Positions 1-64,000 of a DNA stretch of 64,000 nt are shown here, piece by piece (position 1 is the first letter of the stretch; each line of letters starts with the position of its first letter). Both the position numbers and the translations under genes were made by a program. The notes under the pieces were generated by a model. The model saw only the letters and a program-made list of their open reading frames with translations. It did no database searches and was not told the DNA's origin. This DNA comes from Acidobacteriaceae bacterium TAA 166 (GTDB lineage Bacteria > Acidobacteriota > Terriglobia > Terriglobales > Acidobacteriaceae): NCBI GenBank assembly GCA_000421065.1, contig ATWD01000001.1:1790001-1854000 (forward strand), given 5' to 3'.

Positions 1-490
1 GCGCACTACCTGCGCCGCAACAGCCATACGTGAAGAATGGAACCAGCGTCTTGCCGGAGAGATCGTGCGTGGCTAAGAAAGTACGCACGGGAGCCGGAAG
101 GGCTGTCCCCCAGATAGGTGATCCCAGGAAGACGACATCGTATTCCTTGATTTCAGAAACGCTCTCGGCCAAGCGCGGAGGCGTGGCCGACTCGCGCATC
201 CGCGAGGCCCACGCAACCATCTCCTCGTAGTCTTCGGGCCACGGGGTCGCCGTGCGTATCTCGAAGATGTCGGCAGAGAAGGTGCGTTTCAGTTGACCCG
301 CGATGACGCGCGTATTACCGCTACGGGAAAGGTACGCCACTAGCTTCCGGCTAGATTCATTCGGCTCAGCGAAGACCTCGCTCAACGCGGCGGTACATCC
401 GATATTTCCGACTGCTAATCCGCATCCGAAGACCGACATCGCTAGTGCGTACAGTGTTTCTCGCCGAGTCGCTCTTGATCCTTCAGCCAT
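1..490 (-). CDS. Flavodoxin-family protein, C-terminus cut by window edge
   Basis: Read on the minus strand from ATG at 490, about 163 residues before the window ends. A strong Shine-Dalgarno (AAGGAGGA) lies 7-8 bases upstream. The N-terminus has a twin-arginine-like start (RRETLYALAM) and a hydrophobic stretch ending near a cysteine (GNIGC), so it is probably exported, possibly as a lipoprotein. After that comes the flavodoxin FMN-phosphate loop, YLSRSGNTRVIA, and the second flavodoxin signature FLGSPIWGTALPAPVRTF. This resembles the flavodoxin_4-type proteins that use FMN as an electron carrier. It follows the dehydrogenase gene on the same strand. The real C-terminus is outside the window. 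The family call is firm; the electron partner is unknown. Confidence 0.85.
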   Translation of the reverse strand, partial: MAEGSRATRRETLYALAMSVFGCGLAVGNIGCTAALSEVFAEPNESSRKLVAYLSRSGNTRVIAGQLKRTFSADIFEIRTATPWPEDYEEMVAWASRMRESATPPRLAESVSEIKEYDVVFLGSPIWGTALPAPVRTFLATHDLSGKTLVPFFTYGCCGAGSA

Positions 491-582
491 AAAGGATTCC
501 TCCTTCTTCTCTATCTCTTCTCGCCAAGCAATTCCGGAACTCCTGTCTTCTTCTAAAGGACACCCCTTAGACCAGCAAGTTT

Positions 583-837
583 TCAATCTTGATCGGCAAT
601 TCGCGGAGAGTGGGCCAGCTGGCTTACCGGTGTCGCCGATCTGCACATCGACCTTCTCCACAGGCACTCCCGCTTTGCATTTACCGCCTGCGCGAATATG
701 GTGTAGGTCCCGGTTCCGATGTCCTGTGTTCCGCAGATGATGGTCGCCGCGACGACAACTGCCGTGGAACGGAGAAACCACCGGCGATTTCTGCGTCCGC
801 TCTCTGTTTGATCAACCGCGTTTTCGAGCTTCAGCAC
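583..837 (-). CDS. Small hypothetical exported protein, possibly frameshifted
   Basis: GTG at 837 is preceded by AGAGGAG, giving 84 residues. The N-terminal part has a Tat-like motif (GRRNRRWFLRSTAVVVAA) followed by a hydrophobic core. After about residue 50 the frame becomes rich in Arg and Cys and looks non-natural, whereas the +1 frame continues with a plausible segment (GKCKAGVPVEKVDVQIGD). A frameshift near position 680 is therefore possible. It lies between the sugar dehydrogenase and the flavodoxin gene on the same strand, so it may be the remnant of an exported electron-transfer partner. I do not recognise the family. Confidence 0.35.
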   Translation of the reverse strand: MLKLENAVDQTESGRRNRRWFLRSTAVVVAATIICGTQDIGTGTYTIFAQAVNAKRECLWRRSMCRSATPVSQLAHSPRIADQD

Positions 838-889
838 GAGAGCTCCTCTCACAAAACCGGTTGGGCCTGCTGTAACAGGCGTTAGGACG

Positions 890-2557
890 CTATTCGATGC
901 TCTCGATGCGGCGAATTATACCGTCGCTCTTGGTCGTGAGGTAGATTTCTCCGTCGCTATCCGTGGCAAGGCGTAGATCGGTTCTCGGAGGGAAGGTGCG
1001 CGCCGCCCGGAATGCTGCAACAGCACCAGAGGGAGGTGTAGCCCCAGATGTCGCGCCTGCAGGAGGTGCCCCGGTTGCAGGAGATGTTGCGGGTGCGGGA
1101 GGGGCAGCTGGTACGCGCGTCTTTGCGCGAGCCGCCGCAATCTGTGGAAGGTCGGTCTTGATTTCGGTGTACGAAGCAAGCGTCGTCGGATCACCGTCGG
1201 TTGAAGCGATCAAGTCGGCCATTTTGGCATAGAAGATGCGGCCGGAGGTGATGTCGCCAAACACCACGCAGCCCTGCAGTGCAGGCCACTCCTTACCCCG
1301 ATAGACAAAGCCGCCAGCGATGGCGTTGCCTTCGACCGTGGTCTTGTAGGCCAATGCGGAGTCCTGCAACGGCACGCGATCAGCCAACGTCACGGTGTCG
1401 GAGATACGCAGCGGCACAGTCTTGTCCGCAGAGAGCGGGCCATAAATGGGGCTCTCTGGCTTGAACTCTGGCCCTTCACGCAGGGGATAGCCGTAATTGG
1501 CACCCCGCCGGATGATGTCGATCGTCTCGTAGCGAAGACCCATGTTCGAACCAATCACAAATGCAAGCAGGTTCGCCTGATGGGGTGACTCGATATCCCA
1601 TGCCATGCGATGTGGGTTGCGCATGCCATAAGCCCATATCTCTTTGCGCGCACCTGGAGTGGAGAAGAACGGATTGTCTCTGGGGATGCGGTATTGTCCG
1701 TTTTCACTTACTTCGCTTGTCGAGACATGCTCGCGCAAGTCAGGTACGATGCGAATGATCTTCCCACCAAAGTGGTCGAGCCGTTGCGGATTCAAGCGCC
1801 GCACATCATCCAGTTCTCCGGTGCCACCGTCTCCGGTCGAAACGTAGAGTACCCTCCAATCCGGATCACCGCGACGCGCAGTCGGATTGAAGGTGACATC
1901 GTCCGTAGGATGGATGCCGTTCAACAACTCAACTCGTAGAATTTCCCGGGCCGTTCCTTCGAACTTCGTGTCCTTGATGTTTTTGTCTGTCCATTCGACC
2001 AGTACGGCCTCACGCGTGATGGAAGCCGGGCCGGTCGGGGTCATGATTCCCTTCGTCGGCTTGTACTTCGAAGCATCAAGACCGGGGATCACGCCAGTCT
2101 TGGGGACGGCCGGCGCCGTCGAAGCCGCGTCTTCAAGATGGAGCGTGTAAAAAATGCCGTTCCGGTCGTAGTCGGGGTCGAAGGTAAATCCCAGCAGACC
2201 GCTGGCAAAGCTGCCATCGGCAATGAAGCGCTGGAACAGACCCTTACCATCGCCCGAACCGTTGAAATTCAGGTAGACGGTCGGCTGACGTGTTTTCTTG
2301 TCAAGGATGTAGAGGGGTCCACTGGCATCGCTGACGAAGAGCCGGCGGTGTTCAGGCTCCTCAACCAAGAAATTGACCCGGGCTGGCTGAGAACGTGAGT
2401 CGCGGACACTGAAATCGCCCGTCAGTGGCATCTCGACATAGTCCGCTAGCCGAGCCGTAAGTGGCTTCGGGGCGTTCTGAGCTCCCGCAGCCCCGGTGAC
2501 GAGGGATGCCAATATCAGACCGCGAACTACTTCCATCGTCCAAGCCGCCTTAACCAT
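890..2557 (-). CDS. PQQ-type glucose/sorbosone dehydrogenase
   Basis: Start chosen at ATG 2557 because GAGGTGGAG lies just upstream and the first 30 residues then form a clean signal peptide (VVRGLILASLVTGAAGAQ). The reading frame extends further upstream but without those signals. The mature protein is a six-bladed propeller of the GSDH family: LLGFTFDPDYDRNGIFY, VLYVSTGDGG, FGGKIIRI and WAYGMRNPHRMAWD are the usual blade motifs, the last near the PQQ/calcium site in known members. An Ala/Pro/Thr-rich linker (about residues 480-515) interrupts the last blade, which is unusual. Predicted role: periplasmic oxidation of aldose sugars with pyrroloquinoline quinone. The substrate is not determined by the sequence. 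Confidence 0.85.
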   Translation of the reverse strand: MVKAAWTMEVVRGLILASLVTGAAGAQNAPKPLTARLADYVEMPLTGDFSVRDSRSQPARVNFLVEEPEHRRLFVSDASGPLYILDKKTRQPTVYLNFNGSGDGKGLFQRFIADGSFASGLLGFTFDPDYDRNGIFYTLHLEDAASTAPAVPKTGVIPGLDASKYKPTKGIMTPTGPASITREAVLVEWTDKNIKDTKFEGTAREILRVELLNGIHPTDDVTFNPTARRGDPDWRVLYVSTGDGGTGELDDVRRLNPQRLDHFGGKIIRIVPDLREHVSTSEVSENGQYRIPRDNPFFSTPGARKEIWAYGMRNPHRMAWDIESPHQANLLAFVIGSNMGLRYETIDIIRRGANYGYPLREGPEFKPESPIYGPLSADKTVPLRISDTVTLADRVPLQDSALAYKTTVEGNAIAGGFVYRGKEWPALQGCVVFGDITSGRIFYAKMADLIASTDGDPTTLASYTEIKTDLPQIAAARAKTRVPAAPPAPATSPATGAPPAGATSGATPPSGAVAAFRAARTFPPRTDLRLATDSDGEIYLTTKSDGIIRRIESIE

Positions 2558-2824
2558 ACTTCTCCACCTCAGTCGTCGGTTCATCTCAAGGTGAGATAGC
2601 GATAGCCGCACTCTCCCCAGCGAGTGCAAGTGTGCGCCCAGGAATCCTTTTCGTCTGCTTAATCTTGGCGAAGAGAACGATTTCAAGGGCCAACGCCCTC
2701 AGAGACATGGGGAACGTTTTCCAAGAATTGTTTCGTCAGCCGCGGGATACTGTTCACCCGCAGCGAGAGCGTGTTCGCCAAACCACTCGTATCCTTGTCC
2801 CCAAAAGCTGCATCATGGAGAGGC

Positions 2825-4039
2825 ATGCGGAAATCAACGCACGTGCGACTCGGGAGCGAACGTTTGGAACAGCGTGAACAAGGACCGACGATAAGCCCGG
2901 AACTGGACCGTGTCCGATACCCGGGCGTCGGTACCTTAACCCTGGTTTGGGCCTTCATTGGCGCAGCAGGATCTCTTCGGGCATTCTTGACGTCGCCACA
3001 TGCCGGCCGTGGTGACTTCATTTTCTGGGTCGCTTACATCGCGTGCTTTATGCCGTGGGGAGCTTTCTCCGCCGTCGCCTTCCGTCTTGAACGTCGTTTC
3101 CCGCTTCGTCGGAACTCCTGGCTCGCCCATGGGGCGAAGCTGTTGCTGGCCAGCATCCCCGTGTGTCTGGTGGCAGCGCCGTTGATGCGTTTCTCTTTTT
3201 CCGTTGTCCTCTGGCTCTTTGGCCGTCCGTTTCCTTGGGAGCGTTTCAAGAGTTTCTCGGTGTATGAGCTTGCGATTGGCGAGTTCTTTTTCTGGCTGAG
3301 CGTCGCTGGTTCCTACTCCTTACGAGCGCTGTTCCAACTGCAGCAGCAAAAGAATAGGGCTGCACAGTTGGCCTTGGAAAAACAGCTGTTGGAAGCGAGT
3401 TTGAATCAGGCTCAGCTTGAGGTGTTGCGTGCCAAGTTGAATCCTCACTTTCTTTTCAACAGTCTGCAGAACATCTCGGCGCTCACGCGCCAGGACCCTT
3501 TGGTCGCAAGCCGGATGCTGGCAAAACTTGGCGACCTGTTGCGCGCAGTGCTGCGTACGGATTCCGCGGCTGAGAGCACCCTATGGGATGAAATGAGGCT
3601 CCTGCAGCATTACATCGGTCTTGAGGAGATGCGGTTCGGCGACCGCCTTGAATTTGAGATCGATATCGACCGCAAGGCCGAATCTTGCCTGATACCGACG
3701 TTCCTGCTGCAGCCCCTCGTAGAAAACGCGGTGATCCACGGTATGCGTGATGTACGCCATGAGGGCATCATTCGCATACGGGCAAACGTCGCAGGTGCAA
3801 CCTTGCGATTGGTGGTTAGCGACAACGGGACTGGCTTCGAGAAGGAGCAGAAGAAAGATCGGATCGGCATCGGCCTGAGCTCCACGCGCGAGCGCCTTGT
3901 CCGCATGTATCCGGGCAGTCACTTGTTTGCGATCCGAGCCGCTGAACCAAGGGGTACCGAGGTTCTTATCGAGATTCCAGTTCGACAGGACAGCGATACT
4001 TTGCCGCTGGAGGAACAACGTGCGATTGCTGATCGTTGA
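2825..4039 (+). CDS. LytS/YehU-type sensor histidine kinase
   Basis: The first about 170 residues contain four hydrophobic segments (around 36-55, 66-90, 105-135, 148-168), followed by a short coiled coil rich in Gln and Glu. The catalytic part is the His_kinase (PF06580) type: phospho-acceptor box LNPHFLFNSLQN, N-box LQPLVENAVIHGM, and ATP-lid motifs DNGTGF and GIGLSSTRERL. It has no recognisable ligand-binding domain beyond the membrane part. Start is uncertain: ATG 2825 has GGAG four bases upstream, but an in-frame GTG at 2771 would add 18 residues. The response regulator follows with a 20-base overlap. The sensed signal is unknown. Confidence 0.85.
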   Translation: MRKSTHVRLGSERLEQREQGPTISPELDRVRYPGVGTLTLVWAFIGAAGSLRAFLTSPHAGRGDFIFWVAYIACFMPWGAFSAVAFRLERRFPLRRNSWLAHGAKLLLASIPVCLVAAPLMRFSFSVVLWLFGRPFPWERFKSFSVYELAIGEFFFWLSVAGSYSLRALFQLQQQKNRAAQLALEKQLLEASLNQAQLEVLRAKLNPHFLFNSLQNISALTRQDPLVASRMLAKLGDLLRAVLRTDSAAESTLWDEMRLLQHYIGLEEMRFGDRLEFEIDIDRKAESCLIPTFLLQPLVENAVIHGMRDVRHEGIIRIRANVAGATLRLVVSDNGTGFEKEQKKDRIGIGLSSTRERLVRMYPGSHLFAIRAAEPRGTEVLIEIPVRQDSDTLPLEEQRAIADR

Positions 4040-4763
4040 AGACGAAGTCCTCATTCGATCCGGTATCCGGGAAGAGGTCGAAACAATCCCGCAGGTCGAA
4101 GTCGCAGGCGAGTGCGGCTCGGTCTCAGACGCCGTGAATTCGATCCTGCGGACGAAGGTCGATCTGGTGCTCCTGGACATCCAGCTACCCGACGGGTCAG
4201 GATTCGATGTTGTACGCACGATTGGCCCCTCGGCCATGCCTGCGGTTATCTTCATCACCGCCTATGACCAGTACGCGATGCAGGCCTTTGAATGCAGCGC
4301 GGTTGATTATCTGTTGAAGCCCTTCGACGATCTTCGGCTCCGTGCCAGTATCGAGAAAGTCAGAGCACAGCTTGCGCAGCCTGCCTCCATGCTTCACCAG
4401 CTTGAAAGTCTCCTCAGCAATCATGCCTCTCCATGGTTGCAACGCCTGGTGGTTCGGAATGAGGAGCGCATCGATCTTGTGCCGGTAGACTCCATTGACT
4501 GGATCGAGTCCGCAAACAACTATGCCGTACTGCATTGCGGGGCAAAGACGTTTGTGCTCAGTGAAACACTCTCCGGGCTGGAGCATCGTTTGGATCCGCA
4601 GCGATTCCTGCGCATCCACCGCCAGCGCATCGTGAACCTGTCGAGAGTTGTGGCTCTGTTTCCGGTTGCAGGCGGAGTCTATGAACTGGAACTGAGCGAT
4701 GGGACTCGATTCGGCAGTGGACGGCAGTATCGCGAGGGCATACAGAAGCTGATTCGAAGTTAG
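4020..4763 (+). CDS. LytTR-family response regulator
   Basis: GTG start at 4020 preceded by GGAGG seven bases upstream; the frame is open further upstream but lacks a ribosome site. The receiver domain covers residues 1-120 with acidic pocket (VEDE), phospho-acceptor Asp in LVLLDIQLPDGSG, and the conserved Lys in DYLLKPF near residue 100. The C-terminal 100 residues are a LytTR DNA-binding domain (RIDLVPVDSIDWIESANNY, FLRIHRQRIVNLSRV, SDGTRFGSGRQYR). It overlaps the kinase stop by 20 bases, so the two are translationally coupled and form one two-component system. Targets are not identifiable; no paired LytTR direct repeats were picked out by eye. Confidence 0.92.
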   Translation: MRLLIVEDEVLIRSGIREEVETIPQVEVAGECGSVSDAVNSILRTKVDLVLLDIQLPDGSGFDVVRTIGPSAMPAVIFITAYDQYAMQAFECSAVDYLLKPFDDLRLRASIEKVRAQLAQPASMLHQLESLLSNHASPWLQRLVVRNEERIDLVPVDSIDWIESANNYAVLHCGAKTFVLSETLSGLEHRLDPQRFLRIHRQRIVNLSRVVALFPVAGGVYELELSDGTRFGSGRQYREGIQKLIRS

Positions 4764-4850
4764 CCGACTTTCCAAAGATCATCCCTGCAGCTGTCGGTGG
4801 AATCACCTACAGCCGCACAGAAACTCCCGAGAAGGACTTTCAACAGCCAG

Positions 4851-5333
4851 ATGACCGAACGAGAAATTATCGAATTATGGAAGCAGGCGGTCGCCGAAAG
4901 CGAAGACGTATATCTCGCCACGGTTGTCTTTGTCGAGGGCTCTTCCTACCGCGAGCCCGGGGCCAGAATGCTCATGACCTCCTGCCGCAAGCGGGCAGGA
5001 ACGATTCCCAGCTTCGGTGGAACTGCACTTGATTACCTATCGCCGTGCCTAGGGTGAGGGGAGGGTACTTTGGGGGTCACAGAAGAACTTGTGGACATCT
5101 ACAAAGAAGATGTTGCTGTGATTCTGACTCATTCGTACGCGCAGGACAGCGCATTGCTGCAGCGACTTCTTCCGAAAGCTCTCAGGTACCTCGGCATTCT
5201 TGGTCCCTTGCATCGCACACACCGGCTGTCGATAGACCTCGGACCCATTGACGCCCGAGGCTGCATACGGCCGATAGTCGGCTCACGTGGTGGGGACGTG
5301 CTGCGCAAGGCCTTATGGAGAACTCGGAACAAA
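4851..5333 (+). pseudogene. Decayed xdhC/coxI-like gene
   Basis: From ATG 4851 (AAGGA upstream) the product starts like XdhC: EIIELWKQAV followed by YLATVVFVEGSSYREPGARM. It stops at TGA 5055-5057. In the same frame, reading resumes with the C-terminal XdhC hallmark AVILTHSYAQDSALLQRLL and LRYLGILGPLHRTHRL. The central part (the GGCLE region and Rossmann fold, roughly 150 residues) is missing, and the end is frameshifted after about 5245. Functional XdhC inserts sulfurated molybdenum cofactor into xanthine-dehydrogenase-type enzymes; no such enzyme is in the window. An internal deletion, a stop and a frameshift make this a clear pseudogene. Confidence 0.8.
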
Positions 5334-5404
5334 TATGTGCGAGTTCAACCTTTCACTGCGTACAATCCCTCTCGCAGAGATGAGTATAAGGACGGGCGCA
5401 AAAC

Positions 5405-7135
5405 ATGAATGACAGGCACGATGAAGCAGAAACGATGAGACGATTCAACTTTTTCTCCCGGCGATCATTCCTCGCTACGGGAGCAAGCGCTTTGGCTCTT
5501 ACCGCAGCGCGGGGGTACGCACAGGCGGACTCTGTGTCGCACGGCTTCGTGGAAGTCAGGACCACCGCTGGTCGCGTTCGCGGGGCATGGGCAAACGGAC
5601 TCTCCACATTCAAAGGGATACCGTATGCCGGGTCGGTATCCGGGCAGAACCGTTTCAAGACTGCCGCCGCCCTGCAGCCGTGGAGGGGAGTGCGTGATGC
5701 ACTCGAATTGGGGCCGCCTTCCCTGCAGCCTGGACGCGGTGCGCGGGGCAAGGAGCCAGCACCGGCCGAAGACTGCCTTGTGTTGAACATCTGGACGCCT
5801 GCCGCGGATAACCGCCGCCGTCCCGTGATGTTTTACAGCCACGGTGGAGGCTTCACTACGGGTTCTGGCGGTTCTGCATATCAGGATGGCGGCAACCTTG
5901 CCCGTACCTGGGATGTTGTGGTGGTGGCTACGAATCATCGGTTGGGCCTGTTCGGGTATCTGTACCTGGGCGACCTGGGCGGCGAAGAGTACGCTACCTC
6001 CGGCAACCAGGGCGTCGAGGACATCCGCGACGGCTTGCGTTGGGTGAAAGACAACATCGCCGCGTTCGGCGGTAATCCGGACAACGTGATGATTTTCGGG
6101 GAGAGTGGAGGCGGCGGCAAGACCTCCTGTCTGTACGCCATGCCCTCCGCTGCGCCGTATTTCAACAAAGCGTCGATCGAAAGCGGGCCGGGCATTCGCA
6201 TGTATCCGCGAGAATCCGCGGCAGAAACGACCCTGATGGTTCTGCAGGAGCTCGGTATCCAGAAGGCGGACTGGCGCAAGCTGCTGGATGTGCCAGCGGA
6301 GACGCTCGTAGAGACGCAGGCAGCCATGGGCAAGAAGATGAGCGGACCGCTTACTCAGGGTGGAGGTGTCCGCGGCATGACGGGCAATCCTACACCGGGC
6401 GGTTTTGGTCCCGTGGTCGACGGGCACATCCTGCCGAACCACCCCTTCGATCCGGTCGCGCCAGCGGTATCGAAGAACAAGCCCCTTATCGTTGGCTATA
6501 ACCATGACGAGATGAACTTCTTTTTCGCGCAGGCGCATGCCACGGATGTCTATTCCATGACGAATGAACAGCTAATGGAGAGGCTGCAGAAGGATCTCGG
6601 CGCAAACGCGACGTCGATAGCAGATGCCTACCGCGCCAGTCGCCCAGGGGCAACACCGACAGACCTGTATGTGGCAATTGCTACCGCGCGTTTTGCAGGA
6701 GTGGGCGAGACCACCATAGCAGAGCGCAAGTACGCGCAGGGCGGAGCCTCGGTCTACTCCTACATCTTCACGCACGGTTCTGATCGCCTCATCCCGGGAA
6801 CACAGCACACGATGGGAGCCGCACATGCGGCAGAGATCGCCTACAAGTTCAACAACGTCACACGTTCGTCCGCACCGCCCTCCGGAGGTCCACCGCAGGC
6901 TGGTGGCCCGGCTGCTCCCACCGCCTCGGATGCCGATATCCAGGCTGCTCACAATATGAGTGAGTTCTGGAGCACCTTTGCGAGGACGGGGCGCCCAGCA
7001 GCCACAGGGCAACCAGTATGGCCTGCCTTTGACATCGCCAAGCGAGCGACCATGCTCATCGATACGGAATGTAAGGTAGTCAATGATCCCGGTAGCCTGG
7101 AGCGGCGCGCGTGGGCGAAGGTCGCCACGGCGTAG
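5405..7135 (+). CDS. Exported type-B carboxylesterase
   Basis: 576 residues. The N-terminus carries a Tat-type signal (FFSRRSFLATGASALALTAA) ending near RGYAQA. The alpha/beta-hydrolase core is type-B: oxyanion-hole HGGGFTTGSGG, nucleophile elbow GESGGGG with Ser near residue 234, acidic residue in GYNHDEMNFF near 367, and catalytic His in GAAHAAEIAYKF near 474. A Pro/Gly/Ala-rich loop (around 490-510) precedes the last helices. It should hydrolyse short-chain or aromatic esters in the periplasm. The amidohydrolase gene starts 35 bases downstream on the same strand. An alternative start is ATG 5435. Family firm, substrate unknown. Confidence 0.9.
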   Translation: MNDRHDEAETMRRFNFFSRRSFLATGASALALTAARGYAQADSVSHGFVEVRTTAGRVRGAWANGLSTFKGIPYAGSVSGQNRFKTAAALQPWRGVRDALELGPPSLQPGRGARGKEPAPAEDCLVLNIWTPAADNRRRPVMFYSHGGGFTTGSGGSAYQDGGNLARTWDVVVVATNHRLGLFGYLYLGDLGGEEYATSGNQGVEDIRDGLRWVKDNIAAFGGNPDNVMIFGESGGGGKTSCLYAMPSAAPYFNKASIESGPGIRMYPRESAAETTLMVLQELGIQKADWRKLLDVPAETLVETQAAMGKKMSGPLTQGGGVRGMTGNPTPGGFGPVVDGHILPNHPFDPVAPAVSKNKPLIVGYNHDEMNFFFAQAHATDVYSMTNEQLMERLQKDLGANATSIADAYRASRPGATPTDLYVAIATARFAGVGETTIAERKYAQGGASVYSYIFTHGSDRLIPGTQHTMGAAHAAEIAYKFNNVTRSSAPPSGGPPQAGGPAAPTASDADIQAAHNMSEFWSTFARTGRPAATGQPVWPAFDIAKRATMLIDTECKVVNDPGSLERRAWAKVATA

Positions 7136-7170
7136 GCACCCTTACCGCGCGAAAGAGAAAGGTGAGTGGA

Positions 7171-8121
7171 ATGCGAGTAAACCGGCGCAGCTTTGTAGGC
7201 GGTGTGATGAGCGTGGCGGTAGTACAAGTGCTGCGCGCACAGAACGGCAGTGGAGGTACGTTGCCATGGGGCTCTCCCGTGATTGACTGCCACTTCCACC
7301 AACGAGCCACCCTGGAAGGGAACCTGGCGCACCTGAACGGCTCCGGCTGTCAGGCTGCTTACCTGCTTTCTCGGGTGACCAGCGTAGACGACACGAAACG
7401 CTTCATGGCTCAGGAGCCTTCGCGCTTCCCCGGTTATTCCGTCAGCACAGACGTAACGGCCTCAGACGCGGTGCAGCTATTGACCGCGGCCGTAAAGGCC
7501 GGCGCACACGGCATTGGCGAAATCAAGTCGCACGTGGCGGCAGATGGACCCGAGATGCGTAGGCTTTATGCCGCTGCAGCGGAGCTGAACGTGCCGATCA
7601 CCCTTCACTTTCAGGAAGTGCCCCATACGCCGACAGAGGGTGTCTTTAACACCGGCTTCAAGCGTTTCGACAAGATCCTGACGGAGTTTCCGAAGACCAG
7701 GTTCGTGGGTCACTGCGATGCATTCTGGGCCAACGTGAGCGCGGACTACGCAGACAACATCGACTACCCGCGTACGCCCATTGTGCGAGGGGGCATCACG
7801 GACAAGTGGCTTTCCGACTATCCCAATCTCTTTGCGGACCTCTCAGCAAATTCCGGCAACAACGCGCTGACGCGTGATCCCTCGTTCACGGCGGATTTCC
7901 TAAAGCGACATACGGACAAGCTCTTCTTCGGCAGCGACTGCGCCTGCGCGGATGGTCACGGCTCCGGTATCTCACAGCAGGGTAACCCGGGTGCTGCACG
8001 ACTCGCCGGCAAATGCGTCGCCCGGGAAACCTTGGCAGTTCTCAAAGCAAACAGCTCGCCGGATTTGTTCCACAAGCTGGTGTGGCTGAACGGACACCGC
8101 GTCTACAACCTTCAGGTCTGA
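7171..8121 (+). CDS. Exported amidohydrolase (amidohydrolase_2 type)
   Basis: ATG 7171 was chosen because AAAGGTGAG lies seven bases upstream and a Tat-like signal follows (NRRSFVGGVMSVAVVQVL). The TIM-barrel metal motifs are DCHFHQR (strand 1), IGEIKSHV, ITLHFQE (strand 5 His), FVGHCDAFW (strand 6 His) and FFGSDCACADG (strand 8 Asp). These match PF04909 metal-dependent hydrolases and decarboxylases. It follows the carboxylesterase closely, which suggests ester cleavage followed by hydrolysis or decarboxylation of the released acid. The specific substrate is not visible. Confidence 0.85.
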   Translation: MRVNRRSFVGGVMSVAVVQVLRAQNGSGGTLPWGSPVIDCHFHQRATLEGNLAHLNGSGCQAAYLLSRVTSVDDTKRFMAQEPSRFPGYSVSTDVTASDAVQLLTAAVKAGAHGIGEIKSHVAADGPEMRRLYAAAAELNVPITLHFQEVPHTPTEGVFNTGFKRFDKILTEFPKTRFVGHCDAFWANVSADYADNIDYPRTPIVRGGITDKWLSDYPNLFADLSANSGNNALTRDPSFTADFLKRHTDKLFFGSDCACADGHGSGISQQGNPGAARLAGKCVARETLAVLKANSSPDLFHKLVWLNGHRVYNLQV

Positions 8122-8187
8122 CGCTTCGCGCGGCCCACACAGAACCTTTCTCCACGCTGAATATGTCAAGACGCACAAAGTGCTCCG

Positions 8188-9111
8188 TCAGGCGCCAGTA
8201 ACGGCACTGCGGACGAAGGAGAGGCATCGAGCTACCTCTTCCACAGATTGGCCTGTTCCTGGGTAGTCACAATCGATGTAGGCAGTGATCGGCAATTGTT
8301 CCTCACTGAGATGCCGAACGATTCCAGCAAGATTCGCGTCACCCTTTCCGAAGGCCACACTACCCACGCCTGCAATCGCATCTTTCAGATCAATTGAGTC
8401 GATATGACTGGCATACTCTTGCAGGAATTGCAGTGCATCCACCTTCTCTTTGGTGAGATCGCCGGCGTCAGGATCTGCTCTCAGATATGGGGATGTGCGC
8501 AATTGATTTGCCAGCAGCTTCACGTCAGCTACCTGAATGCCAACACGCAGCCGGTACTTGCCTGCGGCCGCGGCTACCAGATCGGTGAGGGAATCTGAAA
8601 CGCGGCCATTGATCGATTCGGCACCCAGGGTCTTCGCCATCAGGAAGAGCCGGTCGACTTCCTCTTCGGAGTTGCTGAACATCGTAGCGTACGCACGGAT
8701 CTGTAAGCCCTCTCGCTGGAACGACGAGCGAATGCTTTCGAAATACGACATCGGCACGGAGAGGCGCCACTCGGATCGTGCAGCGGCAGCCGCTTTCCGT
8801 TCTTCCATCTGCTCGGGCGTAGGCGGTGCAGGGAGGGCGGCAGGATTGTTAGGACCTGCGACTGAGAAGACGGGACCGAATTGGGCTGGTTCTACGTGAG
8901 TGAATAGCAGCTGGCAATCCTGTAGCCGCTGCTCCCTCATGACGCGGACGATCGTGGCTATCGCCGCGTCGTGTGGAAGCGCTCTTAAGCTATAGGTATT
9001 CAGGCCCAACCGGATCTGGCCTTTGACAAAAGCGGAGCCTCGTAGGGAGGATGCGGCGAGTGTAGTCGAAGCCGCTAAGAACGTCGTGAATCGCCTTCGT
9101 GTGACTCGCAT
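8188..9111 (-). CDS. Exported sugar-phosphate isomerase/epimerase-like TIM barrel (2)
   Basis: Start placed at ATG 9111 with GAGG six bases upstream; in-frame ATG 9123 and TTG 9150 are alternatives. A Tat motif (TRRRFTTFLAAS) precedes the mature protein. The xylose-isomerase-like barrel (PF01261) is shown by IRLGLNTYSLRALPHDAAI at the first strand, LGAESINGR in the middle, and HIDSIDLKDAIAGVGSVAFGKGD plus ITAYIDCDYPG at the metal-binding end. The gene is 45 bases after a related one and probably a diverged neighbour duplicate. The substrate is not determined. It converges on the amidohydrolase gene. Confidence 0.8.
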   Translation of the reverse strand: MRVTRRRFTTFLAASTTLAASSLRGSAFVKGQIRLGLNTYSLRALPHDAAIATIVRVMREQRLQDCQLLFTHVEPAQFGPVFSVAGPNNPAALPAPPTPEQMEERKAAAAARSEWRLSVPMSYFESIRSSFQREGLQIRAYATMFSNSEEEVDRLFLMAKTLGAESINGRVSDSLTDLVAAAAGKYRLRVGIQVADVKLLANQLRTSPYLRADPDAGDLTKEKVDALQFLQEYASHIDSIDLKDAIAGVGSVAFGKGDANLAGIVRHLSEEQLPITAYIDCDYPGTGQSVEEVARCLSFVRSAVTGA

Positions 9112-9156
9112 TCGCAACCTCATAGGATAGTGGAATGTATTTCTATGCAATGCTCG

Positions 9157-10242
9157 CTACGCGTGAGCTTCGTCGATCGCATCTTTCAGATACTGAACAC
9201 ACGTTCGAACTTCAACTAGCGACGTCGAACCTGGAGGGACGGGATAGTCGTATTCGATCGTTACCACGCCGGGATACTTTAGAGTCTTTAGAAGCTGAAT
9301 GACAGGTTTGATCGGCGAGTTACCCCGCCCCCACGGCTGGCTTCCTCCACCTGAAGCTGTGTAGTCCTTGATGTGAATGCTGGGAAGCTGTTGATGGTAT
9401 CGGCGAATGAACGCTACAGCGTCTCCGCACGATGCTGTGAAGTGACCGATGTCAAAGTTGATCCGGAAAAATGGAGATAACCGTAGCGTGCTCTCGTAAT
9501 CATCGGCATTGCTGAACAAACCGAAGAGGTGTTCATGAAACGCGACCGGGAACTTGTGTTTCTCAGCGAAGGGTACGAGTCTGCGCGCCATCTCGATCGT
9601 GGTCGATGAGTTGATTGCGGTCGCTCCAAGTTCTTTGGCGGCTGTGAACACAGCGTCTATTTCGCGGTCCGTGTAGTCCGCGCCCCAACCGCAGGTGTAT
9701 GCGTTGATCCTGATGCCCAGGGTATCAGCGTGCCTGCGGATGTTGGTATAGTAGCCCGCGGGCGGATATTCGCGAAACTGCCGGGTCTCTTCGCGTGCAG
9801 TTGCCAGTGTGGTGGCGAGTTTGGTTCGCTCGTCTGGAGGAAGAGCAGCAGCCGGCGCTTGCGGAGGCCTGGCCGGAGCAATACAGGCGGAACCGTAGGG
9901 TGTCCCAATCGCGGGAGCCTGGACTTCTGGTGTTGCAGGGGGACGCGGACCACTCAGCAACGTGCGAATCGGCTCGACCTTCGCGATCTCAATCTCGAGA
10001 TTCGACAGGCCGCATTCCTTGCAATTCTGTAGGACCTCCTGCCACTGCGATTCTCCCACGGTGCGCCTCAGTTCCTTGAAGCTGTAGGAGATGGTTCCGA
10101 TGCGTATGCCCTTGTAGGTGGGCTCCTCCGATGGCGCCAGCGCCATGAGCAGACCAGGACGAAGTAAGGGGGCCGATGCTCCTGTCGCAAAAGGAAGACT
10201 GGAGAGGAGTGCCTTAGAAAAAGTGCGTCGTGAGAAATACAT
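9157..10242 (-). CDS. Exported sugar-phosphate isomerase/epimerase-like TIM barrel (1)
   Basis: ATG 10242 with AGGAGA five bases upstream; 361 residues. The N-terminus has a Tat signal (FSRRTFSKALLSSLPFATG). Barrel motifs: KGIRIGTISYSFKEL, INAYTCGWG, FPVAFHEHLFG, RINFDIGHFTASCGDAVAF (metal-binding Asp/His) and SIHIKDYTASGG followed by VVTIEYDYPVPPG. These are characteristic of exported acidobacterial and planctomycete AP-endonuclease-2/xylose-isomerase-like proteins. It starts 48 bases after trxB on the same strand, so it may share the redox transcript. Role probably in carbohydrate conversion; no direct evidence. Confidence 0.85.
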   Translation of the reverse strand: MYFSRRTFSKALLSSLPFATGASAPLLRPGLLMALAPSEEPTYKGIRIGTISYSFKELRRTVGESQWQEVLQNCKECGLSNLEIEIAKVEPIRTLLSGPRPPATPEVQAPAIGTPYGSACIAPARPPQAPAAALPPDERTKLATTLATAREETRQFREYPPAGYYTNIRRHADTLGIRINAYTCGWGADYTDREIDAVFTAAKELGATAINSSTTIEMARRLVPFAEKHKFPVAFHEHLFGLFSNADDYESTLRLSPFFRINFDIGHFTASCGDAVAFIRRYHQQLPSIHIKDYTASGGGSQPWGRGNSPIKPVIQLLKTLKYPGVVTIEYDYPVPPGSTSLVEVRTCVQYLKDAIDEAHA

Positions 10243-10290
10243 GGATCTCCTGAGTTGTCCCGAATCTCATTTCAATGGGTAGAGCGCGAA

Positions 10291-11247
10291 TTACTCACCG
10301 AGTTCCTCGAGGTACTTCTCTACCTCAAGCGCAGCCATACAGCCCGTGCCGGCGGCGGTGATGGCTTGCCGATACCGGCGGTCCTGTACGTCTCCGCAGG
10401 CATACACACCATGAAGTTGCACACCCTGGCGGGTGGTGAAGACGTTATGTTCTGTCTTCACATACCCGTCTTCGTCGAGATCGATCTGCCCTTTGAACAT
10501 GCCTGCGTTGGGCTCGTGTCCGATGCCGAGAAAGATAAACTGAACCGGCAGTTCGAACTGTTCCCCGGTCTTGCGGTTTAGCAGCTTGAGTCCTCGGACG
10601 TCTTTCTCTTCAACTCCAAGCACCTCGTCGACAACCGTGTTGTGAAGAAAGTGGATTTGCGGATGCGCGATGGCGCGCTCCAGCATGATGCGTGAGGCGC
10701 GGAACGATTCGCTTCGATTGATGAGTGTCACCTTGGTTGCAAAACGCGTCAGGAAGAGAGCCTCTTCCATTGCGGAGTCTCCGCCACCGATGACTGCGAT
10801 CTCCTTCCCTGCCGTGAAGAAGCCATCACACGTTGCGCAGGAGCTTACACCGAAACCAATCAGAGCCTGCTCTGAAGGCAGACCAAGCCAGCGTGCGGAA
10901 GCTCCTGAAGCAATGATGATGGTGCGCGTATGCACGATTTCTTTGCCTATCTGTACTTCAAATGGCGAGCGCAACAGATCGACCGAGGTAAGATGGGCCA
11001 TCCGCAACTCCGCGCCAAAACGCATGGCCTGCTTCTTCATGTTTTCGACAAGTTCTGGCCCTTGCACGCCCTCCGGCCAGCCTGGGAAGTTTTCGACCAG
11101 CGTCGTGATCGAAAGCTGGCCGCCGGGTTCATGTCCTTCGAGCACAAGCGGCTTCAAGTTTGCGCGAGCGGCGTAGATGGCGGCAGTAAGTCCAGAGCAG
11201 CCGGACCCAAGGATCAGGACGTCACGTACTTCAGGAGAATCTTGCAT
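10291..11247 (-). CDS. trxB: Thioredoxin-disulfide reductase
   Basis: 318 residues from ATG 11247 (AAAGGGA eight bases upstream). FAD-binding motif VLILGSGCSGLTAAIYAA at the N-terminus, redox-active CATC in GVSSCATCDGFF around residue 138, NADPH motif AVIGGGDSAMEEALFL just after it, and the second FAD motif GVYACGDVQDRRYRQ near the C-terminus. All hallmarks of NADPH-dependent thioredoxin reductase are present. It follows the dsbD-like gene by 48 bases and presumably supplies reducing power, through a thioredoxin encoded elsewhere, to that membrane electron carrier. Very confident. Confidence 0.96.
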   Translation of the reverse strand: MQDSPEVRDVLILGSGCSGLTAAIYAARANLKPLVLEGHEPGGQLSITTLVENFPGWPEGVQGPELVENMKKQAMRFGAELRMAHLTSVDLLRSPFEVQIGKEIVHTRTIIIASGASARWLGLPSEQALIGFGVSSCATCDGFFTAGKEIAVIGGGDSAMEEALFLTRFATKVTLINRSESFRASRIMLERAIAHPQIHFLHNTVVDEVLGVEEKDVRGLKLLNRKTGEQFELPVQFIFLGIGHEPNAGMFKGQIDLDEDGYVKTEHNVFTTRQGVQLHGVYACGDVQDRRYRQAITAAGTGCMAALEVEKYLEELGE

Positions 11248-11295
11248 GAAACAATCCCTTTCTGGACAGGCAGTAAAGACGACGATCCACTGTCG

Positions 11296-12624
11296 CTACT
11301 TCGCCTTCGATAGGAAAGTTGCGAACTCTTTGGGGTCGCGTGTCACTCCCGCCGAAGTATCGATCGTCTTTCCGTCCTGATCCAGCAGTGCGTAGAGGGG
11401 GAGTGCGACAGTCCCGAACTGCTTGTCTTCGTAGTCCTGCTGCTTGCTGTACACGTCACCATCGCCGTCGGTGTATAGCCGCACCTTGACGAAGCGACTC
11501 AAATCTCGTTCGATAGCCGGCTTGGAGAAGATGTTCGACTCCATCCAACGACAGTTGGTGCAGGTATACCCTGTGAAGTCGATGAAGATAGGCTTGCCTT
11601 GCTGCTTGGCTTGAGCCAGCCCGCGTTGTAGATCGTTCATGATCCACGGCGATTCCGTATCCACGCTCGCCGTCTGTGACTGAGCGGAGGTGTCGGCATC
11701 TGCAGGCGGCAAAAACGCATCGATGTCCCCCAACTTATGGCCGGCCAGACCATTGCCCAACCAGATGGCGCCTGCAAGGAACAGCAAAGCGAAAACGACA
11801 CGGGGACCGGAGAGAGCGCCTACCTCGGAATCGTGGTCTAGCCGGAACCAGCCCAGCAGATAGGCAACCACCATCAGAAGGCAACCGGTCCAGATGCTGA
11901 GAACGGTGGTGCGCGTGAAGATGTTCCAGTGCCAGACCAGGTCGGCATTCGATAGGAACTTCATGGCAGCGGCGATCTCAAGGAAACCCATGACCACCTT
12001 GACGGAATTCATCCATCCACCTGCTCTGGGCATCTGGGTCATGAGCTGTGGCACAAGCGCTAACAGAAAGAAGGGCAACGCAAAGACAAAGGAGAAACCG
12101 AGCATGCCCACCATCGGCCATCGCCAGTTACCCTGAGCCGCTAGGACAAGCAACGTACCGACAAAGGGGGCTGTGCATGTGAAGGATGTAAGGGAGAACG
12201 TAAGCCCCATCAACATCGTGCCGACTATGCTGCCTTCCTGCTTGGAGGTGGAGGCCATGTTCAGTCGATTCATCAGGCCCGAGGGCAGCTGCATGAAGAA
12301 CACGCCGAGCAGACTCAGCGCAAAGCCCAGGAAGATCGCTGTGATCACCAGGTTGACCCATGGGTTCGATGCGAGCTTATTGATGCCGGCTGCGCCGAAG
12401 ATAATTGCCAGCGACATGCCCAAAGCTACGAACGTGAACATGATGCCAAGTCCGTATAGGGCGGCCATCCTCAAAGCGCCTCCCCGCGTACGCGACGAGT
12501 GATTCGCGAAGAACGACACGGTGATAGGAACCATGGGAAAGACGCACGGTGTAAGCAGGGAGAGTGCTCCCATGCCGAGTGATAGCCAGAAGTATTGCAG
12601 CATCGATCCGGTAGGCATAATCAT
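11296..12624 (-). CDS. DsbD membrane and C-terminal thioredoxin domains (split DsbD)
   Basis: Start at ATG 12624, which overlaps the upstream stop codon (TAATG); AAGGAAG lies just before. The frame is open further upstream, but that part overlaps the preceding gene and looks non-coding. Eight membrane segments form the DsbD beta domain with the two redox cysteines in LLTPCVFPMVP and SFTCTAPFVG. The C-terminal gamma domain has the thioredoxin-like motif FTGYTCTNCRWME (CTNC). The N-terminal alpha domain is encoded separately by the upstream gene. The protein should carry electrons across the inner membrane to periplasmic thiol partners such as the two redoxins encoded in the same operon. Confidence 0.9.
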   Translation of the reverse strand: MIMPTGSMLQYFWLSLGMGALSLLTPCVFPMVPITVSFFANHSSRTRGGALRMAALYGLGIMFTFVALGMSLAIIFGAAGINKLASNPWVNLVITAIFLGFALSLLGVFFMQLPSGLMNRLNMASTSKQEGSIVGTMLMGLTFSLTSFTCTAPFVGTLLVLAAQGNWRWPMVGMLGFSFVFALPFFLLALVPQLMTQMPRAGGWMNSVKVVMGFLEIAAAMKFLSNADLVWHWNIFTRTTVLSIWTGCLLMVVAYLLGWFRLDHDSEVGALSGPRVVFALLFLAGAIWLGNGLAGHKLGDIDAFLPPADADTSAQSQTASVDTESPWIMNDLQRGLAQAKQQGKPIFIDFTGYTCTNCRWMESNIFSKPAIERDLSRFVKVRLYTDGDGDVYSKQQDYEDKQFGTVALPLYALLDQDGKTIDTSAGVTRDPKEFATFLSKAK

Positions 12625-13097
12625 TACTTCCTTTTGAGATCTGCGGTCAAGTGAGCTGTATAGGGCGGCAGGCAAAGGCGGTCGCTGCAAGCTTGAAAGC
12701 GTACATCGACGGGTAAGATCTCCGAAATTTTTGCGGGATCTTTCTTCACAGACACGGTGAAATTCATGGAGTTCAGGTAGTACAGCGTCTCCATCTTGAA
12801 GTTGGGATCGTCGTGGCGAGTAACCTTGCCTTCCGCGACAGGAGTCTGCAATGTGAATGGAACTCCCGCGGGGATACTGATCTTTAGAGGAGTCGGACCA
12901 CCGGCCGGCTGGGAGAGCGCATACACGTGCCAACCGTCCTGAATGGTTGCGGAGAGCGCTACCGAAGCCGAGGCCGCTGACGATTTGGTGACTGTCGCAT
13001 TCCACTTCACAATTTCGGAAGGACGTTGGCCCAGCATAGCTACGCATGAGCCGAGCAGTATGGCAAATCCTACGACTGTGTATTGAGTCTTATTCAT
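12624..13097 (-). CDS. DsbD N-terminal (alpha) domain as separate exported protein
   Basis: 157 residues from ATG 13097, with AGGA about nine bases upstream. A signal peptide (YTVVGFAILLGSCVAMLG) is followed by one immunoglobulin-like domain of the DsbD_N type (PF11412): WNATVTKSSA at the first strand, DGWHVYALSQPAGGPTPL, and the redox pair in FQACSDRLCLPP. In E. coli this domain is fused to DsbD and passes electrons from the membrane part to periplasmic targets; here it is a free protein whose stop codon overlaps the start of the membrane part. The cysteine pair is intact, so it is presumably functional. Confidence 0.88.
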   Translation of the reverse strand: MNKTQYTVVGFAILLGSCVAMLGQRPSEIVKWNATVTKSSAASASVALSATIQDGWHVYALSQPAGGPTPLKISIPAGVPFTLQTPVAEGKVTRHDDPNFKMETLYYLNSMNFTVSVKKDPAKISEILPVDVRFQACSDRLCLPPYTAHLTADLKRK

Positions 13098-13173
13098 GGC
13101 ATGAGTCCTTGTTGAATAAACAGATAGTTGCGGAATAGATTGACGGAGCATGGTCACTCCGTCCGTCCAGTTG

Positions 13174-14385
13174 TTAGCGTGTCCCTGCCGCCCAATACTC
13201 GGATTGGCCCGGGAAATGCGGATTGTCCGTGAAGTTAGCGAGAACGGCATGACGAACCTCCAGGATGTCGATGGGTCCTTTGTGCGCATAGACGAGCTTG
13301 CCCCCTGGAGCGATGACCGCGGTGAACTCCTCGCCCGGATCCCATGTATCGCCGAACGTGGTCTGCGCTGCCTTGATATCCGCAGGCGCCAGTTGGAGGT
13401 TTCGGCTCGATGCATATTGCGCTTTGAGAAATTCGGTGGCTTTGGCGGGGTCGGCAGAAGTGCCTGTATCCACCGTAACGTAGTCGTAGGAGCGGCCGCG
13501 ATACATCCGGTAGGTGGTTTGGAGTTCTCCAAAATCCTCCGCGTTTGGAGCGGCAGAGTTCCAAAAGTGAACGACTGTAACTTTGCCGCCGTCGTTCGCG
13601 CGGAGAGCGGTGATATCCGCGGTAGAGGCCGGGGTCACAGTCACCGGCTCTGCATGGATGCGCTCCATCTCGCGTTCCACGTCGCCCGACTTCGATAGCC
13701 ACTTGGTAGAGCAACCGAATGCAGGGCGGTGCGCTACGGCAACCGTGCCCCCTGCCAGCAACGCCTCGATCGCATCATGGGCGTCATGCACCTTCACCAG
13801 CTTTTCATTCTGGTTGTCGTCGATACGACCCTCGTAGCGTAGTTTGCGATCCTGATCGAAGATGAAGACGTGAGGTGTGGCAACGGCTCCAAACTTCTGA
13901 ACTGTGGACTGCGTCTCGCCATCGTAGAGATAGGGCCAGGGAATCTGCCGGTCATGCACTCGGATCTTCATGTCGGCCGGCGAATCGGTCAGGTCGGTAT
14001 AGCCAAGTTCGTCCAGGCGCACCGCCTTGGGGTTATTGGGATTGATGGCGACGAATGCGACCCCTTTGTCACGATAGGTGTCGTACAGGCCACGCATGCG
14101 TCCCTCGTAGTTCTCCGACACGGGGCAGTGGATCGACTCGAACATCACAACGAGCAGCTTTGCCTTGCTGAACTCGGCGAGCGAATGGACCTTGTCATCC
14201 GTACCCTTCAGCGCGAAGTCCGGCGCCGTGGTGCCGATCGGCATCAACGGGTGCTCGGAGTTCGCGGACATTGGGATCAGTTCGGAGACGCCGATTGTCT
14301 TTTCCGGAGCGGGCGTTGTTTGCGCAGTGATTCGGGTTGACGCGACAGCCAGGGTTGTCAGCAGGAGGAGAGAATAACGGCGCAT
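13174..14385 (-). CDS. Exported double-redoxin protein, C-domain without CxxC
   Basis: Start ATG 14385 with AGGAG eight bases upstream; the frame continues upstream without a ribosome site. Signal peptide RRYSLLLLTTLAVASTRITA. The first domain (about 60-235) is AhpC/redoxin-like: TAPDFALKGTDDKVHSLAEF and VVMFESIHCPVSENYE with a single peroxidatic-type Cys. The second domain (about 260-400) aligns with the second domain of the upstream paralogue (shared YRMYR..., ID-(M/L)E-R-A-LA, YWA at the end) but the WCGPC site is replaced by NSAAPN. So the second domain can no longer do thiol exchange. Probably a periplasmic peroxiredoxin or scaffold working with DsbD. Confidence 0.85.
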   Translation of the reverse strand: MRRYSLLLLTTLAVASTRITAQTTPAPEKTIGVSELIPMSANSEHPLMPIGTTAPDFALKGTDDKVHSLAEFSKAKLLVVMFESIHCPVSENYEGRMRGLYDTYRDKGVAFVAINPNNPKAVRLDELGYTDLTDSPADMKIRVHDRQIPWPYLYDGETQSTVQKFGAVATPHVFIFDQDRKLRYEGRIDDNQNEKLVKVHDAHDAIEALLAGGTVAVAHRPAFGCSTKWLSKSGDVEREMERIHAEPVTVTPASTADITALRANDGGKVTVVHFWNSAAPNAEDFGELQTTYRMYRGRSYDYVTVDTGTSADPAKATEFLKAQYASSRNLQLAPADIKAAQTTFGDTWDPGEEFTAVIAPGGKLVYAHKGPIDILEVRHAVLANFTDNPHFPGQSEYWAAGTR

Positions 14386-14440
14386 GGTGCAGCTCCTAAT
14401 AAGGTTTGTGGTGCGAAAGTGAATATGAGAGCAGGCAGCG

Positions 14441-15580
14441 TTACTTGCTTGCCCAGTATTTTTGCGAACCAATATGCTCGGGATCGTCTGGCAGGTGGGC
14501 AAGGATCGCTCTGCGGATCTCCATGAGGTCGATCTCGCCTTGCTCGTGAAAGAGAACGTCGCCCCGTGATGAGAGCAGAACAGTCACTGGAACTGCGGAA
14601 CCCACATTCGGATCGAACGCATCCTGCATGGCGTAGGTGTCGTCCGAGCCATAGAGCAGGTTGTTGGTGGTCGCATTCATCTTCTGGAGGAAGGCAAACA
14701 CCTCAGCTTTTTCGGCCGGGACGTTGGAAGACACCGTGGTAAACGAGAACGGACGGTCCCGATACATGCGATTGGTTGCCATCAGGTCAGGAAACTCCGT
14801 GACGCACGGTCCGCACCATGTGGCGTAGAAGTTCACCAACAGCAGCTTGCCGGTGGGATTGCGCCGAAGCGCGGAGAGAGCGTCGGTGGTGGCCAACGTC
14901 ACGCTCACGGTTCCGGCATCGGGGGAAGATTTCACGGCTGCGTCCGGTCCAAGCCGCAGTCGGCATCCAACAGCGGGGGTGCTGGCTACAGTCGCCGGCT
15001 TGTCTGAGAGCAACTCGTCAACGGCGTCCGACGCGTTGTGCTTGGTTGCGGGTCCCTCCGAGGGGTCGCTGTCGATCCTGCCGGAGTATCGCAACTTGCG
15101 ATCCTTATCGAAGATAAAGACGGACGGGGCCACGGTCGCCCTAAAGGCCTGGGCAGTACTCCCGGTGTCACCATCGTAGAGATAGGGGAAACGGAACTTC
15201 CGGAAGGCGGCGCGCTCTTTCATATCTGCCAGGCTGTCGCCCACGTCAGACCATGCCAGGTCTTTTTCTGTGACGGCCTTCGGGTTGGAGGACTGGATGG
15301 CGACGACCGATACTCCTTTGTCGGCATAGCGTTGCGACATCAGGTTCAAGCGTGCCTCGTAGACCTGGGATTCGGTGCAGTGGTTACAGAGAAACGCGAT
15401 GACCAGGACGGGACTCTGGCTCCAGTCGCTGGGTTTGTGAACCACGCCGTCCGTCCCGGTAAGACTGAAATCAGGAAGTCGGCTGCCGATAGCGAGCGGC
15501 TTGGCCGAAGTCTGACCCCAGGCCATGGGAACGGAGGCCAACAATAGAACGAGAACGATGTTGAAGAAGTTTCTGCGCAT
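14441..15580 (-). CDS. Exported double-redoxin protein, TlpA-like C-domain
   Basis: 379 residues; ATG 15580 with AAAGGGA upstream and a clear signal peptide (FNIVLVLLLASVPMAWGQ). The first domain is redoxin-like (LPDFSLTGTDGVVHKPSDW, AFLCNHCTESQ with HC-TES site). The second is thioredoxin/TlpA-like with the intact catalytic motif FYATWCGPCVTEF. It is the first gene of a minus-strand redox operon (this gene, its paralogue, DsbD alpha, DsbD beta-gamma, TrxB). Such proteins usually reduce periplasmic disulfides or apocytochromes; the tandem arrangement suggests peroxide or methionine/cysteine protection. The substrate is not shown by the sequence. Confidence 0.87.
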   Translation of the reverse strand: MRRNFFNIVLVLLLASVPMAWGQTSAKPLAIGSRLPDFSLTGTDGVVHKPSDWSQSPVLVIAFLCNHCTESQVYEARLNLMSQRYADKGVSVVAIQSSNPKAVTEKDLAWSDVGDSLADMKERAAFRKFRFPYLYDGDTGSTAQAFRATVAPSVFIFDKDRKLRYSGRIDSDPSEGPATKHNASDAVDELLSDKPATVASTPAVGCRLRLGPDAAVKSSPDAGTVSVTLATTDALSALRRNPTGKLLLVNFYATWCGPCVTEFPDLMATNRMYRDRPFSFTTVSSNVPAEKAEVFAFLQKMNATTNNLLYGSDDTYAMQDAFDPNVGSAVPVTVLLSSRGDVLFHEQGEIDLMEIRRAILAHLPDDPEHIGSQKYWASK

Positions 15581-15798
15581 GGGCGATCCCTTTCAGATCG
15601 ACTCGTATACCTCTAGGCGTTCCCGCTACGCTCAACAAGCATCGTGCGGAAGCGTGCATGCACTACGTCGCCTAAGTCATTGAATAAGAATCGTTTACGC
15701 AGGAGGTAGAGCGAGCCGCCGGGAGGTCGCTGACCAGATCGCAGACGTACGGTCGCTTATGATAATGTCGGTTCGTTAGTTACGGCGGGAGGCATGTC

Positions 15799-17043
15799 GT
15801 GGTTCATGACCGGTCTGTCTTGACAGAAGCAGAGCAGGAGACGATCCGGCACGCCGCATCCCAGATTCTCGTTCATCCGATATTTCGCGCCAGCGAGAGG
15901 AGTACCAAGCTCTTCCGATACCTCCTGGAACGTGCGCTCCTCAATGACGACGAAGCTCTCAAGGAACGTCGAATCGGGAACGAGGTTTTCGGCCGGGAAA
16001 TCAGTTACGACACCGCGGATGACCCCATCGTTCGGAACGCAGCCTCCGACACCCGGAAGAGGCTTCGTCAATACGACGCGGAGAGAGGCTCCGAGGTACC
16101 GGTTCATATCCTGTTGGGCGCAGGTGGATATGCCCTCGACTTCCGCTTTAATGACGGGGTCCGACCCTCAGAACGGGAGGCGGCTGGAACAGATTTGATC
16201 TTGGCCGCCAAAGCACCCGCGTCTCTCCTGCCGGAGTCGGCCGACACGGTGGCACCTTCACGAAAGCCTTCTCGACTGCCCTGGTGGATAGCGGCGGTTG
16301 CAATGGTGGCCTGTCTCGTTTTTGCCGGTGCGTTCTTTTGGCAGCGACACCAAATGAGGGTTGGTGCCTTGGGTGAGACTCCACTCTGGAGCCCTATGCT
16401 TAACTCGGGCAAAGAGATTTTCATCTGCCTGGGGCATGCTCAGTCCCCAGAGAGGGAAAACCCCACCCATGAACTCGCCTCCGTGGGGATGCAACGCATC
16501 ACGATCACTGATCTCAAGGCATACACCAATATTTCCGGGTTCCTGCAAATGAACAAGCAAGCGTTTCAGATGCGCACGGACAATCAAACTACACTTCTGG
16601 ACTTGCGCGACCGCCCTACGGTCCTGATCGGCATTATGAACAACCAGTGGTCGCTCAAGCTCACAAGTAATCTGCGCTACCGTTTCGACTTCAGTGAAGC
16701 CGATATCAATAATCCTAACCGCGCCGTTTCGATTGTGGATTCCGAGCATCCTGGACAGAGAAACTGGCGGGTCAGGGTTGGCTCAGATGGAGCAGCAGAT
16801 TCAGACTACGCGATCGCGGGTCGCCTGCTTGACCCGGTAACAGGAGGGCTGATTCTCTATGTGGCCGGCGCGGGTACCGTTGGCACGCAAGCAGCATCCG
16901 AATTCGTCACACAGGAGAGATTTCTGAAGAGTCTTCCCACAAGTCTAAAGAATCCACGAACCAACATCCAGGTAGTGATCAAAACGCCCATTTTCGGGGG
17001 AATCCCAGGCACTCCTGAAGTAGTAGCCACCCACGTCTACTGA
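15799..17043 (+). CDS. Membrane-anchored regulator-like protein (copy A)
   Basis: GTG start at 15799 with GGAGG about seven bases upstream; 414 residues. Residues 1-110 form a conserved helical block (ILVHPIFRASERSTKLFRYL, LKERRIGNEVFGREISYD, DDPIVRNAASDTRKRLRQY). A single membrane segment (WWIAAVAMVACLVFAGAFFW, about 152-173) follows, then a 230-residue outer domain. The same order and motifs occur in the gene at 62344-63753. The layout, a cytoplasmic possibly DNA-binding domain with membrane helix and periplasmic sensor, resembles ToxR/CadC-type one-component regulators, but I could not recognise a defined winged helix. It is divergent from the redox operon. No function is established. Confidence 0.7.
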   Translation: MVHDRSVLTEAEQETIRHAASQILVHPIFRASERSTKLFRYLLERALLNDDEALKERRIGNEVFGREISYDTADDPIVRNAASDTRKRLRQYDAERGSEVPVHILLGAGGYALDFRFNDGVRPSEREAAGTDLILAAKAPASLLPESADTVAPSRKPSRLPWWIAAVAMVACLVFAGAFFWQRHQMRVGALGETPLWSPMLNSGKEIFICLGHAQSPERENPTHELASVGMQRITITDLKAYTNISGFLQMNKQAFQMRTDNQTTLLDLRDRPTVLIGIMNNQWSLKLTSNLRYRFDFSEADINNPNRAVSIVDSEHPGQRNWRVRVGSDGAADSDYAIAGRLLDPVTGGLILYVAGAGTVGTQAASEFVTQERFLKSLPTSLKNPRTNIQVVIKTPIFGGIPGTPEVVATHVY

Positions 17044-17056
17044 GAGGTATTACTGC

Positions 17057-17275
17057 GTGCTTCCAATCGGCATACAGCTTTATGCCGTTGGCGGTGACAT
17101 CAAGAAAGGCGCGCCCACAGCTCTCAGACAAGTCGCTGCGATCCGCTACAAAGAGGTGGAAACCGCGGGATTTGGATTTCTTGGCATTGCCGCCGAATTT
17201 CGGGAGGCGCTTGAGGACAATGCACATCACGACATTTTACCGACTGCTGTTTGGCGTGATTTGCAGGACTTTTGA
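17057..17275 (+). pseudogene. N-terminal fragment of a xylose-isomerase-like gene
   Basis: GTG 17057 opens 72 codons. The first 50 match the start of the sugar-phosphate isomerase/epimerase family seen elsewhere in acidobacteria: IGIQLYAVGGDI, ALRQVAAIRYKEVETAGFGF, EFREALEDNAHH. Normal members have about 280-300 residues, so roughly 80% of the gene is missing. The reading stops 60 bases before the AraC gene. It is most likely a deletion remnant and not a functional peptide, although GAGAGG precedes the start. Confidence 0.65.
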
Positions 17276-17334
17276 CGCATCTCGCGTGATGGACGGGGCT
17301 CGAATCCGATAGGCTTTTGAAGGAGGATTCTCCT

Positions 17335-18342
17335 ATGCCGAAGCACTTCCGGGTTCCGGGCCGCCTTGCTATCAAGTTGAAGGAGCTTGGCATTCCTATT
17401 TCAGCCGTACTCCGCAGAGCCGGACTTCCGCGAGACCTGTTTGACCAGACCCGCGTTCTCGTATCGACCGAAGAGTTATTTGCTCTCTGGCGCGCCATCG
17501 AAAACGTAAGTGATGATCCGTTGATCGGTCTCAAGCTGGGCGTGGAAACCAAGACAGAGCGTTTTCACCCGATGGCGATTGCGGCCCTCTCCACGCAAAA
17601 TCTCGTGACCGCAACAGAGCACCTGGCCCGCTTTAAGAAGCTGACGGCGCCGGAAGAGATTCTTACTCAGCTTGATGAGGAAGAGTTCAATGTCGGATTC
17701 CGGTGGCTGCTTGCGGTGGAGGCCGAGCCGCACGTACTCACTGACTACTGCTTCGCCTGGATGCTTTCCCTCGCCCGGCACGGGACTGGAACGCAGCTAA
17801 ACCCTGTTCGTGTTGAGTATGTACAACAACGCGCAGACTTGCGACAGATTGAGCGGAATCTTGGCTGCAAAGCAATTGGCGGTGCGCCGCGCAACACGAT
17901 CATTTTTCGCGCTTCTGACGCGACAGCGCCATTTGCCACCCGCAATGCCGAACTGCTTGATCTGCTGGCTCCTCAATTTGAGGAGCAGTTGCGGCAGTAC
18001 AAGGACGAGGACAGCTTCATGGAGCTTGTGCGCCGAACTATCCAGGACAAACTCGCCGGCCACCGTCCCTCGATCGACGGTGTTGCCCAAGCGCTTCACA
18101 TGAGCCCACGCACGCTGCAACGGCGCTTGAAGGAATCCGGCTCCAACTTCCAACGAGTCCTGGATGAAGCTCGCCATCAGATGGCGCGCTATTACCTGAG
18201 CAACTCGGCACTCGAACTGAATGAAGCGGCATACTTGCTGGGCTTCGAAGATCCCAATTCTTTCGGACGCGCATTTCGCATTTGGGAAGGGATGCCTCCC
18301 AGTGATTGGAGGGAGACACATCGCCCCTCCAAGGTCATGTAA
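17335..18342 (+). CDS. AraC-family transcriptional regulator (arabinose-binding-like N-domain)
   Basis: ATG 17335 with AGGAGG eight bases upstream; 335 residues. The N-terminal two-thirds match the Arabinose_bd (PF12625) domain of OruR/ArgR-like regulators (LKELGIPISAVLRRAGLP, TEELFALWRAIENVSDDPLIGLKLG). The last 100 residues are an AraC double HTH: DGVAQALHMSPRTLQRRLKE and LELNEAAYLLGFEDPNSFGRAF. The gene converges on the TonB receptor gene at 18447. The ligand and targets are unknown; nearby candidates are the receptor and the isomerase remnant. Confidence 0.9.
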   Translation: MPKHFRVPGRLAIKLKELGIPISAVLRRAGLPRDLFDQTRVLVSTEELFALWRAIENVSDDPLIGLKLGVETKTERFHPMAIAALSTQNLVTATEHLARFKKLTAPEEILTQLDEEEFNVGFRWLLAVEAEPHVLTDYCFAWMLSLARHGTGTQLNPVRVEYVQQRADLRQIERNLGCKAIGGAPRNTIIFRASDATAPFATRNAELLDLLAPQFEEQLRQYKDEDSFMELVRRTIQDKLAGHRPSIDGVAQALHMSPRTLQRRLKESGSNFQRVLDEARHQMARYYLSNSALELNEAAYLLGFEDPNSFGRAFRIWEGMPPSDWRETHRPSKVM

Positions 18343-18446
18343 GCTCTCCGCGTCGGGTGGGCAAGCCAAACTCGCTGCCGGAGACGCCGGCACGCATGAG
18401 GACGGGAAAGACGGATATTGTGCGTGCGGACCAGGCAGCAGAAGAA

Positions 18447-21400
18447 TCAGAACTCAATCCTTCCCTGAAACGCAATCATGCGGGGTGAGCTGTCTCCACC
18501 GAGACCAACGCCAAGCAATCCGGTTGGCGGTGCAATGGTACTCTGCAACGTTCCGAACCTTGATGGAACGGATCCCGGCACACCTGCCTGTACGTCGCTC
18601 GGGAGCGCGAAGTTAGGGTGATTGAACGCATTGAACATCTGGGCGTCGAAGCGGAAGGAGATTCCTTCCCGGATAGGAAAAGTCTTCGTGATGTAAATGT
18701 CGGAGTTCGTGTAGTGAGGTCCACGCACCGAGTTGCGTCCCGAATTCCCGAACTGGCAGATGGCCGCACTGTCAGGATTGGTCGGACTAGCGCCCGTGCA
18801 GTCCCCGGTCGTGGGATCGACGACGGAAACGAATGCGTCGGGATTCAGCCATTGTCTGGTTCCGGCAACCGTAACGCCGGGATAGGGAGTCTTGCGGTAG
18901 ACGGGCGCACCCGGCACCCGGTTGGCATATGCAGGCGCGTTGAACTGGACGGTGCTGGCACCGTTCGCTTGAAAGACTCCCTGCCCGTTGGCGATATATG
19001 GCTGACTGAGCACACTGAACGGCAGCGCGGAGTGCAGGAAGGCGGTCTCTGAGAACGACCATCCTCCAAGCATCTGCCGCAGCACGGCATGTTTGGAGTG
19101 GAACGGTACCTGGTAGAGACCGAATGCCGAGACGTTGTGGCGCACATCGTAGTCGCAACTGGCATACTGCCGCCGCAGTTCGCCGGGTAATGGCGACATC
19201 AATCCCTGCGTGGAGAAAGCCAACAGGCCGCCATTCGATACCTCATCCAAACAGTGGCTCAGAGTGTAGTTGGCGCGTAGGGTCAGTCCTCCCCATTGCT
19301 GTGTATAGGCTGTCTGCAAGCCAGCGTAGTTGCTGTTGGCATCGGTGCGGAACTCATTGACATTGCCGAACCGCTGGTCGAGCGGACGCCGATACGGAAA
19401 GGGAGCGAAGCATCCTTCGCACACTGTCTGGTATCCATTGAGCTGCACCTGATACGGCTCATGCAGGCCGCGCGTCCCTACAAAGTCCGCTCGCAGATTG
19501 CCGCGCTTGCCGATCTGCTGCTCGATACCGGCGTTGTACTGGTAATAGTAGGGAGTCTTCAGTGTGCCGGTTGGGAACGTGTTGAGACTCACTGCCAGAG
19601 GGCATGTCGGTGCGCCCGGCTGAATTCCAGTGCAAGGCGCGCCGCCTGATCGGAACGAAGTCTGAAATGCTTGATTGGCAGTCACCGCCGCATCGAGGGC
19701 GCTGCTCGGAACTCCCGGAGCCAAACCAATTCCACCGACCTGTCCGGCGATGCCCCCAACGAAGGTAGGGTCATTCGGCGCATTCATCGCAGCAAGATCG
19801 GCGATCTGCATCGGGATGATGTCGTTGAAAGCGCCAAAACCGCCATGAACGGCCAATCTCGGGGCCAACTGATACGCGAAGGAGACACGCGGTTGATAGA
19901 CAAACAACGGCGTTCCCGGAAAGAGCGTATGCACATTCCCGAGGAGAGTCTGATTCAGTGCTTGATTTGTGTCATGCGTGGCGTCCAGAAAGGAACCGGC
20001 GGTACGGGCGAAGAGGTCCTTTTTGCTGGTCACATTCGTGTTCCACGTTACGCGCATCCCGAGAGTGAACGTAGCCTTGGGCGTCGGCTTGTACGTGTCC
20101 ATTGCGTAGTATTCAAGGTTCCCGGAGGACACACGCTCTTTGAGTGCCACCGGAAAGCTCTGGCTTGCGGTGTAGGCCGCGCCATAGGTGAATTGCGCGA
20201 GGTCGTTGACGGTAACGGTAGGCACCGTTCCTTCACCGAGATCATAGTTGCTTACATCCAACCGCCGCGTGTTGATGCCGAATTTCAGCGTGTGTTTCCC
20301 GCGTGTCCAGGTCAGGTTGTCGTTGATCTGCCACTGTGTGACTTTGCGGCCTTGAGGGTAGGTGTTGTTGTTGCCGCCGATCGTGGTGAAAGGAACGCTG
20401 TCGCTGCCTGACGCAAGCACGATGGGAAAGGTCTGTTGCACCTGCGGATAGTTGTTCGGCTCGAAGATGCTGGCGTACCAGCTCGCGCCGGGATTGAACT
20501 GATTGACCAGCGTTGGACTGAACAGATGCGTATAGCCCACCACGAAGGTGCGCTGCGGCTGCGGCGAGTAGGCATTGAAGATCGGATTGATCGGGTCGGT
20601 ATAGGCTGCCTGGAGGCCGGTGTCCTGCTGAAAGCGATACCACACGCTGTCTTTGGGACTGATTGTGTGGTCGATCTTGACGACGATAAGGTTCTCGCTG
20701 TCGGAGTTGGTAAGCGACTGCTGCCGCTGCACGGCGCATCCTGCGCCGTCGGATACTGTACCGGATGGCGGCGCGGGCAACAGGTTTCCATTTTGATCCA
20801 GCGGGCAGCCATTCACGTTGACGGGCGATCCGTTTGCTGCGGGCAGGAGCGAAAACATATTGCGGTAGAACGGAATCTCTGCGGGCTGTGCCGGAAGGCT
20901 TGTTCCCGTTACAGGATCGGTGCCTCCAGCTGCCAGCTGTCCGAGGACGTATTGCTGGTATGCCGTCGATGGCAAGGTAATCTGCGAAACCAGAGGCAGA
21001 GCAATGCGGATGCCTTCAAAGTGCCCAAAGAAGAACAGCTTGTCTTTGCGGATCGGGCCGCCGATGCTCACGCCAAACTCGTTGATGGTCGAACGGGGCT
21101 TTTTGGCGATATCGCCCGGAGAATCGTTGGCGTGGAGGAAGTAGTTTTCGGCATTGAATAACGAACCGTTCCATATCTCGTATACGTCACCGTGAAAGGC
21201 ATTCGTGCCCGACTTGGTGAAGTAGTTGACCTGGGCGACAGCGTATCGCCCCTGATCGACCGAGAAGGAATTAGTATTCACCGTGGCTTCCTGTACGGCA
21301 TCGAGGCCGATCACGAGGTTGGTGGAAAGACCGATATTGAGGCCGAGCCAGGGGTCGTTCGTGTCGTACCCATCGAGGATGTAGCCGTTCGACGTTGCCG

Positions 21401-21983
21401 GCAGACCGTTGAACTCGACATTGCCATAGCCGCCCGCGGCCTTCGCGTCGTTGGAAGAGCCTGCGGTATTCATCAGAGCGCCCTGCGCGAACTGCGCAAG
21501 GTACGTCAAGTCCTGGCCCGGATTCGGTAGATTCCTGATCTGCTTCGCGTCGATGGTGGTCGTCGTGTTGGGATTGTCGAGACTGAGCAGGCCCTCCTGG
21601 GCCGTCACTTCGACGGTTTGGCTGTTCGATTGAAGATGAAGCGAGAAGTTGAGTGCGACGGTACGACCGACGCCCACAGGCGTCGGTTCGGATTTCGACG
21701 CAGCGAACCCGTTGGCTTCGACCGTGACCTGATAGGTGCCCGGATTTACCTGCGAAAAAAGAAAGTGGCCGATTGCATCGGTTATGCCGGTACGGGTGGC
21801 TTTTGTGTTTACGTCGGTAGCGGTGACTTTCACGTTGGGAACGGCTGCGCCACTGGGGTCCGTTACCTCGCCGGAGAGGGCGCTGCTGGTTCCGCTCTGC
21901 GCTCGAAGCAAGCACGAGTTAACCGTGATTAACATCGCCAAAAGAATGAAGTTGTATGTCCACGCGCGAATTGAGTGCATCAT
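18447..21983 (-). CDS. TonB-dependent outer-membrane receptor, putatively iron-regulated
   Basis: Start at ATG 21983 (a second ATG directly follows at 21980) with GGAGA upstream; about 1178 residues. Signal peptide FILLAMLITVNSCLLRAQ, then a carboxypeptidase-regulatory-like domain (SSALSGEVTDPSGAAVPNVKVTATD), a plug (IDAKQIRNLPNPGQDLTYLAQ, FNGLPATSNGYILDGYDTND, YAVAQVNYFTKSGTNAFHGD) and a long beta-barrel ending in MIAFQGRIEF with terminal aromatic. This is the Oar-like acidobacterial type. Two iron-box-like dyads lie 65-100 bases upstream of the start, next to a divergent DtxR-family gene, so expression is probably repressed under metal sufficiency. The likely cargo is a ferric or other metal complex; that is inference from regulation only. 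Confidence 0.9.
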   Translation of the reverse strand: MMHSIRAWTYNFILLAMLITVNSCLLRAQSGTSSALSGEVTDPSGAAVPNVKVTATDVNTKATRTGITDAIGHFLFSQVNPGTYQVTVEANGFAASKSEPTPVGVGRTVALNFSLHLQSNSQTVEVTAQEGLLSLDNPNTTTTIDAKQIRNLPNPGQDLTYLAQFAQGALMNTAGSSNDAKAAGGYGNVEFNGLPATSNGYILDGYDTNDPWLGLNIGLSTNLVIGLDAVQEATVNTNSFSVDQGRYAVAQVNYFTKSGTNAFHGDVYEIWNGSLFNAENYFLHANDSPGDIAKKPRSTINEFGVSIGGPIRKDKLFFFGHFEGIRIALPLVSQITLPSTAYQQYVLGQLAAGGTDPVTGTSLPAQPAEIPFYRNMFSLLPAANGSPVNVNGCPLDQNGNLLPAPPSGTVSDGAGCAVQRQQSLTNSDSENLIVVKIDHTISPKDSVWYRFQQDTGLQAAYTDPINPIFNAYSPQPQRTFVVGYTHLFSPTLVNQFNPGASWYASIFEPNNYPQVQQTFPIVLASGSDSVPFTTIGGNNNTYPQGRKVTQWQINDNLTWTRGKHTLKFGINTRRLDVSNYDLGEGTVPTVTVNDLAQFTYGAAYTASQSFPVALKERVSSGNLEYYAMDTYKPTPKATFTLGMRVTWNTNVTSKKDLFARTAGSFLDATHDTNQALNQTLLGNVHTLFPGTPLFVYQPRVSFAYQLAPRLAVHGGFGAFNDIIPMQIADLAAMNAPNDPTFVGGIAGQVGGIGLAPGVPSSALDAAVTANQAFQTSFRSGGAPCTGIQPGAPTCPLAVSLNTFPTGTLKTPYYYQYNAGIEQQIGKRGNLRADFVGTRGLHEPYQVQLNGYQTVCEGCFAPFPYRRPLDQRFGNVNEFRTDANSNYAGLQTAYTQQWGGLTLRANYTLSHCLDEVSNGGLLAFSTQGLMSPLPGELRRQYASCDYDVRHNVSAFGLYQVPFHSKHAVLRQMLGGWSFSETAFLHSALPFSVLSQPYIANGQGVFQANGASTVQFNAPAYANRVPGAPVYRKTPYPGVTVAGTRQWLNPDAFVSVVDPTTGDCTGASPTNPDSAAICQFGNSGRNSVRGPHYTNSDIYITKTFPIREGISFRFDAQMFNAFNHPNFALPSDVQAGVPGSVPSRFGTLQSTIAPPTGLLGVGLGGDSSPRMIAFQGRIEF

Positions 21984-22047
21984 CGGTCTCCGATTGTCCT
22001 TTTGGTGTTTGCCTCGGGTGGGGGGCTGTCCCCAAGACATCTCACAA

Positions 22048-22081
22048 TTTAGGCTCACCTAAATCTATTAGGTACGCCTAA
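22048..22081. promoter_or_regulatory. Paired DtxR/IdeR-like operator dyads
   Basis: Two perfect inverted repeats sit in the divergent region. Dyad 1 at 22048-22063 is TTTAGG-N4-CCTAAA; dyad 2 at 22068-22081 is TTAGG-N4-CCTAA. Their centres are 19 bp apart, about two helical turns, so two repressor dimers could bind on the same face. Bases 22049-22062 are identical to the 3' 14 bases of the DmdR/IdeR iron box as I know it. One side drives the TonB receptor, the other the DtxR-family gene 39 bases away, which implies autoregulation. Confidence 0.82.
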
Positions 22082-22119
22082 AATAGAAATGAGTCAAATC
22101 GAATGAGCGGAGATCGCGC

Positions 22120-22833
22120 ATGACAACTCGCCGTGTCAACCTGAACACAGAGTCGGTGGACAACTACCTGAAGGCGATTTTTTCTCTGGGTGGAATAGAA
22201 GAGGAGCGCGTAACAAGTACCGCTCTGGCGGAGCGGCTTGGGGTCGCTCCCGCATCGATTACGAACATGCTGCAAAAGCTCGCATCGGCCTCGCCTCCGC
22301 TGGTGCAGTATGAACGTCACAAAGGTGTTCGCTTATCCTTTGCGGGCAGGCGTCGGGCGCTGGAGATTGTGCGCCATCACCGGCTGCTGGAGGCGTTTCT
22401 GTATGAGGTGCTGAACTATCCCATCGAGGAGGTACACGACGAAGCCGAGAGGCTGGAGCATTTCATCTCGGAACGGTTGGAAGAGCGGATTGATGCGAAA
22501 CTTGGACGGCCCAGGTTCGATCCGCATGGGCATTGCATCCCGGCTTTGGACGGGGAGATGCCCAAACAGAACTCGATGCTCTTAACCAGTGCGGGAGAAG
22601 GCGAGAATTTGTACGTCGATAGCATCTCTGACCGGGATGCGTCTATCTTGAAGCTGCTCAAGGCCAAGGGCATTACCCCAGGGACACGGTTGCAGGTAAA
22701 GCGGCGAAATGGCGATGGCACCTATGCGGTCTCTGTAGGTGGATCTTCCAGGGCTCTGAACATCTCGCGAGAGATGGCTGGCGCGATCAGGATTCATTGT
22801 GTGAAGGCTTCGCTCGCCCAGTGTACTGGCTAA
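22120..22833 (+). CDS. DtxR/MntR-family metal-dependent repressor
   Basis: 237 residues from ATG 22120. N-terminal winged helix: VDNYLKAIFSLGG, TSTALAERLGVAPASITNMLQKLA. Dimerisation and metal-binding region: HHRLLEAFLYEVLNYPIEEVHDEAERLEHFIS and FDPHGHCIP carry the His/Glu/Asp/Cys ligands expected in DtxR proteins. The C-terminal 75 residues form a FeoA/SH3-like domain (LKAKGITPGTRLQVKRRNGDG). The gene is divergent from the TonB receptor with two iron-box-like dyads between them, so it probably represses both when metal is plentiful. Whether Fe or Mn is sensed cannot be read by eye. Confidence 0.93.
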   Translation: MTTRRVNLNTESVDNYLKAIFSLGGIEEERVTSTALAERLGVAPASITNMLQKLASASPPLVQYERHKGVRLSFAGRRRALEIVRHHRLLEAFLYEVLNYPIEEVHDEAERLEHFISERLEERIDAKLGRPRFDPHGHCIPALDGEMPKQNSMLLTSAGEGENLYVDSISDRDASILKLLKAKGITPGTRLQVKRRNGDGTYAVSVGGSSRALNISREMAGAIRIHCVKASLAQCTG

Positions 22834-22978
22834 TCCTGCATCTGACCTCGGAATGCCAACGCAACTTGGTACAGGATTCCCGACCGAGCTGATGGACGTT
22901 CCGAACATTCAAACAGGCAATCTGATCGCTAGCCCTCTTTTCAACAAGCAAGGCTGGCTCGCTTATCGGAGCCTTCGA

Positions 22979-22998
22979 GCCTGGCGGTCACGCCAGGC
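22979..22998. other. Strong GC hairpin between DtxR gene and riboswitch 1
   Basis: An eight-base perfect stem with a four-base loop (GCCTGGCG-GTCA-CGCCAGGC). No T-run follows on either strand, so it is not a canonical intrinsic terminator; it may still slow or end the DtxR transcript before the riboswitch. Nothing else recognisable was found in 22834-23106; short open frames there lack ribosome sites. Confidence 0.4.
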
Positions 22999-23106
22999 AA
23001 CTGACCTCCGAACGGATGAAGGTTTCGGATCCCGGCTTCTCATTGCTCACGAAGAGACGACGGGCTTCCCTTGGTGATAGAAGCCAAGTACCATAGATGC
23101 ATCGAC

Positions 23107-23177
23107 GGCGATGGAATCCGCCGCTAACCGCCTTCCGAAACGGAAGGCTGATGACTCCTACCACTCTGGTAGGGGTC
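23107..23177 (+). promoter_or_regulatory. Fluoride riboswitch 1 (crcB motif)
   Basis: The core starts with GGCGATGG and closes P1 with CGCC. It continues with TAACCGCC, an eight-base P2 hairpin (GCCTTCCG/CGGAAGGC) and GGCTGATGACTCCTACC. These are the conserved blocks of the fluoride aptamer. The 3' strand GACTCCTACC (23153-23162) can also pair with GGTAGGGGTC (23168-23177), forming a ten-base alternative hairpin that would act as expression platform; the T-run after it is weak. The first open frame downstream is the omega-like gene at 23270, then the MlaE-type permease. Predicted to switch genes on when fluoride is bound. Confidence 0.93.
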
Positions 23178-23269
23178 TGTCTCTCCTGACCAGCACAATT
23201 TGACTAAAACACCGCGCAGAGCTCGGTGTTCCAGTGCGTCCTGTAAGACGCATGGAAAAGGAGAGTCAC

Positions 23270-23482
23270 TTGCGATCGAAAGCTGTCTTCGAGGCTCATC
23301 ATGTCATTCCGGGTCGCTTCGCTCTATGCGCTGTTGGAGCGAAAGCGGTCCGGGTTCTTCACCCGAACAAGGAACGAATGGGCAGAACTATCGACAGGGT
23401 TCTCACAATCATCGGGGAGGGCACCCCAAATTCTGCCTCCGCGGATGCCCAGTCGCCCCCCACTCACCTTAGGACATCTTGA
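23270..23482 (+). CDS. RNA-polymerase omega-like small protein
   Basis: TTG start at 23270 with AAGGAG six bases upstream, a near-ideal ribosome site; an in-frame ATG at 23252 is the alternative. The 70-residue product begins LRSKAVFEAHHVIPGRFALC and goes on with AVGAKAVRVLHPNKERMG and RTIDRVLTII. This resembles RpoZ: an aromatic/Leu-rich first helix after a GRF/NRF motif, a basic second helix, and a T-I-x-x-V-L helix. The end is short and Pro/Ser-rich. It is the first gene after fluoride riboswitch 1. A housekeeping rpoZ should exist elsewhere; this would be a fluoride-inducible paralogue. The family call is by pattern only, and it could be an unrelated small protein. Confidence 0.5.
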   Translation: MRSKAVFEAHHVIPGRFALCAVGAKAVRVLHPNKERMGRTIDRVLTIIGEGTPNSASADAQSPPTHLRTS

Positions 23483-23604
23483 TTCATAATTTCTCGTCTC
23501 TCGGCAGCCCCTGATTGAGGAGAGCGGGAGACCCCGCCTCTCACACTCTTGGTTTACACCTGCCGGAATTCCGTTTTTTGGGACCGGGACCACGGAGTCA
23601 GACC

Positions 23605-24366
23605 ATGAATTTTCTCAAGAAGCATGTCGCCGTGGTTCAGGACTACTCGATCCTGTGCGGTCGGATGCTTAGGGGTCTATTGCAAAGACCTCATTGTACG
23701 GACGAGATCGTTTTCCAGGCGGACGCGATCGGTGTCGGCTCGGTGCCTATCGTAATGCTTACCGGATTCTTCACAGGAGCAATCCTCACACTTCAGACTT
23801 CCACGACGTTGGCGGAATTTGGAGCGACAACGACAACGGGACAACTGGTCAGCATTAGCATGGTCACGCAGCTCGGACCCGTTTTGAGTGGACTCATGGT
23901 TTCAGGTCGCAATTCTGCTGGAATAGCCAGCGAAATCGGATCCATGCTTGTGACCGATCAGATCGATGCGATGCGCGCCTTGGGGGCAGATCCGGTCAGA
24001 AGGCTCCTTGCGCCCCGGCTATTAGCAACATCGATCATGCTCATCTTCCTCACGATCATTGCTGATGCAATTGGAATACTCGGCGGGGCGGTGATTGCCT
24101 CCGCACTGCTCGGCCAGAACGGCTCAAAGTACTTTCATTCCGCATATGAAGCACTTCACTATTCGGATCTCTTTGAGGGCCTAGTCAAGCCATTCTTCTT
24201 TGGCTTCATCATTAGTTCCTCTGGCTGCTACTACGGAATGGCGACGCGGGGAGGGACGCAGGGTGTTGGACGGAGCACCACACACGCTGTAGTAACTGCG
24301 TCCACTCTGATTATTGTGACTAACTTTCTCATCAGCCGGCTCACGATCGGAATCTTTGGTCGCTGA
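23605..24366 (+). CDS. MlaE-type ABC permease, solitary
   Basis: ATG 23605 with GGAG nine bases upstream; 253 residues. It shows the MlaE/permease signature: a hydrophobic segment IVMLTGFFTGAILTLQTS, the conserved cytoplasmic loop SEIGSMLVTDQIDAMRALGADPVR, and the C-terminal GCYYGMATRGGTQGVGRSTTHAVV. Family members move phospholipids or other lipids across the Gram-negative envelope together with MlaF (ATPase) and MlaD (MCE protein). Neither partner is encoded nearby, which is odd. It lies 427 bases downstream of fluoride riboswitch 1 and 63 bases upstream of riboswitch 2, so it may be a membrane-remodelling response to fluoride. Family firm, role inferred. Confidence 0.88.
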   Translation: MNFLKKHVAVVQDYSILCGRMLRGLLQRPHCTDEIVFQADAIGVGSVPIVMLTGFFTGAILTLQTSTTLAEFGATTTTGQLVSISMVTQLGPVLSGLMVSGRNSAGIASEIGSMLVTDQIDAMRALGADPVRRLLAPRLLATSIMLIFLTIIADAIGILGGAVIASALLGQNGSKYFHSAYEALHYSDLFEGLVKPFFFGFIISSSGCYYGMATRGGTQGVGRSTTHAVVTASTLIIVTNFLISRLTIGIFGR

Positions 24367-24429
24367 GTTAAAGCTTCGATTGCTTGCCAAACCAGGTGTT
24401 GGATGCGAACCTTGTAGGGAAAAGTTTAC

Positions 24430-24498
24430 GGCGAAGGGGTTCGCCGGAACCGCTTCCTCGTTCGAGGAATGCTGATGACTCCTGGGATTCTCTAGGAG
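24430..24498 (+). promoter_or_regulatory. Fluoride riboswitch 2 (translational type)
   Basis: GGCGAAGG and TCGCC form P1, followed by GGAACCGC, a six-base hairpin (TTCCTC/GAGGAA) and GCTGATGACTCCT. GAAGG replaces the usual GATGG. The 3' strand CTCCT (24479-24483) is complementary to AGGAG (24494-24498), the ribosome site of the MFS gene whose ATG is at 24503. In the unbound state the ribosome site would be sequestered; fluoride binding would hold CTCCT inside the aptamer and free it. This arrangement indicates translational control. Confidence 0.87.
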
Positions 24499-24502
24499 AT
24501 CT

Positions 24503-25726
24503 ATGTCCGATTCCATCCAGGTTTCAGCTCCATCCAAGATCCGCTGGCTCACGCGCAACGTTTTTGCGATAGGCATGTTGAGCCTCTTTTCGGATACAGG
24601 ACACGAGCTTACAACGGCTATTCTCCCGCTTTTCCTCCAAAGCTTCGGCGGTGGTGCTATCGCCCTTGGAACGATCGAAGGAGTCTCCGACGCATCTTCC
24701 AGCCTCTTGAAGATGTGGATGTCGCATTATTCCGATCGCGTCGGGAAACGAAAGCCGATTCTCATTATCGGCTACCTCGTAACAGCCCTGATGGGCTGTT
24801 TCGCATTTGTGACTCGTTGGTGGCAACTTGTCGCAATACGAGCCATCGCGTGGATTGGGCGCGGAGCACGAGGACCGGTGAGGGATGCCCTGCTGGCAGA
24901 AAGTGTGCCTTCGGAAGCGCACGGTAGAGCCTTTGGCTTCGAAACCGCCATGGACACGGTAGGGGCTATCCTCGGTCCAGCGATTGCTTTCTCGTTGATT
25001 GGCATTATCAGTCTTAGGCACATCTTCCTGATCAGTTTTATCCCGGGTGCCATCACCGTCTTGATTGCAAGTTTCCTAGTCAAAGATATCGTGCGGCCGC
25101 CGCAGCCACACCTGAAGATATGGGGATCTCTTCGCGCTCTGCCAAAACCGTTTCTGCTCTATGTATCGGCGGTCGGAGTTTTCGGACTTGGAAACTTTGC
25201 GCACACGTTGCTCGTTTTGCGCGCAATCGCGCTCCTCACGCCGAGGTACGGCGCCATAAGCGCCGGCAGGATGGGAGTCGGCCTTTACATCCTCCATAAC
25301 GTCATCTACGCAGCTATCTCCTATCCCATCGGAGTTCTCGGCGATCGAATGCACAAGAAGTGGATTCTCGCCTGCGGATACGCGCTGTTCGGGCTAATGT
25401 GCATCTTGTTCATGTACAGCACCACTAATCTTGTTGTCCTTGCCGTCGTCTTCATTCTTGCCGGGATCTACATCGGCATCGTCGACTCGATGGAGAGAGC
25501 GCTGGCCGCTGATCTTCTTCCACTCAGCCAACGAGGCACCGGGTATGGCGCGCTTGCTACCGTCAACTCCTTTGGCGATCTCCTGTCCAGCATCCTTGTC
25601 GGTTTGCTTTGGAACCGTGTTTCCTATACGGCGGGCCTGAGCTATGCCGCGTTCCTCACACTACTCGGGTCAATCCTCTTATTTGTTTGGAAGCCGCAAC
25701 GTTTCATACCTACAGCGAGTCACTAG
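24503..25726 (+). CDS. MFS transporter under fluoride riboswitch
   Basis: 407 residues, twelve predicted membrane helices. The motif between helices 2 and 3 is DRVGKRKPILIIGYL, the MFS A-motif, and GRGARGPVRDALLAESVP resembles members annotated as fosmidomycin-type or drug-type MFS exporters. The C-terminal half has IGVLGDRMHKKWILACGYALFG, the repeat of the A-motif. The ribosome site AGGAG four bases before the ATG is part of riboswitch 2. The cargo is not determinable; being controlled by a fluoride sensor it could export fluoride, a fluorinated compound or a damaged metabolite. It is not a Fluc or CLC-F protein. Confidence 0.88.
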   Translation: MSDSIQVSAPSKIRWLTRNVFAIGMLSLFSDTGHELTTAILPLFLQSFGGGAIALGTIEGVSDASSSLLKMWMSHYSDRVGKRKPILIIGYLVTALMGCFAFVTRWWQLVAIRAIAWIGRGARGPVRDALLAESVPSEAHGRAFGFETAMDTVGAILGPAIAFSLIGIISLRHIFLISFIPGAITVLIASFLVKDIVRPPQPHLKIWGSLRALPKPFLLYVSAVGVFGLGNFAHTLLVLRAIALLTPRYGAISAGRMGVGLYILHNVIYAAISYPIGVLGDRMHKKWILACGYALFGLMCILFMYSTTNLVVLAVVFILAGIYIGIVDSMERALAADLLPLSQRGTGYGALATVNSFGDLLSSILVGLLWNRVSYTAGLSYAAFLTLLGSILLFVWKPQRFIPTASH

Positions 25727-25753
25727 TCCCAATTCATTCGGAAGGAAATCGTC

Positions 25754-25879
25754 ATGAACCAACCTGCCAAGACGTCATTTTGGAAAATCGTAGCCGTGTG
25801 GCTGGTCTTCTGTGCACCGTTTGCGCTGGGGATTTATCTGACATTGCGGGACGCGATACCCCTGCTGGCGCGAAAATGA
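25754..25879 (+). CDS. 41-residue single-pass membrane peptide
   Basis: ATG 25754 preceded by GGAAGGAA. The peptide has a short polar start (NQPAKTSFWK), one membrane helix (IVAVWLVFCAPFALGIYLTL) and a basic end (LLARK). It starts 28 bases after the MFS stop on the same strand and probably shares its riboswitch-controlled transcript. Small membrane peptides next to transporters are often accessory subunits; nothing more can be said. Confidence 0.6.
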   Translation: MNQPAKTSFWKIVAVWLVFCAPFALGIYLTLRDAIPLLARK

Positions 25880-25930
25880 GCGATCGACACTGCCTCCGTA
25901 GATGTCGCGTCGTCCCCGCATTTCGAACGT

Positions 25931-25965
25931 TTGAAATGTAACCATCGTTACATTTATAGTGTAAC
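25931..25965 (+). promoter_or_regulatory. Promoter with palindromic operator, leaderless start for ChrB gene
   Basis: A -35 box TTGAAA (25931-25936) and -10 box TATAGT (25955-25960) are separated by 18 bp. The spacer is almost filled by a dyad, ATGTAAC-N4-GTTACAT (25936-25953). A third half-site TGTAAC lies at 25960-25965. The ATG of the ChrB-like gene (25968) falls seven bases after the -10 box, where transcription would start, so the mRNA is predicted to be leaderless and has no ribosome site. A repressor bound to the dyad would block the polymerase completely. Confidence 0.75.
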
Positions 25966-25967
25966 GA

Positions 25968-26546
25968 ATGGCTAATTCGTGGCTTCTCCTAACCTACAAA
26001 GCTCCCGCCGAACCAGCAGCGAAACGAATCGCACTCTGGAGGAAGCTGAAGGCGATGGGCGCCGTCTACCTGCAAAACGGCGTCTGTTTGCTGCCTAAGA
26101 CGGACGATCATCTTCGCCGGCTCAAAGTAATTGAGAACGAGCTCGCCTCCATGGGCGGTGATGCCGTCCTGTTGGAGACGGTCGGCCCAGATCGTGCTCA
26201 GGAACAAAAGGTGATCGAGCGCTTTACCGCCGATCGGGATGAGGCGTATCGGGAGTTCCTCGGTAAGTGCGCCGACTTCGAAACGGAGATCGCAAGAGAG
26301 ACCGAAGCCGAACACTTCACATATGCCGAGCTTGAGGAGAACGATGAAGATCTGGAGAAGTTAAAGGGCTGGCTCTCTAAGATTCGCAAACTCGATTTCT
26401 ACAAGGCCCCGCTCTCTTCAGAGGCGGATGCGAGGCTTGAGCATTGCGCGGCACTTCTCGAGACATACGCAAAACGAGTGTTCGAGGCTCATGAGGAAAA
26501 CAATCCCGGTGCGTCTTCGTCCACCCGAGAAAAGAACAAGCCATGA
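25968..26546 (+). CDS. ChrB-like protein (ChrB N-terminal domain)
   Basis: 192 residues. The start NSWLLLTYKAPAEPAAKRIALWRKLKAMGAVYL matches the ChrB N-terminal domain, found in chromate-responsive regulators and in PaaX-like proteins. The remainder is strongly helical and charged (EIARETEAEHFTYAELEEND), with a basic, disordered C-terminus. Full ChrB has an additional C-terminal domain that is absent here. It is the first gene of a three-gene operon with a CDF-like and a PiT-like transporter. Together with the palindromic promoter it may be an autoregulator. The inducer, whether chromate, a metal or phosphate stress, is not known. Confidence 0.8.
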   Translation: MANSWLLLTYKAPAEPAAKRIALWRKLKAMGAVYLQNGVCLLPKTDDHLRRLKVIENELASMGGDAVLLETVGPDRAQEQKVIERFTADRDEAYREFLGKCADFETEIARETEAEHFTYAELEENDEDLEKLKGWLSKIRKLDFYKAPLSSEADARLEHCAALLETYAKRVFEAHEENNPGASSSTREKNKP

Positions 26547-27139
26547 TCCCTCAACGCCAATCCCTGCGACGGGTGATCGCAATCGTCGCTCTTCTGAATC
26601 TTGCGTACTTCGGTATTGAGTTCGCGGTGGCGCTTCGCATCGGCTCCGTATCGCTTCTCGCAGACAGTGCGGACTTTTTTGAGGACGCCGCCATCAACTT
26701 TCTCATCTTCTCTGCACTTGACTGGAGCGCAAGTCGCCGCGCGAACGTTGGGAGGTTGCTTTCGGCCGTCCTACTCGCACCCGCGCTCGCCTTTCTCTGG
26801 ACATTATTGGCAAAGTTCCATGCTCCGACCCCTCCGGCAGCAATACCGCTAAGCGTGACAGGTCTGGGCGCCTTGCTGATCAATCTTTTCAGCGCGTTAT
26901 TGCTGGTGCGGTACCGCGGCTACGCTGGGAGCCTTACCAAAGCGGCGTTTCTTTCCGCGCGCAACGATGCAATCGCCAATATTGCCATCATTGCGGCTGG
27001 TCTCTTCACCCTACGTCTCCGTTCGGTGTGGCCTGACGTGATAGTCGGGTGTGGTATCGCATTGATGAATCTGAACGCGGCGCGCGAAGTCTGGGCGGCC
27101 GCCCGTGATGAACACCTCCTTGCCAAGGCACGGGCGTAA
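26543..27139 (+). CDS. Divergent CDF-like cation transporter
   Basis: The ATG overlaps the ChrB-like stop (ATGA). 198 residues, six hydrophobic segments. The CDF fold is indicated by YFGIEFAVALRIGSVSLLADSADFFEDAAINF (helices 1-2) and AAFLSARNDAIANIAIIAAG (helix 5). In typical CDF proteins helix 5 has HxxxD; here the His position is Ser (SARND), and helix 2 has an extra acidic residue. The cytoplasmic C-terminal domain and the His-rich loop are missing. It may carry a different ion or have lost zinc transport. Annotated family: CDF/ZitB-like. Confidence 0.75.
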   Translation: MIPQRQSLRRVIAIVALLNLAYFGIEFAVALRIGSVSLLADSADFFEDAAINFLIFSALDWSASRRANVGRLLSAVLLAPALAFLWTLLAKFHAPTPPAAIPLSVTGLGALLINLFSALLLVRYRGYAGSLTKAAFLSARNDAIANIAIIAAGLFTLRLRSVWPDVIVGCGIALMNLNAAREVWAAARDEHLLAKARA

Positions 27140-27177
27140 CCGGACACAAGAGCTGAAGGCTCAAAAGGGTAGCTTCG

Positions 27178-28149
27178 ATGGACCATGCTCTCACGCTCGG
27201 CATGTTGATGGCGGGCCTCTTCTTTGGTTGGACCATCGGCTCGCACTACACGGGCGCAACTATGGGCATGGCTTATGGCTCTGGGCTCATTAAGAGTCGC
27301 ACCCGCGCTACTGTGTTAGTCGCCGTTTTCGTGTTGATCGGGGCGACTTTTGACAGCTCGCATGTGGTCTCGACTGTAGGCACCGGCATCGTCCGCAACG
27401 AGGATCTGACTCCGCTCGGCGCTATGGTGATGATGTTGACCGCAGCATTGGTCACTGCTGCCAATACCTGGATGAAGTGGCCAGTCTCCACATCCCAGCT
27501 GGCTTGTTTCTCTGTCGTGGGAGCGGCATTGGCCATGCACGCCCCGATATTCTGGCGCACGACTATCTTGTTGCTCTTCGTCACCTGGATCGGCACTCCG
27601 CTGATCAGCGGCCTGCTCGGATTTGCGTTTACGCGTATCGTGGACAGGGTCAGTGGCCGATACGGCCATCGTGCAGAACGGGGCCTCCGCTGGCTGCTCC
27701 TCGTCGCATCCTGCTATGCCGCATATACCCTTGGGGCAAACAACACAGGCAATGCCGTCGGTGTTTTCTACGGTTTGCACAAGATGAGCCAAATACAAGC
27801 AGGCTTCATCGGCGGCATCGCTATGGCGATCGGAGCCCTGACCTGGGGACGACCGATTCTCGACAAAGTGGGGAAGGGCCTGGTCGATTTGGATATAAAC
27901 ATGGGAGTCAGCGCGAAACTCGCGCAAAGCATCGCGGCCCACACAGCCGCATGGATTGGGTATCCGACCTCTATGAATCAAGCTTTGCTCGGCGGGATTG
28001 CGGGAGCTACTGGTGCAAGAGGTCGGGAGCCGATAAGTTGGAAGGCTGTCCGAGAGATCGTTTTCTCGTGGTTCTTCACGCCGGTACTCGCCGGTGCGGT
28101 GTCCTTCCTGCTTTATACACTCTTGTCTCGGCTACTCCGAGTGCACTGA
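27178..28149 (+). CDS. PiT-family inorganic phosphate transporter
   Basis: 323 residues, ATG 27178 with AAAGGG upstream. The PiT inverted repeats are visible: IGATFDSSHVVSTVGTGIV in the first half and TLGANNTGNAVGVFYGL in the second, plus WMKWPVSTSQLACFSVVGAAL and YPTSMNQALLGGIAGA. The canonical GANDxAN motif is changed to GATFDSSHVVS and GANNTGNAVG, so the transported oxyanion could differ from phosphate. It is the last gene of the ChrB-like operon and is followed by riboswitch 3 and pyrophosphatase. A link to phosphate supply during fluoride stress is plausible but inferred. Confidence 0.85.
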   Translation: MDHALTLGMLMAGLFFGWTIGSHYTGATMGMAYGSGLIKSRTRATVLVAVFVLIGATFDSSHVVSTVGTGIVRNEDLTPLGAMVMMLTAALVTAANTWMKWPVSTSQLACFSVVGAALAMHAPIFWRTTILLLFVTWIGTPLISGLLGFAFTRIVDRVSGRYGHRAERGLRWLLLVASCYAAYTLGANNTGNAVGVFYGLHKMSQIQAGFIGGIAMAIGALTWGRPILDKVGKGLVDLDINMGVSAKLAQSIAAHTAAWIGYPTSMNQALLGGIAGATGARGREPISWKAVREIVFSWFFTPVLAGAVSFLLYTLLSRLLRVH

Positions 28150-28394
28150 AATGCTCGCGTTGGTCCTCCGAAGTTGTGGGGCGCAGGACGAGGCTTCGTG
28201 AGAAGACCAAGGTGAATCCCTTCGTCAGTCAGACGGACTGCCGATGGAATTCGACTGAAGTTCACTGTCGCTCCCGAGGTAGACTTTGTAATTTTGTTGT
28301 TTGGCAAGAAACTCTCTCAAGTCGCGTACTAAAAGTACCAAGGTTTATTAGCAAGCGGGTTGCAGCCTTCACTCAAATATGGTCTGCTTGTATC

Positions 28395-28471
28395 GGCGAT
28401 GGAATCCGCCCCGGCTCGCCGGAATGCCTCCGAAATGGAAGGCTAATGACTCCTACCATGTGTGTAGGAGT
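28395..28471 (+). promoter_or_regulatory. Fluoride riboswitch 3 upstream of pyrophosphatase
   Basis: GGCGATGG...CCGCC forms P1. A small inserted hairpin (CCGG-CTCG-CCGG) follows, then AATGCC, a P2 hairpin and GGCTAATGACTCCTACC. The 3' strand ACTCCTAC (28449-28456) pairs perfectly with GTAGGAGT (28464-28471), the alternative hairpin. Only a weak pyrimidine run (CCCTTTC) follows, so transcriptional or RNA-folding control is possible. The pyrophosphatase ATG is 41 bases downstream. The inserted hairpin is a variation relative to riboswitches 1 and 4. The 28150-28394 region upstream holds no gene. Confidence 0.88.
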
Positions 28472-28511
28472 GTCCCTTTCTGCTCCTGCCCACCTCAGCA
28501 GAAGGGATACT

Positions 28512-29054
28512 ATGACGGACTATCTTCGTTTGGAAATTGGTGACAATGCTCCTGACATCGTCACCACAGTAATCGAAATCCCCCGAGACAGCACGAATAA
28601 ATACGAATATGACAAGAAGAGGCATGTCTTCAAGTTAGATAGAACCCTCTATTCGCCGGTCCATTATCCAGCCGACTATGGATTCATTCCGCAGACGCTC
28701 GCGGAAGACGGCGATCCACTAGACATCCTTGTTCTCGGAGAGCACCCTACCTTCCCAGGTTGTGTCTACGATGCACAACCGATCGGTCTCTTTCGCATGA
28801 TCGATCAGGGTGTGCCTGACGAGAAGATCCTGGCGATCGCTACTGGAAATCCCCGCTTCACTGGGACCAAAGAATACTCCGAGGTGCAGCCACATATCCT
28901 CAAGGAAATGGAGCATTTTTTCTCCATTTACAAGGTCCTCGAAGGGAAGGAAACCAGCGTACAAGGCTGGAGCAGCGCCGCCATCGCAAGAGAGATGATC
29001 CTCACCTGCCACCGTCGTTTCATGGACGCTCATAAGGGAGAGGACAAGCCATGA
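28512..29054 (+). CDS. ppa: Family I inorganic pyrophosphatase
   Basis: 180 residues from ATG 28512, AGAAGGGA upstream. The frame is open far upstream into the phosphate transporter, but without ribosome site; the product only looks like PPase from here. Motifs: VIEIPRDSTNKYEYDK, PVHYPADYGFIPQT, and the metal-binding signature EDGDPLDILVLG. It hydrolyses PPi to phosphate in the cytoplasm. Fluoride is a classic inhibitor of family I PPase, through Mg-F at the active site, and PPase is a known gene class behind fluoride riboswitches. Overproduction would compensate. The gene overlaps the next one by four bases. Confidence 0.96.
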   Translation: MTDYLRLEIGDNAPDIVTTVIEIPRDSTNKYEYDKKRHVFKLDRTLYSPVHYPADYGFIPQTLAEDGDPLDILVLGEHPTFPGCVYDAQPIGLFRMIDQGVPDEKILAIATGNPRFTGTKEYSEVQPHILKEMEHFFSIYKVLEGKETSVQGWSSAAIAREMILTCHRRFMDAHKGEDKP

Positions 29055-29329
29055 ATCCGCAGGCGTCGAATAACGGAACGTCCACGAAGACAGCGAGAGA
29101 AATAGACCCTCAGGCACCGAAGACCAAGACTGACGAAAAGATGGCGCGTCACTTTGACGGCATCATCTTTGGGGTCTTGATCGCACTCGCTTTAGGTGTG
29201 CTCATCGCGATTTGGATTCTCCATCATCGCGGACAGAAAGGGGTGCCTCACGCCCATCCCAGGAACTCCGCACAACAGGCGGCCGCACCGATACATCAAC
29301 GACTCCCCGAAGAGTGTGCCTGCACGTGA
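29051..29329 (+). CDS. Small single-pass membrane protein
   Basis: 92 residues; ATG overlaps the pyrophosphatase stop (ATGA), so translation is coupled. A polar N-terminal part (about 35 residues, Thr/Lys/Asp-rich) leads to one membrane helix, IIFGVLIALALGVLIAIWIL, followed by a His/Arg-rich cytoplasmic or periplasmic tail ending in CACT. I do not recognise the family. It may anchor or assist pyrophosphatase, since it is co-translated with it, but this is inference. Confidence 0.7.
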   Translation: MNPQASNNGTSTKTAREIDPQAPKTKTDEKMARHFDGIIFGVLIALALGVLIAIWILHHRGQKGVPHAHPRNSAQQAAAPIHQRLPEECACT

Positions 29330-29353
29330 ACTTCGTTTTCAAAGGAGCAATAC

Positions 29354-30064
29354 ATGAGAGTGGCAATTATTTCCGACATACACGCTAACTTTCCGGCACT
29401 GCGCGCTTTCTCAGAGAATTGGGATGAGCTATGGGTCATAGGTGACCTCGTGAACTACGGACCGAATCCAAACGAAGTGATCGAATGGGTTCAGACGCAT
29501 GCCCATTGCGTAGTCCGCGGCAATCATGATCACGCGATCGGATTCTCTGTCGACCCGCGATGTTCTGCTCCTTATCGTGCGATGGCCGCCGAGACAGGAG
29601 CCTTCACAGCGAAAGTGCTGTCAGAACAATCGAAGCGTTATCTCGAGAAGCTACCGCTCACAGTCGAGCGCCGTTTGCGCGAGCACACCTTTTATCTTGT
29701 TCACGCCACTCCATCAGATCCGCTCTTTGGATATCTCGACAAGGATGCGCCACTTTGGGACGCTGAAGTCAAAGCCACCGGTGCCAAACTCGTAGTCACA
29801 GGGCACACGCATGTTCCTTTCATTCGAGCCGTCGACAACCAGATATTGATTAATCCCGGGAGCATTGGCCAGCCAAAGACAGGAACGCCGGAGGCATGCT
29901 ACGCAATCTGGGAGGATGGCCATCTGGAGCTCCGGAGGTATCCATATCCTGTGGCCGATACGGAATCGGAGATCCGGGCCATGCCAATTTCTGATCCGGT
30001 AAAGGCAGATCTTATTCAGTCGCTCATGACTGGCGGCGTCAGCGCACAACAAGTCAACGGATGA
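29354..30064 (+). CDS. Calcineurin-like metallophosphoesterase (YfcE type)
   Basis: 236 residues, ATG with AAAGGAGC upstream. The metal-binding motifs are complete: AIISDIHANFPAL (D-x-H), VIGDLVNYGPNPNE (G-D), VVRGNHDHA (G-N-H-D), VHATPSD and VVTGHTHVPF (GH-x-H). This matches small MJ0936/YfcE-type phosphodiesterases. The substrate in the cell is unknown; a phosphate-ester or nucleotide is likely. It is the third gene behind riboswitch 3, so it probably participates in fluoride-stressed phosphate metabolism. Confidence 0.88.
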   Translation: MRVAIISDIHANFPALRAFSENWDELWVIGDLVNYGPNPNEVIEWVQTHAHCVVRGNHDHAIGFSVDPRCSAPYRAMAAETGAFTAKVLSEQSKRYLEKLPLTVERRLREHTFYLVHATPSDPLFGYLDKDAPLWDAEVKATGAKLVVTGHTHVPFIRAVDNQILINPGSIGQPKTGTPEACYAIWEDGHLELRRYPYPVADTESEIRAMPISDPVKADLIQSLMTGGVSAQQVNG

Positions 30065-30095
30065 GGTTCGTGGCATAAAGCGGACGGGTGACGTC

Positions 30096-30503
30096 ATGAT
30101 TGTGTTTTGTACCGAGTGCTGGCACGAGACCGATTCGTCGCATCAGATCTGCCCTCGATGTGGCGCAAACCTGGCTGTTAACCCACACACATACGAGGAG
30201 AAGCTGATTTCGGCGCTGGATCATCCCCTTCCAGCGGCGCGCGTGCGCGCTTGCTGGCTTATCGGCCTTAACAAGGTACCAGCCGCAGCCCCGAGACTAA
30301 TGTTTCTGGTGGAGGCTGATCCGGATCTTTTCGTGCGTCGTGCCGCCGTACAGGCATTAGGAAAAATTCATGCGCAGGCGGCGGTGCCGCTGCTCCAGTC
30401 ACTGATCGGACAGGAAGACCATCAGATGGAAGTTGAGGCCCGCAAGAGTCTCCACCTCATCCAGGTTATCCCGCCCGGGTCGGAGCAATCATCCGAGGGT
30501 TAG
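30096..30503 (+). CDS. Zinc-ribbon plus HEAT-repeat protein
   Basis: 135 residues. The N-terminus has a zinc-ribbon pair (FCTECWHE and CPRCGANL). It is followed by at least two HEAT-like helical repeats (LPAARVRACWLIGLNKVPAAAPRLMFLVE, LFVRRAAVQALGKIHAQAAVPLLQSLIG). Such HEAT proteins mediate protein-protein contacts; the zinc ribbon may bind nucleic acid or only stabilise the fold. It is the last gene of the riboswitch-3 operon. I know no characterised homologue; the partner could be one of the enzymes encoded upstream. Confidence 0.75.
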   Translation: MIVFCTECWHETDSSHQICPRCGANLAVNPHTYEEKLISALDHPLPAARVRACWLIGLNKVPAAAPRLMFLVEADPDLFVRRAAVQALGKIHAQAAVPLLQSLIGQEDHQMEVEARKSLHLIQVIPPGSEQSSEG

Positions 30504-30550
30504 CGTTCTGTTTTTTCTCCAAGTACTGGTCTTGTCAGCCGTAGAATCTA

Positions 30551-30838
30551 TCAAACGCTCGCGCCCTGTTGCGGTGAAGGAGAACCTCCTTTCCAGATCG
30601 TGATTGACTGCACCAATCTCAATTGAAGCTTGCCGTATTCGCGAAGCACAATATGGCCGGAACCATGATCTGCATAACGGTCAAACATGTGGGTGCCGTC
30701 TCGCAGAATAATCCGCAATGGAGTGCCGCGCTTGAAATGAGTGTGTGGCGTCTTCAAGGTGGTCTTGATCCCCCTATTGACCGCGATCGTTTCCTGTTGA
30801 TTTACAGAGCGAAATCTCTGATCCGTATCGAAAAGCAT
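30551..30838 (-). CDS. Small hypothetical protein with SH3/KOW-like stretch
   Basis: 95 residues. No ribosome site before ATG 30838; an in-frame TTG at about residue 27 of the frame is an alternative. The segment GTPLRIILRDGTHMFDRYAD and GHIVLREYGKLQLRLVQSI reads like a small beta-barrel similar to Sm/KOW folds, so a real protein is plausible. It lies 66 bases after the VIT-like gene on the same strand and may be the last gene behind riboswitch 4. No function is proposed. Confidence 0.45.
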   Translation of the reverse strand: MLFDTDQRFRSVNQQETIAVNRGIKTTLKTPHTHFKRGTPLRIILRDGTHMFDRYADHGSGHIVLREYGKLQLRLVQSITIWKGGSPSPQQGASV

Positions 30839-30904
30839 AGGGAGGAGATGCTCTCTACATCCAAACGCGCTTTGCGAATCCGTTCAGTCTTCGGAAATAG
30901 ACCT

Positions 30905-31450
30905 CTAAGCAATGTGAAGCCATACTCCAATAATTGACAAGGCGATTCCCGACGCCACGAGTGCGAAAATCCAGATCACTGTCCTACCTCTGACAATGTG
31001 CGCCAGCGTCACACCCAATAAACCTAGTGCCACGATTGAGGGTGCAACTGCGAGAAGAGCAGGCCCAGGGATAAAGGAACCCAGACAAAGTGGAAACAGG
31101 GCTCCGAGAAAGTTTGCTCCACTGGACAGAAGGGCGGAAGCAAAGGCGTCTAAGCGAACCTGCTTACCGAGCTGCGAAGTGACAAACTGACCATGACTGG
31201 CGAGGCTGAGCTGACGCTCCGCGTGGATCAACTCTCCGCGTAGCCGCGCATATTCAGCTGTGAAAAAAACAAAGACACCGCAAACAGCCGATCCAAGTGC
31301 AATGCGAAAGGAGAGTTCAATGGTCGGCTTCGATCCGGCCACAAGATGCCCGGACGCTAATGTAAGGGCCGTGAGAATTCCATCGGTGAGTCCTATCACG
31401 ATCGCGAACATCTGCTTTCTGTTGAACACGGAGTCTAATACGCTCTTCAT
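30905..31450 (-). CDS. VIT1/CCC1-like transporter
   Basis: 181 residues; ATG 31450 overlaps the DUF211 stop (ATGA). Five hydrophobic segments. The first helix, FAIVIGLTDGILTALTLASGHL, matches the start of VIT1/CCC1 proteins, which move Fe2+ or Mn2+ out of the cytoplasm. The loop EYARLRGELIHAERQLSLA also resembles the family. The usual metal-binding domain is shortened. Behind fluoride riboswitch 4, it may export a metal, or a metal-fluoride species, when fluoride is present; this is inference. Confidence 0.75.
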   Translation of the reverse strand: MKSVLDSVFNRKQMFAIVIGLTDGILTALTLASGHLVAGSKPTIELSFRIALGSAVCGVFVFFTAEYARLRGELIHAERQLSLASHGQFVTSQLGKQVRLDAFASALLSSGANFLGALFPLCLGSFIPGPALLAVAPSIVALGLLGVTLAHIVRGRTVIWIFALVASGIALSIIGVWLHIA

Positions 31451-31740
31451 CGTGAGCGCCCGACCTTTTCAATAAGAAGACTCCCGGCTGCAAGTTCATC
31501 GATACTATGAACAACGGCTCCAGCACTCTCAATGGCGCGAACGATCGAGTCGTAGTCGAGCATCTCTCCTTGGATGGTAATCTCCATTCCTACCGTCTCG
31601 ACATCGATCTCAGTTACTGTGATGTTGAGCGCATCAACGCCAGACACCTCGCTGATCAGCGCGGCGATCTCGGGGAGCTGAGGACGGGCGATTGCTTTAT
31701 CCACGTCAAGGACGAGGCGGCGAATATTCAAAGCGGACAT
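31447..31740 (-). CDS. DUF211 protein
   Basis: ATG 31740 with GGAGG about eight bases upstream; 97 residues. The frame extends upstream through the riboswitch terminator, which is not expected to be translated. NIRRLVLDVDKAIARPQLPE, VDALNITVTEIDVETVGMEITI and VHSIDELAAG are the DUF211 consensus blocks, a small ferredoxin-like fold best known from archaea. In archaea it often neighbours membrane transporters; here it is translationally coupled to a VIT-like protein. It may be a metal-sensing or chaperone subunit for the transporter. Function of the family is not established. Confidence 0.85.
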   Translation of the reverse strand: MSALNIRRLVLDVDKAIARPQLPEIAALISEVSGVDALNITVTEIDVETVGMEITIQGEMLDYDSIVRAIESAGAVVHSIDELAAGSLLIEKVGRSR

Positions 31741-31892
31741 CTCGTAGGCCTCCAAAGATCCAGTGAGAGATCGTATTCCGACCGCCCGCGCCAGCTGAAC
31801 TGCATTCACTTCGACGTCTATGTTCCTGGCCCGTTTATTCTTTCGTACATGGTTGGCGGTTATGCTACTCAAACACAATAGGGACTCAAACG

Positions 31893-31919
31893 AAAAAATC
31901 CCTGTCGATAGACAGGGAT
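31893..31919 (-). terminator. Regulatory intrinsic terminator of riboswitch 4
   Basis: Nine-base perfect stem (31898-31906 with 31911-31919), GATA/TATC loop, T6 at 31893-31898 on the transcribed sense. The left arm overlaps the 3' end of the fluoride aptamer, so the two structures are mutually exclusive. Confidence 0.92.
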
Positions 31920-31965
31920 CATTAGCCTTCCGCTTCGGAAGGCGGTTATGGTGGATTCCATCACC
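31893..31965 (-). promoter_or_regulatory. Fluoride riboswitch 4 with intrinsic terminator
   Basis: Read on the minus strand from 31965: GGTGATGG...CCACC (P1), ATAACCGCC, a P2 hairpin (GCCTTCCG/CGGAAGGC) and GGCTAATGATCCCTG. P1 is GGTG/CACC here but GGCG/CGCC in riboswitch 1, a compensatory change supporting the RNA fold. The expression platform is a perfect nine-base stem, ATCCCTGTC/GACAGGGAT with a four-base loop, followed by six U residues: a textbook terminator. Ligand binding would prevent it and let polymerase read into the DUF211 and VIT-like genes. Confidence 0.95.
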
Positions 31966-32047
31966 TACAGTATGAGATGCGATTTGTGAATGCCGAGTTC
32001 GCCTGTTTGATCCAAGCGGAACGAGCCCGACAGGATAGAGCCTGTCT

Positions 32048-33292
32048 TTACGGCCTCAGCAATCGCAGATCTATAGCTTCTCCCATGGCTTCGTATCCTG
32101 CGTCACTGGGGTGTAGATGGTCCCCGTGATCGAATTTTGGCAGATACTGCTGCGGATTGTTCGGATCGCGAGTTACCTGGTCGAAATCGGCCACGCCATC
32201 GAATGTTCCACTGGTGCGAATCCAGTTGTTGAGAGCGACGCGGACCGCTTCACCTTCCTCTGAGTAATAGCCTGCGCCCTTATATGGAGTCAGCGTGGCC
32301 CCTATGACCTTGATGTTGTACGTGTGCGCTCGATCGACCAGCTGTTTCAGCCCCGTTTCCAAATCGATAACAGAGATATCGTCTGCCGGAGCCCGCGGAT
32401 GGGAGAGCCGACCAATGTCGTTGATGCCCTCGAGCACAATCAGATATCGGACACCGCTCTGCGCTGTTACATCGCGGTCAAAACGAGCCAACGCATTCTG
32501 AGCCCATCCGTCATTCAATATACGGTTTCCATCGATTCCTTCATCCAGAACGCCGAGTTGGCCTGAACCTGTATGCTGGCTGAGCCTTTGAGCCAGATAA
32601 TCAGGCCAACGATGGTTCGCGTCTACGGTTGAGTACGCGCCATCTGTAATGGAGTCTCCAAAAGCCACCACCGCCCCGGCGTCATCGCCGGCTGCCACAT
32701 CGATTCCGTCCAGAAAGTACCATGACGTTTGCTTGTGTGCAGCTGGGAGGGTCGGCGATGCCGCTTCATCTCCCTCAACCATATAACTCGTTTGCCTCGC
32801 GTCCGAATGGTAGGTGTAATTGGGCAAATCCTGCCCCGGCAGATAGAAGCTTATGGCCACACCGGAAAGCTGCGGAAGCTTTATGTTCACTGGGTCGCTG
32901 TACATCTCTGCGCCTGCCGGAATCTTTACGGCAGTCTGACCGTTGAACGTAAGCTGACGATCTGTAGCCGGCTGCGTATTTCCGTTGCCGGAGCTCAACG
33001 CAATGTGCGCGTTGCTAATCTGCAGCGGTATGATTCCATAGCGATTTGTAAAGCGAACGCGCGCCTGCTCACCGGCGATCGATGTATGCACGATCTCTCG
33101 TAGAGTCACCTTACCGAAGGGCAAGAGTCCGCTGTCATTCATCGGGATCATCGGCGCGCTGGCCCAGGTTCCCACCCAATGAGCTTTCGCAGCGATTTGA
33201 GCTCCTCCGTTCAGCCATGCGTGGGATATAGCGATCGTCAAAAGCCCGCAAAGCGAAGCTCTGTTTGTGCACTTATTCCTGAACCAGTTCAT
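32048..33292 (-). CDS. Exported SGNH/GDSL hydrolase
   Basis: 414 residues; ATG 33292 overlaps the preceding MutS-like stop (ATGA) and has AGGAGAG five bases upstream. After a signal peptide come VGTWASAPM (family start), block I AFGDSITDGAYS with the nucleophile Ser, block III VLEGINDIG with Asn, and block V DHLHPSDAGYEAMG with Asp-x-x-His. This is the SGNH-type esterase family with an N-terminal beta-domain, often acting on plant polysaccharide esters. Being the third gene of a fluoride-riboswitch operon with MutS-like ATPases is unexpected and suggests a detoxifying or envelope role. The substrate is unknown. Confidence 0.88.
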   Translation of the reverse strand: MNWFRNKCTNRASLCGLLTIAISHAWLNGGAQIAAKAHWVGTWASAPMIPMNDSGLLPFGKVTLREIVHTSIAGEQARVRFTNRYGIIPLQISNAHIALSSGNGNTQPATDRQLTFNGQTAVKIPAGAEMYSDPVNIKLPQLSGVAISFYLPGQDLPNYTYHSDARQTSYMVEGDEAASPTLPAAHKQTSWYFLDGIDVAAGDDAGAVVAFGDSITDGAYSTVDANHRWPDYLAQRLSQHTGSGQLGVLDEGIDGNRILNDGWAQNALARFDRDVTAQSGVRYLIVLEGINDIGRLSHPRAPADDISVIDLETGLKQLVDRAHTYNIKVIGATLTPYKGAGYYSEEGEAVRVALNNWIRTSGTFDGVADFDQVTRDPNNPQQYLPKFDHGDHLHPSDAGYEAMGEAIDLRLLRP

Positions 33293-34857
33293 TCTCTCTC
33301 CTGTAGGGAATCTAAAGCGTCTGCGGTGGCAATGTCCTCTGTGACGGCGAAGATGCGTCGATATAGGTCTTCTCCATAGCTGGTTGGAAGTGGCTCGGAT
33401 TCCAGAAGCCGGAACGTGCGCACTCCATCCGACAGCCTCTCCGCACGAAGGAATAGAGCGTTGGAGGTCATTGTGCGGTAGAAGCCAATCGCAAGATCAA
33501 ACATATGCGTCACGTAGAGTACCTTGACTCCACTATCGAGCATAGCCGTGACGATTTGCCTTGCTATCTCTGAACCCTCTCTCTCATTGGTGGAGCCGAA
33601 GGATTCGTTCAGTAGAACCATGCTGTTTGGAGTGACATAATCTACGGTCACGCTCATCCTGTTGAGCTCTTCGTCGAGCTTTCCGCTTCTCATCCCCGTG
33701 TCTTCTTCTCTCTTGAAGTGCGTGTAGACGCCAACGCAGATGTTCGCTCGAAAGGACTGAGCCGGGGAGAACATGCCGCATTGCATCATCAATTGCGCCA
33801 ATCCTACGCTGCGCAAAAATGTCGACTTCCCACCTCGGTTCGCACCGGTGATCATCACGAGGGACTTACCGTCCGCGTTGACATCATTGCCGACAACCCT
33901 CTCGGAAATTCTCAGGCTCAGGCAGACATCGTACAGTCCTTGAGCGGACAGATCTACGCTTTCAGACTTCATGGGTGCTGGAAGACAGATTGGTTCTCCT
34001 TTGCCCACAAGCAGTTCACGCAAATTCAAACAGCCGATGTAAAACCCCAGTTCAGTTCGCAACATCGTAAAAAAGCTAAGAATATGGTCGGTGGATTGAG
34101 CGAGCGCGGAGGCAACCTGGCTAATTCCTCGGCCCTTCAGCTCCGACAGTGCCCTGTGGCCAGCTTCATCTCGACCGTCCACCTCGTAGACAAAACGTGA
34201 TCGATCACCCGGTGCCAGTCGCTCAAACCATTGTCGAAGTCGTTCCCTCCACCCATGCTTTGCGTCCCGTGGCTTGCGGAGGATGTAATTGGTGCCTTGA
34301 TTGCCTCTTCCGAGTTCGGCACTCATTAGAATTCCGCTTTCCTTGAAGGACAATCGTCGTAAGTGTTCATCGACGGTCCTCAGATAGTCGTCGTCAAGCT
34401 CGTTGGAAATCATGTCAAAGAATCGAGTGAACCCCTCCGAATGGAATCCGGAACGCTGCAGATCCGCAATGCTGCGGAGGCGTTTCAGCAGGCCCACAAA
34501 GATCGCAAGCACCTCGACGGACCGCGTCAGCAGTCCTTCGGGGTACCTGCCGAAGATAGAACCCCAGACCTTTTTCTCGCGTTCGATTGCCTCTGTGGCA
34601 ATGAGATACATCTCCCTGACAACGGCAGATCGTTCAAGGCAATCGGTGAGCACCCGCTGTCGATACAGAATGTCGTCTGGCTGCTTGAGGCTTGTAAGCA
34701 TTGACTTCTCGGCAACTTGCAACAGAAATTTGTCTCCGCTAGCCATCGCCTCCCATAGCGTCTCGACCTCAAGATCGTTCACGAACTCAGGGGAATTGAT
34801 CGGGATCTTTCCCTGCATGTCGAAATCTCGATCCCGGTACATCAGGAATGCCTTCAT
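33289..34857 (-). CDS. MutS-family ATPase B
   Basis: Start at ATG 34857, overlapping the stop of ATPase A; the frame extends further upstream but there it overlaps A. 522 residues. The N-terminal and middle regions are helical lever/core-like (WEAMASGDKFLLQVAEKSML, DILYRQRVLTDCL). The C-terminal MutS_V ATPase has Walker A ITGANRGGKSTFLRSVG and the switch region YTHFKREEDTGMRSGKLDEELNRM. The Walker B position reads VLLNESFGSTNEREGSEI, with Asn instead of the usual Asp of DE. It lacks the mismatch-recognition domain I, so it is not a canonical MutS. Co-regulated with ATPase A by riboswitch 5. Confidence 0.85.
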   Translation of the reverse strand: MKAFLMYRDRDFDMQGKIPINSPEFVNDLEVETLWEAMASGDKFLLQVAEKSMLTSLKQPDDILYRQRVLTDCLERSAVVREMYLIATEAIEREKKVWGSIFGRYPEGLLTRSVEVLAIFVGLLKRLRSIADLQRSGFHSEGFTRFFDMISNELDDDYLRTVDEHLRRLSFKESGILMSAELGRGNQGTNYILRKPRDAKHGWRERLRQWFERLAPGDRSRFVYEVDGRDEAGHRALSELKGRGISQVASALAQSTDHILSFFTMLRTELGFYIGCLNLRELLVGKGEPICLPAPMKSESVDLSAQGLYDVCLSLRISERVVGNDVNADGKSLVMITGANRGGKSTFLRSVGLAQLMMQCGMFSPAQSFRANICVGVYTHFKREEDTGMRSGKLDEELNRMSVTVDYVTPNSMVLLNESFGSTNEREGSEIARQIVTAMLDSGVKVLYVTHMFDLAIGFYRTMTSNALFLRAERLSDGVRTFRLLESEPLPTSYGEDLYRRIFAVTEDIATADALDSLQERE

Positions 34858-36611
34858 GACGCGATGCGCCTCCTCACGCTTTCGTACGTGAGGCGGTACT
34901 TTTCGGCGATAGCAGCCGCGTAGGCGAGCCCGTCTGCAGGTTTGCGAAGGATCTTGAAGGTTCGTTGCGCGGTATTCTCCGAGCGCACTGTGCTGACCAT
35001 GCTCACCGTGGTTTCCCCAAGGGATGCCAGCTCGTCGAGGAATGTCACCGACACACAAAGAATGTCTCTCGCAATAATCTGCCCCATGATCTTCTTGCTA
35101 AGAAAGAGCGCGTCGCTGAGCGTTGTCGAGACAAAGCTTTCATTCATGATCACAATGCTTTTGGATGTGGCTTGTTCGAGGATCTTATGGATTCTTTCCA
35201 GATCATCTTCAAGCTTGCCGCTGAGGTTCTGAAGATCTTCCTCCTTTTCAAAATGAGTAAACATTCTGTCAAAGAGATAGAGCTGCGCTTCCTTTCCAGG
35301 GACGGGGCTCCCAATGGCGGCGAGGTGATGGAGTTGCCCAAACGTACGCGCAAAAGTCGTCTTGCCCCCCTGGTTAGGACCAGAAACGACGATTATCCTT
35401 TCCGGATCCCGAAGGGAAAAATCATTTGTGACTACGGATGCCTTTTCGCGGCGTAGCTTGTCCGCGAGGGCTAGATCGAACACGTCTCTGCCGAAGACCT
35501 CTTTGGACTGATCGGACACGGTGGGATAACAGAAGTTCAGGTCTATTCTCTTGAAAAGATCGATGAATTCGAGACAGGCAATGTAGAACTGTATTTCACG
35601 ATCGAAAGCGCGAACGACTTTGTCTAAGAAGAAGCGGCGGCGAGTACAGTACTCTCCCAGTGACGAGAAGATGTCGGGGAAAAGGTGGGCAACCATGTCC
35701 AGGACTGCAGCTTCGATATGGTTCATCTCCGACTGAGAAGAGAATTCAAACGGATATTCCCTGGGCGCTCCCTGTTTGAATCGATCGAACGTCTGCAAGA
35801 CATCGGCGCCATAATCGGGTTCTATTTCAAATTGGCCAACAGAGATTCGATTTCCCTCTAGATGAAGGGAATATTTAATACCCGCAAGATCAGTTCTCAG
35901 TTGTTCTGTCTCCGCGAGCAACGCCCTAAAGTCTGCCGATTCGGTATAGCTGATTAGGTAATTGAGAAATGATGAAAAGCCGCGCGAACGAGGGGTCGAT
36001 ATGGCGAGATCGCGAGATAGACGTTTCACAGCGCCACAGTATGTATCGACCGCATGTAGAAACCAGCTCTGCTTCTGAAGGTCGTAATAAAGTTTGTCTG
36101 ATCGCGCGAGATCTGATCGCATGGCGCGCATCCTGCCGGCAAACGAATGAATATGGACTAAGAGCGCCTGATTCTCAAGGTCGTGGAATACATCGTGACG
36201 ATAGTTGATTGTCCCAACGTCATCTGCGGGAATATAGAAGAAGGGCTTCAGGTTGTATTCATCGCGCCCGGAGGTAATAGTGGCGACGACCTGATCGAGA
36301 TTTAGGTCGACGAAGTATTCCGGTGCATTTCGCCACTCGAAGTTCCCGATTCCGTCGTACTTGTCGAACAAGATGCTGCGAAAAGACATGGCTTGTCGCT
36401 CTCCCTCCAAGGCGATGCTTGATTCATATCGATCTAGACGGGACGCGTCGAAGGCTGACCACCTTCTAAATGCTCGTTCATGACCTGTACGTCCACGAGG
36501 GGGGCTGGTGAATCCGAGGAACTGCTTGCGCATACCGCGGCGTGAACGACGGTACGCAAACCAGCGTCTAACAAAATCCCGGATTTCTTGAATTGGCCTA
36601 GCATGGGTCAC
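34854..36611 (-). CDS. MutS-family ATPase A
   Basis: 585 residues if GTG 36611 is the start; ATG 36389, with a GGAGGGAGAG tract upstream, is an alternative that would remove 74 basic residues. A nearer ATG at 36604 is out of frame. The C-terminal ATPase has Walker A VVSGPNQGGKTTFARTFG, the conserved FTHFEKEEDLQNLSGKLEDD and the Walker B position SIVIMNESFVSTTLSDA, again Asn for Asp. Middle and N-terminal helical parts resemble MutS III/IV but no mismatch-binding domain is visible. It overlaps ATPase B by four bases; the pair may form a heterodimer. MutS-like genes behind crcB-motif RNAs have been noted, to my recollection; what they do is unknown. Confidence 0.83.
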   Translation of the reverse strand: MTHARPIQEIRDFVRRWFAYRRSRRGMRKQFLGFTSPPRGRTGHERAFRRWSAFDASRLDRYESSIALEGERQAMSFRSILFDKYDGIGNFEWRNAPEYFVDLNLDQVVATITSGRDEYNLKPFFYIPADDVGTINYRHDVFHDLENQALLVHIHSFAGRMRAMRSDLARSDKLYYDLQKQSWFLHAVDTYCGAVKRLSRDLAISTPRSRGFSSFLNYLISYTESADFRALLAETEQLRTDLAGIKYSLHLEGNRISVGQFEIEPDYGADVLQTFDRFKQGAPREYPFEFSSQSEMNHIEAAVLDMVAHLFPDIFSSLGEYCTRRRFFLDKVVRAFDREIQFYIACLEFIDLFKRIDLNFCYPTVSDQSKEVFGRDVFDLALADKLRREKASVVTNDFSLRDPERIIVVSGPNQGGKTTFARTFGQLHHLAAIGSPVPGKEAQLYLFDRMFTHFEKEEDLQNLSGKLEDDLERIHKILEQATSKSIVIMNESFVSTTLSDALFLSKKIMGQIIARDILCVSVTFLDELASLGETTVSMVSTVRSENTAQRTFKILRKPADGLAYAAAIAEKYRLTYESVRRRIAS

Positions 36612-36684
36612 TCCTATCGAGTTCGAGATCTCGTAGGAGTCATCTTCCCCGGGAGGGGCAATTAATGGTGGACTCCAACACCCA
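36610..36684 (-). promoter_or_regulatory. Fluoride riboswitch 5 (translational type)
   Basis: Read from 36684 on the minus strand: GGTGTTGGAGTCCACC (P1 and P3 5' strand), TTAATTGCC, a hairpin CCCC/GGGG, AAGATGACTCCTAC. GGAGTC and GACTCC are complementary, as in the fluoride fold. It is the most diverged of the five (GTTGG for GATGG, TTAATTGCC for TAACCGCC). The 3' strand ACTCCTA, on plus-strand 36634-36640, can pair with TAGGAGT (36610-36616), next to the start of MutS-like ATPase A, sequestering its ribosome site. Translational control is predicted. Confidence 0.8.
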
Positions 36685-37073
36685 CGCTAGCTTGAGTATT
36701 CCAAGAGTGAAATCTTCTGTCAATGAACCCTACGATCTTCAACCGGTGCGACCGTAGAACCGGTTAGCCCTCGTGAAAGAGGTGGATGAACGCCTCGGAC
36801 ACTAGAGCCCACAAATAGGCTGGCATCGCTTCATATTGAAATGTCTATGCTCCCGAACAAGAGCTTGGTGAGAATCGGGCAACGCCGCTTACTTGCGTCT
36901 GCTCCAAGTGAGCTAAAAGGGCATTCGCGTATGTTCTAAATTCAAAGTTGTTTCTCTGCTTTAGAGCTTCCCGAACGCAGGGAGAATCCACGCGAGAGTG
37001 AAAGTGTCGTGTGTCATGGCAGTGTCCCAGATACTATACCTGGGGACGGACAGAGCCTTAGGGATCGATTAGT
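36685..37073. other. Intergenic region, promoters for divergent genes
   Basis: No gene found. It must hold the promoters of the MutS-like operon and the universal stress protein. A bulged hairpin (GTCCC...GGGGAC, about 37022-37045) lies about 30 bases upstream of the stress-protein start and could be a regulatory leader; it does not match the fluoride motif. Confidence 0.4.
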
Positions 37074-37565
37074 ATGGTCGCAGCCGCGGACAGCCTCTTG
37101 CGCGATTCCGACGAAAAGGCGGGCAGATCCATCGCTATCGACTCATTCCATAAGATTCTTATCGCCGACGACGGAACGCCGGAAGGTGAGCGGGCCGTCG
37201 AAATGGGTGTCCGCTTGGCCGCCATGATTCAGGCGGAGGTCGTCTTGCTCGGAATCGTTCCGCTTCAGAACATACATCCATCCGGGGGGGGCGCCGAAAT
37301 AGATGATCCATCGATCCGCCATCGCCGGATTGAGAAACGATTCTACGAGTACCTGCATCTGGGCAGATCGCTCGGGCTTGAAATCTCTGCAGATATCGTG
37401 GAAGGCTTGGCTGAGGTGCAGATCAGAAGGCGAGCCAAATCGGATGGGGTAGACCTTATTATCGTGGGGCACCATAAGGTAAACCGGCTACAGCGGTGGT
37501 TCGCTCAATCCATTGCACAAACCCTGTTGCGAGACACCGATTGTTCCGTGATGTCCGCCCAATAA
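37074..37565 (+). CDS. Universal stress protein (UspA family)
   Basis: 163 residues, ATG 37074, AGGGA about nine bases upstream. A 20-residue polar N-terminal stretch is followed by the Usp fold: FHKILIADDGTPEGERAVEMGVRLAAMI at the first strand and helix, VVLLGIV, and a C-terminal VDLIIVGHHKVNRLQRWFAQSIAQTLLRDTDCSVM. The ATP-binding signature G-x2-G-x9-G(S/T) is altered (GHHKVNRLQRWFAQSIA), so nucleotide binding is doubtful. Usp genes are a known class in fluoride-responsive regulons, which fits the position at the end of the island, but no riboswitch is seen directly upstream. Confidence 0.85.
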   Translation: MVAAADSLLRDSDEKAGRSIAIDSFHKILIADDGTPEGERAVEMGVRLAAMIQAEVVLLGIVPLQNIHPSGGGAEIDDPSIRHRRIEKRFYEYLHLGRSLGLEISADIVEGLAEVQIRRRAKSDGVDLIIVGHHKVNRLQRWFAQSIAQTLLRDTDCSVMSAQ

Positions 37566-37852
37566 TGCCTGGCCCTGTCCACAGGGGTTCGCCGTTCCTG
37601 AACGGGGGCACTTTTGTGCCTGAGCTCGGAAAAACTGCACTGTTCATTTGCTACAATCAAGGAACAAGGCAGTGACAGTGCCGCGAGATTCAGGTCTCCT
37701 CCAAACACTCGGTGACGCTTACTGGATGTTTACTGGATGTTTCCCCTGGAAATTGGTTATATCCAATGGAAAGAGTGGAATCTGGAGAAAGTATGGAAAT
37801 TCAGGTTGACCAGTGATTTCAGTGATTTAGAGTATCTGGTTGAAAACAAAGC

Positions 37853-37929
37853 AGGCGCGTAGCTCAGTTGGTTAGAGCGCTACCTTGACACGGTAGAGGT
37901 CAGGAGTTCGAGTCTCCTCGTGCCTACCA
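37853..37929 (+). tRNA. tRNA-Val (GAC)
   Basis: 77 bases including encoded CCA. Acceptor AGGCGCG/CGTGCCT (one G-U pair), D-arm GCTC/GAGC, anticodon arm CTACC/GGTAG with loop TTGACAC and anticodon GAC at 37887-37889, five-base variable region, T-arm AGGAG-TTCGAGT-CTCCT. All cloverleaf features are present. A decayed integrase gene starts just downstream, which suggests the 3' end served as the attachment site of an integrated element; no second copy of the 3' end was seen in the window. Confidence 0.96.
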
Positions 37930-38035
37930 TATTTTCAATCACTTACAAGGCGGGCGAAAAATTATTGGGGTCCTTTAGGGTCCAATAAGGATTTTCTTCT
38001 TTCCCCTCCCTTCGGATTCTTCTTTCCGTCCCTCT

Positions 38036-39228
38036 TCAGGAACCGTCCCTCTTCAGGAACATCTTCACCATCCGCGTCTGAGCCTTGCGCTTCTCAGGAC
38101 TCATGGCCTGTGTGTAGATGTCCAGCGTGATGCGGCTGTTGGCATGGCGAAGCAATTCCTGCATCACCTTCACGTCCGCACCACCCACCTTGAGCAGGGT
38201 CGAGAATGTGTGCCGGAAGGTATGCCAGCCGATGCGCTTGGTGATCCCGGCCTTGACCGCCGCAAGGGCGGATTCCCCGGGTGCAGAATCATGTCCGGCT
38301 GATACGGCTTCTTTCCCTTCGTCCTGGGACTGGCAAAAATCCAGTTGTCAGGCTGGTTGTAAGGAGCGGACCGTTTCCACATCAGTAGCTCTTCGGCGAC
38401 CCACGGATCGAGCTTTCTGGAAGCCTCGATTTTGCACCTGCCTACGACCGACTGATAGACGGATCGCGTCACCGAGAGTTCCAACTGCTCGAAGTCCACA
38501 TCAGACCACTTGAGTCCGATCAGTTCGCTCCGACGCAGTCCGGTTGTAGCATCCAGAAGCACCATCACCCGATCTCTCGGCGAGAGACGAGTGAACAGCT
38601 CAGTGACTTCCTTCGCATCCAATACATCCGGTACATCCGGCACCCGCATCCGCATCCGCTTCATAGTCTGACGTACCAGAGTAATCGGGTTCATGCCTTG
38701 CGGCAGGAACTCGTAGTGGATGGCGTGATTGAAGACTGCGCTCATGATGTTGCGTATCTTCGCTTTGGTTGGCCGGGAGTACGGTTCGCCGTTCTCTTTC
38801 GTGAAGTTCTTGAGCCACTTTTCTACAGCGACTGACCGGACTTCGCGGAGTTTGTAGTTACCCCACTGCGGCGTGATGTAGAGCCGCAGAAAGTCTTGAT
38901 TAGTTCGCTGCGTTGCAAACGACTTCGCCTCTTCCTCGTCACCGGCACAAAGTTCGTGTTCGATGTAATGCTTGATAAGGGCCGAAACCGATATGGGGTG
39001 TTGAGCTGCTTTCGGCGACGCCTCGTTGATGGTCATGCGCAGAGCTTCCGCAGCTTTCCGAGCGCCTGCTTCAGTGGGGTACTCGGATACTGGCCCGATC
39101 ACCGCCTTGCGGCGGACTCGCTTGCCTTCGGCATCCGTTTCTCACCAGCGGAGCGCCCAATAATCGGGAACCCGGCTGCGCCGTATACGAACAATATTTC
39201 CTTCTTGGTATCGTGTCCGTTGAGACAT
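38036..39228 (-). pseudogene. Tyrosine integrase, disrupted by a stop and a frameshift
   Basis: From ATG 39228 (AAGGAGA upstream) the product starts SQRTRYQEGNIVRIRRSRVPDYWALRW, then meets TGA at 39142-39144 where a Trp is expected. The core follows (SAM-like domain PQWGNYKLREVRSVAVEKWLKNF; catalytic Arg in TTGLRRSELIGLKWSDVDF). At about 38275-38285 one G is missing in a G-run; the other frame continues with the catalytic HTFRHTF and DIYTQAMS motifs to TGA 38036. With both lesions repaired it would be a normal phage/ICE-type integrase. The position beside tRNA-Val is typical. A 17-bp tandem duplication (38026-38059) covers the 3' end. Confidence 0.85.
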
Positions 39229-39327
39229 GCTTTCTCCTTCGTTTCAACGGCACGGATGGCTATCTCTAGGATAGCTAGTGTGCCGCGTGAACGGTAGAGG
39301 TCCGCAATTGAAAGATTGAGAAGACTG

Positions 39328-39567
39328 TCAGCTTGCCTCGTCCTGGCGATACATCCAGTCATTCAAATCCGACGCCCGGAATCGCCACAACTTGCCGACA
39401 TGTGTTCCATGAATTTCACCGCGCCTTGCCATCTTCTGCAACGTCTTGCGGTGAATCCGTAAGAGGCTTGCAGCCTGTTCGCTATCGAGAAGAGGTTCAA
39501 ACTCGGTTATGCCGAAGGACCGGAAACTCTCGGCACGTTTGGAGAGCGAGGGGACAGCTCGTGCCAT
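39328..39567 (-). CDS. Excisionase/MerR-like HTH protein
   Basis: 79 residues from ATG 39567 with AGGAGG six bases upstream. FEPLLDSEQAASLLRIHRKTLQKMARRGEIHGTHVGKLWRFRASDLNDWM is the helix-turn-helix_17/excisionase consensus. It sits directly upstream of the integrase and would control excision direction. The gene is intact, unlike the integrase, so it may survive as a regulator. Confidence 0.85.
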   Translation of the reverse strand: MARAVPSLSKRAESFRSFGITEFEPLLDSEQAASLLRIHRKTLQKMARRGEIHGTHVGKLWRFRASDLNDWMYRQDEAS

Positions 39568-39725
39568 AACTACCTCCTGATTCCAGATAATCCACAGGCG
39601 TCCAAGACTTTCTTGAGCAAGGTTGATGCTTTGAAAGCATCAGGACTGAACAAATGGATATTGCAGAGCAGTTTGGAGACTAACTCTGCTTTCCAAGTGC
39701 TCTTCTGAGCATGACTTTCGCAAGC

Positions 39726-40017
39726 GACGGTTCCATGAACGCGTTGGCGATCTTCGACATTGGAGGCAGCTTCCATTCGCTCACCTACATCTTCGGCGGA
39801 AGCTATTTGAACGTAGGCCAGGACACGCAGGCCTTTACCATCAATCCGTTCTCCTGCCGCCGACCAAAGACAACCTGCAATTTATTTCCGCGTTCTTTCG
39901 TGTGCTCATCGAGGGCAACGGCCAGCGTTATCGTCTCGACTTCAAAGTGGCACGCAAGCTATGGGATGGCATGAGCGCATGTATGTGTTGGAGCCGGATC
40001 AGCGTACCGTCTCCACG
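39726..40017 (+). pseudogene. virB4/trbE fragment
   Basis: About 95 residues can be pieced together from two frames: ALAIFDIGGSFHSLTYIFGGSYLNVGQ then, in another frame, DNLQFISAFFRVLIEGNGQRYRLDF and ERMYVLEPDQRTVST. They are internal parts of the VirB4-type conjugation ATPase, which normally has about 800 residues. Both ends are missing and a frameshift lies near 39845. It is a relic of a type IV secretion gene cluster. Confidence 0.75.
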
Positions 40018-40584
40018 GTACTTGACGCCGTATTGATTAATCGTCTGGACGGCGACGCCGCAGGCCCGGTCAAGGTGCTCGTATCGAATCCTCTCTACTC
40101 CCACGACCGCCAGCATGTCCTCATCCCGGTTGGACGGTGGTGCTTGGAGAGGCCAGGAAGATCGGCGCGGCGGGCCTCGGCCAACAGCGCCGCATGGCCC
40201 TTGTCTTTCATCGGCTCATCATGCCGGATGCTACAGCGTGGACCTCGACCAATTCCACGGTCTCGACCAGATCGGAGAGGAAGGTTTGAAGGATAAGGCC
40301 AACAACCATTACCTCCAAATCTTGGGGACTTCGATTGCCCTGGGTGTCATTGCCGGGGGCGGGGAGATCGAGGAAGGCGGCGGCACGATCAGCACCAGCG
40401 GCTCCCAGGCATTTGTCACCGGCTCATCGGCCAGCATCTCGCAGTCAGCCACCAGCATCCTTGACCGCTTCATGCAGATACCTCCGACCATCACGATTCG
40501 GGAGTGCATCGCGTCAAGATTTACTTCACGCAGGATATGTTGCTGCCTACGTACTCCAACCGCACCATTCCACAGACCTATTGA
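40018..40584 (+). pseudogene. virB10/trbI fragment
   Basis: Pieced from three frames: AVLINRLDGDAAGPVKVLVSN, YSHDRQHVLIPVG, then GYSVDLDQFHGLDQIGEEGLK, then IFGTSIALGVIAGGGE-like, FVTGSSASISQSATSILDRFM, PPTITIREG and KIYFTQDMLLPTY. This is the C-terminal beta-barrel of VirB10/TrbI, the inner-to-outer membrane bridge of type IV secretion. The N-terminus with its membrane helix is absent and at least two frameshifts are present. It abuts the virB4 relic, implying a large internal deletion of the cluster. Confidence 0.75.
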
Positions 40585-40591
40585 GGTACTC

Positions 40592-40906
40592 ATGCGTAGA
40601 CTATTGCCCATTTGCTTTCTTCTCATCGTGACCGGATGCAAGAGCAACGAACAGAAGCAGCGTGACATCGCTGCACAGCTCCAGACCGTCAACGATCAAC
40701 TTCAGAAAGACTGCCCTAAGTTCGACAACGAAAACAAAAACGGCATCTCGGCTGCATTAGGTCAGGCTGCAACACCGGAACACCAGGCAGCAGCTTCCGA
40801 GCGCCAGCGGGAGATTCAAGCCAAACTCAACAGCCCCCACTGCAAAGAGCTGCAAGCGAAGGCAGATGACCTCTACAAGCAAGAGCTTGCGCTCCAAAGT
40901 CACTAA
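40592..40906 (+). CDS. Small lipoprotein of the conjugation cluster
   Basis: 104 residues from ATG 40592. A lipoprotein signal ends in LIVTGCKSN (lipobox TGC). The mature part is helical, Gln/Lys-rich (QRDIAAQLQTVNDQLQKDCPKF, HCKELQAKADDLYKQ) with two cysteines. Position between virB10 and trbJ relics matches TrbK-like entry-exclusion or similar small lipoproteins of conjugative elements. It is intact although its neighbours are broken. Confidence 0.65.
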   Translation: MRRLLPICFLLIVTGCKSNEQKQRDIAAQLQTVNDQLQKDCPKFDNENKNGISAALGQAATPEHQAAASERQREIQAKLNSPHCKELQAKADDLYKQELALQSH

Positions 40907-40938
40907 CTCCGGTGTCAGCCGGAAGGAGAACCATTGCT

Positions 40939-41412
40939 ATGAAACGCCTTGCCATCATCGCGGCACTTACATCCATTGGCGGAACCGCCCATGCACAATT
41001 CGGCTCCGGTATTGTCTACGATCCCACACAGTCTGCCCACGCGGTCCAACGATCACTTAGGGCAGTCAACTTTACACCGCGACCGTACAGACAACGAAGA
41101 ATGTACTTGCCGCCTATAACCTAGCGAAGCGCATGGCGTCGCTGCCGCAGAGTTACTACACGGCTTATACCAATCTTGGACGCCAGCAGTGGACGACGCT
41201 CATACAACCGGCAAATACCTACGGCAATTTGTTGCCGTGGATGAATGCCGCCACGACAGGGTACGGCGCGTCCGCGGCGACGCAGACTGCCAGCGTACAG
41301 CGCACTACCCAAATCTCCGGTTATAGCTCACTCAACATGCAAGGTCAGCAGGCAGTGGCCGCGCAAGGCGCGACGATTGACCTTTCTGACGCTGTGACCC
41401 GCAACAGCGTAT
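40939..41412 (+). pseudogene. trbJ-like gene, frameshifted and truncated
   Basis: ATG 40939 with GGAAGGAG upstream. Signal peptide RLAIIAALTSIGGTAHA then FGSGIVYDPTQSAHAVQ, the usual TrbJ/VirB5 start. Near 41055 the frame shifts; the correct continuation reads QLYTATVQTTKNVLAAYNLA, then MASLPQSYYTAYTNLGRQQW and PANTYGNLLPWMNAATTGYG. The gene ends at about 41405, where it runs directly into a relaxase fragment. TrbJ is a periplasmic pilus-assembly component. Confidence 0.75.
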
Positions 41413-41540
41413 CGAAGCCATTGCGAAGAGTTATGCGAACCATCCTGAAAATACGATCATCGTGTCGCCCGACAACACCTCGCGCCGCGAGATCAATCAG
41501 GCCGTCCGCGCAGAGTTGAAGACGTTAGGTATGGTTCAGT
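41405..41540 (+). pseudogene. MobF/TraI relaxase fragment
   Basis: Forty-odd residues, QRIEAIAKSYANHPENTIIV and SPDNTSRREINQAVRAELKTLG, match the helicase region of TrwC/TraI-type relaxases, which have about 900-1000 residues. The fragment is fused directly to the end of the trbJ relic and is cut on the right by an IS3-type transposase fragment. It shows that the element once was self-transmissible. Confidence 0.65.
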
Positions 41541-41935
41541 CCGCCGGTTACACCAGCGCGTGCTGTCGCCAGCGCTCCGATCACCTTCGTGCTCGACCAG
41601 CGCCGTTCCGCGCGGATCAGCAGGCACGCGCGGGTGGACTCATCGATCAGGTTAAGCATGCGCACACTACGGCCATCGTGCGTTCGTGTGCTGACGAAGT
41701 CGTAGCTCCATACATGGCCCGCATATGTTGGCCGCAGCCGCACACACGAGCCATTATTGAGCCACAGCCGCCCGCGTGGCTTCTGCTTCTTCGGAACCTT
41801 CAGCCCTTCACGACGCCAGATGCGTTCGACTCTGCCCTTGCCCACCGTCCAGCCGGCTCGCTGTAGAAGCGCCGTGATCCGGCGACACCCGTAGCGGCCA
41901 TACTGGCTGGCAAGAGCGATTGCGGTGGAAGAGAT
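41541..41935 (-). pseudogene. IS3-family transposase (OrfB) fragment
   Basis: Reading on the minus strand gives AIALASQYGRYGCRRITALL, VGKGRVERIWRREGLKVPKK, GSCVRLRPTYAGHVWSYDFV and RSVRMLNLIDESTRACLLIRAERRW. This is the IS3/IS407-group OrfB with the first catalytic Asp (SYDF) but the second and third acidic residues are lost to truncation. Both ends are missing and no inverted repeats were seen. Dead. Confidence 0.8.
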
Positions 41936-42118
41936 TCACACTGCACCGAACCTTCCCCGGCGGGAGCCAGAGGGCGTTGCGATTCAACGGTTCAAGGGGC
42001 GACCCCGTTTGGTCTATGGCTATTGCGGATATTCGAGGAACAGCGTCGTGTGCGGAGGTCAACAGAGACTTTTTATGAACCTCTACTACATTGACGCTTT
42101 AATGGATCTCTAGAGCTT

Positions 42119-45100
42119 TCAGGTCCAGGTGATCGTCTTATGATGACAGAAGACAAGCGAGACGGGGCCTAACAGGCCTGACTTCAGCAGAGGATCCTCA
42201 GGCTTATAGGGGTTGTAGTTAGTTTGAGTGAAGCGGCGTTCCTCTGGAAGCATCGAATCGCCGATCATACGGTTCGGCCAAAGATTGGTGATGGCGACTT
42301 CGAGGGTATTTTTACTGGGCTTGAGGAGGCCGGTGATCTCGTAGCGGAAGGGCGGCTTCCATCGGTTTCCGAGGGATCGGCCGTTTAATTTCACCTCTGC
42401 GATGACCTCGACCTCTCCGAGGTCGAGGAAGATTGCCAGATCGTTCGATGGATCTACCGGCTTGGCGACGAACTCTGTTGCGTAGGTTGCGGTCCCCGCG
42501 AAGTGACGCACACCTTCGTCGGGATGATCTGACCAGGAGATGAGCTGATCGAGCATTACGCTGGGTGGTGCTCCCCACTTTTCTGGAAAGGTGAGAGACC
42601 AGGGGCCTTTGAGTGGCTGTGTTGGCAGCGGTGAGAGATCAAGAGTCGCTGAGCGGCCATGCGAGCTCCGAAGGTTCAGCTTGCCTTCCTCTGGAGAAAG
42701 GATTCTGAGGGAACCATCTTCAAGGAAGAAGCTTTCAATTTTTCGCGAAGATTCGGTGACCGATTCGCGTTTTGTGGATCCTTCGAAGAGCACGAAGACA
42801 GATCCACGGGGAGGAAGGCTCGTGGGAACTTCGGTGAAGTCCTTTTCGAGCCGGAATTGTCCTGTGTGCACCTTTTCGCCTGAGTCGGGATCGAAGAGGA
42901 TAGGTGGACGTCCGGAGATGCGGAAGCGCATCTGGAGATCAAGCGACCGGTTTGTCTGGTTGGAGACAAAGTAGAGGTCGTTTGCGCCCTCATAGCGATG
43001 GAGGTAGAGAACATCTCCTGGAGAGGTTGCGCTCTTGGATGTGAAGTCCGGCGAGAGCTTCAGTGCACGAAGGGCGTCCTGCACAGTGGCAAAGAGTTGA
43101 GACCAGTGAGTTGCGATTTCTTTGACGGTGGTATCGCAGGCGGGAAAGTCTGTAAGTGATGGTGATGCAGTCGGCTTGATCCCGACGATGGCGGCCCCGG
43201 TTTTGAGGAGCCGGTCGATCTCGCGTGCCACGTGCGGCGTCATAGAGGTTCCGGTGGAAAGAATGAGCACACGATAGCGCATGCCGCTAGGAAGAATCAT
43301 CTCGCCGGCTTTTACCGTGACCTTTGAGAGCAGCTCCGTATGGAGACCATCGTAACGATATCCCTCCGGCAGGCTCTCCGGTGGAGGCAGGACATTCGGC
43401 ACGCCTTCGCTGACAAGTACCGCAATGTCTGCGACCATGGTACCGGTTTGCAGAAGGCGTTGGCAGCGATTGAGGTAGGCGATCCATGCTGCGCCGGGCT
43501 TCCACCAGGTGTTGGTCCTCTCCATGTTGATTCCGATTGCGCTCCAAGCGAGTCCCGGATAGGAGTTGAGCTGAGGCTGATGGACCGAACGGTGAAAGAC
43601 GAACCGGTTGATGCCGATGCAGAAGGCTCGATCTCCATAGGCCTTGAGGGAGTAGGGATGATCCATCCATCGCCCGGCCTCGGGATCGCTGCAAACGGTG
43701 GTGGAGGTAAAGGCTTCTCCCGCCACGACAGTTTTGCCATAGATGTTCGCAACTGAAGAGGCCAGATGGCAGTCCGGGCGGAGGTCCGATTCGCCGACCC
43801 AGAACTCTCCCATCGGCATGTCGGCCTTGCCGAGATAAAGGAGCGGATCGGCCATGTACTGTTGATAACCGGAGCCTTCATTGGAGCAGAGGACTCCTTC
43901 GGCATGACAGAGTTCGGTAAGGTAGCCCCAGAAGTTCTCCGCGATCAGATCCGCGATGGTTCGGCGGAAGTCCCACAGGAAACGCTCGCTCTGATCCAGT
44001 CCATCGACCATGCGCCCTCCAGTGAGGACCGCGTAGTAGGGATGCATGGAATATCCCCGGCGCCTCTCGAACTCTTCGGCAAAGTTCGAGGTCCAGGTCT
44101 GGGGTCCGCCCTCCCAGCTGTCGGCGTGAAAGACCTTCAGGCTTTTTCCGAGGGACTTTTTATTTTGAGAGGCAATGAGACCGAGGTAGTGGGGAAAGTG
44201 GTTATCGAGCCCAGCCTTATTAAGGTAGTCGATCTCGAGACCGCGTCCCTCGCGTGAGGAGACAGTATTGGTGGTTCCCTTGGAGGTGTAGCCGAGGCGG
44301 GTGACGATCCATTCTCCGGGCGGCGCCGTCCAGTTGAGGTGGCCGTTGTCGCACTGCTTTGTGAGGTCGAGAATAGATGAGCTCGCTATTACGGAACGAG
44401 GATCGATGGCGGGTTGCGGGATTCCATTCGCTTCTTCGAACAGGTTCTGATAGCCGCCGGGATAGCGGTCGGGCTTTTCGAGCGAGGCACGCGGAGTGAT
44501 GTGTCCTGCCTTGTACTCCCACAACAAGATCTGGTCTTCAGCAGAGAGCTGAAAGCTGTTTTCGAGGTTGGGGAGTGGCTTGCCGTCCCGTGCTTTGGGG
44601 TGCTTCAGCTCTTTTGTGAAGGGAAGGACAAGCCGAAAATACCGGGCCTGAACGGGAACGAAGCGTACAGTGACAGGAACAGTGCGATTGTTTTGCGAGT
44701 GAGCGAAGCGCCAGTGGTTCTCGAAGAGATAAACATTGCGGAAATTGGTGCCGTCGTCGGAGCACTCGAGCGAGAAGGTCACGGGCATGGTCTGGATAGT
44801 TGGATCCACGCTCAGATTGACATAAGCACTGCGGACCTCGACCGGTCTGCCATAGTCATGGATTATGATCGAAGGCAAGCCGGGAGTTTCTGTAAGAGAG
44901 GGTGCCGGAAGAGCGATGTTTGAGCACAGCGGTGCGGGCATGGCGAAGACGGCGATGTCGCGGTAGAAGTTGCGAATCGTCTTTGGCTGGGGAAGTGTTG
45001 CCGAAAAACTGGTCCCGCCCACGATGTGGGTCTCGGTCCACGCGAGCATCTGCATGCCATGCTCGGGCGTAACCCATGGACCTGCGGCATCCCATCCGTC

Positions 45101-45481
45101 GTCATTGTTAAAGTCGATCTGAAGTCCAAGTCGGTCGGCTTCAGAGAGCAGATGCGTGATGAGCTTTTGAAACTCGGGAGAGAGGAAGCGAACAGGGCCT
45201 GGGCTTCCATTGCCGAGATGGAGCACGATTGCGCCTCCGATCCCGATCTCATGCATGGCCTCAAGGTCGGCGGTGAGACCTTCGTCCGAGATATTGCCGT
45301 TGAGCCACATCCAGTAGACCCACGGCTTAGCGGCAGACTCCAGATCGAATGAAAGGGAGGGTACGGCGGAGGGGGTTTGGCTCGCCAGTCTGAGATGAGG
45401 TGCTACCCCAACGATAACGCCTGTTTTGACGACGTTCGCGAGAAACTCGCGGCGTGTCAATAAGTCCGAACGATTATGCAA
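42119..45481 (-). CDS. GH106-type alpha-L-rhamnosidase-like enzyme
   Basis: 1120 residues. TTG start at 45481 with GGAG seven bases upstream; Tat signal LTRREFLANVVKTGVIVGVA. The catalytic start KPWVYWMWLNGNISDEGLTADLEAMHEIGIGG is the GH106 signature, followed by IDFNNDDGWDAAGPWVTPEHGMQ. Middle and C-terminal parts contain beta-sandwich domains, including a sugar-binding-like GTATYATEFVAKPVD and VEVIAEVKLNGRSLGNRWKPPF typical of GH2-like jelly rolls. It should remove rhamnose from pectic side chains (RG-I/II) or other glycans in the periplasm. The TonB receptor on the same strand 77 bases upstream probably imports the substrate. Confidence 0.85.
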   Translation of the reverse strand: MHNRSDLLTRREFLANVVKTGVIVGVAPHLRLASQTPSAVPSLSFDLESAAKPWVYWMWLNGNISDEGLTADLEAMHEIGIGGAIVLHLGNGSPGPVRFLSPEFQKLITHLLSEADRLGLQIDFNNDDGWDAAGPWVTPEHGMQMLAWTETHIVGGTSFSATLPQPKTIRNFYRDIAVFAMPAPLCSNIALPAPSLTETPGLPSIIIHDYGRPVEVRSAYVNLSVDPTIQTMPVTFSLECSDDGTNFRNVYLFENHWRFAHSQNNRTVPVTVRFVPVQARYFRLVLPFTKELKHPKARDGKPLPNLENSFQLSAEDQILLWEYKAGHITPRASLEKPDRYPGGYQNLFEEANGIPQPAIDPRSVIASSSILDLTKQCDNGHLNWTAPPGEWIVTRLGYTSKGTTNTVSSREGRGLEIDYLNKAGLDNHFPHYLGLIASQNKKSLGKSLKVFHADSWEGGPQTWTSNFAEEFERRRGYSMHPYYAVLTGGRMVDGLDQSERFLWDFRRTIADLIAENFWGYLTELCHAEGVLCSNEGSGYQQYMADPLLYLGKADMPMGEFWVGESDLRPDCHLASSVANIYGKTVVAGEAFTSTTVCSDPEAGRWMDHPYSLKAYGDRAFCIGINRFVFHRSVHQPQLNSYPGLAWSAIGINMERTNTWWKPGAAWIAYLNRCQRLLQTGTMVADIAVLVSEGVPNVLPPPESLPEGYRYDGLHTELLSKVTVKAGEMILPSGMRYRVLILSTGTSMTPHVAREIDRLLKTGAAIVGIKPTASPSLTDFPACDTTVKEIATHWSQLFATVQDALRALKLSPDFTSKSATSPGDVLYLHRYEGANDLYFVSNQTNRSLDLQMRFRISGRPPILFDPDSGEKVHTGQFRLEKDFTEVPTSLPPRGSVFVLFEGSTKRESVTESSRKIESFFLEDGSLRILSPEEGKLNLRSSHGRSATLDLSPLPTQPLKGPWSLTFPEKWGAPPSVMLDQLISWSDHPDEGVRHFAGTATYATEFVAKPVDPSNDLAIFLDLGEVEVIAEVKLNGRSLGNRWKPPFRYEITGLLKPSKNTLEVAITNLWPNRMIGDSMLPEERRFTQTNYNPYKPEDPLLKSGLLGPVSLVFCHHKTITWT

Positions 45482-45558
45482 CCTGTTCTCCGAATCTTTG
45501 AACGACGCTGAAACACGAAGGCTGACCTTTGCGTCAACCTTCGTGCGGTAGAAGGCTT

Positions 45559-48500
45559 CTAAAAGTTGAAGCGAGCTGTTAATTGTCCAATTCTCGGATC
45601 GTTCACTTGGGTGAAGGTCACACTGCCGTAAGTCAGTGCTGTGATCGTCGTATCGGGCGCGGTGAAGTTTGCGGAATTGAGAACGTTGAAGAACTCACCA
45701 CGAATCTCGAAGGTTTGGGACTCGTGCAGCCGGAAGACCTTGAACATGCTCAGATCGAAGTTCGGTTTGATGATGTTTCGGACACGATCCATATAGGGAT
45801 GGATGGTCTGAATCACGTAGGCTGAGTTCGTTTCCTGTTGGAAGACTGCGGCGCCGACCGCACAGGAGGGAGTCGAGGGTTTGCCTGTGGCGGTGAGATA
45901 ACAGGTGTTGAACATCTTCGAGTAACTCTGCGAGCCAATGTGCGGATCCCCGAGCGGAATGACGTTCGCTGGGTTCGCTACAAGAGCTCCATTCTGTTTC
46001 CGCACGACGAGGTTAGCCTGCCAGCCTCCAAGGATAAATCGTTCAACGATGTTTCGCTGATTGAGGGTAGGCAGACGATAGAGTGCAGTCAAGGTAAAGA
46101 GGAGGTTCGGCTGCGAGTCCTGATAGAAGGTCGGAGCATCATCCACATCATTTAGGAAGTCGCTCTTCATGAGCTTGAGCCAGGTGAAGTTCGCATGAAG
46201 CGAGAAGTCCTGGCTGAAGCGCTTGCTGAGACTGACCCGCATCGAATTGTAGTTCGAGGAACCTTCACTGATGCCGTTTTCTGTGATGGTACCGAACTCC
46301 GGATAGGGGAGATAGAGATAGCGTCGTTGAATCGTTGCCGCGTTCAGCGTTGCGTTGATTGGAAACAGACCCGCAAAGGGATTGGCTACCGTTGCCTGAA
46401 GGTAGGTCGCGCCGAGAGAAAAGTACTTCGCCGGCAACGCGTTAATATTTTTATTAAGGGAGAGACTTCTTCCGAAGGTTCCGGCATAGCCGATCTGGAA
46501 AACCATTTGTCCTGGCAGCTCTGTTTGAACATCCAGAGAAGTCTGATATATCCGGGGAATGGAGCGATCCTGATTCATGAAAGTGATTGCCTGGCCGAGA
46601 CCCGTCGACAGTCCACCTGCACGGCCGGTCGGCACATTCAATCCATTCGGATAAGGATTACTGACCTGAGTGTAAGGATGAATGGCATCGATGCTGGTGG
46701 TGTATGTTGTCGATGAAGAATATCCAGTGTTCCCCGGCAGGTCGATAGTTTGCGGATAGGTGATGCCGAAACCTGCTCGCAGAACCTGTTTTTCATTCAG
46801 GCGATAGGCCATTCCGAAGCGTGGCTGAATGTTATTCCAATCCTTCTTGTAGGGATATCGGTGGGAGGAATCGGTAAAGAGGAGTCCGCCCTTCACTGGG
46901 GGAGTCCCGGGAGCCTGCAACGGATTGTCGCAGGTAGTGCAGAATCCAGCGTTAGAGAAATCGTGGCGCTCGGTCAGAGGCAGTTCGAGATCGTAACGCA
47001 GTCCAAGATTGAGGGTCAGCTTGTCGGAGACCCGCCAGTCGTCCTGAATAAAGCCCGCGAAGTAATGTTGCTGGTAGGCAGAGGATGTTGTCGTGGATTG
47101 GGTTCCGCTGGAGGGATAGCCAAGGGCCAGTGATGCCAATCCATAGCCTGAGATCGGGTCGCTATCTGCTCCCGCAGTGGCGCTTCTTTGAGTGAACAGG
47201 CGATTGAATCCAAAGCTTCCCAGGCCCGGGGTTGGATCGTTGATGTTGTAGCGCATCATTTCGTATTGAATGCCATATCGCAGTGAGTGCTTGGCGATAC
47301 TTTGCGAGAGGATTTCAGATGCTGTGAGCAGAGTGGTTCCGCTGAACTGGCTGGCTCCTCCGGTCAGGCCGGTCGTCCCGTCTGAAACCGATACGGCAGG
47401 AAAGGTTGGAGCCGGAAGTTGAGAGATCAGAGAGGCCGGAAATCCCAGGCTGGCCAGATCGTAGTTGTATCCGTAGTAGACCAAGCTAAATGGATGATAG
47501 ATCCCTCCGACTCGCGAATCGAGGACGAGCTTTGGAGAGAGGATGGTAACGAGATCGACGCTTCCTCCTTCGTTGTTGCGCTGGTGCACGTAACCAGGGC
47601 CTCCGCCAAGGGGATATCCTTCATTGCTCTTGAGCTGGTGACGTCGATTGCGGAGGTACGCTATTGTCAGTTTATTGGAGGTGTTGATCTGCTGATCGAG
47701 GCGCAGCGTCAGGGAGTAGTAAGTGTCCGGTGAGCTTGTCTGGGAGGAGACGTAGTTACGAGTAAGCCCGTTGAGGCCCTGTCCGGGGGCGTTCGGCAGA
47801 GCGTACGCGTTGATCAGTGCCTTTCCTACGGGATCGAGACGCTTCGAAAGGTCATTATGCGGAAACTTCGTTCTTATTCCGCTTGCTGTTACAGACAGAG
47901 GATCGTAGATGCAGGTGTAAGGGGCTGCAGGGCAGTCCCCGTTAGCGTCGAGCAGTTCGCTGAAGTCTCCATTGCGCATCTTGACCGAAGGAACGGTGGG
48001 ATTGTATTGCTGGGGCAGGACATCCTGAATTCGTTCGAAGGCAACCAGAAAGAAGCTCTTGTCTCTGCCGTCGTAGAGGTGCGGGATTCGAATGGGACCA
48101 TCCAGGACAGCGCCCGGCTGATTCCATTGATCGTTAGAACGGGGCAGGTTTGCGCCCGTACGCTCGTAGGTATTGGCGTCCATATAGGTGTTGCGGAAGA
48201 TGTAATACGCGGATCCGTGATAGTCGCTAGAGCCTGCTCGCAGCACCGCGTTGATGATGGCGCCTCCGGAGTGACCGTATTGCGAGTCGTAGAGTGCCGT
48301 CTGAATCTTGACCTCTTGAACCGCCTCGGGAGAGGGGACGAATCCGGTGTAGCGTCCTACGGTGCGCTCCGGTGGATCATCGGGAATTCCGTTCAGGGTG
48401 ACGCGTCCGGCGTTGGGAATCCCTCCAGCAGAGACACCGGTGGCTATACCGCCAAAGGGCTGCGACGAGGCACTCATCTTCGACTGAGCGCCAACTGAGG

Positions 48501-49011
48501 AGTAGATGCCCTCGGTGAGCGTTACGAGGTTGAAGGGATTGCGACCGAGGTTCGGGATATCCGTAACATCTTTGGCGCTGAAGGTATCTCCCTGATTCGC
48601 GGTGCCGATGTCGAGGACCGCAGCCTCGGAGCTGACCGTGACCGCCGCAGTGTTTCGGATGGAAAGATCGAAGTTGATCTCTTTGTTGTCGCCTGCGCTG
48701 ATGACGACACCGGTGCGCTCACTGACCGTGAAGCCCCAGCTCTCGACACGAACGGTATAAGTGCCGGGCTGCAGGAATGGAACCGAATAGGATCCTGCAT
48801 TGTTCGATTTGCCGGGCGTAATGAAATGGGTCTGCTCGTCGATGACGGTTATCTGAGCATTCGCCAGCTTTGCACCTGACGGATCGCGAATCTCACCCGA
48901 GACAGTACCCAGATATTGCTGGGCGAAGGCGAGATTTACCGCTAGATACCCCAGAGCGGTGACAAGTAGGAACAATCGAAAACAGAAACATACTGATCTT
49001 CTAAGCAACAC
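45559..49011 (-). CDS. TonB-dependent receptor of the GH106 locus
   Basis: About 1150 residues; GTG 49011 or the next codon TTG is the start (GGAGG just upstream). Signal peptide FRLFLLVTALGYLAVNLAFAQ, then the carboxypeptidase-regulatory domain (YLGTVSGEIRDPSGAKLANAQ), plug (FSAKDVTDIPNLGRNPFNLV, VTLNGIPDDPPERTV) and barrel ending in IGQLTARFNF. Oar-like acidobacterial receptor, presumably taking up oligosaccharides. Next gene on the strand is the rhamnosidase, and the divergent neighbour is a hybrid regulator; a perfect 9+9 dyad lies between them, so substrate-specific control is likely. Confidence 0.9.
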   Translation of the reverse strand: MLLRRSVCFCFRLFLLVTALGYLAVNLAFAQQYLGTVSGEIRDPSGAKLANAQITVIDEQTHFITPGKSNNAGSYSVPFLQPGTYTVRVESWGFTVSERTGVVISAGDNKEINFDLSIRNTAAVTVSSEAAVLDIGTANQGDTFSAKDVTDIPNLGRNPFNLVTLTEGIYSSVGAQSKMSASSQPFGGIATGVSAGGIPNAGRVTLNGIPDDPPERTVGRYTGFVPSPEAVQEVKIQTALYDSQYGHSGGAIINAVLRAGSSDYHGSAYYIFRNTYMDANTYERTGANLPRSNDQWNQPGAVLDGPIRIPHLYDGRDKSFFLVAFERIQDVLPQQYNPTVPSVKMRNGDFSELLDANGDCPAAPYTCIYDPLSVTASGIRTKFPHNDLSKRLDPVGKALINAYALPNAPGQGLNGLTRNYVSSQTSSPDTYYSLTLRLDQQINTSNKLTIAYLRNRRHQLKSNEGYPLGGGPGYVHQRNNEGGSVDLVTILSPKLVLDSRVGGIYHPFSLVYYGYNYDLASLGFPASLISQLPAPTFPAVSVSDGTTGLTGGASQFSGTTLLTASEILSQSIAKHSLRYGIQYEMMRYNINDPTPGLGSFGFNRLFTQRSATAGADSDPISGYGLASLALGYPSSGTQSTTTSSAYQQHYFAGFIQDDWRVSDKLTLNLGLRYDLELPLTERHDFSNAGFCTTCDNPLQAPGTPPVKGGLLFTDSSHRYPYKKDWNNIQPRFGMAYRLNEKQVLRAGFGITYPQTIDLPGNTGYSSSTTYTTSIDAIHPYTQVSNPYPNGLNVPTGRAGGLSTGLGQAITFMNQDRSIPRIYQTSLDVQTELPGQMVFQIGYAGTFGRSLSLNKNINALPAKYFSLGATYLQATVANPFAGLFPINATLNAATIQRRYLYLPYPEFGTITENGISEGSSNYNSMRVSLSKRFSQDFSLHANFTWLKLMKSDFLNDVDDAPTFYQDSQPNLLFTLTALYRLPTLNQRNIVERFILGGWQANLVVRKQNGALVANPANVIPLGDPHIGSQSYSKMFNTCYLTATGKPSTPSCAVGAAVFQQETNSAYVIQTIHPYMDRVRNIIKPNFDLSMFKVFRLHESQTFEIRGEFFNVLNSANFTAPDTTITALTYGSVTFTQVNDPRIGQLTARFNF

Positions 49012-49160
49012 ATCCTCCGGAGTTTGAAAAGAGAGCCATTCCGCCCTCGAAGAGGTCTCATCTAAGGCAGGAAAGGGCGCGAAAAGAGGTAAATTTGGTT
49101 TGCAAAGACATCATCTCGTTGGGAGAAATGTCGTTTCAAGCGAATCCCTTGGTCGGGATT

Positions 49161-49187
49161 GATTTGTTCCGCCCTTCAGAACAAATC
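49161..49187. promoter_or_regulatory. Perfect 9+9 dyad between receptor and hybrid regulator
   Basis: GATTTGTTC (49161-49169), nine-base spacer, GAACAAATC (49179-49187). It lies 150 bases upstream of the TonB receptor start and 250 bases upstream of the regulator start. Arms and spacing fit a dimeric helix-turn-helix repressor. The divergent gene encodes an IclR-HTH hybrid, the obvious candidate to bind here. The rest of 49012-49436 shows no gene. Confidence 0.65.
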
Positions 49188-49436
49188 CTGGCGCGGGTAT
49201 GCCCAATCAGAGATGAGCAGGTTTCAGTCAACTCTATTAATCGTTTGATAAAGCGAATCCGGTGAAAGAAACCTATGCTGAAAACAGCCCAAACATCTTA
49301 TGTTAAAGTTTCGCAATATGCGTGACGCTCTGTCATTGTCGTCCCACGAGGCGGAACGCACCGAGTTTCAGGGACTTGTATGAACAGCTTGTAAACGGAA
49401 ACGTCCAAAAGACGACTTCCCGGGGGTTACGGATCT

Positions 49437-50534
49437 ATGCTGCTACTTCAGCGAGCCGCGGATGTTCTCAACATCTTCGAAGACGAATCGCAATGCCTTA
49501 GGCTTAACGAGCTAACAGAACGAACGATGATGTCGAAGACTACTGTCCATCGTCTGTGCGTCGCACTTGTAGATGTAGGAATGCTGCAGCGTGTGGAGAA
49601 GCACGGTTATCGTCTGGCGATTCGTTCTCTAAAGAGTCGTCGATTTCGCATCGGCTACGGAATGCAGAATGGAGCAGACGATTTCTCTCAGCGGGTGATG
49701 GAGAGCATTCGCCGTTGCGCCGTCGCTGCGGATATCGATCTTCTGATCCTTGATAATGAAAATTCCTCCAGCCGAGCCCTGGAAAACACGGAGATGTTCA
49801 TTAACGAAAAAGTTGATCTGGTGCTCAGTTCCCAGACCGATATCGCGATTGCACAGCGCATCGCCGATCGTCTTGAGGCTTCTGCTATTCCTTCGGTCGC
49901 GATGGAGATTCCGCAACCGGGAGCTGTCTTCTTCGGTGCGAATAATGTTCAGGCCGGACTGATGGCTGGACGTCATCTGGCTCAATGGTCGCAGTCTAAC
50001 TGGGAGGGCGCGTTAGACGAGATCGTGCTTCTCGATCTTCCGAAAGCAGGCCACATTCCCAATGCACGAATTCAGGCTGGGCTTCTAGGGATTATCGAGA
50101 GACTTGCATGGGTTTCCCCAACCCAGATCAAGATTCTTCACACAATTGGGTCGTATGAGAGCGCACATGCCGCGGTGAGGAGGTACCTCTCGCGAAGCCG
50201 CGCGAAACGGATCCTGATGATTACGATCAATGACACATGTTCGCTTGGAGCGCTTCAGGCGTTTCGCGATTATGATCGCGAAGATCATTGCGCCATCGTC
50301 ACACATAACCTCGATGAGGGAGACTGCAGTTCGGAGATCAGCCAGCCAGAGTCGCGATTGATAGGAGCGGTAGCGTATTTCCCAGAGCGGTATGGTGAGG
50401 CTGTTATTCCACTGGTGGCATCGATGCTTCGAGGATTCCAGGTTCCCCGCGTTAATTTCATTACCCACGAAGTCATAACACACGAAAACATAAAAGCATA
50501 TCAGTTGCGTTTTCAAACGAAACGACTGCGTTAG
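49437..50534 (+). CDS. Hybrid regulator: IclR-type HTH plus periplasmic-binding-protein-like sensor
   Basis: 365 residues. Residues 1-60 are an IclR winged helix: LLLQRAADVLNIFEDESQ, LRLNELTERTMMSKTTVHRL, CVALVDVGMLQRVEKHGYRL. Instead of the IclR GAF-like effector domain, residues 75-360 form a LacI/RbsB-like fold: VMESIRRCAVAADIDLLILD, FINEKVDLVLSSQTDIAIAQ, SVAMEIPQPGAVFFGANNVQAG, MITINDTCSLGALQAFRDYD, RLIGAVAYFPERYGEAVIPL. This suggests a sugar-sensing repressor or activator. It is divergent from the TonB receptor and rhamnosidase, so likely senses a sugar from that pathway. The domain combination is unusual. Confidence 0.85.
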   Translation: MLLLQRAADVLNIFEDESQCLRLNELTERTMMSKTTVHRLCVALVDVGMLQRVEKHGYRLAIRSLKSRRFRIGYGMQNGADDFSQRVMESIRRCAVAADIDLLILDNENSSSRALENTEMFINEKVDLVLSSQTDIAIAQRIADRLEASAIPSVAMEIPQPGAVFFGANNVQAGLMAGRHLAQWSQSNWEGALDEIVLLDLPKAGHIPNARIQAGLLGIIERLAWVSPTQIKILHTIGSYESAHAAVRRYLSRSRAKRILMITINDTCSLGALQAFRDYDREDHCAIVTHNLDEGDCSSEISQPESRLIGAVAYFPERYGEAVIPLVASMLRGFQVPRVNFITHEVITHENIKAYQLRFQTKRLR

Positions 50535-50912
50535 GCGTAACCAGAAACGTGATTCTGTCGAACTTGCCGCCCGGAATATTATTGCCGTCGGCATGAAATG
50601 CGGTATATATATACCGTTTCGGTAAGCCATCAACTATGCCTCTCAATGTTGCTTTACTTTACCCAGGTCGATGTCCTCGAACCTGTCACGGCACAGGACG
50701 ATTCGAATTGTCGGTGTAATCTCATGAACTTTCGATTCCGTGATTGCAGAAAGTACTACGAGATTGATCAAATCTCTGGTGGGCAGATTTAGGCCGGAAA
50801 AGCCACTCCCTACCAGCAGCAAGTACACTGCGCAGGGCTGGGATGTCGCTATCGGTCCCGCACGCGCCATCCCTCAGGCCCCGTCCCCAAATAATAACCG
50901 CTGGAGATTAAG
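50535..50912. other. Intergenic region without recognisable gene
   Basis: Short open frames on both strands have no ribosome site or recognisable product. It contains a 16-bp perfect palindrome described separately. Confidence 0.5.
50601..50616. promoter_or_regulatory. Perfect AT-rich palindrome
   Basis: CGGTATATATATACCG is self-complementary over 16 bp and lies 67 bases after the hybrid regulator stop. It has the size and symmetry of a dimeric-repressor operator, but no gene start is within 290 bases except the broken immunity-like gene at 50913. It may be an orphan operator or chance. Confidence 0.35.
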
Positions 50913-51426
50913 ATGAATCATCCCTACTGGGGAGAGATCCAAGCCAATATCGATGACATTCCTCAATAGAGCAACTATTTCCTGATCCCCGGCTTCGGCG
51001 GAGACGCAACTGGTCAACAGATCCGCATCTCGTTTCAGGGGGCGCGAGCAACCCGCCAAGCTAACGCTGCAGGTGCTGGATGAATACGCCGAGACTTTCG
51101 AGAATTTTCTCCATCTCCTGCCTGCTCTGCTGCCGAAAATTAGGGCCCGCGTTTTTTCCTACTATCAGGATTATTACGCTTCGGTTTATGAAGATGAGAC
51201 TCAATCCGGCCAGCCGCCCTTGGGTCTCATCGACCCCGAACTCCACTTCGCCAAGATGCGACATCTCGATGACGTCTCCGTCCAGGGCCTGCGCGCCGTT
51301 ACCCTCCGGTTCGACTACGAAGTCGATACCGAACACGATCTCGAGATTCTGATCGTAGATGGTGTCATTCACGACGTAGGTGGAGCTTTAGACACATACG
51401 TCCTTCAACATGATGGGCTTGGCTAA
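50913..51426 (+). pseudogene. DUF2004/DUF6985-like gene with stop and frameshift
   Basis: ATG 50913 with GGAG seven bases upstream starts NHPYWGEIQANIDDIPQ, then TAG at 50967-50969. In the same frame follows SNYFLIPGFGGD...QQIRISFQG; a frameshift in a G-run (about 51035-51045) moves to the frame of QPAKLTLQVLDEYAETFENFLHLLP, PKIRARVFSYYQDYYASVY, HFAKMRHLDDVSVQGLRAVTLRFDY and VDTEHDLEILIVDGVIHDVG. The C-terminal part resembles the DUF2004/DUF6985 proteins often found as immunity-like factors. Two independent lesions indicate a pseudogene, unless both are sequence errors. Confidence 0.65.
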
Positions 51427-51478
51427 AACTAGACCAAATGGAAGGTGAGTATTTCGGCAAAAACTTATCCTGAATGGG

Positions 51479-52432
51479 GTGGAGGGATTTGCCATGAAGA
51501 AGAAGTTTTCCGTGGAGCAGATTGTAGGAGTATTGAAGCAGGCCGAAGTGGGTGTACCGGAGAAAGTAGGGGTCACGGAGCAGACATACTACCGCTGGAA
51601 GACGAAGTATGCTGGGCTTGAGGTCGATCAAGTCCGCCAGGTCAAGCAGCTGCGGGACGAGAACACGCGGTTGAAGCAGTTGGTCAGCGGACCTTGGACA
51701 AGACGATGTTGCAGGATGTCCTGCGAAAAAAGTTGTAAAGCCTTCGCGGCGGCATCCGTTGGTGAAGTATTTGGAGCAGAGCTATCGGGTGAGCGAACGG
51801 CACGCCTGCTGTGTTCTGGAGGTTGCCCGCGCGACGCATCGCTACGTGGGCTATGCCGAACAGTGGATCGAACTGCGGATGCGTATCCGGGAGATCGCGC
51901 AGACCCGGGTGCGCTATGGCTATCGCATGATCCGCGTGCTGTTGAACCGCGAAGGCTGGAAGATGGGCAAGGAACTGGTGTACCGGCTGTACAAGGAAGA
52001 AGGGCTGGGGGTACGCAAGCGTCCTGCTGGCCGGCGGCGCGCAGTCGTGCATCGGCAGGAACGGTTCCGCCTAACCGGTCCCACCCAAGTCTGGGCGATG
52101 GACTTCGTCTCCGATCAACTCTGCGATGGCAGGCGCTTCCGGGCTCTGACCGTCATGGATATTTACACACGGGAGAGTCTGGACATTGAAGCGGGTCAGA
52201 GCCTGAGAGGAGAAGATGTGGTGCGAGTGCTGAACCACTTGAAGCTGGAACGTGGAATTCCGAAGGTCTTGTTCTGTGACAACGGCAGCGAGTTCACCGG
52301 TCAGAAGGATGGATCTGTGAGCCTATCGCAACGATGTGAAGATCGACTTCTCCCGCCCGGGCAAGCCGACCGACGACGCTTTCTTGGCACCGTTTTTCCG
52401 GGCCCTTCAGCAGAAAATTCTCTCTCTTCGCA
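51479..52432 (+). mobile_element. Degenerate IS3-family element (orfA + orfB)
   Basis: orfA starts at ATG 51494: KKKFSVEQIVGVLKQAEVGV then KVGVTEQTYYRWKTKY, a typical IS3 HTH with a small internal deletion and a later frameshift. orfB from about 51759 gives LVKYLEQSYRVSERHACCVL-like, YGYRMIRVLLNREGWKMGKE, TQVWAMDFVSDQLCDG (first Asp), and VLFCDNGSEFTG (second Asp). After that a frameshift and a TGA replace the expected Trp near YRNDVKIDF, and the last catalytic Glu region is missing. The element cannot transpose by itself. Terminal inverted repeats were not identified. It belongs to the same broad family as the fragment at 41541 but is not the same copy. Confidence 0.85.
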
Positions 52433-52555
52433 TTTGACCCAAATTTAGGCAGGTACTCCAATCACTGTTCTTGCAAGCTTATGCCCCAAAAACTGAGCGT
52501 GGCATGCTCTAAAGGGCAAGCCTGCCACGCTTCAGAAGATTGATCGTCAAGCTGG

Positions 52556-55500
52556 TCAATACTGACAGGCTCCTGCTGAAACCAAGTTGTAGTTGGCGAT
52601 TCCACTTGTGGTGAATAAGACATCTCTCGAATCGTTTGACTGAAAGCCCACGAAGATCTCAAGATTGTATGCTGAGGCTCCCAGCCCTAAAGGTCCCATT
52701 TTGTTGTCGAGATATGCCTTCGGGCCACGCCAGGTTGAGCCGTCGGTTGATGCGGAGACCAGCATTTCATTGGCCTGGTCGTTTGCACCATAGATGTAGT
52801 ACAGACCACAGGTAGAAGCTGCTAGTGCGGGTGAGCTGCTCCCGCCCATCGTTTGACCGGCCAGCGTCTGCGAGCTAAAGGCATGTCCGTCCGACGAAGA
52901 GGCAATCCACACATCATTGCTTGGATCATCAGCCCGGAAGCCAACATAGAGTTGGCCATTGAAGACCGCCAGTGCTGGATCGCTACCGACCTGAACGTTG
53001 GGTACCTGCCATGCGTCTGGCCAGGTCACTCCATCCGACGAACAAGTCACGTGCAAGGTGTGGCCCGGATCGTTTGCCTGGAAGGCTGCACACAGTTGCT
53101 TGTTGAACACAGCCAGAGCAGGAGCTCCTCCCATTTGAATGTTCGTATGCCCTGTTGCGGCTGGGAAGGTGCTCCCATCCGACGACGACGTAATATAGAA
53201 GTCGTTGTTTGCATTCAGACCTCGAAATGCAACGTACAGCTTGCTATTGAAGACTGCCATTGCTGGCGCGCTACTCATTTGAATATTTGTGTACCTCGTT
53301 GCAGCGGGAAAATTGGCACCAGTTGACGAAGTAAGGTAAAAGTCGTTGTTTGCATTCAGACCTTCGAACCCTACGTAAAGGTTCCCCTTGAACGAGGCAA
53401 GTGCCGGCTTTGTAGCCATCGTTACGTTCGGCTCTTCTGTCGCCGGTGACGCAAACGTGTCTTGTGGGCCTGCACCATCAGGATCACTTGGACCCGTGTA
53501 AGTGGCCGCTTCAGTCACCTTGCTTGTCACGAACAAGACATTTCTGGAATCGTTTGACTGAAATCCTACGGAAACACCGGTGCCAAAGGCCGCTGCTCCT
53601 GGCCCTAAAGGGCTCATTTTGTCATCGAGATATGCCTTGGGGCCCTGCCAGGTAGATCCGTCGGTCGATGCAGTAACCAGCATCTCATTGTCGCTGTCAT
53701 TCGCCCCGTAGATGTAGTAAAGAACACCATTGGAGGCCACCAGAGCGGGCGTACTGTTCCCGCCCATCGTCTGACCAGTTAACACCTGCGAGCTGAAGTT
53801 GACTCCGTCCGACGAAGAGGCAATCCAGACATCATTGCTTGGGTCATCCGCCCTGAAGGCGACATAGAGCTTGCCGTTGAAGACCGCCATCGCTGGATCG
53901 CTACCGATCTGGACGTTGGGTACCTGCCACGCGGTCGGCCAGCTCACCCCATCCGACGAACAAGTCACATGTAAAGTGTGGCCAGGATCGTTCGCCTGGA
54001 AGGCTGCACACAGTTGAGAGTTGAACTCGGCCAGCGCGGGAGCGCCGCCCATTTGAATATTCGTGTACCTAGTTGCAGTCGGGAAGCTGCTCCCATCCGA
54101 CGACGACGTCACGTAGAAGTCGTTATCTGCATTCAGCCCGCGGAATGCCATATAGAGTTGCTCGTTGAACACCGCCATTGCAGGTGCGCTGCTCGATTGA
54201 AGATTCGTGTACCTGGTCGCAGCTGGGAAGCTGTTCCCGCTCGACGACGACGTAACGTAGAGGTCGTTACTCGCATTTACCCCTTCGAATGCCACGTAAA
54301 GGCTTCCGTTGAAAGAGGCAAGTGCTGGTTTGGTTGCTATCACAGCATTCGACTGAAGGGAGGCAGGCGACGCAAATCCGTCTTGCGGGCCAGGACCGTC
54401 AGGATCGCTTGGACCAGTATATGGGCCCGGGGGCTCGCTCACGCCCGTGCTCCCACTCCCCCCACTGCTGTCACCGGTATAGCCGGCCGCGACGATATTC
54501 GCCTGGACTGCGTCTTCCGCCGCATCGGTTGGATAGCCCGAAGTCATGACACCTTCGAAGAAGCTTCCCTGACCCCAGTTGCTGTTATCTCCGCCAGTTC
54601 CAAGAACGATAGCGCCTTCCAGGCTCATCGGGATGTACCCCGACTTGATGGTGGGAAGTGATCCTGAGTATTTTGTGATAAGGCTACCCGCTTGAGCATT
54701 ACCGGCCTTCAAGGCAAAGGTATCCTTCCCATTGTTCTTGAGCATCGCAGTCACAAAGTCGCTGCTGATGGGCTGATCTCCGAGATTGGAGCCATTGCCC
54801 ATATATTGGCCGTTCTCAAGGTCGGCTTCCACCCATGGACCGGATCCGTTGCAGGGCGCGAACACGCAGGCGGTCGTGAAGTTGACCGCATCCATGTGGC
54901 CATTTCCATTGTCGCTGGCATTCGTTTCGACGTTCCCGTAGTCGAAGCAGCACCCGCTGTTCACAAACGTACCGCTGGTCACCATATACATGCCCTCCGG
55001 CGACGCGCCCGTGGCAACGCCGGACGTGATGTTCCTCCGGTAACCGACACCGGGTGTCACCTTCACGCCGTAGACTTTCTTTCCGTTGACTGTGATGGGC
55101 AGAGCATTCGCCACCGCGCCAGAATCAGCGGTTGTCACTGTCCCTCCGGGGCCTTCGATGGACAGATCATTATGCTGAGGTGATTGATCGTAGATCATCG
55201 TAATAGTGCATGTCGTACCCTCACAAAAAGAATCCTGAGCCTCTGCGGCTGCATATCCGCCTGCGGTCAAAGCGTTGATGTCGGTGGTAGCTCCGTCCGA
55301 CGCACGCTGGACCTGATATAGCCTTCCGTTATAACCGCCGAACAGGGCCCGCACCGTGCTATGAGCGGCGACGCATGGAGTGCCGGCCGAACTATAGATA
55401 TCGCAAGTTGAAGATGTGGCGGGAGCAGGTGTCACGTTCATAGCATTGGAGGTAGCCGGAGAATTGGTCGCGTCGCCGGAATAGTTTGCAGTGTACGTGT

Positions 55501-57118
55501 GAGGGCCGCTCGAAATTGAAGCTACTTCGAAGGAAGTACTCCCGTTCAGGAGAGTTCCTGTCCCAATTGCGGAGCCGTCCTCGAAGAAAGTAACCGTGCC
55601 AGTCGCAGAGGGATTATTCACCTGCGCTAGGAGTTCATAGCTGAGTCCCGGCTGCTCCGGCGTATAGTCTGATCCATCCAGTGTGAGCTGGTCTTCGCTG
55701 GTCGATGAGCCAGACGGTCTGAAATAACTCGTGTTATGACGACCCATGCTAGTCAAGTAGTTGATGTAGTCTGCGGTGTCGTCAGCAGTGATGACGTTGA
55801 ATCCTTGTGCAATAAGAAAATCTTTGTTCCCCCTCTCATCGTCCGTATCCGAAGGTTGGTTGTTAGGAGCTCCGTTATAGTAGTAGGTCGCGAGTGTATC
55901 GCAGGGTGCGCAGTAACCCTTGTTAGTGAAGTATTCAGGGACGTTAGGGTTGGCTGGAGTCGTGCGCTCACCGTAGGGGCTGAAGTTGCCTATGCTTGAT
56001 TGGGTCGAAAAAAAAGACTTCACATCAGATAACACTGACGTCAAGATGCCGTTATATTGCTTTAGGACGATCTCAAGGGCCGACACCCTGACATTGTGAT
56101 CCGCTTCCAAGTCTGTGATGTTTTGAAAGATCGCCGTTTCGCTACCGTATGTACTAGGCTTAATGTCGGCTGTGTTGTAGTAGGGAAAGACATGCGCCCC
56201 CCCGGAAGGCCCCACCGGAAAGGTCGCATCATAATTCGTAGTGGATTTGAAGTTCCTGCCTGGAACCTTGATGATCACTTCTTGCGAATAGGACCTTCCA
56301 AGGTAGTCGACATGATCGTTAAGCACTTTCCAAGCAGCGCCTGCCGTTGCTCTGTCCTTGATGTCAAGCGTCAAGACCATCGCAATTTTGTTCTTGGTCA
56401 TCTCGTCTAGGACGTCTGCAAGAGTAGGCGGATACTCGCCTGTATAAAAATTCCCGTCGAAGATCGAGCAATTCTTTAAGAGGTTCTGCTGTAGGGAGAT
56501 ACTATCCCTCAAATAGGTGGTTTTAGTGAACGACCTTGTCGCGGAAAGAGAAGTACTAACGACGGTCACGTCAGCGGCATCATTCGCAGACCAGCCCGGA
56601 GCCGTAAAAGGATCGAAGCGTATCACTCCTGGTCCCCACTGTCCGCAGGTTTCCCGTCCCCAGGTGTAGTCATGGCTGAGCATAGGAACGCCGTCGCTGG
56701 AGTTCTTGACGTCGATCTCAACCGCCTCCCACCCGGCACTGGCAGCGTCTCGAATCGACTGCAACGAGTTCTCCGGGATCTGCGGATATTCTCCGTTGAT
56801 AAGGGCATGAGCACCCCGGTGGCCGATCACAACGACGAGATCCTGGTGGGGATGCTCGATTGCGTTCAATATTAACCTCGCATCATAGCCGTTCGGGTTG
56901 TAGTTCGTCTGTGTCGTGGTGGTTTGTGCCGACGACTGGAGCGCGCCCACAAGGAACACCACAAGGAGTGTCGGTACGCAGCAAAAGACTCGGTAGGTTC
57001 GGACTACCTTCAGGTCTATGGCCGCAGGCTCAGCAAGAATGCGATGCAGCGATGAAAAGCAATGTCTAAGCTGCGAAACTAGGGCTCGGCAGGGTCGGTA
57101 CATCCAGTGCAGTGTCAC
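52556..57118 (-). CDS. 1520-residue GDPD / Ig-like / GH54 arabinofuranosidase / double-repeat protein
   Basis: GTG 57118 has GAGGTG five bases upstream; a longer frame is open upstream. After a hydrophobic signal (VPTLLVVFLVGALQSSAQ) come: a glycerophosphodiester phosphodiesterase domain (about 90-480; VVVIGHRGAHAL, PENSLQSI, AVEIDVKNSSDGVPMLSHDY); a bacterial Ig-like repeat (about 500-580); a GH54 AbfB catalytic domain (about 580-930; CDIYSSAGTPCVAAHSTVRAL, LYQVQRASDGATTDINALTAGG, ITMIYDQSPQHNDL); then two 300-residue copies of a sialidase-like repeat. The usual CBM42 of AbfB is missing. It probably cleaves arabinose side chains and phosphodiesters, perhaps of teichoic-like or phosphorylated glycans. 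Divergent from the third TonB receptor. Confidence 0.85.
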   Translation of the reverse strand: MTLHWMYRPCRALVSQLRHCFSSLHRILAEPAAIDLKVVRTYRVFCCVPTLLVVFLVGALQSSAQTTTTQTNYNPNGYDARLILNAIEHPHQDLVVVIGHRGAHALINGEYPQIPENSLQSIRDAASAGWEAVEIDVKNSSDGVPMLSHDYTWGRETCGQWGPGVIRFDPFTAPGWSANDAADVTVVSTSLSATRSFTKTTYLRDSISLQQNLLKNCSIFDGNFYTGEYPPTLADVLDEMTKNKIAMVLTLDIKDRATAGAAWKVLNDHVDYLGRSYSQEVIIKVPGRNFKSTTNYDATFPVGPSGGAHVFPYYNTADIKPSTYGSETAIFQNITDLEADHNVRVSALEIVLKQYNGILTSVLSDVKSFFSTQSSIGNFSPYGERTTPANPNVPEYFTNKGYCAPCDTLATYYYNGAPNNQPSDTDDERGNKDFLIAQGFNVITADDTADYINYLTSMGRHNTSYFRPSGSSTSEDQLTLDGSDYTPEQPGLSYELLAQVNNPSATGTVTFFEDGSAIGTGTLLNGSTSFEVASISSGPHTYTANYSGDATNSPATSNAMNVTPAPATSSTCDIYSSAGTPCVAAHSTVRALFGGYNGRLYQVQRASDGATTDINALTAGGYAAAEAQDSFCEGTTCTITMIYDQSPQHNDLSIEGPGGTVTTADSGAVANALPITVNGKKVYGVKVTPGVGYRRNITSGVATGASPEGMYMVTSGTFVNSGCCFDYGNVETNASDNGNGHMDAVNFTTACVFAPCNGSGPWVEADLENGQYMGNGSNLGDQPISSDFVTAMLKNNGKDTFALKAGNAQAGSLITKYSGSLPTIKSGYIPMSLEGAIVLGTGGDNSNWGQGSFFEGVMTSGYPTDAAEDAVQANIVAAGYTGDSSGGSGSTGVSEPPGPYTGPSDPDGPGPQDGFASPASLQSNAVIATKPALASFNGSLYVAFEGVNASNDLYVTSSSSGNSFPAATRYTNLQSSSAPAMAVFNEQLYMAFRGLNADNDFYVTSSSDGSSFPTATRYTNIQMGGAPALAEFNSQLCAAFQANDPGHTLHVTCSSDGVSWPTAWQVPNVQIGSDPAMAVFNGKLYVAFRADDPSNDVWIASSSDGVNFSSQVLTGQTMGGNSTPALVASNGVLYYIYGANDSDNEMLVTASTDGSTWQGPKAYLDDKMSPLGPGAAAFGTGVSVGFQSNDSRNVLFVTSKVTEAATYTGPSDPDGAGPQDTFASPATEEPNVTMATKPALASFKGNLYVGFEGLNANNDFYLTSSTGANFPAATRYTNIQMSSAPAMAVFNSKLYVAFRGLNANNDFYITSSSDGSTFPAATGHTNIQMGGAPALAVFNKQLCAAFQANDPGHTLHVTCSSDGVTWPDAWQVPNVQVGSDPALAVFNGQLYVGFRADDPSNDVWIASSSDGHAFSSQTLAGQTMGGSSSPALAASTCGLYYIYGANDQANEMLVSASTDGSTWRGPKAYLDNKMGPLGLGASAYNLEIFVGFQSNDSRDVLFTTSGIANYNLVSAGACQY
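52559..54420 (-). repeat. Two tandem about 920-bp coding repeats
   Basis: The last 600 residues of the large hydrolase are two copies of one unit, each beginning TGPSDPDG(A/P)GPQD(T/G)FASPA and ending SNDSR(D/N)VLF-TS. Within each unit there are five to six shorter repeats of the form PA(L/M)AVFN-(G/S)-LYVAFR-(A/L)-(D/N)-DP/AN-D, each about 45-50 residues, compatible with a six-bladed propeller. Protein identity between the copies is high, judged by eye at about 85%, which implies a recent duplication or ongoing gene conversion. Confidence 0.88.
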
Positions 57119-57430
57119 AGTATCACCTCGAAAGTTGAAAGAAATGGAAGATAGATGGAGACATAGGTTAAAAGCGAGTTTGCCCACGGGAGACAGCGAA
57201 ATAACTCAAGTGGGAGTTAGACGAGAGCGCTAACGGTACAGCGACACGCATCCACAATAGGTGACCGCACGGTTCCCTAGTCGAGTGCCGAGCTGAACGC
57301 CCAATATCCCGGCGTACCCGTTCTGAGAATCGGAAGAATATGGCGAACCGCCGTCAAACAACGAAACTTCATTCAGGTACCTCTCGATGTCTACTCTAGG
57401 AATAATCTTCATGGTGATAATCCAAGATGA

Positions 57431-57461
57431 GTAGGTGGTTTTACCGAGATTTGACCGTAAC
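57431..57461 (-). promoter_or_regulatory. 31-bp dyad element upstream of the large hydrolase
   Basis: On the minus strand the element reads GTTACGGTCAAATCTC then GGTAAAACCACCTAC; TTACGG-N8-CGGTAA is a dyad with one mismatch (57441-57460). It matches the element at 58054-58084 in 29 of 31 positions, in opposite orientation. It lies about 310 bases upstream of the hydrolase start. Probably the binding site of a common regulator. Confidence 0.7.
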
Positions 57462-58053
57462 AAGGTGACGTAAGTTATTCAGCGCAGATTGATTATGAAG
57501 GTTATGTGAATGGCTATTAGCGTTTTAGTGCAAAAAGCCTGAAGGTACGCCTCGCCCCTTTCTTTACGGAAAGATCTACGAACGGTGATCCTCGGATGGA
57601 CAATGCAGTCGAACCGTCGATCGCGATGAGATGAATCGATCGACAATACCCGCTTACACTCAGAGTCCACCTTCCGCCGGAGTTGAGGGGAAGCGATGTT
57701 TGAAGAATATTCGGGCGGATGTTCCAAATGGACAAGCGATAGAAACCGATCCGGGTGCGTGGAACCGTCAGAACGGGGAATTGAGAGTGTTGCTTGGAAC
57801 GTATTGGATTCCATCACGCAGAAGCTAGTCCATCGGGTATCAAACTCGTTCTCGCTGGAATGATGAACGCATCTCAAATCTGAACCGTTCAGGGGGAAGC
57901 TGCGGTTTGTGCTAGGGCATCACGTGATTCGCCACCCGGGAGGCGAGCATACGCAACTGCTTCGCCGATTGGACAACATTACGCTCAGTTTCAACGGAGA
58001 TAATTAATCGTGTATTCATACATCATATGTTTTGTGCAAGTTAAGCGAAGCTA
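57462..58053. other. Long intergenic region without recognisable gene
   Basis: 592 bases between the two copies of the dyad element. Open frames of up to 130 codons exist on the minus strand but carry no ribosome site and no recognisable motif. A small minus-strand frame at 57230-57412, on the hydrolase side, is similarly unsupported. Confidence 0.5.
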
Positions 58054-58084
58054 GTTACGGTCAAATCTCCGTAAAACCACCTAT
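58054..58084 (+). promoter_or_regulatory. 31-bp dyad element upstream of the third TonB receptor
   Basis: GTTACGGTCAAATCTC then CGTAAAACCACCTAT. TTACGG-N8-CCGTAA is a perfect dyad (58055-58074). It lies 58 bases upstream of the receptor ATG, so it overlaps or adjoins the promoter. The same element occurs inverted at 57431-57461. Confidence 0.75.
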
Positions 58085-58141
58085 TCCCCTCGTCTGATAG
58101 GAGCCACAATCACCTCGAAGGTTAATCATAAGAGGTGATTG

Positions 58142-61030
58142 ATGAAGTTTTACCTGGCAAGACGGCTTGGCAGTCCATGGTCAGTACGGCAAGCAGAACG
58201 GAATATCTGCATCTGGTTATCATTTGCTTGCTGCGTCATCGTTGTTCTGTTAACGACAGGCCGGCAGGTTTTCGCACAATCCAATGCCACAGACGGAGCA
58301 CTCGATGGATACGTTCAGGCTCCAGACGGCTCGTTGGTAGCGAACGCAAATGTCCGAATTCGCAATACGAATACAGGTATCGAGCAGGCGATGCAAACCG
58401 ACGGCACTGGTTACTACCACTTTCCTTTGTTGCCAGCGGGCACTTATGACATAACAGTCGTCTCCCCTAACTTCGCCTCTCTCCAACGTAGCGGAGTGAC
58501 AGTGGGTGTCGGCGCTGCGATTCACCTGAACCTACCCCTATCCCTGTCGTCAGAAAAGACCAGCGTTACTGTCGTAGCCGACGCCTCCATTCTCGATACC
58601 CACTCGCCAGCTCTGAGTGCCACTCTTGATCAAGATGCCATTGAGAATCTTCCGATCGTTACCCGGAATGTCTATAATCTCTTTCTCTTCAGCCCAGGCA
58701 TTAAAGGTGTCCCAAGTACAGGGTTTGGCACTCCAACGCTTTCGTTCGGCGGATTACAGCGTACGCAATGGAACGTAGACGGCCAGGACAATACCTCACG
58801 GCAGTTCACCAGCAATATCCGCTTGGTCGTCAATACCCCTGAAACACTACAAAGCTCACAAGTACTCTCAAACGGCTATTCCACGGAGTTCGGCCGTGCG
58901 GCAGGTGGGCAAGTCAACCTCTTCACCCGTGCGGGAACCAACGCCTATCATGGTCAACTCCTCGGCTTCGTGCGTCCTCCTTCCATTCAAGCGATCAAAG
59001 GTCCAACTGTCGCGGGAGCAAATCCCACTGTGCCGGATCAGTCCTGGTACAACGTGGCTGCAACCTTCGGCGGCCCGATCCTGCGCAACCGGCTCTTCTT
59101 TTTCGCAAACTACGAATACAACCCCTACATCATTCCGACTGCGATTACAGTCCTTCCGGCGAATGCAGCGACACTGGAACTTCCCGAAAACTATACCAGT
59201 CAGGTTCCTACGGGTCAGACCTTCAGCACTCCTTCTGGTCGTCTGGACTTCAACCTTGGCAAATCGAACTCAGGGTTCCTTCGCTATATGCGCTTTACGA
59301 ACAATCAGCGCTACTCGAGCGCCGGGGGACTCAGCGTAGTTACGCGCGGACTGGACTTCCACGATACGCAGAACGGGGCCGAAGCCCAACTCGTAACGGT
59401 GCTTTCACCGCGCACATTGAATGAATTCCGATTCGGCGTCGTTCAACGTGACCAGTTGTATGTCAACGAAGTCGCTCCCAATGCAACCGAGGTTGAAATC
59501 AATATCAGCGGCATCGCGAATTTCGGCAATAGCGCTACCTCCGGCTCGCACAACTTTGAGCAGGACTTTCAGTGGATCGACAACCTGACCCACAGTATGG
59601 GCAAGCACACCGTAAAAACAGGCGTTGATTTTGAGACGACCAGCTACTTTGTACGCAGCAGTCAGGCGCCTATCTATACATTCCAGAACCTGACTCAGTA
59701 TCTGAATACGTTGGCGGGCCAAGGGACATATTTTCAACTTTCTCTCACGCTCGGTAATCCCATATTGCAGCAACGCTACTGGTTCTATAACGGATTTGTA
59801 CAGGACGAGTTTCGCGTATCACATCGCCTCACACTGAGTTACGGCCTTCGCTATCAGTATGTACAGGTGCCGGAGCTCGACCCAAACGCACCTAATGTCA
59901 ACTCCCGCTCTGCCAGAACGGATAAGCTCGACGTCGCTCCAAGGTTTTCTTTCACCGCGAGCCCCTTCCGCGATGACAAGACAGTGATCCGTGGAGCATA
60001 CGGCATTTACTTCGATACGCCTTCGCTCTCATTCTTCCAATCCGCCGCGCAGACCAATGGCGACCCTAACCGGCTGCAGAGTTATGTGATTACAGGCAGT
60101 TCCGCCGGATCTCCGAAGTTCCCAACCATCCCTACAAGCGCAGGCGCGCAGTTTGCCACCAAACCGAATATCGTCACCTTCGATCCGAACTTCCGCATCA
60201 TGTATGCACACCAAGCGAATCTGCAGGTTGAACGACAAATTACCCAAAATATGTCAGTCAACTTGCAGTACAACCTGCAGCTCACAAGATTCGGAGCCTA
60301 TGAACGCGACACCAACCTTGCTGCTCCGACGACCTTTCTGGCAGATGGTCGCCCCGTGTATGGAGGTGCGCGCCCGAATTCACAGTTCGCCGCGATCTAC
60401 CAACTTACTTCGGGCAGCAACAGCAACTATCATGCGCTCGACGTCACTGTAAACAAGCGGGTGAGCCGTGGTCTGTCATTCGGGACTACATACTCTTACT
60501 CCAAGGCGCTGGGTACGGGCGATCAGATCGGCTCGGCCATCACCGACCCTAGCAATCTTGCGAGAGATTACGGTCGTCTCAGTGCTGACCTTCATCACTT
60601 CTGGACGTTTCAGGGGACGTACAGAACTAATGGACTCAGAGGGGCTTCTCGCGTCTTCAATGGAATCCTATTTTCCACTATGACTTTCGTACATAGCGGA
60701 TACCCGATCAACCCTTATTCGGGCTCGGACCTGAACAAGGACGGTAACGCCAATGATCGCCCGCTGTTTGTCTCTCGGAACAGCGTGAATGGACCACACT
60801 TTTACCAAGTGGACTTCCGAACTGCTAAGGACTTCGTTATCCGCGATAAATTCCACCTGGAGCTCCGTGCGGAGGCGCAGGACCTGTTCAACCACCAGAA
60901 TGCTGACTGCAACGCGACCAGCGGATGCAGCTCCGCCATTCAAAACAATGTCACCACAAAGACCTATCTAGGTATTCAGACTGCACGCATTCCGCGCCAG
61001 GTACAGTTTGGCGGACGCATCTACTTCTAA
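58142..61030 (+). CDS. TonB-dependent receptor of the GH54 locus
   Basis: 962 residues from ATG 58142 with AGAGGTGATT directly upstream. Signal peptide SFACCVIVVLLTTGRQVFAQ, carboxypeptidase-regulatory domain (DGALDGYVQAPDGSLVANAN), plug (ATLDQDAIENLPIVTRNVYN, FGGLQRTQWNVDGQDNTS, FGRAAGGQVNLFTRAGTNAY) and barrel ending in RQVQFGGRIYF. It is shorter than the other two receptors. It is divergent from the large arabinofuranosidase and shares its dyad element, so it probably imports the released oligosaccharides. The next gene follows after 18 bases. Confidence 0.9.
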   Translation: MKFYLARRLGSPWSVRQAERNICIWLSFACCVIVVLLTTGRQVFAQSNATDGALDGYVQAPDGSLVANANVRIRNTNTGIEQAMQTDGTGYYHFPLLPAGTYDITVVSPNFASLQRSGVTVGVGAAIHLNLPLSLSSEKTSVTVVADASILDTHSPALSATLDQDAIENLPIVTRNVYNLFLFSPGIKGVPSTGFGTPTLSFGGLQRTQWNVDGQDNTSRQFTSNIRLVVNTPETLQSSQVLSNGYSTEFGRAAGGQVNLFTRAGTNAYHGQLLGFVRPPSIQAIKGPTVAGANPTVPDQSWYNVAATFGGPILRNRLFFFANYEYNPYIIPTAITVLPANAATLELPENYTSQVPTGQTFSTPSGRLDFNLGKSNSGFLRYMRFTNNQRYSSAGGLSVVTRGLDFHDTQNGAEAQLVTVLSPRTLNEFRFGVVQRDQLYVNEVAPNATEVEINISGIANFGNSATSGSHNFEQDFQWIDNLTHSMGKHTVKTGVDFETTSYFVRSSQAPIYTFQNLTQYLNTLAGQGTYFQLSLTLGNPILQQRYWFYNGFVQDEFRVSHRLTLSYGLRYQYVQVPELDPNAPNVNSRSARTDKLDVAPRFSFTASPFRDDKTVIRGAYGIYFDTPSLSFFQSAAQTNGDPNRLQSYVITGSSAGSPKFPTIPTSAGAQFATKPNIVTFDPNFRIMYAHQANLQVERQITQNMSVNLQYNLQLTRFGAYERDTNLAAPTTFLADGRPVYGGARPNSQFAAIYQLTSGSNSNYHALDVTVNKRVSRGLSFGTTYSYSKALGTGDQIGSAITDPSNLARDYGRLSADLHHFWTFQGTYRTNGLRGASRVFNGILFSTMTFVHSGYPINPYSGSDLNKDGNANDRPLFVSRNSVNGPHFYQVDFRTAKDFVIRDKFHLELRAEAQDLFNHQNADCNATSGCSSAIQNNVTTKTYLGIQTARIPRQVQFGGRIYF

Positions 61031-61048
61031 GGAGTCAGTTTAAACATC

Positions 61049-62347
61049 GTGCAACGTAAAAGATCATTCTTCTTCGTTCTCGCCCTTTTTTTGTTCTCTG
61101 CATGGGCTGTTGGCCAAGCATCGCAACCAGAAATAACTACCCTCTCCTCCCACGAGTACATACGCGAGTCCGTACTCGCGGAAAGAGATTTCCCATTCCT
61201 CGCGGCACTCATGCGCGACGGGCGTGTCCATAGATTGCTTGCGCGAGACAAAGCGTTATCTCAGATAACGACCACACGATGGCAGATGATTTCCTCCGCA
61301 AACCAAAGCTGCAAAGAAGACTTGCCCTGCAAAGCAGCGGCGGCAAAATTCAATTCACAGCAAATTGCCAATGTCTCCTCGGCGTTACGCCAAGCATACG
61401 AGCAGAATGGGGAGCTACGTGAATTCGTGAAACACCAAGTGGAGAACCGAAACGAGCTTTCCCTCGATCTCTCGAAGAAGGGCGCAGAGCTCCTCGTCGA
61501 TAATTGGGAGCGTTCTGCGGTCGCATTGGATCGTATCGTCGATACGTATTGCGAAGGGGCGAAACCCCGTTACGGCGAGATTGATTCGATCACCTACAAC
61601 CCGGAATCACACACGTATGCGAGCCTGATCCTCATCATTCTGGACGGTCTTCGTATCGAGGAAACTGCTTCCTCTTCGAGTACCGAATTATCAACGCTGT
61701 TTTTCGAGCCTACGCTTCGTTTTGCATTGCGGCTGCTCCAGGCCAACTCACGCGACGAGGCAGGACGTTTCTGGCCGCTGGATAAACTGCAGAACCATGC
61801 AGCGATAGAGCTTTCCAGAAATATCAAGTGGACATCTTTCCCATACACCATGATCCTTATCCCCGGAGCTGGTTCCGATGTTCCTGGGGTCTCCCTGTCA
61901 CCTTGGGGAAAGGAGAGGCTTCGGCTTGGTGTAGAGGCTTATCGCTCAGGCCTTGCGCCTTTCATCGTGGTTTCGGGCGGCTTCGTGCATCCGGCGCAGA
62001 CCCCGTTCTGTGAAGCAGTAGAGATGAAACGATATCTCATGGAGGTATACGATGTCCCGGAAGGTGCTATTTTACTGGAACCCCATGCGCGCCATACGAC
62101 AACCAATCTCCGCAATGGGGTCAGGGAGATCCTCGATTATGGTCTCCCGAAGCAAAAGCCCTTTCTGATTGTTTCCGACGCCATACAGAGCAGCTACATC
62201 GAAAGCGACGTCTTTACCAAGAGAAACATGGAGGAGCTGGGCTACCAACCTGCGACTCTAGGCAAACGCCTCTCCACCACTCAGCAAGAGGCAATGCCTT
62301 CCGAGCACTCACTCTATCGAGACCCGCTCGATCCCCTCGATCCCTAA
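61049..62347 (+). CDS. Exported DUF218/YdcF-like protein
   Basis: 432 residues, GTG 61049; AAGGAG lies 15 bases upstream, which is long. Signal peptide SFFFVLALFLFSAWAVGQ. The first 240 residues are helical with no recognised domain. The C-terminal part is the DUF218 fold: MILIPGAGSDVPGVSLSPWG, RLGVEAYRSGLAPFIVVSGGFV, EAVEMKRYLMEVYDVPEGAI, HTTTNLRNGVREIL, FLIVSDAIQSSYI. DUF218 proteins (SanA, YdcF, ElyC) act in envelope polysaccharide metabolism. It is 18 bases after the TonB receptor, so the two are co-transcribed. The N-terminal half may confer substrate specificity. Confidence 0.8.
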   Translation: MQRKRSFFFVLALFLFSAWAVGQASQPEITTLSSHEYIRESVLAERDFPFLAALMRDGRVHRLLARDKALSQITTTRWQMISSANQSCKEDLPCKAAAAKFNSQQIANVSSALRQAYEQNGELREFVKHQVENRNELSLDLSKKGAELLVDNWERSAVALDRIVDTYCEGAKPRYGEIDSITYNPESHTYASLILIILDGLRIEETASSSSTELSTLFFEPTLRFALRLLQANSRDEAGRFWPLDKLQNHAAIELSRNIKWTSFPYTMILIPGAGSDVPGVSLSPWGKERLRLGVEAYRSGLAPFIVVSGGFVHPAQTPFCEAVEMKRYLMEVYDVPEGAILLEPHARHTTTNLRNGVREILDYGLPKQKPFLIVSDAIQSSYIESDVFTKRNMEELGYQPATLGKRLSTTQQEAMPSEHSLYRDPLDPLDP

Positions 62348-63753
62348 GACCCAAAGCGCACCGCGATCACCTTGGAACGTGGTGCGCTTCCGTTCAGGTT
62401 CGTTGTTTGCAGAAGAATTTCAAACTGCGGTACGTGCCCTCTCTTGTGAATCTCCATCGAAAGAACCTGTTCTAAATGGTCATTCTCAACGAGAAATTCC
62501 GCAGCTGCTTCTGTCCCTGCGATACCAGTACCCTCCACGATTAACACTGAACCACTCCCGCTGAGATTCGGCCGCAGTGCAATAAGAGCATATGCGGCAC
62601 CGTTTGGATCTCGTGGGTCGTAGTGATACATCGGCTGCTCGTGTGGGTTTGGTAACCGGTTCAGCACACTGAATATCGTCGACTTCTGATCATTTGAGAT
62701 GGCGAAATTCAGGTTGGACTGAAACATGGAGAGCCAAGGATCTGATTCTTGAGCACCAATCAAAACAATGTTCGCTTCTTTGAGATCTACTAACTGTAGA
62801 TCACGAGCAAAGCGAATATCAGGCTTTGACAAGGCTATCTCCGGAATACGCAGCAAGGAACTTGTCAGCTCAAGATCGGCGACAGACGTAAGCCTTCGAT
62901 GCCCGATTCGTCTCGCACTTGTCTGGAGGATATCGAGAGGTGAATTGGACGGAGTGGAGAGATAACCTCGACCGATGTATTCCTGCAATGAGATTGGTTG
63001 GCCTGTAAGGTTCTCGTATAGGACGAGGCTGCTGTCCGCAGGCACAATCAGATTGCGTTTCCCCGGAGGAAAAATCTGACTCCAAAGTTGTCTCACTGAC
63101 GGAGAATCAGATTGACTAGCGGCCTGTAGTCGATGAATCTTTATCCGTTCATACGCGGCTTCTATTGCTAATAGCAAAACACAAAGAATCAGCCCCCAAA
63201 GAAATGGGGCTTGCATTCGACCAGTTCCCGGTACGTCGGCCTCAAACCTATTCTCTAAAGGCGGTGCTGCCGCGGGTGAATCGGGTATGTGGACGGTTGG
63301 GACAAAAATAGGAATATACGAGCCACGACGAAGTTCGATCCGCTGAGGTTCATTTTGGCCCTCTGCCTGAAAGTAGGCTTCCAGTCGTTGCCGTAATCGG
63401 CTCGCATGAGATCGAACGATGTTGTCTTCGGCTGAGTCGTAATCTACTCGTCGCTCGAAGACATGAATCCCGATGCGTTGTTCATTAAGCTGGTCACTTC
63501 GCCCTGCCAGCGTCTCTTCGGTAATAAATCGCAAGAAACCAGAAAGCCTGGTTGATTTTGCGAATTGTACGGATTGTGCGATCCGCTCAACGAGCTGCCA
63601 CCGAACATCGTTTGCAAACTCACTACTCTTCTGACGATCTGGAGTGGAGGAAGCAACAGACATTTTTTTCGAGACCGACCTCACAGAGAGTCTAGTCCTT
63701 CTCTGCCAATTCCACATTAACCGGTCATAAATGCGCCCGAGTGGAAGGAGCAT
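62344..63753 (-). CDS. Membrane-anchored regulator-like protein (copy B)
   Basis: ATG 63753 with GAGG six bases upstream gives 469 residues; ATG 63663 is another candidate. Same architecture as the protein at 15799: helical N-terminal block (VQFAKSTRLSGFLRFITEET, LNEQRIGIHVFERRVDYDSA, DNIVRSHASRLRQRLEAY), one membrane helix (FLWGLILCVLLLAIEAAY) and an outer domain ending SVLIVEGTGIAGTEAAAEFL...FEILLQTTNLNGSAPRSKVIAV, matching GLILYVAGAGTVGTQAASEF of the other copy. Stop overlaps that of the DUF218 gene in convergent orientation. Possibly a one-component transmembrane regulator of the neighbouring receptor locus. Not characterised to my knowledge. Confidence 0.72.
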   Translation of the reverse strand: MLLPLGRIYDRLMWNWQRRTRLSVRSVSKKMSVASSTPDRQKSSEFANDVRWQLVERIAQSVQFAKSTRLSGFLRFITEETLAGRSDQLNEQRIGIHVFERRVDYDSAEDNIVRSHASRLRQRLEAYFQAEGQNEPQRIELRRGSYIPIFVPTVHIPDSPAAAPPLENRFEADVPGTGRMQAPFLWGLILCVLLLAIEAAYERIKIHRLQAASQSDSPSVRQLWSQIFPPGKRNLIVPADSSLVLYENLTGQPISLQEYIGRGYLSTPSNSPLDILQTSARRIGHRRLTSVADLELTSSLLRIPEIALSKPDIRFARDLQLVDLKEANIVLIGAQESDPWLSMFQSNLNFAISNDQKSTIFSVLNRLPNPHEQPMYHYDPRDPNGAAYALIALRPNLSGSGSVLIVEGTGIAGTEAAAEFLVENDHLEQVLSMEIHKRGHVPQFEILLQTTNLNGSAPRSKVIAVRFGS

Positions 63754-64000
63754 TTTGTGCCTCAATGGTTCTCACATAACAAAACAGGATACCCTAACAA
63801 CAATCACTTGTTTCTGTAGCCTATTGAATCAATCGGGCTTGAAGATGGTTTGGTAGGCAACGGCGGAATGTGAGGTTCGCAGTGACCTTGGGTTGCCGTC
63901 CGGGCTGGGCGACAGGTTCGTCGCCCTGTCGAAGGTTTGTGCAGGACACGGTTGCGATAGTTGCCCTTATCCATGAACAAACCGCGTGGGCTGGGAAAGA
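63754..64000. other. Window end, no recognisable gene
   Basis: An open minus-strand frame with no stop runs to the window edge but shows Pro/Arg-rich low-complexity translation. No feature is supported. Confidence 0.4.

Follow-up and report, generated by a model that had tools for sequence, protein, structure and literature searches.

Fluoride riboswitches and genes at the locus

Within the window (the whole 64,000-nucleotide stretch of Acidobacteriaceae bacterium TAA 166 DNA that was analysed), positions 23098-36691 hold five elements of the fluoride riboswitch family RF01734, as a preliminary description of this DNA had claimed. All five were matched in a covariance-model search of the window; four exceed the Rfam gathering score of 34 bits, and the one at 36627-36691 falls below it. 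In the list, anti-stem denotes pairing of a downstream strand with the aptamer 3' end, anti-stem counts are the dinucleotide shuffles that reach the observed score, block A is the other of two riboswitch blocks, and MutS loci are 80 loci picked by MutS-like 1.

23098..23167, + strand: RS1, fluoride riboswitch aptamer (RF01734, 57.7 bits), upstream of the MlaE-type permease
23605..24366, + strand: MlaE-family permease (PF02405, E 1.8e-72)
24421..24491, + strand: RS2, fluoride riboswitch (RF01734, 37.9 bits)
24503..25726, + strand: MFS transporter, RS2 target (PF07690); relatives in 22/80 MutS loci
25968..26546, + strand: ChrB N-terminal-domain protein (PF20229, E 1.3e-43)
26543..27139, + strand: cation-efflux-like membrane protein (PF01545, E 1.4e-9)
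27178..28149, + strand: PiT-type phosphate transporter (PF01384, E 2.8e-47)
28386..28462, + strand: RS3, fluoride riboswitch (RF01734, 39.2 bits; anti-stem 0/500)
28512..29054, + strand: inorganic pyrophosphatase, RS3 target (PF00719); one of 4 in the genome
29354..30064, + strand: metallophosphoesterase (PF12850), 47% identical to one behind a block A riboswitch
30096..30503, + strand: HEAT-repeat protein (PF13646), with a weak zinc-ribbon match (PF12773) below its cut-off
30905..31450, - strand: 181-aa protein, an ORF overlapping the DUF211 gene; relatives in 2/80 MutS loci
31447..31740, - strand: DUF211 protein, RS4 target (PF02680, E 6.5e-30)
31906..31974, - strand: RS4, fluoride riboswitch (RF01734, 46.0 bits; anti-stem 0/500)
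32048..33292, - strand: GDSL/SGNH hydrolase (PF13472), 4-base overlap with MutS-like 1; third gene of the RS5 operon
33289..34857, - strand: MutS-like ATPase 1 (PF00488), 4-base overlap with MutS-like 2
34854..36389, - strand: MutS-like ATPase 2 (PF00488), first gene behind RS5
36627..36691, - strand: RS5, fluoride riboswitch (RF01734, 30.5 bits, E 4.3e-5, below cut-off; anti-stem 0/500)
38170-39102: integrase-like ORF beside tRNA-Val

The MlaE-family permease, about 438 nt downstream of RS1, is likely the target of that element. In four of the five leaders the downstream strand pairs with the aptamer 3' end better than in dinucleotide shuffles (reached by 0-2 of 500, RS1 being matched by 2). 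The RS2 anti-stem is no better than shuffles (209/500), so the claim that all five leaders carry such a strand held for every leader except that at 24421. Directly 5' of the ATG at 24503, behind RS2, lies an AGGAG, which RS2 is predicted to hide. RS4 overlaps a terminator-like hairpin at 31897-31920, found in a terminator scan that gave 17 such sites in the region versus 13.5 in shuffles, and a sigma-70-like site (TTGACA-17-AATACT, 36723-36695; 8 such in the region, 8.4 in shuffles) stands directly upstream of RS5. A Pfam search gave no match for the 181-aa protein. The RS3-led pyrophosphatase is 66% identical to a riboswitch-led copy in block A.

The riboswitch set of the genome

The whole genome contains 20 RF01734 matches, 16 over the cut-off and 4 below, and 18 of the 20 lie within C1:1,697,026-1,826,691. 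We kept 19, leaving out the weak match at 1727366 (25.3 bits), which misses much of the core and has no significant anti-stem. Seventeen of the kept elements fall inside 130 kb, in two blocks, the five of the window forming the right-hand one. This is the largest fluoride-riboswitch set among the genomes examined (next highest, 12 matches). The P1 helix varies as had been described: the kept aptamers have GGCG/CGCC (10), GGTG/CACC (8) or TGCG/CGCC (1), the helix being kept through paired changes and fully paired in 18/19.

It is highly improbable that many of these are relics, decayed or inactive, that no longer confer fluoride control. The four matches below the Rfam cut-off, the reduced element at 1727366 and an element at C2:195572 that precedes a decayed gene speak for such a reading. 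Against it, in 18/20 leaders no more than 22 of 500 shuffles match the anti-stem that overlaps the aptamer 3' end (the exceptions being 1727366 and 1814421, which is window position 24421), P1 pairing is preserved, and the core around GATGACTCCT is near-invariant in the aptamer alignment.

Beyond CrcB and CLC-F, the genes behind the riboswitches of this genome include pyrophosphatase, enolase, dynamin-like GTPases, CFA synthases, an RND pump, a hydrogenase-4/complex-I-like operon, transporters and the MutS-like ATPase pair, as well as LysR, HAD hydrolase, oxidoreductase, IlvD and MlaE genes. Enolase is present in two full copies and pyrophosphatase in four; within this genome, full-length CFA-type synthases occur only in the island.

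The preliminary description was right that there is a multi-riboswitch island here, and its element count greatly exceeds the 1-2 copies typical of the genus. Counts in 36 same-genus relatives were 0-2 per genome under strict filters that lose some weak matches, and the next highest count in 396 genomes of the phylum was 4 (E <= 1e-5, scoring no more than 12 candidates in each genome). At that threshold 135 of the 396 had a match; at the E-value used for the 40 MutS-carrying genomes discussed below, 42 of 61 relatives did. All 13 same-genus riboswitches in 10 regions fetched from 9 genomes lead CrcB or CLC-F.

Fluoride exporters

The island had been described as lacking crcB and CLC-F. Both are absent from the window, yet a full-genome search found crcB and a CLC-F-like gene in the same 130-kb cluster, in the other (left) block, 65-72 kb to the left of the window; their apparent lack is a window-edge artefact, since the window cuts the island. 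The CrcB gene at C1:1724476-1724856 has no internal stops and matches PF02537 over its cut-off (91.7 bits). The CLC protein at C1:1718447 is closer to CLC-F than to chloride CLC, its best solved relative being 6d0j, a fluoride/proton antiporter of CLC type (206.6 bits, with the next family at 46.9), and that at C1:3415810 was assigned as Voltage_CLC. A tolerance strategy free of exporters is therefore unsupported.

At the native locus, where UvrB (93%), PGM (80%) and HAD (75%) are conserved, the riboswitch is retained (46.6 bits) and CLC-F is down to fragments; the exporter is intact in close relatives. That CLC-F has decayed here while its riboswitch survives suggests that a native exporter can become dispensable once a kit has been acquired.

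The MutS-like pair

Both MutS-like proteins match only domain V of MutS, the ATPase, and the mismatch-recognition N-terminal domain was found in neither by Pfam. Among the PDB matches listed, all those of MutS-like 1 to solved MutS proteins start at residue 293 or later, likewise leaving that domain unmatched. The repair role proposed earlier is thus doubtful. An AlphaFold model of MutS-like 1 was poor (mean pLDDT 59.6). In Foldseek this model gave a hint of similarity to MutS and MutS2 structures.

Relatives of the pair occur in several phyla, and the two genes are adjacent in 74 of the 80 MutS loci; counts of MutS genes there are not independent, because the loci were chosen by MutS-like 1. 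In the phylum sample, MutS-like 1 was found in 1/396 genomes with only three candidates scored per genome. All 40 MutS-carrying genomes tested have RF01734 matches (1-12 each), above the cut-off in 37, and 73 of the 102 riboswitches in the 80 loci lead a gene of the same kit. We also searched these loci with model R1, a sequence-only model with no base pairs; the 19 elements of this genome and four relatives went into R1, so that a scan with it is not independent. It gave no riboswitch at E < 0.01 in 36/80 loci, and in just 24 of 62 eligible loci did it place a same-strand riboswitch in the 3 kb preceding MutS-like 1. Rfam found matches in 5 of 7 rechecked loci among those 36, showing that R1 misses relatives.

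There is also a bolder reading, which we hold to be doubtful: a transferable super-regulon, marked by the riboswitch-driven MutS pair, would cross phyla and displace native exporters, the pair being a new fluoride-damage factor rather than a DNA repair system. Perhaps the pair clears stalled ribosomes or fluoride-poisoned nucleic-acid complexes, which a MutS2-like architecture allows.

The regulon might instead answer fluoride released inside a cell that makes or degrades organofluorine compounds, an idea that we consider quite improbable. One carrier of the pair, 'Candidatus Formimonas warabiya strain DCMF', ferments dichloromethane. PMC6785547 cites Methylobacterium extorquens DM4, which is said to have many fluoride riboswitches, as an organism that may consume fluorinated hydrocarbons. 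Set against this, record titles of carriers name settings such as groundwater, bog, palsa, SulCav and Centralia and are silent on organofluorine.

Origin of the island

Many genes of the island also adjoin the MutS-like pair in other genomes. Across the 80 MutS loci, one or more counterparts turned up for 36/61 block genes versus 3/56 genes between the blocks, with a mean of 7.0 loci per block gene (4.5 without the two MutS genes) versus 0.12 between blocks; IlvD has one counterpart and CLC-F two distant ones. The other 25 block genes, including the MlaE permease, the GDSL/SGNH hydrolase at 32048..33292 and the riboswitch-led LysR, HAD hydrolase and oxidoreductase genes, had none in these loci, so parts of the island look like local additions. 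The whole gene set was not found in any single locus among those examined. Transfer may have occurred within the family, since carriers of the pair include other Acidobacteriaceae MAGs.

Growth mainly inside the lineage is an unlikely alternative. In that case the native fluoride riboswitch would have been duplicated repeatedly in front of resident stress genes, and the regulon would have expanded by riboswitch spread rather than gene acquisition. The 25 genes without counterparts fit it, as does the between-block identity of the two pyrophosphatases and the two metallophosphoesterases. In the aptamer alignment, 1818386 and 1721215 have an unusual insertion in common, a sign of copying inside the genome, and several aptamers share a CTTCCGAAACGGA-like hairpin. 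The MutS-like pair, however, was not found in the 59 other same-genus genomes (MutS-like 2 in none of 59 at E <= 1e-20), and in other phyla it is accompanied by riboswitches and by many genes of the island.

Two further lines of evidence were considered and rejected. Integration at tRNA-Val was dismissed, the tRNA-Val 3' end having no exact second copy, and hence no direct-repeat boundary, within 184 kb. GC content is no proof of transfer: block values of 0.555 and 0.538 are below the background mean of 0.595 and inside the background range (9/44 bins <= 0.556).

Proposed function

We consider it probable that the 17-element, 130-kb region is a set of fluoride-induced, dispersed protection operons, likely acquired in part horizontally and likely replacing the native riboswitch-controlled CLC-F. 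As judged from the known riboswitch class and the anti-stems, the strand after each aptamer would, without fluoride, pair with its GACTCCTAC end and form a terminator or hide a ribosome site; binding of Mg-fluoride would keep the GACTCCTAC end in the aptamer and let expression proceed. Family membership suggests that CrcB and CLC-F would export fluoride, while enolase and two pyrophosphatases would supply extra copies of fluoride-inhibited enzymes. PiT, the metallophosphoesterases and the hydrogenase-4/complex-I-like operon may restore phosphate and proton balance, and two CFA synthases, the dynamin-like GTPases and MlaE may remodel the membrane; efflux pumps and the MutS-like ATPase pair would complete the kit.

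If the elements work, this one genome lists a cell's anti-fluoride kit beyond export. It also opens to experiment the old question of why genes of the MutS-like, dynamin-like and hydrogenase-4-like kinds stand behind fluoride riboswitches.

Comparison with known systems

The riboswitch class and many of its gene associations are already known. Weinberg 2010 (PMC2864571) recorded mutS, Cl- transport and formate hydrogenlyase among the gene classes that follow this RNA, and a review names pyrophosphatase, enolase, HAD and formate hydrogenlyase with fluoride riboswitches (PMC11139923). For the cyclopropane theme, the available part of PMC12421806 has 'cyclopropane' as a test substrate only. Our search of the open-access literature found no report of a comparable cluster.

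On the genomic island GI3 of Enterobacter cloacae FRM (PMC5533749), a fluoride riboswitch controls pyrophosphatase, UspA, enolase, phosphoglycerate mutase and crcB, a set that the authors regard as horizontally acquired. GI3 has one riboswitch and one six-gene operon, whereas the island here has many riboswitches and separate operons in two blocks, and also contains CLC-F and the MutS-like pair. Methylobacterium extorquens DM4 is likewise said to have many in one genome, 'at least 10 fluoride riboswitches' (PMC6785547, citing Baker 2012), a stated number about half that here. Desulfosporosinus sp. PR has the MutS-like pair and 12 RF01734 matches, and the Silvibacterium MAG JOPF107 has the pair and 11, some with equal scores on different contigs and possibly assembly duplicates; both have fewer elements and another gene mix.

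The elements resemble the RF01734 class in core, P1 pairing, 5' position and aptamer-overlapping switch. They differ from it in number, a single genome holding 19 that were kept, of which 17 lie in 130 kb, and in the additional genes that they accompany (CFA synthases, RND pump, dynamin-like GTPases, MlaE and IlvD). What is new is the scale, the dispersed layout and the MutS-pair hallmark.

Riboswitch elements and their expression platforms

A covariance-model search of the window with RF01734, the Rfam fluoride-riboswitch model (cut-off 34 bits), found four matches over the cut-off and a fifth at 30.5 bits, recovering all five elements of the preliminary description:

23098, plus strand, fluoride-riboswitch element RS1
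24421, plus strand, element RS2
28386, plus strand, element RS3
31906, minus strand, element RS4
36627, minus strand, element RS5

Across the genome (6.14 Mb, 3 contigs; E <= 0.001) the model gave 20 matches, 16 of them over the cut-off. The weak match at 1727366 (25.3 bits, with a downstream pairing strand equalled by 160 of 500 dinucleotide shuffles) was dropped, leaving 19 elements. The proposed compensated variation of P1 was seen in these aptamers, where both strands change together (GGCG/CGCC in 10, GGTG/CACC in 8, TGCG/CGCC in 1). The GACTCCTAC end of the aptamer is the pairing partner of the downstream strand; genome-wide, no more than 22 of 500 shuffles equalled this anti-stem in 18 of the 20 leaders. 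Such a strand had been ascribed to all five window elements; in four of the five leaders it exceeds shuffles (at most 2 of 500 reach it) and in one it does not.

To judge by sequence, the leaders suggest both kinds of platform, terminator-type and ribosome-site-hiding. A T-rich tail follows the hairpin in leaders C1:1697026, C1:1705177, C1:1717340 and window 31906, the last also picked up by a terminator scan, and in the CLC leaders 1720234 and 3415535 and the MFS leader at window 24421 the stem is predicted to hide a ribosome site directly 5' of the start codon. We infer that the elements bind fluoride and are induced by it. Two small ORFs in the window had no match in the Pfam search: a 95-aa minus-strand frame at 30551-30838, Hfq/Sm-like by eye, and a possible one at 23271-23480 separating RS1 from MlaE.

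Two blocks of riboswitch-led genes

The segment C1:1,697,026-1,826,691 holds 18 of the 20 matches, and 17 of the 19 kept elements lie in two blocks, A (~1.696-1.744 Mb; 12) and B (5, those of the window). The cluster had been described as lacking crcB and CLC-F. The whole-genome search overturned this: block A encodes both CrcB and a CLC for which the CLC-type fluoride/proton antiporter is, by a wide margin, the closest relative of solved structure, and they seemed absent because the window border cuts off block A. Genes were called with a custom script and assigned to Pfam families, from which their roles are putative.

Genes behind the switches (one target or set per line)
Block A: pyrophosphatase
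Block A: metallophosphoesterase, CFA synthase, weak HEAT protein, HAD hydrolase
Block A: LysR regulator, pyridine-nucleotide-disulphide oxidoreductase
Block A: second CFA-type protein
Block A: RND pump (OEP, HlyD, AcrB)
Block A: CLC
Block A: AAA ATPase
Block A: dynamin-like, CrcB, DUF190, then a gap and another dynamin-like gene
Block A: enolase, third dynamin-like gene
Block A: hydrogenase-4/complex-I-like operon, then IlvD, UspA, histidine-phosphatase-family protein
Block B: MlaE
Block B: MFS, ChrB_N, cation efflux, PiT
Block B: pyrophosphatase, metallophosphoesterase
Block B: DUF211
Block B: MutS-like 2, MutS-like 1, GDSL hydrolase

Downstream of switches 1699398 and 1717340 there are only ORFs without a Pfam family. 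Only the island carries full-length CFA-type synthases, the rest of the genome giving two weak partial matches; enolase has one further full copy outside it and pyrophosphatase two. The C-terminal tail of the CLC (C1:1718447; L030:8450-10222 in the fetched locus) weakly matches DUF190, a family encoded beside CrcB (21.1 bits, cut-off 23.4), which might point to a regulatory domain common to both. Between the blocks, C1:1761000-1775000 (loci L032 and L033) holds genes that by eye resemble a cluster for copper/heavy-metal resistance, among them a P-type ATPase and a multicopper oxidase.

Copy number in relatives

The suggestion that the copy number far exceeds the usual one or two was borne out. 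Under strict filters, 36 same-genus genomes have 0-2 RF01734 matches each, and none of the 60 relatives exceeds 3. In a phylum-wide set of 396 genomes, with up to 12 candidates scored in each, this one has at least 12 and the next highest 4. In 10 fetched regions from 9 same-genus genomes, part of those with matches, 13 of 13 riboswitches stand directly 5' of CrcB or CLC-F. In this sample, one switch on one exporter is thus the usual arrangement of the genus.

A gene kit shared with distant genomes

RS5 precedes a pair of MutS-like ATPases. MutS-like 2 was not found in any of 59 other same-genus genomes searched, and a search for MutS-like 1 in the 396-genome phylum sample left 395 without a match (E <= 1e-60, best three candidates per genome scored). 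Databases nevertheless hold many relatives (8000 candidates at E < 0.001), with 63-84% identity for 119 others among the matches listed. The best 80 of 489 MutS loci in named genomes belong, by title, to Acidobacteriaceae MAGs, Elusimicrobia, Desulfosporosinus, Thermoanaerobacter, Moorella, Bathyarchaeota, Mesorhizobium and others, many being MAGs with possible binning errors; the pair is adjacent in 74 of these 80.

RF01734 matches occurred in 40 of 40 genomes tested from these loci (E <= 0.001; 37 over the cut-off; 1-12 each); as background, 42 of the 61 relatives have a match at this threshold. Desulfosporosinus sp. PR has 12, versus 0-1 in 19 other genomes of its genus. R1, a sequence-only model built from the 19 elements and four relatives, gave 95 matches at E < 0.01 in 44 of the 80 loci, and is less sensitive than Rfam, which found matches in 5 of 7 R1-negative loci rechecked. 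In 24 of 62 eligible loci an R1 match lies on the same strand as MutS-like 1 and no more than 3 kb upstream of it; the last 2 kb hold 27 of the plus-strand matches.

Counterparts in at least one of the 80 loci were found for 36 of 61 block genes (none for the other 25) versus 3 of the 56 genes that separate the blocks, with means of 7.0 and 0.12 loci per gene. Because the loci were picked by MutS, we also give the block mean without the two MutS genes, ~4.5. A gene of the same kit lies within 700 nt downstream of 73 of 102 riboswitches in these loci (29 have none), led by MutS-like 2 (30), HyfC-like (8), enolase (7), dynamin-like (7 and 4) and pyrophosphatase (6), among others.

The phyletic pattern and shared loci suggest that the set was probably acquired in part by horizontal transfer. 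Counting against it, 25 of the 61 block genes lack a counterpart in the 80 loci, the aptamers show signs of local copying and carriers of the MutS pair also occur within the same family. Also against it, no island border was found in a search of 184 kb for an exact tRNA-Val 3' repeat, and the blocks show no clear GC contrast with the background. Window 37853-39567 contains a tRNA-Val, then an integrase-like ORF (PF00589, 36 bits) and an HTH_17 protein (39328-39567). Left of block A, locus L028 (C1:1670001-1680000) carries DNA polymerase III alpha-like and ParB-like genes that may belong to a plasmid- or ICE-type backbone.

The native CLC-F locus

On contig 2 (C2), a riboswitch (46.6 bits) has a HAD gene on one side and a PGM/UvrB pair on the other. 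In two loci of same-genus relatives, L138 and L142, the same neighbours (identity: UvrB 93-94%, PGM 80-84%, HAD 74-76%) enclose a CLC-F that is led by a riboswitch and whose long frame is open. Here, CLC-F is reduced to fragments (riboswitch and fragments, C2:195089-195641; L034:7089-7641), one 46-residue piece being 98% identical to L138. The native exporter would have become dispensable, possibly after the island arrived. At C1:3415535 a riboswitch leads a further CLC frame, open over 604 residues.

Relation to known fluoride-riboswitch systems

Earlier work already links this riboswitch class to mutS, to Cl- transport and to formate hydrogenlyase (PMC2864571) and describes a fluoride island of one operon (PMC5533749); for M. 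extorquens DM4, at least 10 of these riboswitches are cited (PMC6785547). According to a review, genes often found as targets include those for pyrophosphatase, enolase, HAD, Na+/H+ antiporter and formate hydrogenlyase (PMC11139923), and phosphate transporters are named elsewhere (PMC9971707). In the open literature searched we found no report of CFA synthase, DUF190 or dynamin as targets; RND pump, MlaE and IlvD may be new targets too.
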